Origin: Notolepis coatsorum
Lineage: Eukaryota > Chordata > Actinopteri > Aulopiformes > Paralepididae
Assembly: GCA_963971535.1 (NCBI GenBank)
Contig: OZ020589.1
Location: 95,228,324-95,292,323 of the forward strand
Length of the DNA stretch: 64,000 bases
Direction: 5' to 3'
The notes under the pieces were generated by a model, which had not been told where the DNA came from, ran no database searches, and was given only the letters and a program-made list of their open reading frames with translations. The translations under genes were made by a program, and so were the position numbers. Numbering within the stretch: the first letter of the stretch is position 1; each line of letters begins with the position of its first letter. Shown in pieces: positions 1-64,000 of this stretch.

Positions 1-780
1 GGCGACAGAATTTAATATAGATGACATTGCATCATTGAGATTTTCTACCATTTCATTTAGAGAGCTGTCATGATTGTGTGGTTCATGTAGTCTGATAAGA
101 TCAATGAACTTTGATTCAGCTTTGTCGTTTAGGAGCCTCTTTTTAACTATGATTTCTTTTTTTGTTTTAGTAAGGGTTATTTGAGTATCAAAAAATATAC
201 AGTGATGGTCGGAGAGAGGTAATTCAGTTATTGAGATATTTGTTATGCTTAGCCCAGTTGTTGTTATAACTAAGTCTAGTGTATTCCCAAGCCGGTGAGT
301 TGCATTTGTTATATGCTGTATTAGGTCAAAGCTATCCAGTAGATTTTTTAGTTCCATAGTTTTGGAGTCTGTTTTCTTATTAAAATGGATGTTCAGGTCT
401 CCATTTAGGATCACCTTATCATATCCAGTAACACATAGTGAGATCAGTTCAGAGAGCTCCTGTATAAATATTGGTGAGTGTCTAGGCGGGCGGTATATTG
501 TGACAATAATAGTTGATTCTGTTTTTAGTTCAATGGCAAGATATTCCATTGACATGAACTCGCCTAGTTCTGTGATTCTAAACAAGAGTTTTGAGGAGAA
601 GATTGCTGCAACTCCTCCGCCCCTTTTATTTTTTTCTGGGTATTTGAAAAAAGTTATAGTCTGGTGGACAAGCTTCTATCATTATTGATGTAGCTGTGTC
701 ATTATTTAGCCATGTCTCTACTAGGCAGATGCAATCTAAGTTATTTTCTTTAATCAGATCATTTACTAAGAATGTTTTAT
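1..780 (-). pseudogene. L2/CR1-type LINE endonuclease fragment
   Basis: Read on the minus strand, with breaks, this gives the apurinic-type endonuclease of a non-LTR retrotransposon. In order come CLVETWL, then YRPP, then LNGDLNIH, then GNTLDLVIT and LSDHHCIFF. An in-frame stop after FFQIPRKK and a frame change show it is dead. It runs off the left edge, so its length is unknown. The 3' portion of a related element lies at 1211-2478 in the opposite orientation, possibly a separate insertion. Confidence 0.8.
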
Positions 781-789
781 TATTCAGTG

Positions 790-1210
790 ATCAGTTAACT
801 ACTACACCACTCAGATACTAATACTGTTAACTATTAATACTGTTAACTACTACTACACCACTCAGATACTAATACTGTTAACTACTAATACTGTTAACTA
901 CTACTACACCACTCAGATACTAATACTGTTAACTACTAATACTGTTAACTACTACTACACCACTCAGATACTAATGCTGTTAACTACTACACCACTCAGA
1001 TACCAATGTTGTTAACTACTACTACACCACTCAGATACTAATACTGTTAACTACTACTACACCACTCAGATACTAATACTGTTAACTACTACACCACTCA
1101 GATACTAATGCTGTTAACTACTACTACACCACTCAGATACTAATGCTGTTAACTACTACTACACCACTCAGATACTAATGCTGTTAACTACTACTACACC
1201 ACTCTCAGAT
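790..1210. repeat. Minisatellite, unit about 33-45 bp (CACCACTCAGATACTAAT)
   Basis: About a dozen imperfect units combine ACTACTACTACACCACTC with AGATACTAATACTGTT and vary in the number of ACT/TTAACT blocks. The array resumes at 2479-2530 after an inserted LINE, so it predates that insertion. Confidence 0.9.
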
Positions 1211-2478
1211 TACAAACATCCCAAAACAAACTGGTCAGACTACTGCTTGACCTTATTCCTAAAACCCACCTCACCCCTGCCCATTTTGACAACCTAGGAT
1301 GGCTTAGAGTAGACGACAGAGTACAGAAACTTGCAATGGGCCTGGTCTACAAGATACACTACACGACCAAGGTGCCCATGTACATGTCGAAATACTTCCC
1401 AAAGGTCAGTGAATACCACGACCACAACACCAGAGGGAGTTCCACAAATCATGTTCAACCCAGATTCGGCTCAAACAAGGGACTAAACACGTTTCGCAAT
1501 TATACCACAACAATGTGGAACGCCCTACCCACAGCCGTAAAATAATGTGAATCTCTACCCACCTTCAAAACCGCTCTAAAAAAGCACCTAGGGGAGGCCG
1601 CAATTCGGAACTGGCCCCAGTAAATGTCCAACCCCCCCCCAAAACAGTAAACAGTAGGCTACTGTATACTGTATTTGTATATCTTGTATGTCATAAACAG
1701 TGATGCCACAGATTACTTGTAAAAATAGTCTGATTACTGATTACTCCTTTAAAAAGTAATCTAGTTAATTTACTGATTACTTGATTATCAAAGTAACTTA
1801 GTTACTTTGAAAGTAACTAGGTTACGAAGTCGTCGTCGTCCCCCCTGCTGCTGCCACAACATAAGAATGACAAAACAGGTTTTTTCTCTCTCTCTCTCTC
1901 TCTACCAAATCCATTCTGAGACAACAGACTCAGTGCGTACTCCGCAAGTCATGCGTAACATGAATCTCTCTCTCTCACTCTCTCAAGTAGCCAAATTACA
2001 CTATAAAACTAACTGGATAGTTGATTTAACTTCATGCTGAAGCCATTCTAAAATCAGCTATAAACGTAAACATGTGTGTTTGGCTGTGTGCGTGCGCGAG
2101 CGCACGTCCCATCTCCGGTCTAGCTGGCTGTACCCCTGGCTCTCTTATCATCAGCATTATGATAGTAACTAAATAGCACTTGGAAAAGTAACTGTAATCA
2201 GATTACTGGCTTGTAAAAAGTAAGTAAGTTAGATTACTATTTACTGATAAAGTAATCAGATTAGAGTAACTAGTTACTGGCATCACTGGTCATAAATGTC
2301 TGGATGTAACAGTACTGTATATCTGTATGTCATAAATGTTATGAATTGAAAATGGGGGACCCTGATGTAAACAAGACGAAAGTCTTTCTCTGGTCTGCAT
2401 CCTCTTAACAATTGTGTGTATTGAGCTGTACTGTATTGTACCCATTCTGCAATCTGTTAATACAATTTTCAATCAATC
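1211..2478 (+). mobile_element. 5'-truncated L2-like LINE insertion
   Basis: Contains the C-terminal RT-domain tail (YKIHYTTKVPMYMSKYFPKV, HNTRGSSTN, MWNALPTAVK, then a stop) and the 3' UTR ending in CAATCAATC. It is flanked by TCTCAGAT at 1203-1210 and 2479-2486, a target duplication inside the surrounding minisatellite. A hAT element interrupts the 3' UTR. The same 3' tail recurs at 35765, 37825 and 54730. Confidence 0.85.
1698..2288. mobile_element. Non-autonomous hAT element (591 bp)
   Basis: Perfect 11-bp terminal inverted repeats, CAGTGATGCCA and TGGCATCACTG, flanked by the 8-bp duplication GTCATAAA (1690-1697 and 2289-2296). The interior has long self-complementary stretches built on GTAATC and GTAACT. 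It carries no transposase and sits inside the L2 3' UTR. Confidence 0.92.
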
Positions 2479-2530
2479 TCTCAGATACTAATACTGTTAA
2501 CTACTACTACACCACTCAGATAGTAATACT

Positions 2531-3640
2531 TTTACTCTAGGCTTATACATGTATTACGTTACAAAATATAAACACATTCTGCCCAAACCAGCCTAATCAT
2601 ATTGAACTTACTGGTAAGCTACCTCCTTATAGGATCATTATTGGAATGGAATTCTGGAACCAATGGAGCCTGTAGTGACTGGATGGTCCTTAAGTTCCAG
2701 GGTAACAGGGTAAGCTATGATGCCCCTCTAGCTCATGGAATGAACTCCAACAGCCCTTAAACATTTAGATGTTCCCCGAGTTTAAAACCCTGATCTCCTT
2801 GATTGTTATCCTTGCTTTTTGCCTCGTCTTATCTGTGTGTCTTATCATTATGATTTAATATGCCTTTTCTTTGCTTATCTCTATATGTACACTCAACGTG
2901 ACTGTAATGACCAAAGTTGCCCTTTTGAGTTTAAATAAAGGTTTGAAAACTGCATTCAACCTCCAGCTTATCCAACAGCAAGGATGAATCGACGAGGTGA
3001 ACAGAGCAGCAACGATGGCACTGAAGCACTAATAATGCATGTGTCTGGCACTTTAATTGATTCTTTGATCGACATCATTTCACATCGTATTTGTAGACGA
3101 CAGCTGTTTGTTTCTAATTAATGCTGTATGACTAGGATCCACCCACATCTCACTTTGCAACCTTTGCTGAATTCTGGACGGGCATTGTAAGTCATCTTTT
3201 CACATGTACTTTACTGTATAACTTGTGTGATTTGTATGCTATCATATACACTGTATAAATACACTTCTGTGTGTACTGGTGTTGCCATCTGCTTACGCAT
3301 AGATGGCTGCATAACAATGTTTCCCTTGTAAGATAATAAAACAACCTTAAATCTTGAACCAAGTAGCTCAACGCATCCATACTCGTTACTCAATGGGTCC
3401 ATTTTGATGTCTGTATTGCTTTCTGAAAAGAAGTCCCCGGTGAAGCACAACCGAGGCATCCCAGGCCCTCAAAGCACCACAAGATGAGCGCTGATTTCAG
3501 CTCAATACTGGAGGTAAACAAACAGAGTGAGCCGCAGTAATTCTGATCCAGAGCCCGGATAATCCTTGTCTTCTGTCTGTCCGGAGGGAGAGGCTGAAAG
3601 CAACGTTGGTTTGTTGGCTGTCAGTCATCAAGGATATCAT
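2531..3640. other. Unassigned non-coding stretch
   Basis: No exon-like homology or convincing gene seen. Short open frames near 3192-3459 have no recognisable domains. It lies beyond the presumed 3' end of wdr83os and may be intergenic. Confidence 0.4.
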
Positions 3641-3654
3641 TCGACTATGAATAC

Positions 3655-4205
3655 TGAAATGAGGCTAATTCAATTGAATTAATCGAAGCAGCGTAAAATG
3701 CTTTAACAAGTTAATCGTATGTTGCGATGCGATTGCCAGGCATTATGTGTGGGGGGCCCAGGCTTAGAACTGCACCCTGAGAGGGAGGTTCGAAGGGTCA
3801 AAGTGGGTGACAAACAGGAAGGAAGACTGTCAGGTTTTAAACTGTGGATATCAAACAGGGAAGGTAAAGACTGTTTTCAACTAGTCATTTAGAACTATTT
3901 TATTGTACTGCACTATTTTACTCTTTTTATTGTTGTATATTTAAAAACGGCCATAGAATCAAACCATAAACAAGGTGGCCTATTGGGATGTTAGATCCTA
4001 ATGTGAAAAACTGATTTTATATATCTGCACTTTATATGCTCGCTTTTTCTGCTGTGAAGCACTTTGAGCTGCAATTCTTGTATGAAAGGTGCTACACAAA
4101 TAAAGTTTATTATTATATTATCAATACACTGAAATGAGACATAAAATGAATCGAAGCAGGCGTAAAATGCTTTAACAAGTTAATCGTATGTTGCAATTGC
4201 TATTA
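3655..4205 (+). repeat. L2-like 3' tail between imperfect direct repeats
   Basis: About 75 bp (GAAATGAG, AATCGAAGCAG, GCGTAAAATGCTTTAACAAG, TTAATCGTATGTTGC) occur at about 3655-3735 and again at about 4125-4200. Between them, 3960-4124 is the 3' end of an L2-like LINE (GAAGCACTTTGAGCTGC, CTACACAAATAAAG, then ATT repeats). Confidence 0.65.
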
Positions 4206-5520
4206 TGGGTAGTACCCGTTTAGTTGTAGACCCATTTATTGCCTTGCATTGGAGGCACATGCATTTTCAGTCTTTTATTTTCTTTAATATCCAACGGGCA
4301 AGTTTGGTATTTGAATTATTTTCCAAATTCGACAAAAATTGGAATCAAGAAATTGGTTGCGACAGCCCTAGTGTGTGGGTGAGAGACAGGGGAGCTGTGT
4401 GGGCAGGACAGAGGAACTGGGACCTTAGTTAGTAAAACCGGCTGAGTCCACTGAACTGAACCTGCCCCATTTCCCCTCAGGCTCAAGTAATTTGTGACTC
4501 CACTGCGCCCTCCGGTGCTGAGAAGGGGGCATAAGCCCGTTACCTGGGCGGTCGGTCCCCCCTGCTGCTTCCAATCCTCCGCTCCCATCGGGGAGGTCCG
4601 GCGGGGCAGAATATGGAGATTAGGTTTAATTAAAATCCTCTTGTGCCCCAACACCCTCTGAACTGGAGATCTACATCCAGCGAACTGACAGTTTTTTAAT
4701 ATCCAAATTATGCAGCCCCCGCTGATCATTGCCGTGACTGCTGACAGACAAATTCAATATCCTCTACTTGCGATAGCGATCGACGACAACAAACAATGAG
4801 ACAACATCTTAGTGTGTGTGTGGGGGAGGAGGGGGGTCGAGTAAAGTTACAAAACACAACAAGAGGGGGAAAGAGGGGGGGGGGGGGGGGGGGGGAGAAA
4901 AAAGAGGGCAAGTCGGCGTTTTTATCCCGACCGCAAGTCGGCGTTTTTATCCCGACCGTAAGTCGGTGCGGAATCAGGAGAAATCCAGTGGAGTTTGCTG
5001 AAAGGTGTATCCTGGCATCGCTCCCGCTGACTGAAGTGCTCCTCCACTCAGAGGCCGGGAGGACGTGAGTTATAAGGCCACTAAATCAGCTTCACATCCG
5101 GCTGAGTCCCCACTCTCCCTGCTCACTGCCGTCTGTCGTCAGCACACACAAACAACCACACACACACACACACACAAATACACACAACCACAGGCGATAG
5201 AGGGTGTGCGTCTGCGTTTGTAGTGGAGAGCAGTGCTGTAGAGGCCTAAATGGTGATTAGAAAAGAGACAGACCGAAGGCTTTGAAAAGTGTGTGTGGTT
5301 GTTTATGTGTGTGTGTGCGCGCGCTGAAGTTGTTTAGCTGGCGATAGCGCTTCACAAATAGACATCTAATCCCTCCTCCTTTCATCATGACCGGCAATCT
5401 GTGAATCCAACTGGGCGGGTTTGGGTACGGATGTGTGTTCAACAACGGTGCGTTAGTGTCGTCGTCCTCCTGATGGGAACAAACGTTGGAGCCGAGGCCA
5501 GCGGTCATTTCTAAAACGTT
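4206..5520. other. Non-coding stretch with homopolymers and CA repeats
   Basis: G-run near 4877-4895, CA microsatellite at 5157-5176, and a short direct repeat of AAGTCGGCGTTTTTATCCCG at 4911-4956. No conserved protein found in the open frames. Probably downstream of wdr83os. Confidence 0.4.
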
Positions 5521-5529
5521 AAAAATTTC

Positions 5530-5535
5530 TTTATT
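5530..5535 (-). terminator. Candidate polyadenylation signal of wdr83os
   Basis: TTTATT on the plus strand is AATAAA on the minus strand, about 290 bases after the wdr83os stop codon. It is the first such hexamer I noticed downstream, so a 3' UTR ending near 5510 is likely. Transcript ends were not available. Confidence 0.5.
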
Positions 5536-5823
5536 TCAACACAACCTGCTTCAATCAAAACAGAAAAAACAAGATAGAAAAGATTGGAAAGAGAAACCTC
5601 AGTGTGAAAAGCGTGTCGAGACGATTCGATGCTTTAGTGTTTGTGTCGTCGTCCATTTCTCTTCCTCTCTCTCTTTACCACTTCCTTTCACATAATCACC
5701 CCCCCCCCACCCCCCCCCCTTCTGCCCCAGACGGTCAGTGAGCCAATCGGCTGTCCCGTGACCCGCTCCGAGCACCGGCCTGTCCTCTACTGAGCTCCCC
5801 GCTGCGGTCCACCGGTCCTGGGG

Positions 5824-5890
5824 TTACCACGGCGGCGACATGGGCTGCGGGTTCTGGAGGTATGACATCACGACCGCTGAGATGGACAGC
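5824..5890 (-). CDS. wdr83os: wdr83os terminal coding exon 4
   Basis: Acceptor CTTTCAG at 5897-5891. The first base completes the split methionine codon, followed by 21 residues ([13 protein letters not shown] to MSPPW) and TAA at 5826-5824. A longer open frame extends upstream into intron sequence, but only this part matches the family. Confidence 0.95.
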
Positions 5891-6263
5891 CTGAAAGACA
5901 GAGGGGGGAGTTTAGGGGGGCGGTGTGCAGTATTCGTGTAGAGGTAAAAGAGGCGGGACAGTAACCAAAAGGTCACTGGTTCGATCCCCACCGCTGACAG
6001 AAGGGTGTATTCCAGCTGTGAGCTGGTGACTGAAGGGTGGCTGGTATTACTGTACATATATGGTGCCCACGATCCTTGAGTAAGGCACTGAACCCGAAAA
6101 CTGCTCCAGGGGCACTGCACTGCGGGCGACCCTGCGCTTTGAACTCTGATGAAATGCTTATGTGTGGAATGTGGGTATGTGTAACTAGGAGGGATATGAG
6201 GACTGTGCGTGTGTAACCAGGAGGGATATGAGGACTGTGTGTGTAACTAGGAGGGATATGAGG

Positions 6264-6300
<37 letters not shown>

Positions 6301-9300
6301 CTAGGGAGGGATATGAGAACTGTGTATGTGTAACTAGGGGGGATATGAGGACTGTGTGTGTGTGTGTATCTAGGAGGGATATGAGGACTGTGTGTGTGTG
6401 TATCTAGGAGGGATATGAGGACTGTGTGTGTGTAACTAGGATGGATATGAGGACTGTGTGTGTAACTAGGAGGGATATGAGGACTGTGTGTGTAACTAGG
6501 AGGGATATGAGGACTGTGTGTGTGTGTAACTAGGAGGGATATGAGGACTGTGTGTGTGTAACTAGGAGGGATATGAGGACTGTGTGTGTGTAACTAGGAG
6601 GGATATGAGGACTGTGTGTAACTAGGAGGGATATGAGGACTGTGTGTAACTAGGATGGATATGAGGACTGTGTGTGTAACTAGGAGGGATATGAGGACTG
6701 TGTGTGTAACTAGGAGGGATATGAGGACTGTGTGTATGTGTAACTAGGAGTGATATGAGGACTGTGTGTGTGTGTAACTAGGAGGGATATGAGGACTGTG
6801 TGTGTGTGTAACTAGGAGGGATATGAGGACTGTGTGTGTAACTAGGAGGGATATGAGGACTGTGTGTGTGTAACTAGGAGGGATATGAGGACTGTGTGTA
6901 ACTAGGAGGGATATGAGGACTGTGTGTGTGTAACTAGGAGGGATATGAGGACTGTGTGTGTGTAACTAGGAGGGATATGAGGACTGTGTGTAACTAGGAG
7001 GGATATGAGGACTGTGTGTGTGTAACTAGGAGGGATATGAGGACTGTGTGTAACTAGGAGGAATATGAGGACTGTGTGTGTGTGTAACTAGGAGGGATAT
7101 GAGGACTGTGTGTAACTAGGAGGGATATGAGGACTGTGTGTGTGTAACTAGGAGGGATATGAGGACTGTGTGTAACTAGGAGGGATATGAGGACTGTGTG
7201 TGTAACTAGGAGGGATATGAGGACTGTATGTGTGTGTAACTAGGAAGGATATGAGGACTGTTTGTATGTGTAACTAGTAGGGCTGTCTTAAATACTTCGA
7301 ACGGCATGGGATTCGAATATGAAAATATTTTTTTTTTATTATTGCAAAACAAAATTGTTAAAAGTCAGTACTCAACATACAATGCATAATGAAACTAACA
7401 ATTAAGGTGGCTAAAATGACATGCAAGTACAGTAACAGAAAACAAAAAAAAGTATATAATAATATTTTACCGTATACAGTGTATATCCAACGAAATTACC
7501 AATTGTACCAATGTCTTATACAGGATATACTCCTAATACCTATTATCTAAAACCCTACACACATATGCTCCAGCTCGAACCCCCCCCCTCCCGGACCCCT
7601 CCTTGGATAGTACCTCCATTATCCCTCACTCCTAACCAGACACCACCATTATAAGCTAGCTTTTATTCTCTCCACCACTTCTAACCACATTGACATTTTG
7701 GATTCGTTAAGTCCCAGAATTCTTGCTGTAGATATTTCTTGATAAATCACATGGAGATATGTAAGAAACCAAACCTTCCGGCAAATTTTTTCCGGTTGAA
7801 ACCAGCGTGATGCGATCAGTTTTTTTAGCTACTGTGATACCCGATAAAACCAATCTCTTTAGCTGTGGATTTACTGCAAACTCAAAAACATCATTCAATA
7901 GTAATACAGAGGGGTGTACTGGTATATTCCAAGATACGAGTTTTGATAATTGATGGGTCACATCTTTCCAGAATGCCTTAACTGGTGGGCAGTCCCAATA
8001 CATGTGCATAAATGTTCCTTCGTCTCCATTTGTACATTGGGAGCATTTTGAGTCTTGTTTGAGACCCATTCTGTTCAGTCTTATAGGAGTCAAGTATGTC
8101 CTGTGAATATAGTTAAGATTGATTTGTTGATGGTCCGGGTTCCTTGATGTAAGACGGACATTTGCCCATGCTCCTTGCCAATCAAAGTCACTTTCCAGGT
8201 GTGGTATATCCCTCCTCCAGACAGAGTCTAGTTGGAGGGTTTCATACGAGGACGTTAGTAATTGATAATAAAAACCTGATACAAAACCTCTCGATGTCTC
8301 TCTTTCATAGAAGAATTTGTGGTATCTGTGGTGTTCAACTGGTATGTCTAATGGAACACCGTGAGACTTCAAACATAGCTGTAACTGTATGTAAAAAAGC
8401 CATGTGGACTCGGTGAGATTAAATTTTGTGCATATTTCTCCATAACTACAAAAACCCTGGTTGTTAAAAACATCCCTTAGTGAGTGTATGCCTTGCTCTT
8501 CCCATATAGGGAATCTTATAGGACGTTTTTCAATTAAGAGTGCATTGTTATTGAATAAGGGAGTGTGATTGTGCCATTTTTGTGTGTTAGGATATTTTTT
8601 TTGTGTTTCACGCCATATCCGGATCGCATGGGTAATTATGGGGCCAAATTTCCACTCACAGTGCTTGATTGGTAGTTTAGTGTGTGCTATGTCCTTCAGT
8701 CTATGTGGGGCTACTATGTTTTCTTCCAATTTTCTCCAGGATACTAATGCTTGGGGATCAAACCATATTGTCAATGGTCTTAATGTATACGCCTTAAAAT
8801 ATTGGAAAAAATCTGGAACTGCCATGCCACCGTCTGCTTTATTTCTCTGTGCGGTGGATCTTTTTATACGTGGTGGTTTGTTATTCCAAATAAATTTGTA
8901 TGTGGAGGAGTGTAATCTTTTCCAGTAACCCTCTGGAGGGGGTAACGGTAGCATTGAACTGATGAAGTTGATTCTAGGTAGTACATCCATCTTAACTATT
9001 GATACCCTTGCCTGTACTGAGTTTTTAAGTTTTGCCCACCTGTCCAGGTCGTCTTTGATTTTGTTCTGTATTTTTGTGTAATTGTGCTTCACCGTTTGTC
9101 TTATGGTGGGAAATATTTCCACACCCAAGCATCTAAAATGTTTTACCATAGGTATCTCACCTGGGAGGGTTGTATCTTTTTTTGCATGGGTGTTAAGTGG
9201 AAGGAAAGCCGACTTCGGCCAATTTATTTTAAATCCCGATAGATCACCAAAGTTCTCAATCAACTTGAGTAGATGAGGCAATGTGGTGTTGGGGCTTTGC

Positions 9301-12300
9301 ATGAACAATATTACGTCGTCCGCATATAAACTAATTTTATGTTGTGTGCCCTTGATTACGATTGGTTCTATGGATTGGGATTGTCTTATATATTGTGCTA
9401 AAGGCTCTAATGATAGATCGAATAGTCCGGGACTAAGAGGGCAACCCTGTCTGGCTGAGCGTGATACCGGAAAGATTTCGGAGATGAATGTACCTGTTGT
9501 AATCATGGCCGATGGGTCTTTGTATAATACTTTAATCATATCAATGAATCCTTTTCCTAACCCCATCCTTTCTAATACTGCGCATAGATACGACCATTCC
9601 AGCCTGTCAAAGGCTTTCATAGCATCCAGGGACAGCATCGCCTTAGGTATGGTGTCGTCCTTGTCTGCATCTAGTACGTGCAGTATTCGTCTTATGTTAT
9701 CAGTGATCAGGCGACCTCTTATGAAGCCAGTTTGGTCCGGATGAACTAAAGACGTCATATGCTTTTGTAATCTGATGGCTAATACCTTAGAGTACAGTTT
9801 GTACGGTTGCGAGGAGGCTTAAGGGTCTGTAACTACCGCACTCGGTGGGGTCTTTGTCTTTTTTGAGAAGGACTGAAATGAGTGCAATATTGTCGTTTTT
9901 ATGGAAGCTATACATGGCAGCACAACACGCAGGATAGTGTATAATTGGCCTTTTAATCTCTGTTATGCATGGACACCATATAGTATAAACTTTAATGAAC
10001 CGATGATTTGGGACAGAGAGACCTACGAGCTCAGAGTTATTGAATGTCATCGCCCACCCCGGGCCAGGGGAAATGCTGCATATACGTATTTAAAAACCGC
10101 TATTTATTAATTGGAAATATTTCCACTACTTCTCCAATTTATACTTTAGATGTTTAAGCATAGCAAAGCTCTTTTAAGATCTAAGTTAATGTTCTCTTCC
10201 TTTTACTTGTTTTTTTCTTGTTTTTTCTGATTTATTGAGGCTCTCTTTTCAGTTCAATACCTCCATATTATTCATGGGTTATTATAAATTACACAAGTTC
10301 ATATAAAATTTAAGTGATTAGGGCATGATAATTGAAGCTTATTTTTGGTCTTTATTTTTAGTTTTATCTTATTTTAATTTTTATTTAACGGGAAAGTGGC
10401 CAAGCCACAGTTGACATTCTACTTATGGTAGAATTTAGAGTGTTAGATCCTATGGTATACATAGGAATGTTAAGGATAATTGGATCATTCTGGGATATCC
10501 GGTGGTTTAAGGGAGGGAGTCATACGCAAAGGTTGTGTTCATGGAACACAATCCTGTACGACTCTCGGTGGGAGGGAAGGGGATTTTTATTTGTATATAT
10601 GTATGTTTTTAAGCTCGGCTCTCAACGGGACCTCACTAGTTGGATGTATATCTATTATTGCCTCGCACTCCAGAAGCATTACCAAAAACTACACTACAAC
10701 ATGTATAGATTATGGCTAGTTTGAATATAATGATCTGGAACACCGGGGGAATAAATAACCAACTCAAACGCAAAAGCGTGCTCACACTGATGAAAAAAGA
10801 ACAGGTGGACATTGCTCTGCTAAGCGAAACGCACATTCTAGAGAAAGACATAGATAAGTTAGCGGACAACACATATCATAATATTAGTCACTCTTCTATT
10901 GGTACGAGAACTCGGGGTGTAGCCATAGTCGTTAAACGTAAGTTGAATATTGAATTAAAGGGAGTATGGTCTGATGTAGAAGGTCGGATAACTATAGCTA
11001 AGATTGTACACAAGAACAGGAAAATAGCGTTGGTAGCGGTATACGCCCCAAATTTGTACGAAGAGGATTTCTTCACTACACTAACCAATGCAATGTTAGA
11101 CATTCCCGATTACTCATTTATAATAGGTGCGGATTTTAATGCCATTTGGAATCCAAGGATGGACAAATCTTACCTCGCCTTTTCCAGCGAACAAAAGAAT
11201 TCATCTAATGCATTAAAGGATTGGTCGAAGATTGCAGGTGTAAATTACTTATGGCGATCACTTAATCCCACGACCCGAAAGTACTCTTGTCGATCTGCGA
11301 GACATAACACATTATCCAGAATAGATTATGTCTTGGCATCCCCGAGACTATTTGATAATTATGAAGTGGAAATGATACCCAACGCACTATCAGATCACTG
11401 TTATTTACTCCTAAAAGGAACATTTGGTATACTATCTTCCCGAGCCCCAAGATGGCGATTTAACTCGATGCTGCTTAATAACAAGGAATTCATTACACAA
11501 CTCAAAGAAGCTCTTATAGTATTCCTACGGGAGAATGCAAACTCGGTGCAAGACCCCAGAATAATATGGATGTCGGTAAAGGGAATGATCAAAGATTTCA
11601 CTGATAGCTTTTCCTTCAAAATGCGCAAGAAACAATGCACAAAACTGGCTGAGCTGGAAACGCTTTACTCAACGTTATTTAATTCTTTAAAATACAACAA
11701 CTCAACTAGACTAGAAAATCAAGTTAACGTACTAAAAATAGAGATCAATGCCATATACAGACAACAATCGGAAATACAAATACGCAGCACAAGACAACAG
11801 CAGTACTCCCAAGGTTCTAAACCTAGTCACCTATTAGCCATGCGATTAAGAATTAATGCAAAATTTGCAGATATAACTACCATTAGAGCACAACAAGTAC
11901 TTGAAACAGACCCTGCAAAAATAAACGATACATTCAAAGAATTCTACTCCGACTTATATAAATCAGAAACGACCTTCGATCAAAACAAAATGGACACATC
12001 TTAATCAAATTATTCTCCCTAAACTTTCAGAGGATGACGCTAAACAGTTAGAAACACCGATCACACTAGAGGAACTCAAGAAGGCCATATCCGAAATGCA
12101 AAGTGGTAAGGCTCCTGGTAGAGACGGTATCCCACCAGAAATGTACCTTTCTTGTTGGGACATAATTGGACCCTTATTACTAAATATGATCTTATACTCA
12201 GTCAAGGAGGGGAACTTCCATAAGAATGACAATATTGCACTCATAACAGTCCTCCTTAAAAAAGACAAAGACCCCAACGAGTGCGGTAGTTAGACCTTTA

Positions 12301-15300
12301 AGCCTCCTCGGAACCGATATCAAACTGTACTCTAAGGTATTAGCCATCAGATTACAAAAGCATATGACGTATTTAGTTCATCCGGACCAAACTGGCTTCA
12401 TAAGAGGCCGCCTGATCACTGATAACATAAGACGAATACTGCACGTACTAGATGCCGACAAGGACGACACCATACCTAAGGCGATGCTGTCCCTGGATGC
12501 TATGAAAGCCTTTGACGGGCTGGAATGGTCGTATCTATGGGCAGTATTAGAAAGGATGGGGTTAGGAAAAGGATTCATTGATATGATTAAAGTATTATAC
12601 AAAGACCCATCGGCCATGATTACAACAGGTACAATCATCTCCAAACTCTTTCCGGTATCACGCTCAGCCAGACAGGGTTGCCCTCTTAGTCCCGGACTAT
12701 TCGATCTATCATTAGAGCCTTTAGCACAATATATAAGACAATCCCAATCCATAGAACCAATCGTAATCAAGGGCACACAACATAAAATTAGTTTATATGC
12801 GGACGACGAAATATTGTTCATGCAAAACCCCAACACCACATTGCCTCATCTGCTCAAGTTGATTGAGAACTTTGGTGATTTATCGGGATTTAAGATAAAT
12901 TGGCCGAAGTCGGCTTTCCTTCCACTTAACACCCCTGCAAAAAAAAGATATAACCCTCCCAGGAGAGATACCTATGGTAAAACATTTTAGATGCTTGGGA
13001 GTGGAAATATTCCCCACCATAAGACAAACGGTGAAGCACAATTACACAAAAATCCAAAACAAAATCAAAGACGACCTTGATAGGTGGGCAAAACTTAAAA
13101 ACTCAGTACAGGCATGGATATCAATAGTTAAGATGGATGTACTACCTAGAATCAACTTCTTCAGTTCAATGCTACAGTTACCCCCTCCAGAGGGTTACTG
13201 GAAAAGATTACACTCCTCCACATACAAATTTATTTGGAATAACAAACCACCACGTATAAAAAGATCCACCGCACAGAGAAATAAAGCAGACGGTGGCATG
13301 GCATTTCCAGATTTTTTCCACTATTTTAAGGCGTACACATTAAGACCATTGACAACATGGTTTGATCCACAAGCATTAGTATCCTGGAGAAAATTAGAAG
13401 AAAACATAGTAGCCCCACATAGACTGAAGGACATAGCATACACTAAACTACCAATCAAGCACTGTGAACGGAAATTTGGCCTCATGCGATCCGGATATGG
13501 CGTGAAACACAAAAAAAATATCCTAACCCACATAAATGGCACAATCATACTCCCTTATTCAATAACAAGGCACTCTTAATTGAAACGACCTATAAGATTC
13601 CCTATATGGGAAGAGCAAGGCATACACTCATTAGGGGATGTTTTTAACAAACAGGGTTTTTGTAGTTATGGAGTAATATGCAAAAAATTTAATCTCACCA
13701 AGTCCACATGGCTTTTTTTTACATACAGTTATGGCTATGTTTGAAGTCTCACGGTGTTCCATTAGACATACCAATTGAACACCACAGATACCACAAATTC
13801 TTCTATGAAAGAGAGTCATCGAGAGGTTTTGTTTCAGATTTTTATCATCAATTACTAACGTCCTCGTATGAAACCCTCCAACTAGACTCTGCCTGGAGGA
13901 GGGATATACCAGACCTGGAAAGTGACTTTGATTGGCAAGGAGCCTGGGCAAATGTCCGACTTACATCAAGGAACCCGGACCATCAACAAATCAATCTTAA
14001 CTATATTCACAGGACATACTTGACTCCTATAAGACTGAACAGAATGGGTCTTAAACAAGACTCCAAATGCTCCCAATGTACAAATGGGGAAGAAGGGACA
14101 TTTATGCACATGTATTGGGACTGCCCACCAGTTAAGACATTCTGGAAAGATGTGACCCAACAATTATCAAAACTCGTATCTTGGAATATACCTGTACACC
14201 CCTCTGTATTACTATTGAATGATGTTTTTGAGTTTGCAGTAAATCCACAGCTAAAGAGATTGGTTTTATCGGGTATCACAGTAGCCAAAAAGCTGATCGC
14301 ATCACGCTGGTTTCAACCGGAAAAAATGTGCCGGAAAGTTTGGTTTCTTACATATCTCGATGTGATTTATCAAGAAATATCTACAGCAAGAATTCTGGGT
14401 CTCAATGAATCCAAAATGTCAATGTGGTTAGAAGTGGTGGAGAGAATAAAAGCTAGCTTATAATGGTAGTGTCTGGTTAGGAGCGAGGGATAGTGGAGGT
14501 ACTATCCAAGGAGGGGTCCGGGAGGGGGGGGTTCGAGCTGGAGCATATGTGTGTAGGTTTTTAGACAGGTATTAGGGGTATATCCTATATAAGACAATTA
14601 ACTAAAATGTGATTTCATTGGATGTGCACTGACAACTAATGCTTGTATATCTTATCGTGTGTTGTCATGTTTGTTTATGCGTTTGTTTAAAAAATAATAC
14701 AAAAATACAAAAAAAAAAAAAAATTCATATAACTCGATATCGATAATTATCGTCGATATAATGTCTGTCAAGTTTAATTAACTTCTTATGCCTGGCGCCG
14801 ATGGACGGGCTATTAATAGACTTGTTTTGCTGCTGCGAATGTCTCGAGTTGATGTCGTCATCAGTCCGCGCACGTTAGCAGTTAGCCAGAGCAAGCGGTG
14901 TATTCCATGTAGGGCTGACCTTCGAATTTTTTTTGGCAATCAAAGCTTCGGGGCCGAGCTTCGATTTTAATTCGAAGCTTCGAATAAAAAATTATTGCTT
15001 TTTTTATCATTTCTTTTTTTTTTTATCTTATGTTGTGGGACTTGTACAGCACTTTGTTGTTTTTAAATGTGCTCTATAAATAAAGTGGATTGTATTAATG
15101 AATTAAGTAGCCCCTATCGTGACTGTGACACAGCCAACACGGCTGTGTGATTTAATTCAAGGTGGATCGCTGTTGTCGTTTGAACAACTTCAGATTTCAT
15201 GGGAACTACCAATCCCCCAAATCAAGAATGTTTAAGATGAATGAAGTAAGATTTTGATTATTTGAAATATGGCCTGTGTAGACTAAACTATGCACAGAAT

Positions 15301-18300
15301 TATGTCAGTCTACAAGGTCCAGCAATGTAGACCTTGTAGACTCCACTACAGACCAATTATCAGTGAATGTTCATGCATTTTTAAGAAGGGCTACTTCCAC
15401 AAAAAAACAAAGAACTCACCAAAACATCTCAGTAGCACCTTATCTAAATGTTCTATTTCATATATGGAGATTCATATTTATTTATGTATTGCATGCATTT
15501 CTACATTTTATTTCCTATTTTGTTTATTCATCCCAGTATCTTTCTTTCTTATGTGTGGAATTCTACAAGGAATTTACATTCACATTTACATTTAGCTGAC
15601 GCTTTTATCCAAAGCGACTTACAAGTTCTGTACGACAGGTCATCAGGAAGGATACAACTCTATCAGCTGAGTAACAATATTCATCAAAGTGTTGCGTGTT
15701 ACAGTGTAGGTTAGTTTATTAGGACAAGTGCATGACAGTAAGGTTAATTAGGGTTAGATTTTTTTTATTTTATTTTTTTTATTTTATTTCAGATAATGGT
15801 TGAAGAAGTGCGTCTTTAGTCGACGGCGAAAGATTGGATGGGATTCGGCTGTCCTAACTGGGGTGGGTAGTTCATTCCACCATTCCACCTCAGGAAAGAC
15901 CATCGGCGGCGGGGTCTGCCTCATCACGAACAATTCCTGGGTTAATCCCGAGGGGGTGCATGTTCTCTCAAACTCGTGTTCCCCGGACATGGAACATCTT
16001 TCCATTCTGTGCCGTCCGTTTCATCTCCCGAGGGAGTTCTCCGCGGTCGTCATGACCGCCGTATATATTCCCCCACACGCGAATACGGGCAAAGCGCTGG
16101 GAGAACTACACGATCATCTCAACAAACACCAGATCAAACATCCAGATGCAGCGATGGTAGTAGCCGGCGATTTCAACCAGGCCAACCTGAAGAAGGTGAT
16201 GCCGTCCTTTTTTCAGCACATCGCTTGCTCCACCAGAGGGAAAAACACACTCGACCACTGTTATTCCCCGTTCAGAGCCGGATACAAGGCAGTAGCCGCT
16301 CCGCCATTAACGGGGTCCACAAGCTCGAGCGACCACGACTCCATCTTGCTATTTCCGGCATATCAACAGAGATCGCGTGACGCCGTCGTGTCACGTGAGA
16401 CAAAGAAGTGGACCGACGAATCAGAGGCCACGCTCCAGGACGTGCTTGCAGACACGGATTGGGATGTGTTCAAAGGAAGCGCCAGTGACGTCAGCGAGCT
16501 CGCAGACACAGTGGTGTGCTACATTACAACAATAGCCGATGGTATTGTCCCCAGAAAAACGGTGCAGATTTTCCCAAACCAGAAACCGTGGGTGGATAGC
16601 ACTATTAGAGCAGCTCTGAACTCTCGTACCACCGCCTACAACCTGGGTAGAGAGTCAGGAAACATGGAGGAGTATAAGGCTTCAGTCTATACTCTACGCA
16701 AGGCTGTCAAACTTGCTAAGAGGACATATGCTGATAAACTGGAGACACAAATGGCACAAAACGACACAAGAGGATTATGGCAGGGACTGAAGACAATAAC
16801 TGACTATAAAGTCAGCGCCCCCTCAATGGGGAGCGACGACGCCTCCCTCGCGGACAAGCTCAACATCTTCTACGCTCGGTTTGGTGTAGACAGTGGCGCT
16901 GCTGGCTCTCCGGCTAGTGACGTCACTGGCGCGCCGGCTGTTGTGGAGGGGGGGGGGGCAACCGCGGGGGGGCGGGGACGCTCTCTCGTTGTCGGAACAC
17001 AGTGTGAGAAGAGCATTTATGCAGGTGAACACCAGGAAGGCTGCTGGCCCAGATGGCATAACAGGACGCATACTCAAGACCTGTGCCAACCAGCTGGCCC
17101 CTGTGTTCACCGCCATATTTAATCAATCACTGGCGGAGTCAGTGGTCCCTGCCTGCTTCAAGATGTCTACCATCATCCCTGTGCCGAAGAAACCCTCCCC
17201 AACATGTCCAAATGACTACAGACCGGTGGCACTCACCTCTGTGGTCATGAAATGTTTCGAGAGGCTGGTCAAGGACCACATTTGTGCCTCCCTCCCCAGT
17301 GATATGGACCCTATGCAATTTGCATACAGGACAAACAGGTCCACCGACGACGCGGTCTCCCAGGTACTGCACAGCACCCTCTCGCACCTTGACCGTCAGA
17401 AGGGGGGCTATGTGAGACTGTTGTTCATTGACTACAGCTCAGCGTTCAACACCATAGTCCCCACCAGACTGGTGGACAAGCTGATCGAGCTAGGTCTGAG
17501 CTCCGCCCTGAGCGCCTGGGTACTGGACTTTGAGCGAAAGACCCCAGGCGGTCAGGGTGGGGGGTCAGACCTCCAACACCATCACCCTGAGCATCGGGTC
17601 CCCCCAGGGCTGTGTTCTGAGCCCCCTGCTGTACTCACTCTACACACACGACTGTGTGGCCAAGTTCAGCTCCAACTCCATAGTGAAGTTCGCAGATGAC
17701 ACGGTGGTGGTGGGGCTGATCTCGGACAACGACGAGAAGGCCTACCGGGAGGAGGTTGAGGTACTGGAACGCTGGTGCCAGGACAACAGCCTGCTCCTGA
17801 ACATTGGTAAAACCAAGGAGCTGATCGTGGATTATAGGAGAGGACAGCAGGAGACGCACACACCACTGATGATTAACGGGGCTACCGTGGACAGGGTGAG
17901 CAGCTTCAAGTACCTGGGGGTCCACATCTCAGAGGACCTGACATGGTCAACACACAGACACAGTAGTAAAGAAGGCGAAACAGCGTCTCTACCACCTGAG
18001 ACAGTTAAGGAAGTTCAGAGTATCGGGAAAGATACTCCAGTCCTTCTACTCAGGAGCTGTAGAGAGCATCCTGACCGGAAACATCACTGCCTGGTATGGA
18101 AACAGCACGGCACAGGACAAGAAGGCCCTACAGAGAGTGGTGCGCTCAGCCGAGCGTACCACGGGTATTGCACTAGCCCCCCTGCAGGTTCTATACAACA
18201 AGAGGTGCAAATCCAGAGCCTGCAGGATAATGAAAGACCCTCACCACCCCAATAACAGCCTGTTTCAGCTGCTGAGGTCAGGCAGACGCCTGCGAACCCC

Positions 18301-21300
18301 AGCTACTAGGACAGAGCGGCTTAGGCTCAGCTTCTTCCCCCAGGCCATCAGAGCCATGAACAATGAACATTGAGTGCTCAGAACATTGAACTGTCCACAC
18401 ACAAGCACACATGAACACACACACGACACGCACACTGTGCACGCTCACACACGAGCAGCCACTTAACACTTTAACATGAGCGGGCACACACTCATGTCGC
18501 ACACACGCACACTTATGGCCAAAGGAAAGGACACTTTAAATTAGAATAACAGGAACAGTGTATTGCACTACCAAAGCTAACTAGCATGTCCCATATGCTC
18601 TGTAAATAACTATGTACAGATACCGAGATGTCACTCCATGTTACCTGTTACCTGTCACTGCACAATGTTGTTTTCTTCTTTTGATTCTATTATATGTACC
18701 ACTGTATTGCACATCGTTGCGGGCAAGACCACCCGCATTTCATTGTATACCTGTATGCCGTGACAATTAAAACTCTTGACTTGACTTGTGGGGCAAGGAC
18801 TGAGAATAGGCGTGTAGGTGGTGTATATGTGTTTGAGGATGATATCCTTCAAACAGGCAATAGTGATGATATAATTTGGGCAGTGCTGAGCTGGGTTACT
18901 TTCCTCCAGTGTATTTGTCCCGCGGCCCCACCCAATGGCCCTATGCACAGTTGCACACACACACCGAAGTAAAAATAAAATTTTGATTTTTTTTTTTTTA
19001 ACTTCGATTTTCTTTTTTAATGTTCGAAGCTTGTGCCATCGAACGAAGCTTCGAAGCTTCGAAGTATTTAAGACAGCCCTAATTCCATGACAATGTACTA
19101 AATATGACCCTAAAATACTCCGTTCCGCCCCAATACATTGCAACGACGTCCATCGTATACCCCACACTACTCTAACCGTTACCCTCAGAATTCACGCCAC
19201 ACACCCACTCGGCACGTAAATTATAAAATAGCGCCGTGCAAGCTAATTATCCTAGCCAGCCTGTTGTTTCCAAGTGGTGTATTCCATGACAATGTACTAA
19301 ATATGACCCTAAAATACCCCGTTCCGCCCCAATACATTGCAACGACGTCCACTGTATACCCCACACTACTATAAACGTGGCATCAGAATTCACGCCACAC
19401 ACCCACTCGGCACGTAAATTATAAAATAGCGCCGTGCAAGCTAATTATCCTAGCCAGCCTTGTTGACTACTGGAGTCCTACCGCCGGGTCTCCTTCCGGG
19501 TCTCCTTCCGCTGTCGGCCATCTCCTTCACTGATTGGTTGTTAGTGCGTGTGCTCATATCCAAGCTTGGAAAATCGATATATCGAAACTTTGCGACTACG
19601 TTTCGTGTTTATTTCGAGGAAATAATTTATCGCGATAGTTATCGTTATCGTTTTATCGCCCAGCCCCAAGTCAAACCATCAGCTGATCACCGGCACAGGT
19701 ACTCATCCATGTTGGGAGCACTGCATGATGAATTTTCAAGGCGTTTAAGATTTCAAAAAGGTTGAGGATGAAATGCAGCTGGTTTCCTCTCCCTTTACCT
19801 GCAGTGTTGATAGTTGTTCAGCTTGAACTCATTGACCTGCAGTCTGATTCACTACTGAAAGAGCACTTTAGTCAGCATCACTGCTAGAGTTCTACTCTGC
19901 TCTCAAGGAGGAGAACTTTCCAAACATGAGGAGACATGCTCAGAAGATGTTGGTTCTCTTTGGATCCACCTACATATGTGAACAGACACTCAGTCATGAC
20001 GTTTACCAAATCCAGGTACAGATCCTCTCTCACTGATGAACATCTGTCAGCTGTGCTTCGCATCTCCACCTCAGACATTCAACCTGACTTTGATGGACTT
20101 GTTAAAGCTCAAAAGAGACTGGATTTCTCACACTGAATGAAAAAAAAAGAACTGAAGAACACTAAAATGTGGAAATATAACAAGTGAAATGGGACACATG
20201 ATATATATATATTTTTTGCACAGTTCTGAAAACATTAAATGTTTAATATAGGCATGTAAAGTCAAAAAGGCTACAAAACTGGGAGACTTTTCTTTACACA
20301 GTTCAGTCACATGTCTTGTTTATTTTGGCTACAAAGATGTGATGTCTTTAGAAAGTTAAGAAAATCCTTGTTTCAATAGTATATTAAACTCAAAATGCCC
20401 TTCGTTATTAATGTGACTGAAAATTAGTTAAATGTTTCACATTTTGTTTATCATTTTGGAAATTCTATTTGAATAAATGATATTTTTCAAAGCTAACCTC
20501 ACCTTTTAATTGCCAAATAATAAACATACTGTACACTCTTACCAGCGGTCAAAACAATGCCATTTACTGCTTTTTATATAGAAATAAAATGTATATTATG
20601 CATAATTGAGTTCGGAATTTTGGCCCGGCCCTCCAAAATATTTTCAGTTGCTCATTTGGCCCCCTGGGAAAAATAATTGCCCACCCCTGCTCTAGAGGAG
20701 CGCCGGCACCACCAGCAGGACTGTCTTTCAGAGGCTGTAGTGTAGTGGGCTCAGTTTTGATGATGTTAGTCCCCATAATAGCCAATGAGCCTAACTGTAT
20801 TCATGTGTGATGTTAGTCCCCATAGTAGCCAACAGTGTTTTGTCAGCAATTTTTTATTTTAGTTTTAGTCTTAGTCATGTGTCAAATGCTCTTTTTAGTT
20901 TATCATATTTAGTCACCTTTATCTATTTTTCATTTAGTCAAGTTTTAGTCAACTACAGGTCTGAGCATTTTAGTCTTAGTCTTTTTTGTTTAGTCTCGCC
21001 ACTCAGTTACAGCCTCATAAGTTGGCGTGAGATTTTTCTAAACAAAAACAAGCTAAGGTTAGTGCTAGCTGGTTAGATAAGTCTTATGCAAGCTATTTAA
21101 TGTGTTCTATGTTATTATTGATGCTGACGTTATTAGGTGGAGTTGCGCGCCCTCTTGGGGTTTTGACAGGTCCATTGTTGTGGAGTGGAAAGAGCCCAGC
21201 GCTTCACATTTGCTTTCAGTTTAGCTGGTCGTCCGTACTAATACACATTGGCCGTATTAGGGGGTGGGAAACTGATGGGTGGGGATCGGGCGTTGTGGAC

Positions 21301-24300
21301 AGCGACTCCTACACGTCGGTTGGTGCGCCTGCGCAGTAGAATCAGGAAGTGTCGGGGGCAGCGTGAGCCTCCCACGCGTTACTCCTCGCCACTGAGAGAT
21401 CGAGCTGCGCAGGTGAAAAGATGCGACTGCTGTTACCTCAAGTACCGGAGGGGACTTGTGCTATGTATGACTTAGTCCACATTGCAGCCGGCTTGTGGGA
21501 GGCAAGAAACAGCGTCCGTGACAGGGGAGGGTTGAATTGGATGATACGAAATTGGGATGGGAGAAAATATAGAAAATGGGAGAAAAAGTGGATAAAAAAA
21601 AAATAACAAATGGTATGGGACACGTCTACGCACGTGTGATAAATCCCGATGTTTCTGTACGTACAATAATTTTTTTTTTTCAATAAAGTTTCATAAAAAT
21701 CTTGGTCAAACCTTTAGTATTATGGATATTAAACATGGTGGCAGAGTACATGCACCCATGTTACTGTGAACATTTTAATTAAATAAAGAAATTCCCTATC
21801 CATAGTCGCCATTAGAGTTGTTCCGATACCGATACCAGTATCGGAAATGCCGCCGATACTGCCTAAAATGCTGGTATCGGTATCGGCGAGTACGCCGAAA
21901 GGCTAGCCTCTGATACCATATGACGTCATTTATCAACAACACTGCGGTCTGCTGAGTGAGCATTATAAAACAAACGTGTTTTTAATCGACCGGGAATTAA
22001 AGTGTCAATGCTGTTTGTCATTTTAACAGCAGATACTTTCTTAAGTGCTATCGTCCCGAGAGAGGGGTGTTGACGGGGCGCTCTGATGGGTTCGCTTGCT
22101 GGTGTTATTTAGCATTAGCTGAAGCGCTAACCGAAAGCTAGTTTTAGCTTTAACGTTACCTTGGCTAAAGTTGGGGCTATTCATAATCCAGCAATAATGG
22201 CTGCAGACCTGCAAGCAAAGTACAGCAAGTTGGCACAGGAGTATTCCAAGGTAAATCACTTTTTCATCAGTAACGTTACATTGTTTGCTAACGCTAACCT
22301 AGCTCACGCTAATGTGGCTAACTGATCGACCTCTCGCACACAATTAATGACATGTTGCGGACAGCCATATCGGTGACAATGTTTAGCTTTTAGTGCCAAA
22401 TGATAAGAGTCTGAGGCGGAGTCTCAAAAGAGAATGTTGAATATTTATTGTGCATTAAAAATCACAACAGATCCTCTGCTAGGAGCTAACTGGAAGTGCG
22501 CAACGACGTATAACGTCCGTGCGGAATCAATGTCCCAACAACCATTCCGTGGGTGAACTCATTGAGATAGTTGTCAATTAATGATACTAATACTAATCTA
22601 TACAATCACCGGTTGTTGAATAAATACCATTACTTTATAGTTATTACTAAAAAACAGTATATATAAAACAGTAGCTGTATAAATTTTTTTTTTAAGGTTT
22701 TATAATTTTATATAATATATTTTTAATTTTTTTATTTTTGTATGTATGCACTGGTATCGGATCAGTAATCGGTATATACCCAAAGCTTAGGTATCGGAAT
22801 CGGATCGGGAAGGGAAAAAAATGGTATCGGAACATCTCTAGTCGCCATGGGAAAGGATAAAATAAAAAATTTATTTTAATAAATTCCCTACCTACCCATG
22901 GCCTTAACTGACAACCAACAGGAAACAAACAATATATTTTTGTATGCCCTAGGCTGGATGACTCATGCGTTTGCATGAAAAGTCAAGACGTGAGATGGAA
23001 TCAGAAATAATAATCAATGTCATCAGGTATAAAGTGCTGCAACGTTGACAATGAATCAAGAGACAGACCGGCAACATCACCTCCTGGTTTGGGAATAGCA
23101 CTGCACAAGACCGAAGCAGACTACAAAGAGTGACACGTTCAGCCGAACGCACAATTGGAGGGGGGCTCCCCACCCTCCAGAACATTTACAACAAGCGTTG
23201 CAAGGGCAAGGCTAAGAGAATCATTAAAGACTCCAGTCACCCGAACAACTGCCTCTTTGAACTGCTGCGGTCAGGCAAGCGATACCGGAGTCTCAAGGCG
23301 AGCACAGAAAGACTCAGAAGAAGCTTCTATCCCCAGGCCATCAGGCTGCTAAACGAACAATGAACACTACACAACAACAACCACCAAACGCACATAGCAC
23401 ACACATCCACACGCACACACTCACTTTAAACAAACACACTGTAGCACCCACTCCACACACTTTATAGCACACACCCACTTTAAACAAACACACTGTAGCA
23501 CCCACTCCCCACACTTTATATTTATTGATGAAGGATTGCACTACAACTCGTACACCTTACTGTAAATTGTACCTAAATTGTACCTCATCCCATTTCTGCT
23601 TTGCACTATATAGTACTGTACATTAGTACACTGCATAGTATTGTATATTATATGGTAACTCAGAACATTGTACATATGTCTATACCGAACACTGTGACCT
23701 CATTTTCTTCTTCTAAATTACATGCTATACTATGTTATTTGATACTATCTTGTCTAGCACAGTCTCTGGAGCGTAACAGTAAGAAGCATTTTGTATGAAA
23801 GTATTCTGTACTTCTGTATGACAACTATTAAAGAAATTTGAAACTTGAAACTTGGTAGTTAGCTAGGACACCAGGGAAGAGAGACCCCCCACGATGTGAC
23901 ATCTTTGGGGACATGTGGAAAGGTGGAGAAGGGGGGTAGGAAGGGATGGGGGAGGGATGGGGGTAGGAAGGAAAGATGGGTAGAGGGAGATCATCAAAGG
24001 GAGGGGGGAAGGGGCAGGGGGTCTTATCTCCCACACTAGACTGTCACACATAGTTTGAAGACATTTCAACATCTCCGGGGAGATGACAGTGGCTAGGAGC
24101 ATCAGATGACCTAGAGTCTCCTGAATAAAATAGAGCGTGATTGCTTGACAATTCCTTCCACGTAACTTACACTTACAACATTTGGACGAAGAAAAAAATT
24201 ATTAAAAAAAATAGTAGGATCAGAGGGAGATGAATGATTGCTAAGCTATGTTCAGTTTATGCCAATTGATAATGTTGTTTCATTCACGAATTAAAACATT

Positions 24301-27300
24301 TGAAATGGTTTCACATCATACCATTAGTGTCGCAGGCCTATTGGACATTATCTCCACATGCAGGTTTACGCAGGAAACCATCTTCTGTTGAGATGCCCCA
24401 ACAGCAACATCACCTACTACGTCCATCACCGTGATGGGAGTCTCCTCCCCCCCCCCCCCCCCCCTGGTCGGATTGCTGTGGCAAGACGTTTTTTCACATG
24501 GAAGCATTTATTCTTTATTTCAGTGACAGGACGACCCTCGGGTGACACAGTATTAACAGTGCTCCATTCCTCGGCTTAAAGCAGGTCCCTTAATTCCACT
24601 GCTGACGCCGTTAGAAATTATATGCTTTCCTTTTGATCCTCCGAAAGCCGGACTTCAAGCTCTTTTTATGCCATTTTCGTGAATGAGCACTTCTTAACAT
24701 AGGGGGGCAGGACGCGTAGCCTTATATGGTATTATTGGGGCGTTAATTATAAGGATGGGCATTATATTAGTGGTCGATATTGGCTATTTGGCTTGTAAGC
24801 GAGTCGGTCAACAAGCATACAAAAAATATGCTTTGGGACAGTTTTGGGAAAGTGGTGAAACAAATAGTTTGGAGCCCCCAGCCCTGTACTTCTCTCATGC
24901 ACCCTGCTATAGAACATTTGTCTAAAGTTGCTACTCACCTTTAGTCTTTTCTAAATGTTGACACGTTACTCCCATTCTAAATGACAGCAGATCTAATCAA
25001 ATAGTTACTGGTTAGCGTTAAATATATATTGTGTTATAATGCAGTTGAATGAGTCTCTGTCATACTGTACCCTGCTCTCCCTTAAAATACTAGTCACGTT
25101 CTGAAATCTACCTCGTGACCCAATGTATTTTTCCATTTCATTAGAATTCATTCAAATTCATATAAAAATATCTGCATTATATATCGGCCATTGGGCCCTG
25201 CTCTCCAAGTATTGGCATCAGTCCATATCGGTCTACCACTAAGAAATAATGCCACTCAGTGCTGTGCTAACTCACTCTGGATAGATATTTGTCCAACAGA
25301 ATAGTTTTACATTCATAAATTAAATCACAGCCGTAAAGGCTCAGCTGCCGGGTGACGTGGTGGATACGGAGTATACATGTTTGATAAATAAAAACACAGG
25401 CAGGTGCAGATAACGCTCTGTGCGTTTGCATGAAAAGTCAAGACGTGAGATGGAATCAGAAATAATAATCAATGTCATCAGGTATAAAGTGCTGCAACGT
25501 TGACAATGAATCAAGAGACAGATTTAGCAGACATGCAGAATATTAAGAGTTTTTATATTCAAATAAGCGTTACTCTACACACTGTTCTTAGTTCTGAAAC
25601 AGAAAATGTACCTCAGAATATTCATCTGCTCTCTGTCATCCACCCAACCTCTTCCCAATTCACTGTCTATGAAGCAGCTTCAGTACTTTTTACTTAACTG
25701 AAATCATTCCTCATTGACAGTAATCAGTCATTGACACTAACGGTTGGGAGAGAGAGTGCATCAGGGGTTGACACCAAGGTTTCAAAAGCCCTTGCCCATC
25801 GGGTTCTGTACAGGTCATGTTCTACTTGCACAAAGGTCCTGTTCACTTGCCTGAAAAATGTCATTGTCCCAAAATTGTCTGTTATAAACAATAACGTGTA
25901 CAATTTGAATGACCTTTCATTTTAACATTACTTGATGTATGTTGCATCCCTCTGCCTCAAGAGGTCTCTCTCTCTCCCTCTCGGCGAGATACACCCAGGC
26001 TAGGGCTGGGCGATATGGCCGAAAAATAAAATCTCAGATTTTTCTTTTTATCAGATTTACGATTTTAATCAATTTTTTTATCAAACCAAGATGAATTACC
26101 CTATTGGGATTGAAGTGCAAACCTAACTTTCACCAATCTTCACTTAAATTTCTTTTATATATATATATATATATATAAAAGGTTACTCTTGATCAAACAA
26201 AGATGAATGTCCCTATTGGGATTAATAGTGCAATAACTAGCTTTTTCACCAAACTTCACTTAAAACAAATAAAGGTCATCAAACAGGAATGAATTTCCCT
26301 ATTGGGATTAATAAAGTGCAAATCTAACTTTCACCAAACATCACCTTTTGTAAAATAAAAGGTGACTTAAAAAAAGAAATCTTAATTTTTTATTTTTTTT
26401 ATCTATTTTATTTTTTCAAAATCGTCCTAAATCATTCATTCGAATTAATCGATAAAATCGATTAATCGCCCAGCCCTAACCCAGGCCATATGATGGAGGT
26501 TGGTAGAGCCTGGACGTGCTCATAAGATATATCACTAACTAGCTTATGCTAGCTAGCAGATCTTGGGTGATCAACAAATTATGTTTTTTTTTGTTTTTTT
26601 CTCTCCTCTTTTTCCATTTTTTTTCTCCCATCCCACGTTAGTCATTATGCCAATTCCCAACTCCCTTCCTGGTTGTTGCGCACCCCCCCTACTGTTGGTC
26701 CGAGAGGCCGGAGACTATCACATGCTATCCTCCGACACATGCGCAGCCAGCCGGCAGCCAGCCTGGCAGCTCAGATTCTCACTGGGAGAGTGTAACGTGT
26801 GGAAGGTCACACTACCTCCCTCCAGATCCTTCCTTCGCTGAGCAGGCGCCCCGACCGAACTGTAGGAGTATTTTTCTGTTTACAACGCCCAGGACCCACC
26901 CATCAGCTTTCCCACCCTCTAATACTGCCAATTGTATTAGTATGGTCGACCAGCCAAACTGAAAACAATGTGGAGAGCTGGATTCGAACACGCGAACCCA
27001 GCGTCTCCAGCATTGGTGGTGAGTGCCTTGCCCACTGCACCACCTAGCCGCCCAACAAATTATTATCATTTGGTCTACGATCAACCACAGCAATTGCCAA
27101 ACAATATTAATGTTAAACGATACAAATGATCAGAATTGTGACAGGTGGCCATCAGTTAGGGCTGGACGGTATGGTCTAAAATTTATATCACGGTATAATT
27201 TGAAGCGTAGACGGTAACGGTATATATCACGGTATATTCATTTATCTTAAAATATCTATATAAATGCGTCTGAAGGGGTAAAACACTGGTATGGCAGCTA

Positions 27301-28119
27301 TTACTAGGGATGCCCCGATCGGTATCGGCCGATATTCAGTATAAATATGAGATCTGTGAATTCCGATAATGCTTTATTTTCGCCGATCGATGACACGCGC
27401 GAAAAACATGATCAAATTATCAGCAGAGTTCTAGCTTGCTGTCTTCTCTGAGGCACACACAGCTGCTGCTGCACGCCTTGCCCCTCCCTCTCCCCCTCAC
27501 AGACCCATGTCAACAAATGCTCCGGCAAGAGTCGAGTCGAGTGCAGCTCCTCTTTCAACATAACAAGCATTAAACAAAATGGCCCAGTCGACTATTCACT
27601 TTAGTTTAATGCATGAGGCGTTGTCCAATGTTATCCAGCTACTGATAGCTCCTGATATCAATGTTTGATATCATCAGTTTGGCATTAGTGTTCGCAGTTG
27701 TTGGCTATCGTTGGCTAACTAGCTATCGTTGTTCCGTGAGCTAATACGTTACTGTTTAAAATAACCCAGTCAACTATTCACTTTAGTTTAATACATGAGA
27801 CATTGTCTAACGTTATCTAGCTGGCTAGCTACTGATAGTTAGCAAGTGGAGAAAAACTTGCTACTGCTGTGACTAGCTGCTCTAGTCTACCGGTCACAAG
27901 GTATAGTGAAAAACCATACCGTACAGGGCTGTACACTGCGACGAGATTATCGCAAATTGCCCCTTAATTTGGCCCGTGCGAGTGGTAAATAATATTTGGG
28001 GGCAACCTTGCAAGTAGTGATTTCAACCCTTCATTCGCATTTCACTCCTAAATTAATCCATACAAATTGGATAATTTTTTTTTAAACATTAGCCTACAAC
28101 CAGGGCTGTACAGTGCGAC

Positions 28120-28154
<35 letters not shown>

Positions 28155-28971
28155 TTTATTTGTATAGCACTTTTCATACAGAGGTTGCAGTTCAAAGTGC
28201 TTCACAACAGTAAAAAATACAGGCATAAGCGAGCATAAAAAGATAGACAGGTAGAATCACAGTGTTTCACATTAGGATCTAGCATCCCAATAGGCTCTCC
28301 GCTTACAGTTTTCAGTAACACAAATAGTAAAAATTGTTTAAAATGATTCAGTTTAAAAATAGTCAAAAAATTATAAAATAGAACGGACATAAAAAATACA
28401 GGCATGAGCGAGCATAGCAAGATATGGCAAATCACAGTGTTTCACATTAGGATCTAGCATCCTAATGTTGCGGTGCTATGAAAAAATCTGTCGGCAATGA
28501 ATGAATTTACTGTGATAACCTGTGTGGAAAAAAAGATTTGCGTGTTAAGTGAATCTGGGCCACGCTATATACTTGGTAGTTGTAGTCTATTGTGCGATTA
28601 AATACCATGTCCCGTCTGGTAGAGTCCATACATCCAACACCAAATCCCATAATTCCTAGCGAACCATCTAATGGAAACTGAATGTTGCATCGCCAAAGAA
28701 GAACTTCCTTTCAATACGTTTAAGCCGCTAATTTTGCTCTGCAAGAAGAACGGAGCGGATATCAGTCCATCTTATGACAACCACGTCCGATGTGGAGAGA
28801 TGATAGAGACCATAGCCGATTAAATTAAGTCGGATCTGGCAGTGATGATTGACGGGGACACACTTCTAACGTTGAGCCATGCATTAGGCGAGTAGCCCAC
28901 TATTAGGACGTTTTTCAATACTTAAATAATGTCTACTTAAATTTCCCTCCAGGGATCAATAAAGTATCAAC

Positions 28972-29002
<31 letters not shown>

Positions 29003-32000
29003 ATAATGAGACAATATGCAAATAAGATAATACTAATAATTGTCACGGTTCCCCGTATGAAAGTGGCTTGCAACTTACAGATGCAGCGCTCAAAAATCAA
29101 ACCAATTCTGCTGCTTGTCTGCTGCTTGTCTGCTGCTTGTTGCTGCTTGTGTGCCACTTAAGTCTAGCACTCAGGTGCAGCGTTTCCGTTAGCCGGTAAT
29201 TACCGGTATTTGACCGGCAAAATCTGTTGAAGTCCGACATATTTCATCTCTCCGGTCTTAATGTCCGGTGAAAATAATTCCCTGAGTCTAAGCACAATTT
29301 GATTATTTGAATTGTATTAAAATAGGCTAAAATTAAATAGCCTATGCGATGAACGAAACGATCATTACATTTGTTTCCTCGTTGCTTCTAATAATGACAA
29401 CGACGTTGTCAGCGAGAGCTTAGTGCTGGGTGTGCGAACTTTTGTGAAGCTGCAGAGCCAGAGCAACAGCGGCACAATGCAGTATTCCAGCAGTACTCCA
29501 ATTCAGCCATTTTCAGCCAATGTTGGGTGGGGGGCGCTGCTGTGCGGTTCCCAGAAAAGAGCCAATGACAGCTAAATCAGCGCCATACTCTTTGCAAATA
29601 AGTCGTTGCGAGGTGGAGAGAGTCGTCACGCAAACCACAATAATGTTGCCGTCTCTCTGCTTTCTCAGTTCTTCGCTTGATATAATTAATACAAATGTCC
29701 AATATAACGGAATTCGTTAGCTCATAAAAATGTGATTATAACAGACTGCTGTTTAGTGTCGGACCGACTGCCCACATACGCGGTCTATTTTATTTCAAGT
29801 CAGCAGCAGCACGGAGTATCGAGGGACTTATTTTATTTGGAATATATTAATGACTGTATACGCAAAAGTAGCCTAGTTTTAAGTAATAATATTATAAATC
29901 TACATGCCTTGAGGATGACATTCTTTATATAGCCTGCCTATCAATTGTTTTAAAGCTCAATAAACTATGACCGGAATTAATCTCATTTGTCCGGTAGATT
30001 GAAATCTTGCAGGTCACGGAGACCGGCAACAATTTTTTCTAACGGAAACCCTGCTCAGGTGTTCATTTTCGGGGGGCTGGTGGCTGGGCCAAAACTGTGA
30101 ACAAAGGGGGGGTACTTAACTTAAGTGCTTCCCCAGGGAAGGGGTCGGGGGCTACTGCCCTCAGACCACCAAGATTATTTTTATATGGGCAGTCTGACTT
30201 GGGGTACTGACCATATATTAGTGTTGCAATGCATGGTAAGTAAACAGTAAAAAAAGCTAAGAAATCTGATGGAGCTGGGACATTTGGGACAAATAAAAAT
30301 GTAAGATGAAAATCTCCCCAGCCTGTGGGGAGGCAGTGGAGGTGTGAAATCTGGCCCGGTCTAGAACAATAGGAGTCACAAAATCAGTTTGGAGTGGAGT
30401 GGTGGAGGAGTGGTAGAGGCGCAGTAGAGGTTTGATTTCTCAGCGCTGTATCTGTACTGCTGGTAAAATCACTGTTTATTTCTCGTTTTGCATAGTATTA
30501 TATTCCTCTTCTATAAACAATCAAAGTCCTACCGTAAGAGCCTCATACGGGTCAATTAAACCTTTTTGATTAGAGTCTTTCCTTCGAGCTAAGTTGAACT
30601 GAACATTTCACTGTCAAAAGCGCAAACTTAAAGGTTGCGTCGCAACACGGTTTTCAAAATAAAGGTCACATATACATATACCGTAGTAGGCCTCTACATT
30701 TTTATAAAAAATCCCGGATATACATAAACATTAATTGGCATAGATCTCTATAAACAGCCCAACACATTGATCACTTTAGGCACACACTGAAACCAGTAAC
30801 ATCACAAATATGAAGCAGGTAATTACCCATAAAAATAATAAACCTTTCATGGGGTTATTTACAATAATAATCATTCATTTTATTTATAAAGCACTTTTCA
30901 TTGTGAAACAAAGGTATGCAGAGTTTCTTGTCCTCCTGATGCAATGGTGTGTGTGTGTTGTGATGATCTCATTCAAGGAGCACTACAAGCGCGCACACAC
31001 ACAGTTTGTTATTTTTGTTCTATTAGTGATTTACACACTTTCTCAGTTGGTTCATTATAAAAGATACAAACCTGAAAACAAACGCACTTAAATGTTAAAT
31101 AAAAGGACCACAGTAATGAGGCACATCTTTTTTTACACTATAATGGTAAAATGGTTATTAAAAGATTTGACCCTAAAAAATATTCTGTGGCCCTAAATTT
31201 CTCATTTAGGGGCAACTGTGCCCCTAGTGAAAAAGCTTAGCGTACAGCCCTGCAGCCTCCCAGGAATTACCCTAGACCGCTCTAAAACCATACTTATATT
31301 CACCACGGTATAAAATGGGAACGTATGGATGGAAAAATTATCTCTTTTTTGCATCTTGACCGGAGAAACTCAGTGTCAAATGACCATAGTATTGGATCCA
31401 TAGCTATAATATAGAATATAGTTATAGCTCTACAAACAAGGTGAAGGACTCCATTAGTTTAATGCTGGCACTGAATAGATGGGCCCCAGAAACAACGTGG
31501 CAGCCAATATGTTAAGTTAAAACTACTCTAGGTGAAAGTGAAAACTAAAAATAGCTGCTGTCCGCACAGACGTGTTCCGTTTATAATGTCGGTTATGGGC
31601 TCTGACCTGCAAAAATTTACTAAATTAGTTGTATTTCTATAGAAAGAAAAAACATACACCGATGTACTTGGCGGATGAACAGAAATGAACAGACACCAAC
31701 ACACGTGCACAAAAGAAGCTATGAAACTCACATGAAGCTGCTCATCATCTGTTTGGTGTCCTCAGAGCTTCGGGAGTTGGCGAAGCTGATGAAGGAACAG
31801 TAGACTGCAATCCACGCGCACCACTTCAACTGGAAGAAGACGAAAGGATCATGGTCACTGGTGAACTCTGGGCAATGTTAGGAGAAGGTAATGATACGCT
31901 TCAATATAAAACTAAATACTCTGTATGATAGCATGTAGAATAATGCTGTATATACCGTATACATATATTTTAGGGGTGTAACGGTACACAGAAGCCACGG

Positions 32001-35000
32001 TTCGGTACGTACCTCGTTTTGGGGTCACGGTTCTGTACGATTTCGGTACACAGGAAAACAATATTTATGATTATTATATATTTATAATAATTATTATAAT
32101 TATTATTATATATAATTATTTTGTATTAAGTTATACTTAGTTCCACCTAGGCTTGCTGCGGTAGTCAGTCAGTGATAACGGTGTCATTCTGTGTTCAGGA
32201 ATCCACTTGAGTAAATTAATTGCCTACTGCCCCCACCGTTGTATAGTTTCACTTTCACTTCTAGAGTAGATTTTACTTCACGTGACACAGAGAAAGACTA
32301 GAGAAGAGATGCCATGTTACACAACAATGAGGATTTATCAATTTTGGATTTAAACACCGTAGCATCAGCAACAGTATGTTTGCGTGTTTTTTTTTCTCGG
32401 ATCAGCTGGAAAGTAGCGTGGAAGAAAGTTGGTGTGTATGTGCATGTGTGCGTGTGTGTCTTAGTTTCCATTGGTTAACATTATTAGGCGAACAAGACGT
32501 AGAGCAGTGGTATTATGTAGAGCAGTAGTATGGTGTAGAGCAGTGGTACTATGTAGAGCAGTAGTATTATATAGAGCAGTGTTATTATGTAGAGCAGTGG
32601 TATTATGTAGAACAGTGGTATTATGTAGAGCAGTAGTATTATATAGAGCAGTGGTATTATGTAGAACAGTGGTATTGTGTAGAGCGGTGGTATTATATAG
32701 AGCAGTGGTATTATGTAGAACAGTGGTATTGTGTAGAACAGTGGTATTATGTAGAGCAGTAGTAGTATATAGAGCAGTAGTATTTAGAACAGTGGTATTA
32801 TGTAGACCAGTGGTATTATGTAGAGCAGTAGTATTGTGTAGAACAGTGGTATTATGTAGAGCAGTAGTATTATATAGAGCAGTGGTATTATGTAAAACAG
32901 TGGTATTATGTAAAACAGTGGTATTATGTAAAACAGTGGTATTATATAGAGCAGTGGTATTATGTAGAGCAGTGGTATTATATAGAGCAGTGGTATTATG
33001 TATAACAGTGGTATTATGTAGAACAGTGGTATTATGTAGAGCAGTCGTATTGTGTAGAACAGTGGTATTATGTAGACTGAGCAGTGGTATTATGTAGAAC
33101 AGTGGTATTATGTATATGTAGAGCAGTGGTATTATGTAGAGCAGTAGTATTGTGTAGAGCAGTGGTATTATATAGAGCAGTGGTATTGTGTGTAGAGCAG
33201 TGGTATTATGTAGAGCAGTGGTATTGTGTAGAGCGGTGGTATTGTGCAGAACAGTGGGGTGGATTTTCTTTATATTGTCTCCTTCCAACGTACCTGCACC
33301 AGAGTTTCCCTGTTATTAACACTTTGAGTGCCAGCGACGATATTACTCGTTAGTTCTTGCCGACCGTTGAGTGCCAGCGACGAGATATCTCGAATTTTTT
33401 TTCTTAGAGATTTGAATTCATATCTCATCAATCTAGTGTCAGTCACGTTAGTGCTGCAAACTCTCTCTGAGCTCCATTGGGAAAATACCGCCCCCTATCG
33501 TCTCTCCCTGTGGTACTGCACCCCTTTGGAATGGATTGAATGAAACACATGGGGGGGGGGGGGGGAATCCTGCTTCCTCATTTTACTTCTCGGGCAAGTG
33601 GCCCGAGAGGATCGGATTCATTGCCAAGCCCCAAAACAGCGTGGAATACATATTCAGTACCCAGCGTTGGATCAATAAACTATCAATAAAATATTTGGAA
33701 TGGCGATCAGGAATTGGAATAATCTTTTTGGAGAACATCTGATCTGAGGTAAGGAATCTATTTTACCAGTCTTAGGATAATCAGAGCTTTTTTCACAGAG
33801 ATATCAACGTGTGCCCTATGTGTCTGCGTGTGTGTGCTGATCAGGAAATGAGAGAATCGATTTTTCAGCTCGCTTCTATAGCGTGCATAAGTACACATAT
33901 ACTATCGATAATCTAGCCTTTATTTGAAAACTATTCATAAATAGGCCGAAAAATGTCAACGTTTTTTGTGTATTCCAGAATATTCGAGTAAAGGGCGATT
34001 ATCACAGAATCTTTATATTTTCCTGAAACTTAAAAAAAGAGCGTTTTTCAAAATGGTATAAAACGGAAATGAACCGATTAAAAAACAATCCGTTTCGACA
34101 ATGTTGACTTCAAACAAGTCATTGATAAGCGACGGCCAGATTAGACACAGCCATAATTTAAGATGTAGTTTATGGGTTCACAAATATGAGAGCGCTATCA
34201 TTGAAGTGGGTGGTGGCACTCAAGGGGGTAAATAGGAAAACACGGCTGGCACTCAACCTGTTAAAGACAAATTAATTAATTTACAATAGCCTACATTTGA
34301 AACCTACTACAAGAAGACTTTTCTGCAAAATATATCATTGTCAAATTGGTTGCGTTACCATGGTATCACAGACCTTTTCCGAAACAATTGGTAGCCTAAA
34401 TCTCATGATAAACCTTCTGGGCTTTTCTGCCTCTTCCTGCTGTATATCTTTTGTACTTTACAGTTGTCGTTATTGTGTTGTTGTTGTTCTTTATCTCGTT
34501 TTTATACTGTGAGAAAAAATGTACTAAACTAAAATAAGACCACATCCTAATGGAACTATCCTAAAAGGAACTATTCTATAAATCTCTTCTCCAAACCATC
34601 CTATCCTTCAGCCTTATACTCGCTAGACATCTTCAAAAGACAGCTTAAAACCTATCTCTTTGCTCAGGCATTTCAATGAAACAACAGGGATATCCTGACA
34701 CAAATTGTACTTACCTGCACTTTTTTTTTTTTTTTTTTTAACAACATACATAGACAACATTCATAGACAATACACAGTACATAAATTAAAACAAATAGAC
34801 AAAAAATGAGTAAAGAAAAAGTGTGACATGGGTCCTTCGGTCCATTTGTATGTTAAATACCCTGTTGTATGTCCGTTCTATTTTATAATTTTTAGACTAT
34901 TTTTAAACAGTGAAACACTGTGATTTACCATACCTTGCTACCCGTCTTTTTTATGCTCGCTTATGCCTGTATTTTTTACTGTTGTGAAGCACTTTGAACT

Positions 35001-35034
35001 ACAACCTCTGTATGAAAAGTGCTATACAAATAAA

Positions 35035-35109
<75 letters not shown>

Positions 35110-36256
35110 CAGTATGTGTGATTGGAAACATGACCAGACCAGACAGGAACGAGCAATGAGACAGAGTCAGGTCATAGGCATAGACCAGTCACCAGATCAC
35201 AGTGGGGAAGCTCTATACCAAACTCATGGGTAACAAGGTTGCACAAATCTTTGGTGACTCGAGACATCCACTGCATGGTCAGCTGAGGAGGCCACTAGAA
35301 CCTTTCCCTTCGATGTTTCTGTGTACTAAACGCTCAAAGGCCACAGCTGCTTTTAAGTTTAGCTTCTAAAAAAAAGGGAGTTTACCTTTAATCTTCCTAA
35401 TGGCGAAGGTGGACTGGGTTCACTGCCCTTTGGAGTGGCAACCATAGACCTATACAAGACCGGTGGCAACACACACACACACACAATGGAGGAGGGGGGA
35501 GAGAGATTGGGGGGGAGAGGGTCACCTTGAGCATCAGGCCACACATGCTGAAGATCATCCCAAGCAGGTTCATATAGTCAGGCGTGGGGTCTTCCAGAGT
35601 GGGGTTGCTCTCTGTGCTGGGAGCCTTGTACCTACATGACATGTATGAAAGGTGCTTTATAAATACTTACTTACTTACTTACTTACAATGACACACCAAG
35701 TATATAGAGTAGTTAATAACACGTTCAATTGTAGTACGTCGGCCACGCGATTCACATTCCTGATGAATTGAAAATGGGGGACCCTGATGTAAACAAGACG
35801 AAAGTCTTTCTCTGGTCTGCATCCCCTTAACAATTGTGTGTATTGAGCTGTACTGTATTGTACCCATTCTGCAATCTGTTAATAAAGTTTTCAATCAATC
35901 AATCAAACATAGCAGAAAACATTCATGTTAAAATGTACTGTAGCAAAGCAGCCAGTCATTCAGACAGGATGGCTACAATACTTATGGGAAAGAGGCAACG
36001 GCGTCGGGTTGGATGTCTTCTGACTGAATCAGTATAAATTAGCTAGGCTATCTGTCAATATGCTATTGACTAGTATTGGCTTTTCTGTAGCAAAGTTAAC
36101 GTTAGCTAGCTCGGTAATCCCATTAACGTTACACCACACGTTAGCGCTAGTTGTGTCGCTAGTAAAAATCGACCAACAAAAGACATTTTCGCTATAACAT
36201 ACTCACCGCAAAATCTTATTTTGTCTTTTTGGGTCCATCATACTGTTAGACGACAT
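5824..36256 (-). CDS. wdr83os: WDR83OS (Asterix), PAT complex subunit; complete coding span, 4 exons
   Basis: Four minus-strand exons join in frame: 36256-36207, 35631-35526, 31829-31732 and 5890-5824. Every junction shows GT donors and AG acceptors (GTGAGT after exons 1 and 3, GTGAC after exon 2). The product is 106 residues, which I recall as the length of the human protein, and it starts [16 protein letters not shown]. Recognisable blocks are [20 protein letters not shown] in exon 2, [20 protein letters not shown] in exon 3 and the C-terminus [13 protein letters not shown] in exon 4. From the family: Asterix is a small multi-pass ER membrane protein that, with CCDC47, forms the PAT intramembrane chaperone complex shielding polar transmembrane segments of nascent multispanning proteins. 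Hydrophobic stretches fall in exons 2, 3 and 4. The introns are 575, 3,696 and 25,841 bp, the last filled with transposons. The gene is divergent from wdr83. Identity rests on recalled family sequence. Confidence 0.95.
5925..6170 (+). mobile_element. tRNA-derived SINE
   Basis: GGTTCGATCCCC at about 5979 is a pol III B box. It is followed by the CCTTGAGTAAGGCACTGAACCC motif common in fish tRNA-SINEs. The 3' end passes directly into the minisatellite that follows. It lies in wdr83os intron 3, in the opposite orientation. Confidence 0.75.
6170..7277. repeat. 1.1-kb minisatellite, unit TAACTAGGAGGGATATGAGG plus ACTGTGTG(TG)n
   Basis: About 30 units of a constant block (TAACTAGGAGGGATATGAGGACTG) joined by TG runs of varying length (longest near 6267-6298). 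A compound of minisatellite and microsatellite. The first units merge with the 3' end of the SINE. Confidence 0.95.
7278..7325. mobile_element. hAT terminal fragment
   Basis: TAGGGCTGTCTTAAATACTT is identical to the reverse complement of the right end of the hAT element ending at 19081. The rest is interrupted or replaced by an L1-like copy. No partner end was identified. Confidence 0.6.
7326..9905 (-). pseudogene. 5'-truncated L1-like LINE (reverse transcriptase)
   Basis: Minus-strand ORF2 remnant. A 683-codon open frame (9758-7707) holds the [28 protein letters not shown] (motif A), [13 protein letters not shown] and [10 protein letters not shown] (catalytic YADD). It also has a C-terminal zinc-knuckle-like [10 protein letters not shown] to YWDC. 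Upstream, [15 protein letters not shown] (to about 9905) is in another frame. Near 7830 a frameshift replaces the true C-terminus. There is no endonuclease, so it is truncated and dead. Its 3' end is A-rich near 7326. It is an inverted copy of the element ending at 14723. Confidence 0.9.
9906..10711. other. Spacer between outward-facing L1-like copies
   Basis: No recognisable protein. The right part (about 10390-10711) runs directly into the ATG of the plus-strand L1-like ORF2 and may be its inter-ORF region. An ORF1 was not found. Confidence 0.4.
10712..14463 (+). pseudogene. L1-like LINE ORF2 (endonuclease plus reverse transcriptase), frameshifted
   Basis: The first 430 codons (10712-12004) form an apurinic-type endonuclease: [25 protein letters not shown] and ALSDHCY. 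The RT follows in at least three further frames: [15 protein letters not shown] (12096-), [26 protein letters not shown] and [10 protein letters not shown] (12364-12990), thumb/connection (12974-13579), and the C-terminal [10 protein letters not shown] to MYWDC (13708-14463). It is about 40% shorter in its longest frame than the intact L1 ORF2 at 47373-51143 and is plainly non-functional. The family is close to, but not the same as, that element. Confidence 0.92.
14464..14723 (+). mobile_element. 3' UTR and poly(A) tail of the L1-like element
   Basis: Mirrors the sequence at about 7326-7660 on the other strand (TGGTAGTGTCTGGTTAGGAG, GAGGGGTCCGGGAGG) and ends in an A tract at about 14710-14723. 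Confidence 0.85.
15580..15894 (-). pseudogene. L2-like LINE 3' end (minus strand)
   Basis: Minus-strand reading ends a reverse-transcriptase ORF ([20 protein letters not shown], then [12 protein letters not shown] and a stop at 15796). The UTR ends TTGTAAGTCGCTTTGGATAA, AAGCGTC, then a TAAATGTAAATG tail. Its upstream part resumes near 18788, so the plus-strand LINE was inserted into it. A second copy lies at about 60297-60510. Confidence 0.75.
15896..18787 (+). pseudogene. CR1/L2/Rex-like LINE ORF2, degenerate
   Basis: Starts inside the endonuclease domain ([51 protein letters not shown]). It continues into the [42 protein letters not shown] (motif A), [26 protein letters not shown] (catalytic FADD) and [11 protein letters not shown]. 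The C-terminus is [20 protein letters not shown] and [10 protein letters not shown]. Frames change near 16960 (G-run), 17540 and 17950, so it is dead. The 3' UTR (18375-18787) ends in AACTCTTGACTTGACTTG. The same 3' region occurs at 39413-39940. Confidence 0.9.
19082..19461. repeat. Tandem duplication, unit about 190 bp
   Basis: TTCCATGACAATGTACTAAA to AGCTAATTATCCTAGCCAGC occurs at about 19083-19261 and about 19276-19461 with few differences. The join contains GTGGTGTATTCCATG, matching the left flank of the hAT at 14895-14909. Confidence 0.9.
19672..20690 (+). pseudogene. hAT (Charlie-like) transposase relic, 3' part
   Basis: The open frame 19936-20136 encodes the C-terminal hAT dimerisation region ([37 protein letters not shown]). 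The preceding FGSTY-like piece lies in another frame, so it is broken. The right terminus TTGCCCACCCCTG (20678-20690) is typical of Charlie-type hAT ends. The left end is missing. Confidence 0.75.
20755..21190. repeat. Short duplication and TTTTAGTC-rich repeat
   Basis: TGATGTTAGTCCCCATA with TAGCCAA occurs at about 20758 and 20808. The following sequence to about 21000 is full of TTTTAGTC motifs, resembling internal parts of non-autonomous DNA transposons. No gene seen. Confidence 0.45.
21195..21606 (+). mobile_element. tRNA-derived SINE (5'-truncated copy)
   Basis: Shares the body of the SINEs at 26583-27053, 54918-55185 and 61361-61797: TTCAGTTTAGCTGGTCG, CAGCGACTCCTACA, CAGGTGAAAAGA and the 3' block AATTGGGATGGGAGAAAA followed by A-rich sequence. 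It lacks the tRNA-like head. Confidence 0.75.
21813..22840. mobile_element. hAT element, 1,028 bp
   Basis: 18-bp ends TAGAGTTGTTCCGATACC and GGTATCGGAACATCTCTA (one mismatch) flanked by the duplication GTCGCCAT (21805-21812 and 22841-22848). GATACCGATACC/GGTATCGG repeats fill the subterminal zones. No transposase ORF. Confidence 0.93.
22966..23067. repeat. 102-bp direct repeat, copy 1
   Basis: As far as I can read it, identical to 25421-25522 (starts TGCGTTTGCATGAAAAG, ends GAATCAAGAGACAGA). The LINE fragment begins at the very next base. Confidence 0.92.
23068..23860 (+). pseudogene. CR1/L2/Rex-like LINE 3' fragment
   Basis: Begins [20 protein letters not shown], then [20 protein letters not shown] and [15 protein letters not shown] with stop at 23361. 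The 3' UTR has a 64-bp tandem duplication (CACTTTAAACAAACACACTG) and ends GAAACTTGAAACTTG. Related to, but divergent from, the element at 15896. Confidence 0.88.
23861..25420. other. Non-coding stretch, possible hAT relic
   Basis: C-run at about 24449-24467. TTAGTGGTCGATATTGGC at about 24768 and the complementary-looking CATATCGGTCTACCACTAA at about 25224 could be ends of a degraded hAT. No gene recognised. Confidence 0.35.
25421..25522. repeat. 102-bp direct repeat, copy 2
   Basis: Same sequence as 22966-23067, 2.35 kb further on. What follows (TTTAGCAGACATG) is unrelated to the LINE that follows copy 1. Confidence 0.92.
26001..26478. mobile_element. hAT MITE, 478 bp
   Basis: Ends TAGGGCTGGGCGAT and ATCGCCCAGCCCTA (allowing for the AATCG-rich inner bases), flanked by ACCCAGGC (25993-26000 and 26479-26486). 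The interior has three imperfect copies of a block containing GAATTTCCCTATTGGGATTA. Confidence 0.93.
26583..27053 (-). mobile_element. Full-length tRNA-derived SINE with target duplication
   Basis: Minus-strand head GGGCGGCTAGGTGGTGCAGT contains an A-box-like TGGTGCAGTGG. About 45 bp on, TGTTCGAATCC is a B-box-like motif. The 3' end is GGGATGGGAGAAAA plus an A-rich tail. Flanked by AACAAATTAT (26573-26582 and 27054-27063). The best-preserved copy of this family in the window. Confidence 0.9.
27157..27920. mobile_element. Probable nested hAT fragments
   Basis: TAGGGCTGGACGGTATGG at 27157 looks like a hAT left end, with CCATACCGT near 27915 as the start of the matching right end, cut off there. 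TAGGGATGCCCCGATCGG at about 27305 looks like another hAT end. A duplicated block (CAGTCGACTATTCACTTTAG) occurs at 27585 and 27767. Boundaries are uncertain. Confidence 0.45.
28120..28475 (-). mobile_element. L2-like LINE 3' tail (minus)
   Basis: AAT repeats then AACTTTATTTGTATAGCACT, TTCAAAGTGCTTCACAACAG and TACAGGCATAAGCGAGCAT. This is the reverse complement of the plus-strand 3' end at 34900-35040. Part of the sequence (TACAGGCATGAGCGAGCAT) is duplicated at about 28390. Confidence 0.8.
28974..29002. repeat. (TATC)n microsatellite
   Basis: About seven ATCT/TATC units preceded by TCAATAAAGTATCAACC, which reads as the 3' tail of a retroposon. Confidence 0.85.
29178..30053. mobile_element. hAT element, 876 bp
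   Basis: 15-bp ends CAGCGTTTCCGTTAG and CTAACGGAAACCCTG (near-perfect inverse) flanked by CTCAGGTG (29170-29177 and 30054-30061). CCGG-rich subterminal motifs (CCGGTAATTACCGG). Short open frames inside show no transposase motifs. Confidence 0.93.
30062..31263. other. Non-coding intron sequence with LINE tail and hAT-like end
   Basis: CATTTTATTTATAAAGCACT at about 30875 resembles a minus-strand LINE 3' end. GCGTACAGCCCTG at 31235-31247 is complementary to CAGGGCTGTAC at 27923 and 28103, so a larger decayed hAT may span this region. No matching target duplication was found. Confidence 0.4.
31264..31440 (+). repeat. Dispersed repeat, about 170 bp (three copies in window)
   Basis: TTCACCACGGTATAAAA and CCATAGCTATAATATAGAAT recur at about 42975-43145 (same strand) and about 40330-40500 (inverted). 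Possibly internal pieces of a piggyBac-like family, since GGCGTCCAAAGTGTTAA ends the copy near 43218. Confidence 0.65.
31732..31829 (-). CDS. wdr83os: wdr83os coding exon 3
   Basis: Acceptor TTCTTCCAG, then [16 protein letters not shown] and [12 protein letters not shown]. The exon ends with AT of a methionine codon and donor GTGAGT at 31731-31726. The length of 98 bp gives 32 codons plus 2, consistent in phase with exon 4. Confidence 0.95.
31975..32480. mobile_element. Left end of a hAT-like element
   Basis: TAGGGGTGTAACGGTAC with repeated CGGTTCGGTAC motifs resembles the element at 41012-42072. No right end is recognised before the minisatellite at 32502. Confidence 0.5.
32502..33256. repeat. 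18-bp minisatellite (AGCAGTGGTATTATGTAG), about 41 units
   Basis: Units vary mainly at GTAGAGC/GTAGAAC and TTAT/TTGT. Because 18 is a multiple of three, both strands stay open (LHNTTA or VVLCRA repeats), giving spurious long ORFs. It lies in wdr83os intron 2. Confidence 0.95.
33320..34260. mobile_element. piggyBac-like non-autonomous element, 941 bp
   Basis: Ends CACTTTGAGTGCCAGC and GCTGGCACTCAACCTG, each bordered by TTAA (33316-33319 and 34261-34264), the piggyBac target duplication. Near the left end GAGTGCCAGCGACGA is repeated. An inverted copy lies at 58756-59699. No transposase. Confidence 0.9.
34540..35108 (+). mobile_element. L2-like LINE 3' end with (ATT)n tail
   Basis: Ends an RT-like C-terminus ([20 protein letters not shown] near 34615-34677). 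After a T-run the 3' UTR ends GCTATACAAATAAAG, then about 24 ATT units (35036-35108). Target-primed insertion with a microsatellite-like 3' tail is usual for this group. Confidence 0.8.
35526..35631 (-). CDS. wdr83os: wdr83os coding exon 2
   Basis: The acceptor ATGTAG precedes 35631. The exon completes the arginine codon and encodes 35 residues, including [20 protein letters not shown], the first hydrophobic segment. It ends on a codon boundary with donor GTGAC at 35525. The preceding intron (35632-36206) contains an L2 3' tail. Confidence 0.96.
35765..35908 (+). mobile_element. L2-like 3' UTR fragment
   Basis: GAATTGAAAATGGGGGACCC, GTAAACAAGACGAAAG and TGTTAATAAAGTTTTC, then ATCA repeats. 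Nearly identical to 2344-2478, 37828-37960 and 54733-54868. It lies in wdr83os intron 1. Confidence 0.88.
36207..36256 (-). CDS. wdr83os: wdr83os coding exon 1
   Basis: The ATG is at 36256-36254. The exon encodes 16 residues plus two bases (CG) of an arginine codon, and the donor GTGAGT occupies 36206-36201. Its charged, polar N-terminal stretch resembles the cytosolic start of Asterix. The exon is too short for ORF calling and was found by homology. Confidence 0.93.
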
Positions 36257-37015
36257 ATTAAATCGCAATGTCCTATTGGAATACTCGTTTTAAAAGATAA
36301 ATCCAGTGACAGTCAAATAGCTGACAGGAGTTAACGCATTGAATGGACGGGACGGGACTGGGTGGCGTCACTTCCGTTTGGGACGATCTGCATTTCAAAA
36401 TAAAAGCGAAAGGGCCGTTTTGCGTTTGCAACGTGAATAGTAAGAAATTATTCAACTTTTATTTTGAAATTAATATTTGACCCCAGTATGCATCGCGTAA
36501 TAACGGAAGTGCATCAAACAAAACACGCCGGAGTAGAAGCAATAGAAGTTATTATGAATGAAACTGGTGGAACTGGATAGCTAGCTTGATCAAAACACAA
36601 ACACGACTGAAAATGATCATGACGACAGACCATTGAAACAAAATTAGCTAAACGTTTCAGGTAACGTTAACGTTCGCAACTACGAGTTAGGAAAGTACTA
36701 ACGTTAGTATTACTCACATCACATGTGTTAGCTAGCTAACGTTAGCGAGTTGCCAGTTAAACTGAATATCTGAACTGTTAGGAGGAGGTGGGATCGAAAT
36801 CGAATCCCACCATAACCTTCTTTCTCGTGTCTCCCCTACTATACTCCCATTCTCAGTCTATACTGCCCTATCAGCCCTAATATAATCAAATCTTAACGTC
36901 TGAAGCAAAAACACTTAAATAAGTGGACTGCCAAGTGCCATGCACTTTAAAACAAATCATACTCTGACGTGCTGCGACTGTCCTGCATCTATCTACAGGT
37001 CGAAGGACTGTTGCA
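36257..37015. promoter_or_regulatory. Bidirectional promoter region of wdr83os and wdr83
   Basis: These 759 bp separate the two divergent start codons. ACTTCCG at 36370-36376 and CGGAAGT at 36504-36510 are ETS-type motifs in opposite orientations, common in TATA-less bidirectional housekeeping promoters. I saw no convincing TATA box near either motif. Near the right edge, CTATCTACAG ending at 36998 could be a splice acceptor, making 36999-37015 the 5' UTR part of the first coding exon of wdr83, with a non-coding exon further upstream. Transcription starts are inferred. Confidence 0.65.
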
Positions 37016-37118
37016 ATGTCGTTTCCCCAGCCCAAACCCCAGGTTCCCCAGCTGCCACAGTACCTGCTCAGAACCATAGACTGTCAGCAGGGGGCTGTCA
37101 GAGCTGTACGTTTCAATG
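37016..37118 (+). CDS. wdr83: wdr83 coding exon 1
   Basis: Starts MSFPQPKPQ and ends in GAVRAVRFN plus one base. The donor GTAAGA follows at 37119. The methionine is placed by the family's conserved proline-rich start (M-x-F-P-x-P-K-P). Confidence 0.94.
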
Positions 37119-40100
37119 GTAAGAGCCACAACACTACACTCGTCACGTGCATTGCAACTAATCAAATTGATTGATTGAAAATTGTATTAACAGATTGCAG
37201 AATGGGTACATTATGGGGTTGGGGTAGAACACATAGTAGCTTACTACAAAAACCTAGGGGTCCGCAAAGACGACTTCAAACTGGAAATGGTAACAACAGA
37301 TGAGATACTCAAAAAACTGAGCGCCCTCCAACCTAACAAGGCCACTGGCCATGACAACATCCCCTCCAAATTCCTCAGAGACTCAGCAGCCGCCATCACC
37401 CCAGTCATCACACACATAATAAACCTCTCCATAAAACAGGAACACGTCCCCAAGGACTTCAAAATTGCGAGAGTGACCCCTCTGCACAAAAAGGGCAGTA
37501 AATTAGACCTAGGCAACTACCGCCCTGTTTCTATCCTTACCTCCATCTCGAAAGTCACGGAAAAAAATAGTATACGAACAGGTCGAAAAGTACCTTGCGG
37601 AAAAAAATCCACCTCCAATGTACAGCCCCCCACCCACCCAACCCCACCCCACCTACCCAACCTCCTCCAATGTACAGTTTCTACGTCAAATGTATATACT
37701 CTCTTTTCTGGACTCTTTTTGTATCACAAACAGTACTGTATTTGCAAATCTGGTATGTCATAAATGTATAGATGTAGCAGTACTGTCTATCTGTATGTCG
37801 TGTGTGTCATATATGTTATGATGAATTGAAAATGGGGGACCCTGATGTAAACAAGACGAAAGTCTTTCTCTGGTCTGCATCCCCTTAACAATTGTATGTA
37901 TTGAGCTGTACTGTACCCATTCTGCAATATGTTAATAAAGTTTTCAATCAATCAATCACTAGACAATCAAGATGTATCCATCAGTGGACCAATTGCATGC
38001 TTTTGCAGAGGACAAGAAGCCTTCAGTCGACTCCTTCAGACATTAAGCACCCCCACAGCCCAAATGGAATGATACTAAAAATAAAAATAATAATATTATA
38101 TATATATATTTTTTTTTTAGTCGACTAATAGTCGACTAACGGTACATTTTGGCCAATCATAGTCGACTATCCAAATCCTTACTCGGGGACAGCCCTAGTT
38201 AACAGTCAACACTAATTGCATATGAACTTGTTTATCTTTAACTTTAGACAATTTAACAACTTGATCAGAACAATGGTCTAAAGAATGGGCCTGTCAGCTT
38301 GGTTGATACGAGCATAATCTCTTATTTATATGACACATGGGCAGTCTCAAAGCGCTGGTGCCTTTATTTGATACAACAAGTATAGTTTGCAGTTTAAGTA
38401 GTTAACTACACATCAAAGTAGAAGGAACGTAAGTAATTAAGTTAGCAAATTTGAAATTAGTTGAACCACCAGCAACCTACTGCTAAATGTACTGAAGCTA
38501 CTCCCCAACACTGTTTATTAATACTATGTACATTATATTAGTAGTGCTGTACTCTATTAAAGAAATTCATAGTTAACTAATAATCATAGTTGTAAAGCCT
38601 TAAAGGGGAATGTCACCCATTTTAAGAATTAACTTCTTCCTGTGCCCCAGGACAGTTTATTGAGTATTTGTGACCACTCTCTCCTAAAGCTCCAATTGGT
38701 GATGTCATTGAGATGTAAAATCTGGGGTTGCTCCACAGACAATGAATTGCATAGGTAGCAAGGACACTATAATGCAATTGCATGAATGTGCAAACAGAAC
38801 TTGGGTAATAATATATGAAACCATTACACATGTGAGCACAACCTAAACTTAAAAATGAATCCTTAATCAGGCGCACAGTCTTCACGTGTGAAGAAGCAGA
38901 AAAGGGAGTTCAGAATCGGAATCAGAAAGGTCTTTATTGCCAAGTAGTTTTCACATACAAGGAATTTGCTTTGGTCGTTTTTGGTGCGACATTAACGGAC
39001 AGACAGATAATAAAATAAAGAGGTGGAGTAAAATAAAATGAAATATGAACTAAGCTAAGCACAATAGAATAGAATTATGAAATAAAATATAGGCCAGGGC
39101 TGTACAACTGTAAATAAAAAGGTGGAATGAAATAAAATGGGATATAAACTAAATTAAATATAGCACAATAGAATATAGTACAATTATAAGTAAAAATAAG
39201 AATAGGCCAGGGCTGTACAACTGGGCAAGATGTGGTCAAGTATACGAATTAGAATAAAAATAACAATACAGTGGGATGGGATCATTAGCAGGGCTGTGCA
39301 AAAAGTATGAACAGTGAAGTAGAACAAGTATGTTTTGATTGTATATACGAGTATATAGTCTGTTAGGGGTGTGTTAACCCTTTGTCGTGTGGCAGTGAAA
39401 GGGTTAACCTTGCAGGTTCTATACAACAAGAGGTGCAAATCCAGAGCCTGCAGGATAATGAAAGACCCTCACCACCCCAATAACAGCCTGTTCCAGCTGC
39501 TGAGGTCAGGCAGACGCCTGCGAACCCCAGCTACTAGGACAGAGAGGCTTAGGCTCAGCTTCTTCCCCCAGGCCATCAGAGTCCTGAACAATGAACATTG
39601 AGTAACACTGTAACACTTTAGCATGAGCGGGCACACACACAGGCCGCACGCACCCCACTTATTGCCAAAAGGAAAGGCCACTTTAAATTAGTATTAGCAA
39701 CAGTAACAGTGTATTGCACTACTATTACTACTACTGTTAACTGTTAACTGTTACCCGTTATTGCACAAATGTATTGTTACCTGCTACCTGTTATTGCACA
39801 ATTTTATTGCACACATTTTTGTATTGGATTCTATTATATGTTGTACCATTGCACATCGTTGCGGGCAAGACCACCCGCATTTCATTGTATATCCGTATGC
39901 CGTGACAAATAAAACTCTTGTCTCTTGTCTTGTCTTCTGTAGTGTGGTTGTGAAAGGGTTAACCCTTTGGTAGTGTAGGTAGTGAAATGGTTAACCTTCT
40001 GTAGTGTGGTTGTGAAATGGTTAAGTGAAGTGTCTCTGGCCAATGAGACGTGTGCTATGTCTGTCCCAGCGGACGGAAACTACCTGCTGTCCTGCGGCAG

Positions 40101-43100
40101 CGACAAGTCCTTGAAGCTGTGGAGTGTGAGCAGAGGGACCCTGCTGAAGACATACAGTGGCCATGGATACGAGGTCCTGGATGCCGATAGGTCAGACCCT
40201 TTTTTTGCTTTGTATTCTCTACAACTTATTGTGAAGACTAAGCTACTGTCGTGCCTTAACTCATTGACCGCCAGGGATTAGCCTTATCCTGTGGTACTGG
40301 TAGTATTGCCAAGCTGTAAACGATGAGAGTTAGTCACCTTGTTTGTACAGCTAAATCTATATTATAGCCATGGATACAATACTATAGTCATTTGACATTG
40401 AGTTTCTTCCAGTCAAGATGCAAGAAATAGATAATTTTTCCATCCATATGTTCGCGTGTTATACCGTGGTGAATATAAGTATGGTTTTAGAGTGGTCTAG
40501 GGTAATTCATGAAATGCTTAGTTATGGCAGTATACGTCGATTCCATTGTAGACGTTGCCATTTCCTTCCTGAACCCGCTATTGTTCCAGAATCAAATCCA
40601 CATAGGTATTATGTTCATTGTTCCATCATGAATGCATGAAGGTGGGGGGGGGGGGGGGGGGGTGTAGTGTCTGATTATTTGATTGTCAGTAACGGCATTT
40701 GCATTGATTGAACACGAAAAACGGTTATCAGCCCGATCAGTATGAAAGCATTGCAGGATCAAGCTAAAATTTACGTCAAATTGCCCTTACCTGTGGCCGG
40801 GAGTAATCCAAAAAGAATATTCCAATTGTTTGATCGCCATCCGGTATATCCAATGTCCATTTGCTGGACGCCATAATTCACCACAACATATGGATTGGAG
40901 ATATCTGATGCGCTTCAATGTAACCGGCAGAACTGTTCGTATTGCCCGACAAGGAAAAATGTAACACGAGACCTGGGGCCGTCCCACAGAGAAAGATATA
41001 TGGGTAGAAAGTAGGGGTGGAATGGTACGCATTCGAACCATACACCGTTCGGTACGACCCCCACGGTTCGGGGCATGTGTGTATTGTTTGGTTAGGCTAG
41101 GCTAACGTTACGTTAGCCACGAGCTAACTAACTTTAGCCGCGAGCTAACTAACGTTAGCTGCAAGCTAACCGTAGAAACGCTCACAGCGAACTGAGCGAA
41201 GTGACTCCACGACACCAGAGTGGGGAAGGGGGGTATATTGACGAGGCTTGACAACAGAGGTTCAACGATAACTGTTTGTGTTCAATGATGAGCCAGGAGA
41301 CTAGAGCGTGTGTGTCAACTGTGCGTCTATTTACATCCTGGTCCCTGCTGGGACGTACCAACTCCACACACCACTGTTGGGGGGTTTATATAACATTCCC
41401 CATTCCCTTGTAACATCTCCTTTTTTTTTTTTAGATAACAGTTACTTACAACATTCCTTAGTGCAAATCATTATTAATACAAGAAACCCCATAAACGTCC
41501 TTATTTAAAACCCTAATCATATTTTCTGTGACTTTTCCTTTTTGATAAGAAAGTCTAGTGCTGGTTGAGCATATGCATACTTTATGTTGATGGCCTTTGT
41601 CTATAATGTGGCCACAAAAATGGAAAGGTTTAATTATTTTGTTTGTTTGCACCAAGTTAATACTTTGACAAATGTTGCCTACATTTTTCAGTCAGTTCGG
41701 TCTTTGTGTGCCAAACATTATTTAAGGCAAACCGTGTAAACCTTTTTTTTTACCAAATAAATGAGAAGCATGTTTAAATCTGCAATGCCTCCCCTCTTGC
41801 TGTACCAAAATCTCTCCTAGCTCTAACCCGGTCACTGTCAAAATAATGTGCCTGATGTCAAACTGCCTCATTCTTTCAGTTTTTGCATGACTATGTCCTT
41901 GAGAATAACTGAAAAGTTAATTTTTAGGCTATATATCCTATGCTGATGTATGGTATTTTTGGAGTGTTAAATTCTTTTAAATAAAAAACGGATATCGAAC
42001 TGAACCGAAAACCGTGACGCCAAGACCGTGATACGAACCGAACCGTAGATTTTGTGAACCGTTCCACCCCTAGTAGAAAGGGTGCTTGATACCGCCGTCT
42101 AGCGTGATGCGGCCGGTATTGCACCTAGGCATTCTCAATGCGATTCTCAATGTTAACCTTGAGTCAGTGGGCCTGTAATGAATATAACGGTCGGATTGAG
42201 AAGCGTGAATTGCTCCCGGTGCATGATGTGGCGGATTATGTTGGCGACACGATCGACACCAATACTGGGACTCGCGATCAGATAATTGGAATATTCTTTT
42301 TGGGGTACATCCTAGTGAAGGTAAGGCCTATATGGTATCAATCCTGCTGTAGGCGGGTGGGGTGGGGGGGGGGGGATAACTGTACATTGGATTATCGACA
42401 AAACCTTACTTGGTCCCAAGAAGAGGGTCTCGTGTATTATTGGGTTAGGACATTTACTGTACATTGGAGGGGGTTGGGTTAGGACATTTACAGGGGCCAG
42501 TTTCGAATTGCAGTCTCCTGTAGGTGCTCTTTGAGAGTGGTTTTGAAAGTGGGTAGTGATTCACATTCCTTTACAGCTGTGGGTAGGGCGTTCCACATTG
42601 ATGTGGCATAATTGCAAAATGTGTTTAGTCCCTTGTTTGAGCCGAATCTGGGTTTAACATAATTTGTGGAGCTCCCTCTGGTGTTGTGGTCGTGGTATTC
42701 ACTGACCTTTGGGAAGTATTTTGACATGTACTTGGGTACCTTAGTCGTGTAGTGTATCTTGTAGACCAGGCCCATTGCAAGTTGCTGTGTGCCGTTGGTG
42801 ACAATCAAAGCATCAAAAAACGACCCCCCCCCCCCCACACACACTTTCATGCATTCATGATGAAACATAATACCGATAATATAGATGTGATTTCAAAATA
42901 GTAGCGTGTACAGACGAGAAATGGCAATTCTTTTTGAATTGCACGTATTGCTGCATAGCGTCGTTTTCTGGGATTAGACAGGATTACTCTAAAACTATAG
43001 TCATATTCACCACGGTATAAAACGGGAATGTATGGATGAAATTTTTATTTCTTTAACACATATTGAACGATAGATAGTCGATGTCAAATGGGCCATAGTA

Positions 43101-43286
43101 TTGTATCCATAGCTATAATATAGAATATAGTTATAGCCCTGCAAACACTGCCATGTATTCCTATATTTTAGAGCTTCAGCCGTTTAACAACACATCACGC
43201 ATATCGCTGTGGCGTCCAAAGTGTTAAGCTATTCAAATAATAAATGCATAAAAAAAATATACAAAAGTAAAAAAAATTTAAATCAT

Positions 43287-43317
<31 letters not shown>

Positions 43318-46300
43318 GTATATAAATATATGTACCTATATACTAAGTGCCTGGCGCGGGTGTTGAGTGGTTTCGCTGCCCAGGGGAAGACGGAAGGTAA
43401 TGATGCTTGTTTTGTCCTCGATGTCTTCCATAGTTCCTTCGACAACAGCCTGCTGTGCTCCTGCAGCGCGGACAAGACGGTCATCCTGTGGGACGTGGCC
43501 ACGGGACAGGTCACGCGCAAACTCAGAGGTCACGCCGGGGTGAGAAGAACAACAAAACTCAATTTCCTTTATTTACCAAGATTCCGTCCTAAATGCAAAA
43601 CGAGGCTAGGGCGGGAAGCAAGCTTGATATATAACGAAGGTTTGGTCACCAATGCAGAGATAAAATGATGACTGGAGCTTTCTGACTGAGACCAGTATTC
43701 TGAAATATGTTGCTTGGTCAATAGAGTCCTGGTCCCAGCGTTGTCCCGTCTGAATAGAGTCCTGGTTCCAGTGTTGTCCTGTAGGCGCTGAATAGAGTCC
43801 TGGTCCCAGCGTTGTCCTGTAGGCACTGAATGGAGTCCTGGTCCCAGCCTTGGCCATGTTGAGCGCTGAATAGAGTCCTGGGCCCTCATTCATCAACGTG
43901 TTCTACGCACAGATCTGTGCTTACCCTGTGCGTACGATCATTTCTAAGCAAAGAGTGGGATTCATCAATTTCGATTTGAACTTGACTCCGTGCTTACATC
44001 TACGCACAGGTCAGACCAGGCGTACCTCGCGCCCAGTGGTAGAATATCGTTACTACGCATAAGCACTCCTCAGTCCTGCATTAGTTTCAAGGCGGAAATA
44101 AGCTTCCGTGCATTAGTGTTCAACTTCTGTATGACCCGTAATTCATTATAGTTCATTGTAAAATAGCGACAGTAGTGTAATTATAACGGGCTCACACGCG
44201 AACAAGAGGTTGGCCTGCTTGTTTGGCACGGGGGGGCAGACGCAAAACACCAACCTCCAAACGCGATTAGATATTGTTTCAAATAAAAAGCAAATTATTT
44301 TGTGTGTCATGATTCCAAATAAGATTGGTCACGAAATGCTTTCTACTTCAATTTGTTGGTTAGAATAGATGACCTCTGTTGAAACTTCACTGAGACTAAC
44401 AGTCTATTTGTGAGCTCCCGCACAGATGTGATGATAATAATAATAATAATAATAATAGCTTCATTTTATATAGCGCCTTTCAAGAGACCCAAGGTCGCTT
44501 TACATAGATAGGGGGGGGGGGGAATAACAAAGTAACAAACATAGTGGACAGACACACAACATATATATATGATGATGGAATTCATTCAAGATCCTCTCCA
44601 CCCTCGGGTCTTTGCCACCGCGGCACGGTCCATCGTGATATTGGAGATGGATCGACCAATAGACTGTTACTGTAGCTGTCAAAGCTCCATCACAAATGCA
44701 GTTATGTGAATAGAAAGGGATTCCACTCAGTCAATGTTGCGATGCGCATTTGCCTGATACATGTTATTGCTGGATGCCGGGAGGAAGGCGATGCTGAATG
44801 TTTTCAATTCATTAAATAAAACGGATACTTTTTGCAAGGGTTTACTGACTGTCATACAAATGATCAACCAACTACATACTGTAACTTTTCAGTGCACGTT
44901 CTTATTTACATTGTGACAACAGCCTTGTGAGTTCCTGCAGTGACCCGCACACAGACATGATGGAATTCAAGTTCATGTTTGTATTGATCACATATAGGCA
45001 GGCTACACATGGCGTATCTGCTACATCATACATGGCAGTAAGATTCATTGTTCTTGTATAGCTCTCGTATTATTGTTTATGTAGGCTACCCAATACTGAC
45101 ATCAAAATGGATTGTAGTATGCCTCTAGAAATCATATGCAGCAGGTAGAAAATTGACGGGAGATCCATCGCGATTTGGAATCAAATTGAGGAGAACTTTA
45201 ATCCCTGGGTATTAATCAAACAACACGGGAAAAGGCAGTCATATTCCAGCGCGGTCTTTATTAGCCGACAACAAAATAGATGCCTCTAAAAATCATATAG
45301 CCAATCGAACACAACTAATAAAGGCATTCATATTACAGCACGGTTATAATGACACACAACCAACGCCAAACAGTGGTCAACGAACGGTCTTTATTAGTAT
45401 TTTGAGCTGTCCAGGCAGAATTGCAGCAATGGTCTTAGGGAGCCGTTGATATCTGACATCACCGTTTACAAATCCGCCTTTTATTTATCCCATAATACGC
45501 GATAGTGTCTTCTTGGTTCGACAGCAGTGAATTCTCTGTGGAGTTTCTCAGAGTACCGCTCGGGTCAGTCCATTATTTCACATCACATGGGGGGTGTTTC
45601 CTCACTTTCATGACCATATATGGATAATCATGCACGAGCATTGACGGTAGAACAAAGTTCTACGGAGGAGCGTAGAGCCTGCGTACGCACCGTGTGATGA
45701 ATCCCGACTTCCCTGTGCGTACACTAGTTCTACATTCCGTGCTTACGTGTGGAAATAGAACATATTCTACGTCCACGTTGATGAATGAGGGCCCTGGTCC
45801 TGGTTGAAAAAACCCTCAGCTCGGAACTAGGCAAAATCTGCACCTGGCTCACTGACAACAAACTATCATTACACCTGGGTAAAACAGAGTCCATTCTCTT
45901 CTGTTCAAATAACAAACTCAGCAAGGCCGACGGCTTCTCAGTTCCAGTGGGTGACAATATTGTCACAAGGAAAGATGAAAATACATACCTAGGTTCCATC
46001 CTAGAGGCTAATCTTTCCTGTGATAAAATGGCATCCAATGTAATAAAAAAAAAAAAAGTCAACCAACGAACTAGATTATTGTACCGGATCTCCTCTCTGG
46101 TAAACAAGAATACCCTGAAGACTCTGGCAGGAGCACACTCATTCAAGGGTACTACGACTATGCTTGCACCTCATTGTACCAAAGCACCTCAAAACAAAAC
46201 AAACTGGTCAGACTACTGCTTGACCTTACTCCTAGAACCCACCTCACCCCTGCTCACTTTGACAACCTAGGATGGCTTAGAGTAGACGACAGAGTACAGC

Positions 46301-49300
46301 AACTTGCAATGGGCCTGGTCTACAAGATACACTACACGACCAAGGTACCCATGTACATGTCAAAATACTTCCCAAAGGTCAGTGAATACCACGACCACAA
46401 CACCAGAGGGAGCTCCACAAATCATGTTAAACCCAGATTCGGCTCAAACAAGGGACTAAACACGTTTCACAATTATGCCACATCAATGTGGAACGCCCTA
46501 CCCACAGCTGTAAAGGAATGTGAATCACTACCCACTTTTAAAACCACTCTCAAGGAGCACCTACGGGAGACTGCAATTCGAAACTGGCCCCTGTAAATGT
46601 CCTAACCCAACCCCCTCCAATGTACAGTAAATGTCCTAACCCAATAATACACGAGACCCTCTTCTTGAAACCAAGTAAGGTTTCGTCGATAATCCAATGT
46701 ACAGTTACCCCCCCACCCCGCCTACCCTAGAGTAGGGGAAAAGCAGGAAGTGCTTCAGGCAAGTGCATCGACTATGTTACAACTTTTTTTTTTTTTTTTT
46801 TTTTTTTATAAATAATAATATACTTTATTTCTTTTTTTTTTGATCAAATTTTTTTTATTGTTATTCACACGAAACAAGACAACACATTAACCACAATCAC
46901 AATACATAGAACTTCACAAGAAAATAACAAAAACAATAATAATAATAATACAGACTAACAATTATACAGACAAGAGAAAAGAAAACAGAGTTCAACCTTC
47001 TAAATTAATTCCAAGGGGTACTATCTAATAAATGGTCTTTCCCAGTGTTCAGCCCCGATTCCCGGCCGTGTGACCCTATATTAATAAAACGTACATCTCC
47101 AATCCACCACAAGGACAATTTTTGGGAACACGACCTGAAAACAGAGCAATGAACCTTCATGAAAAAACAAAAACCTGTAGAGGTGTTCCATAGACTCACA
47201 GAGACCGTGTAAAAGTGGCCAAACAGTGAAGAAATAGTTAAATAGCTGCCCCCCCATAATATCCCCAGCTAAACTCAAGATGACAAGACAAAGGACAAGA
47301 CAGACAAAAACATTTCCTCCTCCCCCTCCCAAGAGACCGCCGGACTCACCCGAACACGCACCCCAACCCCGCTCAGCCGCACACTGCGGTCTTTACCTTC
47401 TCAGCTGCTGCGAACCACAGGTCAATTCCAGCCTGCCCCACCCCAATCACCCGGGCTGTGGATATCTCAAGATAAATCACATCCAATAGAGTTAGGGACC
47501 AGTTAATCATTGTAAGCTTCTCAGGCTCCTTCCATCTCATTGCTATTAGCTTCTTCGCTGCTGTGACGCCCGCTAGGACAACCCTTTTCAGTTGTACGGA
47601 CGCGGGTAGTGTCGTTATATCGTTCAGGAGTAGCGTAACAGCTGAGAATGGGATAGTTAAGCCACACAGATCTGAAAGTTTGTCCGTTATTGACCTCCAG
47701 AAGCGGGCCACTGGTGGGCAATCCCAATACATATGCATATAAGTGCCGGTGGCCTTTTGAGAGCACAAAGTGCACCGAGAGTCGGTTATCAGTCCCATAG
47801 CATATAGCTTCCTAGGTGTAAGATAGGTCCTATGAATATAATTAAAATTAATTTGCTGGTGATTGGGGTTGCGGGAAGATAATGCCACATTTGCCCAAAC
47901 ATCATCCCAGTCAAACTCGGGGTCCAACTCCGGGATATCCACACGCCAGATTGTATCCAATGATAAATTTTTATACGTGGATTGAATTAAGAGCGTATAA
48001 AAGTCGGAGACAAACCCTCTGGATGTCGTCCTGTCCACTATGAGCCTGAGGAAGGGGTGTGGGTGCAAGGCTTGAGCCCACGGTACGCCATGCGCCCTCA
48101 GTGCTGACCTTAGTTGAAGGTAAAGAAAGAAGGACTCGCCGGGAAGATCATAAAATTCTCTTAAGTCCTGAAACGCACGGAGGCCGTTCTTATCATAAAT
48201 ATCCTCCAGAGTATGCACTCCCCTCCTTTGCCATTGAGGAATATTAACCGGCTTGTGTCCAACAAGTAATTGCTGGTTATTAAAAATTGGAGAGTCCAGG
48301 TGCCAAGGGCATTTAACCCCACACGACCTCTGTACATTACGCCACGTTTGGATCACGTGAGTTATGATCGGTCCATACCTCAGCCGGCATTTCGAAATAG
48401 AGACAGTGGAGTACACTACATCCTGCAATCTTAGCGGAGATACCGCCGCCGCTTCTAAGGAGCGCCACGATACAGCCTCTACAGGGTCCAGCCAGCACAT
48501 CAGAGGTCTCAGTGAAAAGGACCAGAAATAAAGTTTAAAATCAGGGATTGCGAGGCCCCCATCTTGTTTTCTACGTTGAGTAGTAGCCCTTTTGATTCTC
48601 GGGCGTTTGTTATTCCAGACAAACTTAGATACCATCGATTGTACCTTGCGCCAGTGGTCTATTGGAGGGGGCAGGGGGAGCATTGAGCTAATAAAATTTA
48701 TCCTAGGCAGGATGTTCATTTTGATTATGGAAGCCCGGGCTTGTAAGGAGTTAGGAAGGGACGACCACCTGTCTAGATCCTGGCGTATTTTATCATAAGT
48801 ACCCGTGAAGTTGTACTTAGTAGTTTGGTTCAGCGTGGGGAATATCTCTATGCCCAAGTATTTAAAATGTTCTACTATGGGGATATCAGCTGGTAGTCGT
48901 ACCGCCTTGGCCAGTTCATTAAGAGGTAGGCAGGCTGATTTGTTCCAGTTAATCTTAAAACCTGACAATTTACCAAAGTTGTCGATTATCCTCAATAATT
49001 TTGTGGCCGACCGGGAGGGGTCGTCCATGAAAATCAGCAGGTCATCCGCATAGAGAGCAATTTTGTGTGGAGTATTGTTGACCATTATGGGGACGATGTC
49101 CTCCGATTGCCTAATAAATTGGGCCAAAGGTTCGAGGGAAAGCGCGAACAGTCCCGGGCTCAGAGGGCAACCCTGTCTAGAAGATCTGGAGACTGGAAAG
49201 AGTGTGGAACAGTTTTTGCCTGTCAGTATCATCGCAGACGGCGAGGCATACAGGACTTTAATCATATGAATAAAACTCTTTCCAAGACCCATGACCTCAA

Positions 49301-52300
49301 GTACCTTCCACAGGTATGACCACTCAAGTCTGTCAAACGCCTTCATGGCATCCAAAGACAGAACTGTGGATGGAGTTGTATTGTCTTTACTGTTATCGAT
49401 TACATGCAACAGCCTCCTAAGATTATCTGCAGCCAGACGCCCCGGGATAAAACCAGTTTGATCGCAGTGTACCAATACAGACATAAATCTCTGCAGGCGA
49501 CGGGCCAGCACCTTGGCAAACACCTTTAAATCGGCCCCGAGAAGACTCAAGGGTCTATAGCTACCACAATCATTGGGATCTTTGTCCTTCTTGAGAAGTA
49601 AAGAAATCAACGCCATATTGACATCTCTTGAGAACTCCCCTTGTTCGATAGCGTAATTGATCATATCGAGCATCAATGGACCCAGTTGGTCCCAGAAAGC
49701 TAAATACACTTCGGGTGGAATACCATCCCAGCCTGGTGCCTTACCCCTCTGCATTTCAACAATAGTCTCCCTCAATTCTACGAGAGTAATCGGTCTCCCC
49801 AGTTCCTTGGCCTCTTCCTCAGAAATGTGGGGTATCTCAAGCCCGCCAATGAACGATTCAAATTTAGAGTCATCCAGATTACCCTCTGAGCTATATAACT
49901 GTGAGTAAAACTCTTTAAAAGTGTCATTGATCTTTTTCGAATCAGTAGTGACTGCACCCTGGCTCGTCCTAATCGAGGGGATATCCGAGAAATTATCATT
50001 TGAGCGTATTTTCATTGCCAATAGATGGCTAGGTCTGGAGCCGTGAAAATAGTAATTTTGTCTTGTCCTATGTATCAAGAACTCAGACTGTTGTTTAAGT
50101 ATGGAGTTTATTTCTTTTTTGACTATCTTACGTTGTGTGTTTAGTCGTTCATTATAGTCAGTTTGCAAGGATGCGTATAGGTCCGCATATAATGATTCCA
50201 GTCCTTCTAGCTTTTTTGACCGGGATTTTCGCAAATTGGAGGCAAATAGTGTGACATGACCCCTGATGAATCCTTTCAATGCGTTCCACAGGACCCTAGG
50301 GTCTTCTACTGTGCCAACGTTGATCTGCAAAAATTCAGCTAGTTTACTCCTGAACTCAGAACGGAAGTCATCGTTCTTTAGCAGGGTCGAATTAAAACGC
50401 CATCTGGGAGCTCTTGCGGAGAGCCTGCCAAAGGTTGCCGTAAGGAAAATCCCCTTGTGGTCTGAGAGAGCCAAGGGAACCAATGAGACATCGAAACTAT
50501 CAAACATATTAGGGGACGCGAATGCATAGTCAATTCGAGAGAAGCTTTTGTGTCTGGCTGACAGGTGAGAGTAATCTTTGAGGGTGGGGTTGCATAAACG
50601 CCAAAGGTCTGTGAGCCCTGTGTCTTTAGCCCACATCCTAAGGGCCTTAGAGGCCCGTTTTTGGTCGCTCGTTTCAGAGGGCCCGGACCTATCCATCTCA
50701 GCATCCCAGCACGCATTAAAATCGCCACCCACCATGAGAGCGTATCCATTAAGTTCCAACATATTCTTCGTGATTGTATTATAGAACGCTGAATCAAATG
50801 TGTTAGGAGCATACAATGCTATTATAGCCATCTTCCTATGCAAGAATTCAACTTTTGCTATAGTAATCCTTCCCTCCGTGTCCGACCATACATCCAAGAT
50901 TTTGATATCAAGGTTACGTCTTGTAACTATGACTACTCCTTTCGTCTTATCATCGGCTGAGGATGAGGAGATAACGTGATATTGCCGATTTGCCAGTCTT
51001 GACACGTCACCTACCAATAAATGCGTTTCACTAAGGAGAGCAAGGTCAATATTTCTCCTCTTCAATAGCCAAAGGACACTGGCACGCTTGTGTGGGGCGT
51101 TAAGCCCTCCTGCGTTCCAAATTAAAATATTCAATTTAGCCATGGTCGAGCTTGTATAAATGCGTAGAGAACATACCAGTGCAGCCAGGCTGAGTACAGA
51201 GGTGCCGATCCCGGCGGGCCCGGACGGTCAATCCCAGGAGTTCAGAGGAGGAACAATTACACACACATAAAACAGTACATAAAACACATAAAAATACCAC
51301 CCCAGCTACAACCCCTCCCCCTTCTACTCTAAACCCTAACCCACCCGTCCTAATATAAGGTCCCCTATACCCACTCTCCAATCCCCACCCTATGCCCCAT
51401 CCCCTGAGGATGGTCATCCTCCTATCACTTCCCACTAGAGACATGGATTAATAAGACGCTCCCCACTCCAACCCCCCTCTAGATAAACCCCTGAGTGAAC
51501 CCCCATTAGTCCAATAAACACAAATAATAATAAAATAAAATTCAATAAAGATATCGGTCAAAACCCACCTGAGCCCTGGCCCCAACATGAGACAACCATA
51601 ATGGTAAAAATAGCCATTATTAAATAATAACTCCACATCAACCTGCAGCCCTCTATTTCCGAATCTGCGCTTCAACATCACATTGTTATAGCCCAAAAGG
51701 GTATAGGAAAATTCAAAACAAAATTAAATTAAAGCATCCCAGCCGATAGTCTAAGGCAGGTTCGGGTCACAGGTTAATTGTGCAAAATTGTGTGAACAGT
51801 GTCAATTAAACCATGACAAAAAAAAGAAGGGAAAAAAGGGTTATGGTCAAAATGCACCCCTTTAGCTGTCCCTCTGATCAGGCACAACGGCTGAAATGAC
51901 ATAACCTATGTAAGAATAGAATTAAACACATTCATTAATTAATCCGGGGATGGTAATAGGCAACACCTGACACCACCTGTTATCATACATTGTTTCAATA
52001 AAGATATCGGTTGGAGCAGTTAGTCCAAGGTAGGATCGAATCACAGTTAAATTGCTCATTCAAATGCCATTAAAACAGCGACAATAATTATTATATAATT
52101 ACTCAGCATCAGCCCTGTAACCATCTACCTTGGAGTCTGCATATTAATGTCGCAACGTTATAGCATAAGTGGCTCACGAAAAATTCAAAACAAAATTAAG
52201 GCGAATCAGCAGTTAGTCCAAGGTAGAATCGGATCACATTTAAATCGCGCATACAGATGACATAAAAACAGCGACAATAGGAAAGAAAAAAGAAAGGAAA

Positions 52301-55300
52301 AGAGGGGCATGGCTAAAGTGCAGGCCATATAACCATATAGCCATGAAGTGCAAGCCATACCCGACCCAACCTGTTATCATATATTGTATATGCATATTCA
52401 ACCGACCTTGGCATCTACTTGGATCCCAACGCTCAAAAAAAAAAACCTGGATATAAAAATAAAAGCATACCAGAAGTTAGTTAGGGACTCGGTCACTCTT
52501 GAACTGTGCAAACCAATGTCCCTTTGAACAGCAACAGCAACCAAAATACGTAACCATTAACGGGTCTCGAATGTCTCAGCGCAGGCTATAGGCGAAGCCC
52601 GCTGGTTAGCCCGAGGCTAGCGCGTAAGCTAGTGATGAATCCGGATAGCACGTTAGCTTATTATGTACATTGATCAGCTAGCTCGTTAGCTTCCAAAGAG
52701 GCGATACACAAGTACGACCATGAGGTCAGCTTTAGCAAGTAACAGAAGTCATTGGGAAGCCCCGCTAGTTGGATGGGCAGAGGACAGTTAGCATGTCTGG
52801 GCATGACAGCAAGTGTTTGTGAATAGTCTACCTAATCAATGTATATAGGCCCAAACCGCCAAGTCACTCACCCTCCATTGATATCAAGCAACAGACTCGG
52901 GTGTCTCCGCGAGATATTCCTTCGCTCTAGCCAACGACCAAAACAAACGCTGACCACCGACCTTCTCCAACACAGATAATTTCGCGGGAGCGAATAACGT
53001 GGGCCTCAGGCCTAGTTTCCATAGCTTAGTCAGGACCACCTTGTACTCGGCTCTATGTGCTTGAACCTCCGGTGTAAAGTCCTCGAAAATGGCCACTTTG
53101 TGATCGCCAAGCCTCAGATTACCCCTCCTGGTACGAGCCGACCGCATGATGATTTCTCTCTGCTGGAGTCTGTTCAGCTTGACTATGATGGGCCTCGGCT
53201 CTTTGTTCACGCCGGGAGAAAACCTGCCCGCTCTGTAGGCCGATTCACAGATAGGAGGCATAGGGAGGACATCCGTCCCTAGTATCTTCTGCAGCAGTTC
53301 GGGCACGGTCTCAGAGAGACGGCCTTCACCGCTGGTCTCCGGTACTCCAACAATCCTGACGTTGTGGCGTCTATCCCGGGACTGCATCTCCTCCATTGCC
53401 GACTGTAGTTTGTTGACTTCAGCCTGCTTAGCCAGCAGGGCGGATTCAAGACCCGCCATCTTCTCACACTGTGATGATACCTCCGTCGTTAGCATGGCTA
53501 GTTCGTTAGCATTAGCCGAAGAGGCAGCGTGTATCGCCTCCATCTTGTCTGTCAGCGGTACTACCGCCAGCCGAATTTCTTCTGATATCTCACGACGGAG
53601 GCTGATACAGAAATCCGCCAACACTTTCTTCTGTGCTTCAGCGATGCGTGTCTCAGAGTCTGCGTGTAGCTTGGTCATGACCAAGAGCACAGCTTCGCTT
53701 AACTCCCCGACAGCGGGAGACGGTGCGGCCATGCTCGGCGGTGCCGGTGTCGTGCCTAATTCTTTCATGGCTCTGGTTTCCACCCCCGCCATCGTAGAAA
53801 GTCGAAAAAAGTTGATGAATGTATACTAAACACGACGACCTAGCAAACAGATAAAAAACAAATAAAAATAAAATAAAGACTAATGGGGAGAAACGTATAT
53901 TCAGCACGGTAGAAGGGAGCTCATGTGAAACACGTCTACTCCATGATCGCTCAGCTCCGCCCCCCCCAATATACTTTATTTCTATAGCTCTTCTCATACA
54001 AGAATCACAGCCCAAAGTACTTCACAGGCAGCCGTGGAATAGAAATAAAAATGAGAATAAAATAGACAGAATAAAAACAATGCAAAGAATAATAAAAAAA
54101 AACGGTAAAAACAATGCAGGTATAATAATAACAATACAAATATTGACTGATTAGACCCATTGTATAAATAATTTAACCACGGTATTGCCCGGGGGAAAAA
54201 GCCATATATCACCACATGGTACCACATTTGTACTTAAATAATACCATGGTATATAATCCAAGTTAAACCACGATACATGGTAAATCGATCACCTATCACC
54301 ATTGCAGTGACCCCAAAAAAAAACAAACACTGGAAATACCATGGTAATACATTTAATTTTTTTTTAAACTATGTTTATTGGTATTTTTTTTTCAGTTTTA
54401 CAGCATCTATGTTACAACTGTTGAGGAATTTCAATTGAATCATAGATATTACAAAAAAAAAATTGTCACATAACTCAACTTTTTTCATCATTTTCTTAGA
54501 TTGCGTTGAACACATGTCAGTGAATGTTCATATTCATTTCAGCTGGCAGTGCTTTAAGACAGCCGTTGCTAGGTGACTATTGAAAACCCATTGTAAGTGT
54601 GGCGCCCTTTTGCTAAAAGTGTAATTATTTTCTACTTTGAGCACTGGGAGTTCTCACCGCTCAATACTGAGGGCTAGATCCACAAAGAATGGATTGCACG
54701 GAGCAAGTTGCACCCTTACTTACAATTCATTATGAATTGAAAATGGGGGACCCTGATGTAAACAAGACGAAAGTCTTTCTCTGGTCTGCATCCCCTTAAC
54801 AATTGTGTGTATTGAGCTGTACTGTACCCATTCTGCAATCTGTTAATAAAACTTTCATTCATTTCAATCTGCACGGTGATTGATTGAATGAACATTTTAT
54901 TAACATATTGCAGAATGAAGCGCGGATAGGACCTGAGTGGGATAGTGTGATCCTTCCACACGCTACGCCCTCTCAGGGAGGATCCGCGCTGCCAGGTGAA
55001 AAGAAGCGGTTGATTGGCTGGACGTGTCGGAGGAAGCACGTGATAGCCTCCACTCTCCCAGATGATCTGACTGTGGGGGGTAAGTGCGCAGCGACCAGGA
55101 AGGGGATTGGGAATTGGCATACGACTAACATTGGGATGGGAGAAAATCGGAGGAAAATGGAGGGGGAAAAAGATCAATAAAAAAAAACATATTGCAGAAT
55201 GGGTAGAATACAGTACAGCTCAATACACACAATTGTTAACACATCCAGCGCCAAAAATGCTGTCCAGCCATGGCATTCATAATTCATCCACCCACCCCCG

Positions 55301-58300
55301 GTCCTGCAGCTGGACCTTAGATGTGACTGCAACGGCGGCTCAATACCGCCGCCTGGTGGATGGTCGGGCGAGTTACACTCGCAGACAGGATGTGCCATCA
55401 GTGCATCGATGAAAACCATCCGACAGTCACATCTCGTTACGGGACTCCCGACAGACACTATGTACATAATGGATCGCTTTCTAAACTTATTCTGCGTTTA
55501 TTGCACCATACAAACCGGAAATGGACCTAGGCGATCGGCGTCGTATAATTGGATCTTTCACCGCCAGTCTCATTGGCCCACGGTAAGAGGAATATAACGT
55601 TATTTTCAACCCGATTGTGCATTTCCTTGTTTGCAAACCATCTGATCAATATATCCACCCAACCTACATAAAGCAGTTACTGATGATCGGGGAATTATAA
55701 ACGTAATGAATTGTAAGTAAGGGTGCAACTTGCTCCGTGCAATCCATTCTTTGTAGATCTAGCCTGAGTGTAGTGCTAATCAGATGTTTGTACAGAGTTG
55801 TAGTATAATATGTACAGTGATACAGGTGTAAAGACAGTATGTTAGTAGTCATACTGTCTAGCAGTGTAACTAGTAAGATATGTACAGATATGTAAAAGGA
55901 CTATGTGCAGGTAAATCTTATTGGCCAAAATGTGCAGATAGTCAACTGGCAGTCGCCCTTAATGTCTGATTTAACAGAATATATATATACAGCATTTGTA
56001 CATGCTATCATACAGAACTAAGGGTCATATGCAGGTGGAATTGTTATGGTTTGTAAACAACCCCAACAGCACGACAACAGAAATGGGCAACAATAAAGTA
56101 AATCCATCCGAGGAGAATCCTTTAGCCGAGTAGGGCTCTGCAGCTTGATAATCCTTTTAGCCGAGTAGGGCTCTGCGGCTCTGCAGCTGGATAATAATCC
56201 ACTCATGGAGAAAAATAAAACTGAGAATGTCAGTAATAGAAACGTAGAAATCTACGAGGCAGAGTCCAGTAACAAGACAGAGTCTGGTAACAAAACAAAG
56301 TGACAATTCTTCAGTGTTAAGGAACACACAAAAACAGATGAAGGTATTGTCTTCAGTGTTAAGGAACACACAAAAACAGATGGAGGTATTGAGTCCAGGA
56401 TAAAACGAGGATATTAGTTCATCAAAAATAGATATCCAAAAACTCACCAAGGGCAAAGTGTAAATACGAGGCACGGGTCCACGGAGGCAGAGAGAGGAAA
56501 CAGCAGCAATGTCCAAGGGCGTACTGGAGAAAACACACAAGAGGCACAAGCAGTAGCTGGTGGTGACCAAAACGACCCGACACTGAACGTTCAGCAAACC
56601 ATGTATAAGAGGGCTCCCGTCGAGCTGATTGGTAACTCCTCTCAGGTGCGTGATGGTAATTGGCACATGGAAGCGCGCAGTACTGGGCCAGCCCTCACAG
56701 TAATATTGTATATGTAAGTATATAGAGGGGTTATATGCAGTTATATTCAGACAAATATGGATATATATGGTAAATATAGAATATAAATATGGGTATATAC
56801 AGCACTGTCGTACATTCTATCATACATTGGGTAGACTATAGTATGAGGTGGGTAGATGAGATTATTATGATTACAGTGTAGGGCAGTTGTAGACATTGAA
56901 AAGCAGTAGGTAGGTATAAAAAGAGTATAGGCAACCAAGTTCAAGTCGTACCGTATGGGTAGCAGAGCCTAGTGTGTAGGCAATAGAGTCAGAGTTCAGA
57001 GTTGATATGGGGGCGGGCAGTGCAGTTCAGTGTTTCCCCTGAAAAAAATTCAACAGCGGTGCTGTGCTGCGCGCACTCTGCCGGAATCCATATTTGTGCG
57101 TGCGCACGTGCTGCCGGAATCCATATTAGCGCACGCTGCCGGAGAAATAACTTAAAACTACCTTAGAATTGTTCGAGATAGGTTATTCATGTTCATGTTC
57201 ATGGAGTCATGTGCGTGTGAATTTGCTAGGATGTTTTTGGTGTGTCCGCTGACACTAGAAGTGCTCTGGAGGCCCAGGTAGCTGCATATTTGTACACTGC
57301 AAAAAAAAGAAATCTTATCAAGTGAAAATATCTTGTATTTGGTACAATAAGTCCAATATTGAGTAGAATTATCTTGAATTATCTTATTCCACAGATAATT
57401 TTGCTTATTTCTTTCTTGATTTTGGTCAATTTAATCTTCTTTTAAGAAAATGTTAATCTTGTTTTCTTAAAACAAGATTAAATTGACCAAAATCTGAAAA
57501 AAAGCTTAATTATCTGCCAGTGGGATAAGATAATTCAAGATAATTCTACTCAATATAGACTTATTGTACCAAATACAAGATATGTTCACTTGAATAGATA
57601 ATTTTTTTTTGCAGTGTAGTTGTAATCAAAGTAAATGTCAAGATTAATGACATGCCTCAACACTTGTACACTATTTGTATTGAACATAGATATAGATGAT
57701 TTAATAGATAATATAAATACTAACATACTAACTGTCTAACATACACAAATCATAACACTACAACAGCACTTTACACCTAAGAAGTCTCAGTGGCATAGGC
57801 TACATTCTGCCTTAGAGCATTTAATTTTCCTGGGCTTTTGAAAGAAAAGCTCCAGGGCTCTTTGGTAGGGGAATTCACATGTAGGGGGCCCATTGATGCT
57901 GAGACGCATACAAGTGGCCAGATGGTCTCCCTGCAGCCTTTTCCTCAGGTCAGTCTTTTACATTAAGCACCCCCCACAGCCCAAATTAAATGATAAAAAA
58001 TAAAAAATAAAATATATATGTATTCTTTTTATAAATCTTTTTTAATAGTCTAGTTCATAGCAGCGGCGGTCCTAATTCAGCAGCTGTGCAGCGCTGCTGC
58101 TGAATGCATATAAGGGAAACACTGCAGTTGCTGTACCAGACTGATGCAGTTGGTAAGTATGCTTTCTATGGCACACCGGTAGAAGTTTGCCAGAATCTGA
58201 GTGGACAGGTGGACTTTCCTCAGTCTCCTCAGGAAGAAGAGGCACTGGTGAGCCTTCTTGACCAGTGCTGAGGTGTTGAGGTTCCAAGAGAGGTCCTCGA

Positions 58301-61300
58301 CGGAGATGTGGACTCCCAGGAATTTGAAGATGGAGACGCACTCGACCTCCGTCCCGTTGATGTGGCTTGTGCGCTGGCTCTGGTCTTCCTGAAGTCCATG
58401 ATGAGCTGCTTGGTTTTCTTGGTCTTGAGGGCCAGGTTATTGTCACGCCGCCAGGTGCTGGACCTCCTCCCTATAGGCCGACTCACCGGTGTGTTGTCTG
58501 CAAACTTAATAATGGTGTTGGTGCCATGAATAGGAGTGATGGACAGGACAGATCTGCACTGTGTAGTTTTGGAATGAAAAAATTACCTCTACAATAAATG
58601 GTTATTTATGCAATTTGTTTCTGATCTCAACACAATTCAGAATTAAAGCTAAAAGGTGGTGGGAGGAGGGTAGGTACACCACAGCCGAACAGATCATTGA
58701 GAACCACTGATGTAGAGGACAATCCTCACTAAAATAATCTGTGGTGCAGCTTTAACACTTTGGTTGCCACTTGTTAACATGGTCAAATTTGGTTGGATGC
58801 CAGCACCCACTTCAATGATAGCATTGTGAACGCATAATCTCTGTCTTAAATTATGGCTATGTGTCTAATCTGCCCGTCGTTTATCAATGACTTGTTTGCA
58901 GTCAACATTGTCGAAACGGATTGTTTTTTAATCGGTTCATTTCCGTTTTATAGCATTTTGAAAAGCCCTCGTTTTCTTGAAAGTTTCAGGAAAATATAAA
59001 GATTCCGTGATAAACGGCATTTACTGGAATATTCTGGAATACACAAAAAACGTTGTAATTTTTCGGCCTATTTATGAATAGTTTTCAAATAAACCCTAGA
59101 TTATCGATAGTATATGTGTACTTATGCACGCTATATAAGCGATCTGAAAAATATATTCTCGTTTTCCTGATCAGCGCGCACACACACACACACACACACA
59201 CAGGGCACACGCTGATATATACTGTAGGTCAAAACAGATCCAATTACCCCAAGACTGGTAAAATAAATTGCTTACCTCAGATCAGATGTTCTCCAAAAAG
59301 ATTATTCCAATTCCTGATCGCCATTCCAAATATCGATCGTGTTTATTGATTCAGCGTTGGGTACTATAAATATGTATTCCACGTTGTTTTCCGGCTCGGC
59401 GATCACTTGGGTCTCTTCAGATGCCGCGCCGTAAAAGTAAAATGAGGAAACTGCCCCCCCCCCCCTTCATCAGTCTAATCTAATGGGGTGCAGTTACACA
59501 GGGAGAGACGATAGGGGGCGGTATTTTCCCAATTGAGCTCAGAGAGAGTCTGCAACACTAGCGTGAGGCTCGATTGATGAAATATGAATTCAAATCGCTA
59601 ATAAATAAAAAAATACGACAAACAAACGCTATATAGCGTTGCTGGCATTCAACTGGCGGCATGAACTAACGACAAAACGCGTCCGTGGCCCTCAAAGTGT
59701 TAAGGGAAGGAGATAATTCATGTTCCGTTCCTGACCTCTCTGTTCACAGAAAGTCAACTGTGTCCAGTTCAATGAAGAGGCAACCATCATGTTGTCAGGT
59801 GAGTTTCTTCTACTGTTGTAACTTAATAGGTCAGGTTACATGATTCATGTTACTGTAAGTTATAATTCATATATGTTCATATTCATTATTATTTACAGTT
59901 GAAAGCAAGGTTGGAAGAGTGTTTGTTTATTATATTTAGAGATACTATTATTTTTGCATTAGTTATTGCATTAGTTAGTAGAAATACAAGTCTCAGAATG
60001 CCTTGCGCCTAGTAACCTAGTATCCAGCTGTGTCCGATTATATTGATTGAAGTTGCCGACTGAAGAGAGCGTTTTGTGAAGTAGAGAAAAGAATGTAATG
60101 TAACATGCACACTGCACCGGATAACTTCTATATAAAGAAACTTTCGTCTTATAACCCAACGTTTGGACAGTCCATTATTTTGAAGGTAGTTATTCTACAA
60201 CCGTCATTAACTTCACCTTCACGTCAGCGAAGGCTGTTAACCCTCTCCTCGCTCAGCGTTTCCCCTAGGATGGAGTTGTCGTGTAACTTATTTTTACATT
60301 TACATTTTAAGTTCTGTATGACGAAGTCAGCAGGAAGGGTACAACTCTTACAGCTGAGTAACAATGTTCATCAAACAGTGCTGAGACTTGGGTGCTGCAG
60401 TGTTGAGTGCATAGTAGTTAAGACATTAGTATAGTAGGAAGAGTGCATGATAGTATAAGACAGTAAGAAGGTTAGTGTTTTTAGTCGACGGCGAAAGATT
60501 GCTCGGGTTTCTACTATGGTAGTAAGCCATACTGGCCATCGGTATAACTAGTAAGAGTAGGTAAGGGATATATACAGATATAGTTATATATCATCTGGCT
60601 TCGCGTCTCGCTCTGCCTACTGAGATATACCATTATCTCCAGCACCTAGTGTGCTCTGGGAAACAAAACAAATGCACCCACTTGCACGTGACCATGCCAC
60701 TCCCATGCGTGCCTCTATATTACGCCGGAAGTGGTCACGCCTCACCCTTCCTCATTCGTTTCCAACGCGGAAGCAGCTCAGATGCACTTCTTGAACTGGA
60801 GATTGTTATGAAGCGTAAGGAGAAATGAAAAGAAGACACAATGTTGGGAATTCGCCAGAAGTTCGCCAGCCCCCGGAACCTTCTCGGCACGTCCTAACAG
60901 CGTGGCGGTCCTGTCCTGTTTTTTCCTCATCGCATGACAGAGGACCGAGGGACTTCGCGCGACTGTTGGCAGTCGAGCCACGTCGCGCCCAGGTAGGGTC
61001 GGTGGTCTGTTTATCTGTGGCTTCGGCGCCTGGGCCCTGTGCGCCCTTTGAATCTCTATCTTGGCGAGATCTGACATTTCTAATTATTTTCTAATTAGGT
61101 TGTCTACATATTCCCTCGTGTCGATAACTTTTCTCCGGTGTTTGTATTTCTTCTGGGGTCGTTTTCCTTTCGCTTGATCTCGTGTCCATCCTTCCCTTTC
61201 TCTTTTATCATTGAATTGTCACTTTTTATGTTGTTTTCGATATTTTTACTTCCTTTTTCGATGTTCTTTGACCGGGAGCTCTTTTCCATGGCCGCCTACC

Positions 61301-62574
61301 CGAACATCTCAAACCGGAAGGCCGTTGATACTGTATTTAAACTTAAAAAATAATTATACAGGGCGGCCGGGTAGTCTGTATCGAATCCGGCTGCAGTGGT
61401 ACCTCCGGCTTGGTCGGTCGTCCATACTGACACAATTGGCAGTGTCAGCGGGGGGAAAGCTGGTGGGGTGGGTCCTGGTCGTTGTAAACAGCGACTCCTA
61501 CAGGTCGGTCAGGGCGCCTGCACAGCGAGGGAGGGAACTGAGGGAGGTAGTGTGATCCGATCCTCCCACGCGTTACACTTCCCCAGTGAGAGTCCTCGCT
61601 GTCAGGTGAAAAGAGGCTGCTGGCTGTCTCCACATGTATCGGAGGACGCATGTGTTAGACTTCAGGGGTCCCTAGACCGGCAAGTGGGGGGGAAATGCGC
61701 GCAACGACCAGGAAGGGGAGGGGGGAATTGGCATAACGACTAAATTGGGATGGGAGAAAAATACAGAAAAATAGGAAGAGAAAAAGTAGATAAAAAAAAT
61801 TATACAGAGAGAAGCTTCAGCAAGTACAAATGCTGCTGACCGACAAAAGAGAATCCCTCACTGAGGAAAACACAAAACGCCTAACCATGTATCACAATGG
61901 TGATGTCAGCCAGAGATGGGGAGAAGCATGGACCTTTTAAATGACATCTCTTTGAACGAAATCACATTATACATTTTCTTTCTGATTTCTTTTAAAGAAA
62001 TTATTATTTTGTATTATTTAACTATTTAATTATTATTTAGTTATTGCACTGCACTGCACTGGCAGTTGAACAGCATTGCACTGAATTGAAGAAATGTTTT
62101 ACTCATAACTGAACATTGAACTGCACTGGCACTGTTTGCAGATGTAGTTATTAAAGTTAGTTAATATTTTTGTATTGTTTTTTGTTAAATCCAAAGGAAA
62201 GAATATTAAATCAGAGAAATCCGAAAAACTGGAATATTCATATCTGAAAACAGGAAAAGATAAAAACGGATTTCAGAGGGCCCTAATATTTCCATACAAC
62301 TTGCACTGCGCCGATAGTACTTGCACACATAGAGGACGTGGAGTCATGCGAGATGTCCTGTTTACACGGTCGTTCATGGCCGATGCGATGCATAAGAATG
62401 GATGATTTCTTACTTCTTGGGTAATGTGTGTGTGTGTGTGTGCACAGGGTCTATAGACGGGTCCGTGCGCTGCTGGGACATCAGGTCCAGGAGGTTTGAG
62501 GCCATCCAGATTCTAGATGAGGCTCAGGACGGCGTCAGCAGCCTGAAGGTGGCTCAGCACGAGCTGCTTACCGG
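37016..62574 (+). CDS. wdr83: WDR83 (MORG1) WD40-repeat protein, 5' part (coding exons 1-5)
   Basis: Five exons join in frame: 37016-37118, 40070-40190, 43434-43539, 59750-59798 and 62448-62574. Together they give 506 nt (168 codons plus 2). The human protein is about 315 residues, so roughly half is present and the gene leaves the window on the right. The protein begins MSFPQPKPQVPQLPQYLL and carries WD40 signatures: GAVRAVRFN, CGSDKSLKLWSV, SADKTVILWDVATGQ, GHAG, VNCVQFNEEATIMLSG and SIDGSVRCWDIRSRR. From the family: WDR83/MORG1 is a seven-bladed propeller that scaffolds ERK signalling components, binds the prolyl hydroxylase PHD3 and is found in spliceosomal complexes. The introns (2.95, 3.24, 16.2 and 2.65 kb) are rich in transposons. 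Orthology is very likely from recalled sequence and from the wdr83os neighbour. Confidence 0.95.
37168..37960 (+). pseudogene. L2-like LINE with inverted 3'-end piece, in wdr83 intron 1
   Basis: 37168-37215 is an inverted copy of the L2 3' end (TTGATTGATTGAAAATTG and GATTGCAGAATGGGTAC). From about 37220 the plus strand encodes RT: ILKKLSALQPNKATGHDNIP, KDFKIARVTPLHKKGSKLDL, NYRPVSILTSISKVTEK. An internal deletion joins this to the 3' UTR (37700-37960). Confidence 0.8.
38040..38205. mobile_element. Right end of a hAT-like element
   Basis: TAGTCGACTAATAGTCGACT, then GGGGACAGCCCTAGTTAAC, is typical of a hAT right end. The TTAAGCACCCCCACAGCCC block also occurs at about 57964 within another element. 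No left end seen. Confidence 0.45.
38911..39370 (-). mobile_element. LINE 3' UTR (minus strand)
   Basis: AGAATCGGAATCAGAAAGGT followed by CTTTATTGCCAAGTAG. On the minus strand this is a LINE 3' end (AATAAAGACC, then GATTC repeats). A 60-bp block ending AGGCCAGGGCTGTACAACTG is repeated at about 39090 and 39203. Confidence 0.7.
39371..40030 (+). repeat. AAAGGGTTAACC repeat interrupted by a LINE 3' fragment
   Basis: Units with GTAGTGTGGTTGTGAAA and GGTTAACC flank a CR1/L2/Rex-like 3' end (39413-39940: [35 protein letters not shown], then UTR). That 3' end is nearly identical to 18185-18782. The LINE evidently inserted in the tandem repeat in wdr83 intron 1. Confidence 0.8.
40070..40190 (+). CDS. 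wdr83: wdr83 coding exon 2
   Basis: Acceptor CTGTCCCAG, then DGNYLLSCGSDKSLKLW and GTLLKTYSGHGYEVLD, the first complete WD blade. It ends with AG of a serine codon and donor GTCAGA. Phase agrees with exons 1 and 3. Confidence 0.95.
40330..40640 (-). repeat. Inverted copy of the dispersed repeat at 31264
   Basis: TACCGTGGTGAATATAAGTA and ATATTATAGCCATGG are the reverse complement of the block at 31264-31440. A G-run follows at 40645-40662. It lies in wdr83 intron 2. Confidence 0.6.
41012..42072. mobile_element. hAT element, 1,061 bp
   Basis: Ends TAGGGGTGGAA and TTCCACCCCTA flanked by GTAGAAAG (41004-41011 and 42073-42080). CCACGGTTCGG and CGAACCGTAG motifs fill the subterminal regions. A shortened relative has its left end near 31975. 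Confidence 0.93.
42356..42788 (-). pseudogene. L2-like LINE C-terminal fragment (minus), arm of an inverted repeat
   Basis: Encodes QLAMGLVYKIHYTTKVPKYM, SKYFPKVSEYHDHNTRGSST and LKEHLQETAIRNWPL, then a UTR of the same unusual type as 46302-46737. The two arms are inverted and nearly identical, and flank wdr83 exon 3. Confidence 0.88.
43434..43539 (+). CDS. wdr83: wdr83 coding exon 3
   Basis: Acceptor TTCCATAG, then SFDNSLLCSCSADKTVILWD and VTRKLRGHAG. It ends on a codon boundary before donor GTGAGA. It lies between inverted L2 copies at 42356-42788 and 46302-46737. Confidence 0.95.
43720..43880. repeat. Short tandem repeat, GAATAGAGTCCTGGTCCCAG
   Basis: Four to five units of about 35-40 bp with the core GTCCTGGTCCCAGCGTTGTC. 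The Harbinger-like element starts in the last unit. Confidence 0.85.
43881..45792. mobile_element. Harbinger-like non-autonomous element, about 1.9 kb
   Basis: Terminal inverted repeats GGCCCTCATTCATCAACG and CGTTGATGAATGAGGGCC, with CTG on both outer sides as a 3-bp duplication. Subterminal motifs TGTGCGTAC and TTCTAC recur inverted. An inner minus-strand LINE-like 3' tail (AATAAT repeats then ATATAGCGCCTTTCAAG) lies at 44434-44510. No transposase recognised. Confidence 0.8.
45793..46740 (+). pseudogene. L2-like LINE RT C-terminus
   Basis: Reads LCTWLTDNKLSLHLGKTESI, ILFCSNNKLSKADGF, ENTYLGSILEANLSCDKM, then in another frame LVRLLLDLTPRTHLTPAHFD and YHDHNTRGSSTNHVKPRFGS to IRNWPL (stop at 46594). 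An A-run at about 46045 disrupts the frame. The right part (46302-46737) is the inverted partner of 42356-42788. Confidence 0.88.
46817..46832. repeat. L1 target-site duplication, left copy
   Basis: AATATACTTTATTTCT, identical to 53968-53983. It lies in the 3' tail of an older minus-strand L2-like LINE, whose other half continues at 53984-54130. Confidence 0.93.
47373..51143 (-). CDS. L1 ORF2 protein (endonuclease / reverse transcriptase), 1,256 aa
   Basis: It makes the target-site nick and reverse transcribes the element RNA at the target. Endonuclease: IWNAGGLN (N10), SETH (E39), YAPN, GGDFNACWD (D141, N143) and SDH (D228, H229). RT: KAPGWDGIPPEVY at about 468, [22 protein letters not shown] with D598, [18 protein letters not shown] and LYADD with D700/D701. 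The C-terminal zinc-knuckle-like region CTLC to HMYWDC lies around residue 1130-1150. All catalytic residues I expect are present with no stop or frameshift. The start MAKLNILIWN matches the homologous ORF2 start at 10712. Confidence 0.95.
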   Translation of the reverse strand: MAKLNILIWNAGGLNAPHKRASVLWLLKRRNIDLALLSETHLLVGDVSRLANRQYHVISSSSADDKTKGVVIVTRRNLDIKILDVWSDTEGRITIAKVEFLHRKMAIIALYAPNTFDSAFYNTITKNMLELNGYALMVGGDFNACWDAEMDRSGPSETSDQKRASKALRMWAKDTGLTDLWRLCNPTLKDYSHLSARHKSFSRIDYAFASPNMFDSFDVSLVPLALSDHKGIFLTATFGRLSARAPRWRFNSTLLKNDDFRSEFRSKLAEFLQINVGTVEDPRVLWNALKGFIRGHVTLFASNLRKSRSKKLEGLESLYADLYASLQTDYNERLNTQRKIVKKEINSILKQQSEFLIHRTRQNYYFHGSRPSHLLAMKIRSNDNFSDIPSIRTSQGAVTTDSKKINDTFKEFYSQLYSSEGNLDDSKFESFIGGLEIPHISEEEAKELGRPITLVELRETIVEMQRGKAPGWDGIPPEVYLAFWDQLGPLMLDMINYAIEQGEFSRDVNMALISLLLKKDKDPNDCGSYRPLSLLGADLKVFAKVLARRLQRFMSVLVHCDQTGFIPGRLAADNLRRLLHVIDNSKDNTTPSTVLSLDAMKAFDRLEWSYLWKVLEVMGLGKSFIHMIKVLYASPSAMILTGKNCSTLFPVSRSSRQGCPLSPGLFALSLEPLAQFIRQSEDIVPIMVNNTPHKIALYADDLLIFMDDPSRSATKLLRIIDNFGKLSGFKINWNKSACLPLNELAKAVRLPADIPIVEHFKYLGIEIFPTLNQTTKYNFTGTYDKIRQDLDRWSSLPNSLQARASIIKMNILPRINFISSMLPLPPPIDHWRKVQSMVSKFVWNNKRPRIKRATTQRRKQDGGLAIPDFKLYFWSFSLRPLMCWLDPVEAVSWRSLEAAAVSPLRLQDVVYSTVSISKCRLRYGPIITHVIQTWRNVQRSCGVKCPWHLDSPIFNNQQLLVGHKPVNIPQWQRRGVHTLEDIYDKNGLRAFQDLREFYDLPGESFFLYLQLRSALRAHGVPWAQALHPHPFLRLIVDRTTSRGFVSDFYTLLIQSTYKNLSLDTIWRVDIPELDPEFDWDDVWANVALSSRNPNHQQINFNYIHRTYLTPRKLYAMGLITDSRCTLCSQKATGTYMHMYWDCPPVARFWRSITDKLSDLCGLTIPFSAVTLLLNDITTLPASVQLKRVVLAGVTAAKKLIAMRWKEPEKLTMINWSLTLLDVIYLEISTARVIGVGQAGIDLWFAAAEKVKTAVCG
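51144..52883 (-). repeat. L1 inter-ORF region with diverged internal repeats
   Basis: 1,740 bp without an ORF. Blocks such as AATTCAAAACAAAATTAA (about 51711 and 52187), AGTTAGTCCAAGGTAG (about 52018 and 52210, weaker at 51750) and CCTGTTATCATA (about 51976 and 52371) recur. This gives three or four imperfect tandem units. Confidence 0.75.
52884..53792 (-). CDS. L1 ORF1 protein (RNA-binding chaperone), 302 aa
   Basis: In L1 elements ORF1p coats the element RNA as a trimer and acts as a nucleic-acid chaperone. Visible here are a short variable N-terminus, then a long alpha-helical/coiled-coil segment (about residues 45-140, with ESALLAKQAEVNKLQSAMEE). From about residue 142, RRHNVRIVGVPE marks the RRM domain. 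A C-terminal domain follows (LGDHKVAIFEDFTPEVQAHR, LRPTLFAPAKLSV). The length fits fish L1 ORF1. No internal stop. The start is the first ATG of the open frame, 175 bases from the element's 5' end. Confidence 0.9.
   Translation of the reverse strand: MAGVETRAMKELGTTPAPPSMAAPSPAVGELSEAVLLVMTKLHADSETRIAEAQKKVLADFCISLRREISEEIRLAVVPLTDKMEAIHAASSANANELAMLTTEVSSQCEKMAGLESALLAKQAEVNKLQSAMEEMQSRDRRHNVRIVGVPETSGEGRLSETVPELLQKILGTDVLPMPPICESAYRAGRFSPGVNKEPRPIIVKLNRLQQREIIMRSARTRRGNLRLGDHKVAIFEDFTPEVQAHRAEYKVVLTKLWKLGLRPTLFAPAKLSVLEKVGGQRLFWSLARAKEYLAETPESVA
53968..54130 (-). mobile_element. L2-like LINE 3' tail (minus) with right L1 target duplication
   Basis: AATATACTTTATTTCT (53968-53983), then ATAGCTCTTCTCATACAAGA and CCCAAAGTACTTCACAGGC, the 3' end of an L2-like LINE seen in reverse. 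Its outer TAATAATA tail is on the far side of the L1 insertion. Confidence 0.8.
54730..54868 (+). mobile_element. L2-like 3' UTR fragment
   Basis: Same block as 35765-35908 (GAATTGAAAATGGGGGACCC to TTAATAAAACTTTCATTC), inserted just inside the left inverted repeat of the surrounding DNA transposon. Confidence 0.85.
54880..55245 (-). mobile_element. Inverted L2-like 3' end, split by a SINE
   Basis: GATTGATTGAATGAACA and CATATTGCAGAATG (54887-54917) continue after the SINE as GGTAGAATACAGTACAGC, ACACAATTGTTAA (55202-55239). This is the reverse of the common L2 3' UTR. Confidence 0.85.
54918..55185 (+). mobile_element. tRNA-derived SINE, 5'-truncated, with 16-bp duplication
   Basis: Body shared with 26583-27053 and 61361-61797 (CAGGTGAAAAGAAGCGG, GTGTCGGAGGAAGCACGTGA, TTGGGATGGGAGAAAAT). 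Flanked by AACATATTGCAGAATG at 54902-54917 and 55186-55201. Confidence 0.93.
55766..57027. other. Non-coding intron sequence, probably LINE UTR
   Basis: Rich in TATATG/GTATAG and partly resembling the 3' UTR of the minus-strand LINE whose RT piece lies at 58125-58530. A block with AAGGAACACACAAAAACAGA is duplicated at about 56318 and 56361. No gene seen, although one minus-strand frame (56157-56666) is open for 169 codons. Confidence 0.4.
57028..58124. mobile_element. hAT-like element with nested fold-back MITE
   Basis: Ends CAGTGTTTCCC and GGGAAACACTG. GCAGTT occurs on both sides, but a clean 8-bp duplication is not clear. It splits a minus-strand LINE and contains the element at 57295-57616. 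Confidence 0.7.
57295..57616. mobile_element. Fold-back MITE, 322 bp, TA duplication
   Basis: CACTGCAAAAAAAAG and a matching TTTTTTTTTTGCAGTG end, bordered by TA on both sides. Nearly the whole element is a palindrome (CTTGTATTTGGTACAATAAG against CTTATTGTACCAAATACAAG, and TTGGTCAATTTAATCTT inverted about the centre near 57455). Confidence 0.92.
58125..58530 (-). pseudogene. CR1/L2/Rex-like LINE RT fragment (minus)
   Basis: Across frames the minus strand gives [39 protein letters not shown] and LVKKAHQCLFFLRRLRKVHL, the region after the RT catalytic motif. Frameshifted and interrupted on its 3' side by the hAT at 57028-58124. Confidence 0.85.
58756..59699. mobile_element. piggyBac-like non-autonomous element, 944 bp (inverted copy)
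   Basis: TTAA at 58752-58755 and 59700-59703 with ends CACTTTGGTTGCC and CCCTCAAAGTG. The interior is the reverse complement of 33320-34260 (for example AATCGGTTCATTTCCGTTTT and GGATTGTTTTTTAATCGG). It ends 46 bp before the wdr83 exon 4. Confidence 0.9.
59750..59798 (+). CDS. wdr83: wdr83 coding exon 4
   Basis: A 49-bp micro-exon. Acceptor TGTTCACAG, then KVNCVQFNEEATIMLS plus one base, and donor GTGAGT. Only 46 bp of intron separate it from the TTAA and end of a piggyBac-like insertion. Confidence 0.93.
60290..60515 (-). mobile_element. L2-like LINE 3' end (minus)
   Basis: TTACATTTACATTTTAAGTT, GGTACAACTCTTACAGCTGA and TTTTTAGTCGACGGCGAAAG match the minus-strand L2 fragment at 15590-15830. 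It lies in wdr83 intron 4. Confidence 0.75.
60516..61360. other. Unassigned intron sequence
   Basis: No domain or repeat family recognised. Short open frames around 60778-61094 occur on both strands of a GC-rich patch and show no known protein. Confidence 0.35.
61361..61797 (+). mobile_element. tRNA-derived SINE with target duplication
   Basis: Starts GGGCGGCCGGGTAG, includes TCGAATCCGG (B-box part) and the family body, and ends AATTGGGATGGGAGAAAA plus an A-rich tail. Flanked by AATTATACA at 61352-61360 and 61798-61806. Part of the tRNA-like head is deleted. It lies in wdr83 intron 4. Confidence 0.9.
62448..62574 (+). CDS. wdr83: wdr83 coding exon 5
   Basis: Acceptor GTGCACAG preceded by a TG run. 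Encodes SIDGSVRCWDIRSRR and LDEAQDGVSSLKVAQHELL, and ends in GG before donor GTCAGT. The donor is part of the first unit of a 45-bp minisatellite, and a hAT element starts 18 bp beyond the last exon base. Confidence 0.94.
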
Positions 62575-63931
62575 GTCAGTACCACCACACATTAGGGCTG
62601 GGCGATATGGCCTCTAAATGGTATCACGATATTTTTTGGTCATATCACGATACACGATATATATCGCGATATTTTGACATTTCCTCTAAAGCACTTAAAA
62701 ATGCTTGATTTAACCATTTGATGCATACAGTCATGCCAATATGATGATTATAATAGTCCCTGCAACATATGTTTGCATTATTAAACCATGAAGATGCTTA
62801 AAAAAATTATTAAATGAAAATGTACTAAGAGTAGTCTACTGACACACTAATTACATTTTCTTTTTAATTTACATCTAAGACTATTTATATAAAAACTCTT
62901 GGGTGCCTAAGACTTTTGCACAGTACTGTGTTTTATATCCACTTTAGCCAAACACACACAATATACACACTACTGTGAGAAAATAATAATCACACACAAA
63001 GGGATAATGACTTATAGCAGACTTAATGATTTTAGATTATTTCAGATTATGAAATTAAATGTTTATATCATCAACTATCCAGTTAGTATTTATACTGTAA
63101 CGTTTGGCTACTTTAAATCATTGAACGTAGAGAGAGAGAGTGAGAGCGCACGAGAGAGAGTTTTGCGTTTTGAGCGTCTAGCCTGCCGTAGGCGATGATG
63201 TCACACTCGAACGTCAACACATGAACAGTTGAACACACGGAAATGGAAACTGAATGCCCGATATAAAGAAACGAATAACAAATAAATATGAAGTTATCTT
63301 TGAACCTCTGTTGTCAAGCCTCGTCAATATAACCCACCCCCTTTCCTCACGAATGGAACTGGTGTCGCGGAGTCTGCTTTGAGCGTTTCCAGGGTTAGCG
63401 GCTAATGCTAGTTAGCTTAGCCTAGTTATGGGATAACTTAGTTAGCAGCTAACGTTAGCCCATTGCTCGCGCAATTAAATTGCATGTCATTGAAGGTCCG
63501 CGCTGGTCTGTCTAATAAAATTACAATTGCATGTCATTGAAGGTCTGCACTGGTCTGTGTCTATAATGAAATGAGAGGAAAGCTCTGCGCTAAAGCAAGT
63601 CTCATCTCAGCCGTGACGTGACAACATATACTCGATGTTCACGATATAGTAATTTACTACATCTCATGTAGAACAAGCCGCGATACATCGAGTATACTCG
63701 ATATATCGCCCAGCCCTACCACACATCCACCCGGTCACTAGACCCGCCTCCGGGTCAGTACCACCACACATCCACCCGGTCACTAGACCCGCCTCCGGGT
63801 CAGTACCACCACACATCCACCCGGTCACTAGACCCGCCTCCGGGTCAGTACCACCACACATCCACCCGGTTACTAGACCCGCCTCCGGGTCAGTCCCACC
63901 ACACATTCACCCGTTCACTAGACCTCATTAA
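62573..63931. repeat. 45-bp minisatellite arising at the wdr83 exon 5 donor
   Basis: GGGTCAGTACCACCACACAT recurs at 62573, 63752, 63797 and 63842, and as GGGTCAGTCCC at 63887. The spacing is exactly 45. The first unit comprises 62573-62592 plus 63727-63751 (20+25=45), with a hAT between. Its first bases are the last two of exon 5 plus the donor. Confidence 0.93.
62593..63718. mobile_element. hAT element, 1,126 bp
   Basis: Ends TAGGGCTGGGCGATAT and ATATCGCCCAGCCCTA are perfect inverse repeats, flanked by CCACACAT (62585-62592 and 63719-63726). Same terminal family as 26001-26478. No transposase seen. Confidence 0.95.
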
Positions 63932-64000
63932 GGCATTCAACTTAACACAGTCTCATTAAGGTAGTCATTCAACTTAACACAGTCTCTCATTAAGCTAGTC
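63932..64000. repeat. Short tandem repeat, CATTCAACTTAACACAGTCT
   Basis: Two units of about 35 bp (ATTCAACTTAACACAGTCTC, ATTAAGGTAGTC) run off the right edge in wdr83 intron 5. Confidence 0.75.

Follow-up and report, generated by a model that had tools for sequence, protein, structure and literature searches.

Head-to-head wdr83os and wdr83 genes in the repeat-rich DNA of Notolepis coatsorum and a minisatellite multiplying the splice donor of wdr83 exon 8

Nine coding exons recognised in a stretch of the Notolepis coatsorum genome are, with a probability of about 95%, parts of two intact, conserved nuclear genes, wdr83os and wdr83, which lie head to head and are each apparently single-copy. 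The exon finding is right and, in itself, ordinary; the remaining interest of the locus is connected with a splice-donor array where wdr83 exon 8 ends. From the viewpoint of annotation, two conserved genes have stayed intact despite the dispersal of their exons across stretches of repeat-rich DNA of 30 and 49 kb.

The window, that is, the whole stretch of 64,000 nucleotides under study, corresponds to C13:95228324-95292323 in the species' own assembly (3,421,551,600 bases, or 3.42 Gb, in 4,787 contigs). Flanks of 100 kb were added on either side, so that 264 kb were analysed overall. Coordinates in the flanks are given in window-frame numbering, in which position 1 is the first letter of the window (Table 1).

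Table 1. Coordinates of the coding exons, the gap between the start codons and the exon 8 array
Feature	Position	Strand	Remarks
wdr83os coding exon 4	5824..5890	-	67 nt, closes on TAA (stop included)
wdr83os coding exon 3	31732..31829	-	98 nt; own-genome PF03669 match 4.4e-11
wdr83os coding exon 2	35526..35631	-	106 nt; own-genome PF03669 match 3.6e-7
wdr83os coding exon 1	36207..36256	-	50 nt, begins ATG; donor GCG/gtgagt
Putative shared promoter, gap between wdr83os and wdr83 start codons	36257..37015	.	759 bp
Possible wdr83 5'-UTR intron	36661..36998	+	CAG/GTAACG ... CTATCTACAG; suggested by donor- and acceptor-like letters
wdr83 coding exon 1	37016..37118	+	103 nt, begins ATG
wdr83 coding exon 2	40070..40190	+	121 nt
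wdr83 coding exon 3	43434..43539	+	106 nt
wdr83 coding exon 4	59750..59798	+	49 nt
wdr83 coding exon 5	62448..62574	+	127 nt; last exon within window
wdr83 exon 6	69937-70004 (L011)		past window, flank
wdr83 exon 7	82618-82726 (L012)		past window, flank
wdr83 exon 8	83752-83866 (L012)		past window, flank
wdr83 exon 9	85384-85548 (L013)		past window, flank
Exon 8 array	83838-84577 (L012:9838-10000 and L013:1-577; C13:95312161-95312900)		20 kb past window

The exons were searched for by tblastn with typed human WDR83OS and WDR83 queries, which agree by eye with PDB sequences over residues 1-106 and 1-167, respectively. Four colinear wdr83os matches on the minus strand and five colinear wdr83 matches on the plus strand were found in the window. 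All seven introns with both ends inside it are GT-AG, and wdr83 exon 5 closes on a GT donor. The initial annotation had described nine exons with canonical splice sites and consistent phase; its outer borders, 5824 and 62574, proved to be exact, the phases fit, and the order and strands were reproduced. Its label 'micro-exons' was too strong, as the nine exons measure 49-127 nt. Chance origin of the matches was ruled out by shuffled queries: the weakest true exon match among the nine scored 28.9 bits. Among 200 shuffles of each protein, one of WDR83OS and none of WDR83 reached at least this score in the window, and no shuffle gave two such matches. The best scores with reversed proteins were 21.2 bits (WDR83OS) and 24.3 bits (WDR83).

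The joined exons of wdr83os (321 nt) encode 106 amino acids followed by a stop codon and contain no internal stop, and 92 of the 106 residues are identical to those of the human protein in an ungapped comparison, which bears out the earlier reading of a complete 106-residue Asterix encoded by four exons. The product matched the PF03669 ASTER profile with 157.4 bits (cut-off 22.7) over profile positions 3-95 of 96, and Asterix was its sole PDB match at E<=1 (2.6e-61). The introns measure 575, 3696 and 25841 bp, and AATAAA is present from 5535 on the minus strand. The human protein is a subunit of the ER PAT complex together with CCDC47, according to an excerpt of PMC9630114. The gene wdr83os encodes Asterix, which according to the literature pairs with CCDC47 in this complex, part of a translocon for multipass membrane proteins. 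A separate search for Asterix relatives in viral contigs gave three pattern matches, zero of which was confirmed.

Exons 1-5 of wdr83 join to 506 nt (168 codons and 2 nt) with zero internal stops, and 123 of 168 residues are identical to human WDR83 without gaps. The whole frame of nine exons encodes 320 amino acids and ends with a stop codon, with ATTAAA at 85566, so the 168 codons in the window amount to the 'first half of WDR83' announced earlier. Its introns are of 2951, 3243, 16210, 2649, 7362, 12613, 1025 and 1517 bp. In a PDB search with the full product, WDR83 was the lone chain below 1e-100 (5.7e-159). When the first half was used, two designed repeat proteins (Tako8) scored 389.7 and 327.1 bits versus 318.4 bits for WDR83, but this lead is the sum of several overlapping stretches, and in the best single stretch WDR83 reached 279.4 versus 77.8 bits. 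Judged by its sequence, wdr83 is the orthologue of WDR83, its best full-length match among WD40 proteins of known structure and clearly separated from the others. No NCBIfam match was obtained with the two proteins submitted, and a search of the window for structured RNAs and tRNAs gave none at threshold. From start to stop codon, wdr83os spans 30.4 kb and wdr83 48.5 kb, and all 13 coding exons and all 11 introns of both genes are intact, with complete frames, GT-AG borders, and start and stop codons.

The species' own genome was searched for other copies. The ASTER family gave two matches, both being exons 2 and 3 of this wdr83os. WDR83 gave 41 matches, seven of which lie at C13:95.26-95.31 Mb with 48-76% identity, and the other 34 show 25-35%. 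Some WDR83 paralogues surpassed the wdr83 exons in E-value because these exons are short; the separation was therefore made by identity. This six-frame search recovered two of four wdr83os and seven of nine wdr83 exons, so that a copy of the shortest exons could escape it; wdr83os exons 1 and 4 and two wdr83 exons were missed, most likely because of their shortness. It follows from these matches that neither gene resembles a decayed copy.

Other genes are represented in this genome by apparently intronless copies. Tandem WD40 frames without apparent introns, mostly of 501-527 aa and spaced by 5.3-5.5 kb where regular, were found at C29:40.416-40.422 Mb and on C3221 (together L004-L010), and at C21:28.866-28.872 Mb. 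The one compared with PDB (L006) proved to be the splicing factor Pleiotropic regulator 1 (2.9e-256). An open intronless copy of the splicing factor gene yju2 (334 aa; C21:30259413-30260348, L035) with 70% identity over 260 residues to the typed human sequence is situated 1.4 Mb from the C21 WD40 copies.

In wdr83, a 33-bp minisatellite with 22.5 copies and 95% match extends across the last part of exon 8 and its donor. The array begins 29 nt inside the exon, so that the splice donor is included, and it holds 22 GTAAG donors, 20 of which share the nine bases GAG/GTAAGA. This donor agrees in seven of nine positions with the typed donor consensus, and the other 10 donors of both genes agree in 5-8. 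The steps from donor to donor are of 33 bp; the exceptions measure 36 bp (one step) and 31 bp (three steps). All four odd-length units come after the eighth, a placement expected by chance in about 1 of 6 cases by our own arithmetic, and selection on the first eight units is not claimed. Exon 8 is the sole coding exon among the 13 that overlaps any of 215 tandem-repeat rows in the 264 kb. When exon 8 with two units was searched against the own genome, simple repeats and very common words being skipped, 11 of 11 matches fell at C13:95312075-95312900, so the array was most likely formed at this site.

The predicted consequences depend on the donor chosen. With donors 1-8, the frame and the native C-terminus are retained, and products of 320, 331 and so on up to 397 aa are predicted; with donors 9-22, a stop follows residue 345, before the native C-terminus. 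In test genes with duplicated donors, downstream copies are often preferred, and a preference of this kind would shift the outcome towards longer products or mRNA decay. Tentatively, and with somewhat more doubt than belief, we suggest that the spliceosome may select from 22 near-identical donors spaced by 31-36 bp and use several of the first eight, which would yield a series of WDR83 proteins of 320-397 aa with zero to seven extra 11-residue blade strands (VRHVYCWDLVE), and that later donors would give mRNAs with premature stops. If so, the length of the array would set the output of WDR83 and vary between individuals. A literature search for competing identical donors gave no papers. The array is a natural counterpart of laboratory experiments on duplicated donors. 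Located in a conserved coding gene, it tests splice-site choice by cells in an unusual natural way, and RNA-seq of this species could read the result. Tandem duplications of AGGT are a known model of intron gain, as stated in an excerpt of PMC4974935. Units of the present array have no pyrimidine tract, as judged by eye, and new introns inside it would therefore seem unlikely.

Two other explanations concern the state of the genes themselves. The exons could be remnants of a decayed duplicate, the intact genes being located elsewhere, and a very large genome of 3.42 Gb, in which seemingly intronless copies of two other genes occur, leaves room for such an origin. Over 1,284 nt, the joined coding exons show neither a stop nor a frameshift, 11 of 11 introns are GT-AG, and the genome searches gave no better copy of wdr83os or wdr83, including any closer intact copy of the kind that the initial annotation had named as its refutation. 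At the sensitivity of these searches, the open frames, splice borders and genome matches lead us to reject a decayed duplicate, which is extremely improbable. It could also be supposed that wdr83 gives mainly aberrant mRNA through the donor array and is on the way to loss of function, as 14 of the 22 donors would bring a stop before the native C-terminus. The native exon 8 donor is intact, however, eight of the 22 donors leave both frame and C-terminus unchanged, and all nine wdr83 exons are without stops or frameshifts, so we regard this fate as quite improbable, if less so than decayed duplication. Two intact genes thus remain our reading of the locus.

The genes are adjacent and divergent, wdr83os on the minus and wdr83 on the plus strand, just as had been proposed at the outset. 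The same head-to-head order would hold in other vertebrates, as the gene name, WDR83 opposite strand, suggests. The name 'ccdx130', used in the teleost comparison cited next, presumably stands for ccdc130. In an excerpt of PMC4057122, 'ccdx130', gtf3a, pspn, wdr83 and wdr83os are called 'highly conserved' in position and direction among the teleosts compared, and the region is given as inverted in the platyfish scaffold. In our assembly, six matches with 62-100% identity to a typed query sequence place ccdc130 at C13:95.783-95.796 Mb, on the contig that carries wdr83 and 0.47 Mb past that gene; together with the published synteny, known from that excerpt, this agrees with a conserved neighbourhood. 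DHPS and WDR83 overlap at their 3' ends as a cis-natural antisense pair in pig and human, as reported in an excerpt of PMC4124853. A search for DHPS in the 264 kb, which extend to 78 kb beyond the wdr83 stop, was without a match at E<=0.5; all six dhps family matches in the genome lie on C32 (C32:79.478-79.499 Mb, L038), away from wdr83, so that the 3' overlap is absent here.

The gap between the start codons is rich in CpG. The observed/expected ratio is 1.10 compared to a window mean of 0.64, and its best 500-bp segment reaches 1.47, ranking third among 1271 overlapping ones. TATAAA is absent from these 759 bp, in-frame stops precede the ATG of both genes, and no match to the gap sequence was found elsewhere in the 264 kb. 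Two ETS-like sites, ACTTCCG at 36370 and CGGAAGT at 36504, are located in the gap; they represent one motif in two orientations among 15 patterns tried, and this motif occurs four times in the window and 16 times across 264 kb. Finding two of the four sites in the gap has a probability of about 0.001 by our own arithmetic, before correcting for the 15 patterns. A second ETS-type pattern, CCGGAAG, gave zero sites in the gap. As support for a promoter, the ETS-like sites are only suggestive. GABPA is an ETS factor. It is among the factors more often tied to bidirectional promoters, and a bidirectional pair is defined as divergent genes with transcription starts less than 1 kb apart, as given in an excerpt of PMC11676430; here, the 759 bp are the distance between start codons.

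The CpG-rich gap fits a putative shared promoter, and both genes would start transcription inside this TATAAA-free DNA with its two ETS-like sites. Proximity, CpG content and these sites are only suggestive as pointers to co-regulation, which had been proposed as ancient and which we consider plausible but unproven. The opposite possibility is that two independent promoters are close by chance and that linkage was also kept by chance. It gains from the post hoc character of the motif support and from the dhps linkage of pig and human, which is missing here and indicates that neighbours do change. Against it stand the shortness of the gap, just 759 bp where the genes themselves extend over 30 and 49 kb, and the neighbourhood conserved in teleosts, and in our opinion independent promoters are rather unlikely. 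With regard to evolution, only 759 bp separate wdr83os and wdr83, yet their largest introns measure 26 and 16 kb.

The locus would have grown by transposons and minisatellites within introns. In wdr83 intron 3, a LINE at 47373-51227 on the minus strand has an open frame of 1284 codons that encodes endonuclease and reverse transcriptase domains. A frame of 313 codons without a Pfam match lies upstream of it (52884-53825, minus strand), and the LINE is possibly a young full-length copy. Intron 3 of wdr83os carries two inverted LINE copies, 7477-9907 and 12215-14631, which are 94.9% identical over 2.4 kb, are separated by 2.3 kb and could form a large RNA hairpin. A 32-bp minisatellite with 35.5 copies (6178-7282) starts 288 bp from wdr83os exon 4.

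Compared with known systems, wdr83 and wdr83os adjoin here as in the teleost ccdc130-gtf3a-pspn-wdr83-wdr83os block, with ccdc130 linked at 0.47 Mb. The DHPS-WDR83 cis-antisense pair (excerpt of PMC4124853) involves the same wdr83 gene, but its convergent overlapping neighbour is not present in this locus. In relation to WDR83OS/Asterix (PF03669; PDB 7tm3, 7tut), the product has the same length of 106 aa and differs at one residue in the C-terminal end, whereas the gene covers 30.4 kb and its 25.8-kb third intron contains LINEs. Residues 1-312 of the wdr83 product align to 1-312 of WDR83/MORG1 (PDB 9s2f chain WD) in a single stretch, and 226 of 315 positions are identical without gaps; in contrast to the human protein of 315 aa, the product has 320 aa and an acidic C-terminal end, and the exon 8 donor is multiplied by a minisatellite. 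A donor-multiplying minisatellite is a tandem repeat that spans an exon end and carries the donor in its units, and both features were found here. A paper of 1995, cited in PMC2915984, reportedly, by its title, dealt with a minisatellite providing multiple splice donors, so this type of array is already known. The wdr83 exon 8 array is a further case, which likewise multiplies splice donors. It does so in another gene, with a unit of 33 bp and with eight donors in frame, and the coding exon concerned is a conserved WD40 one.
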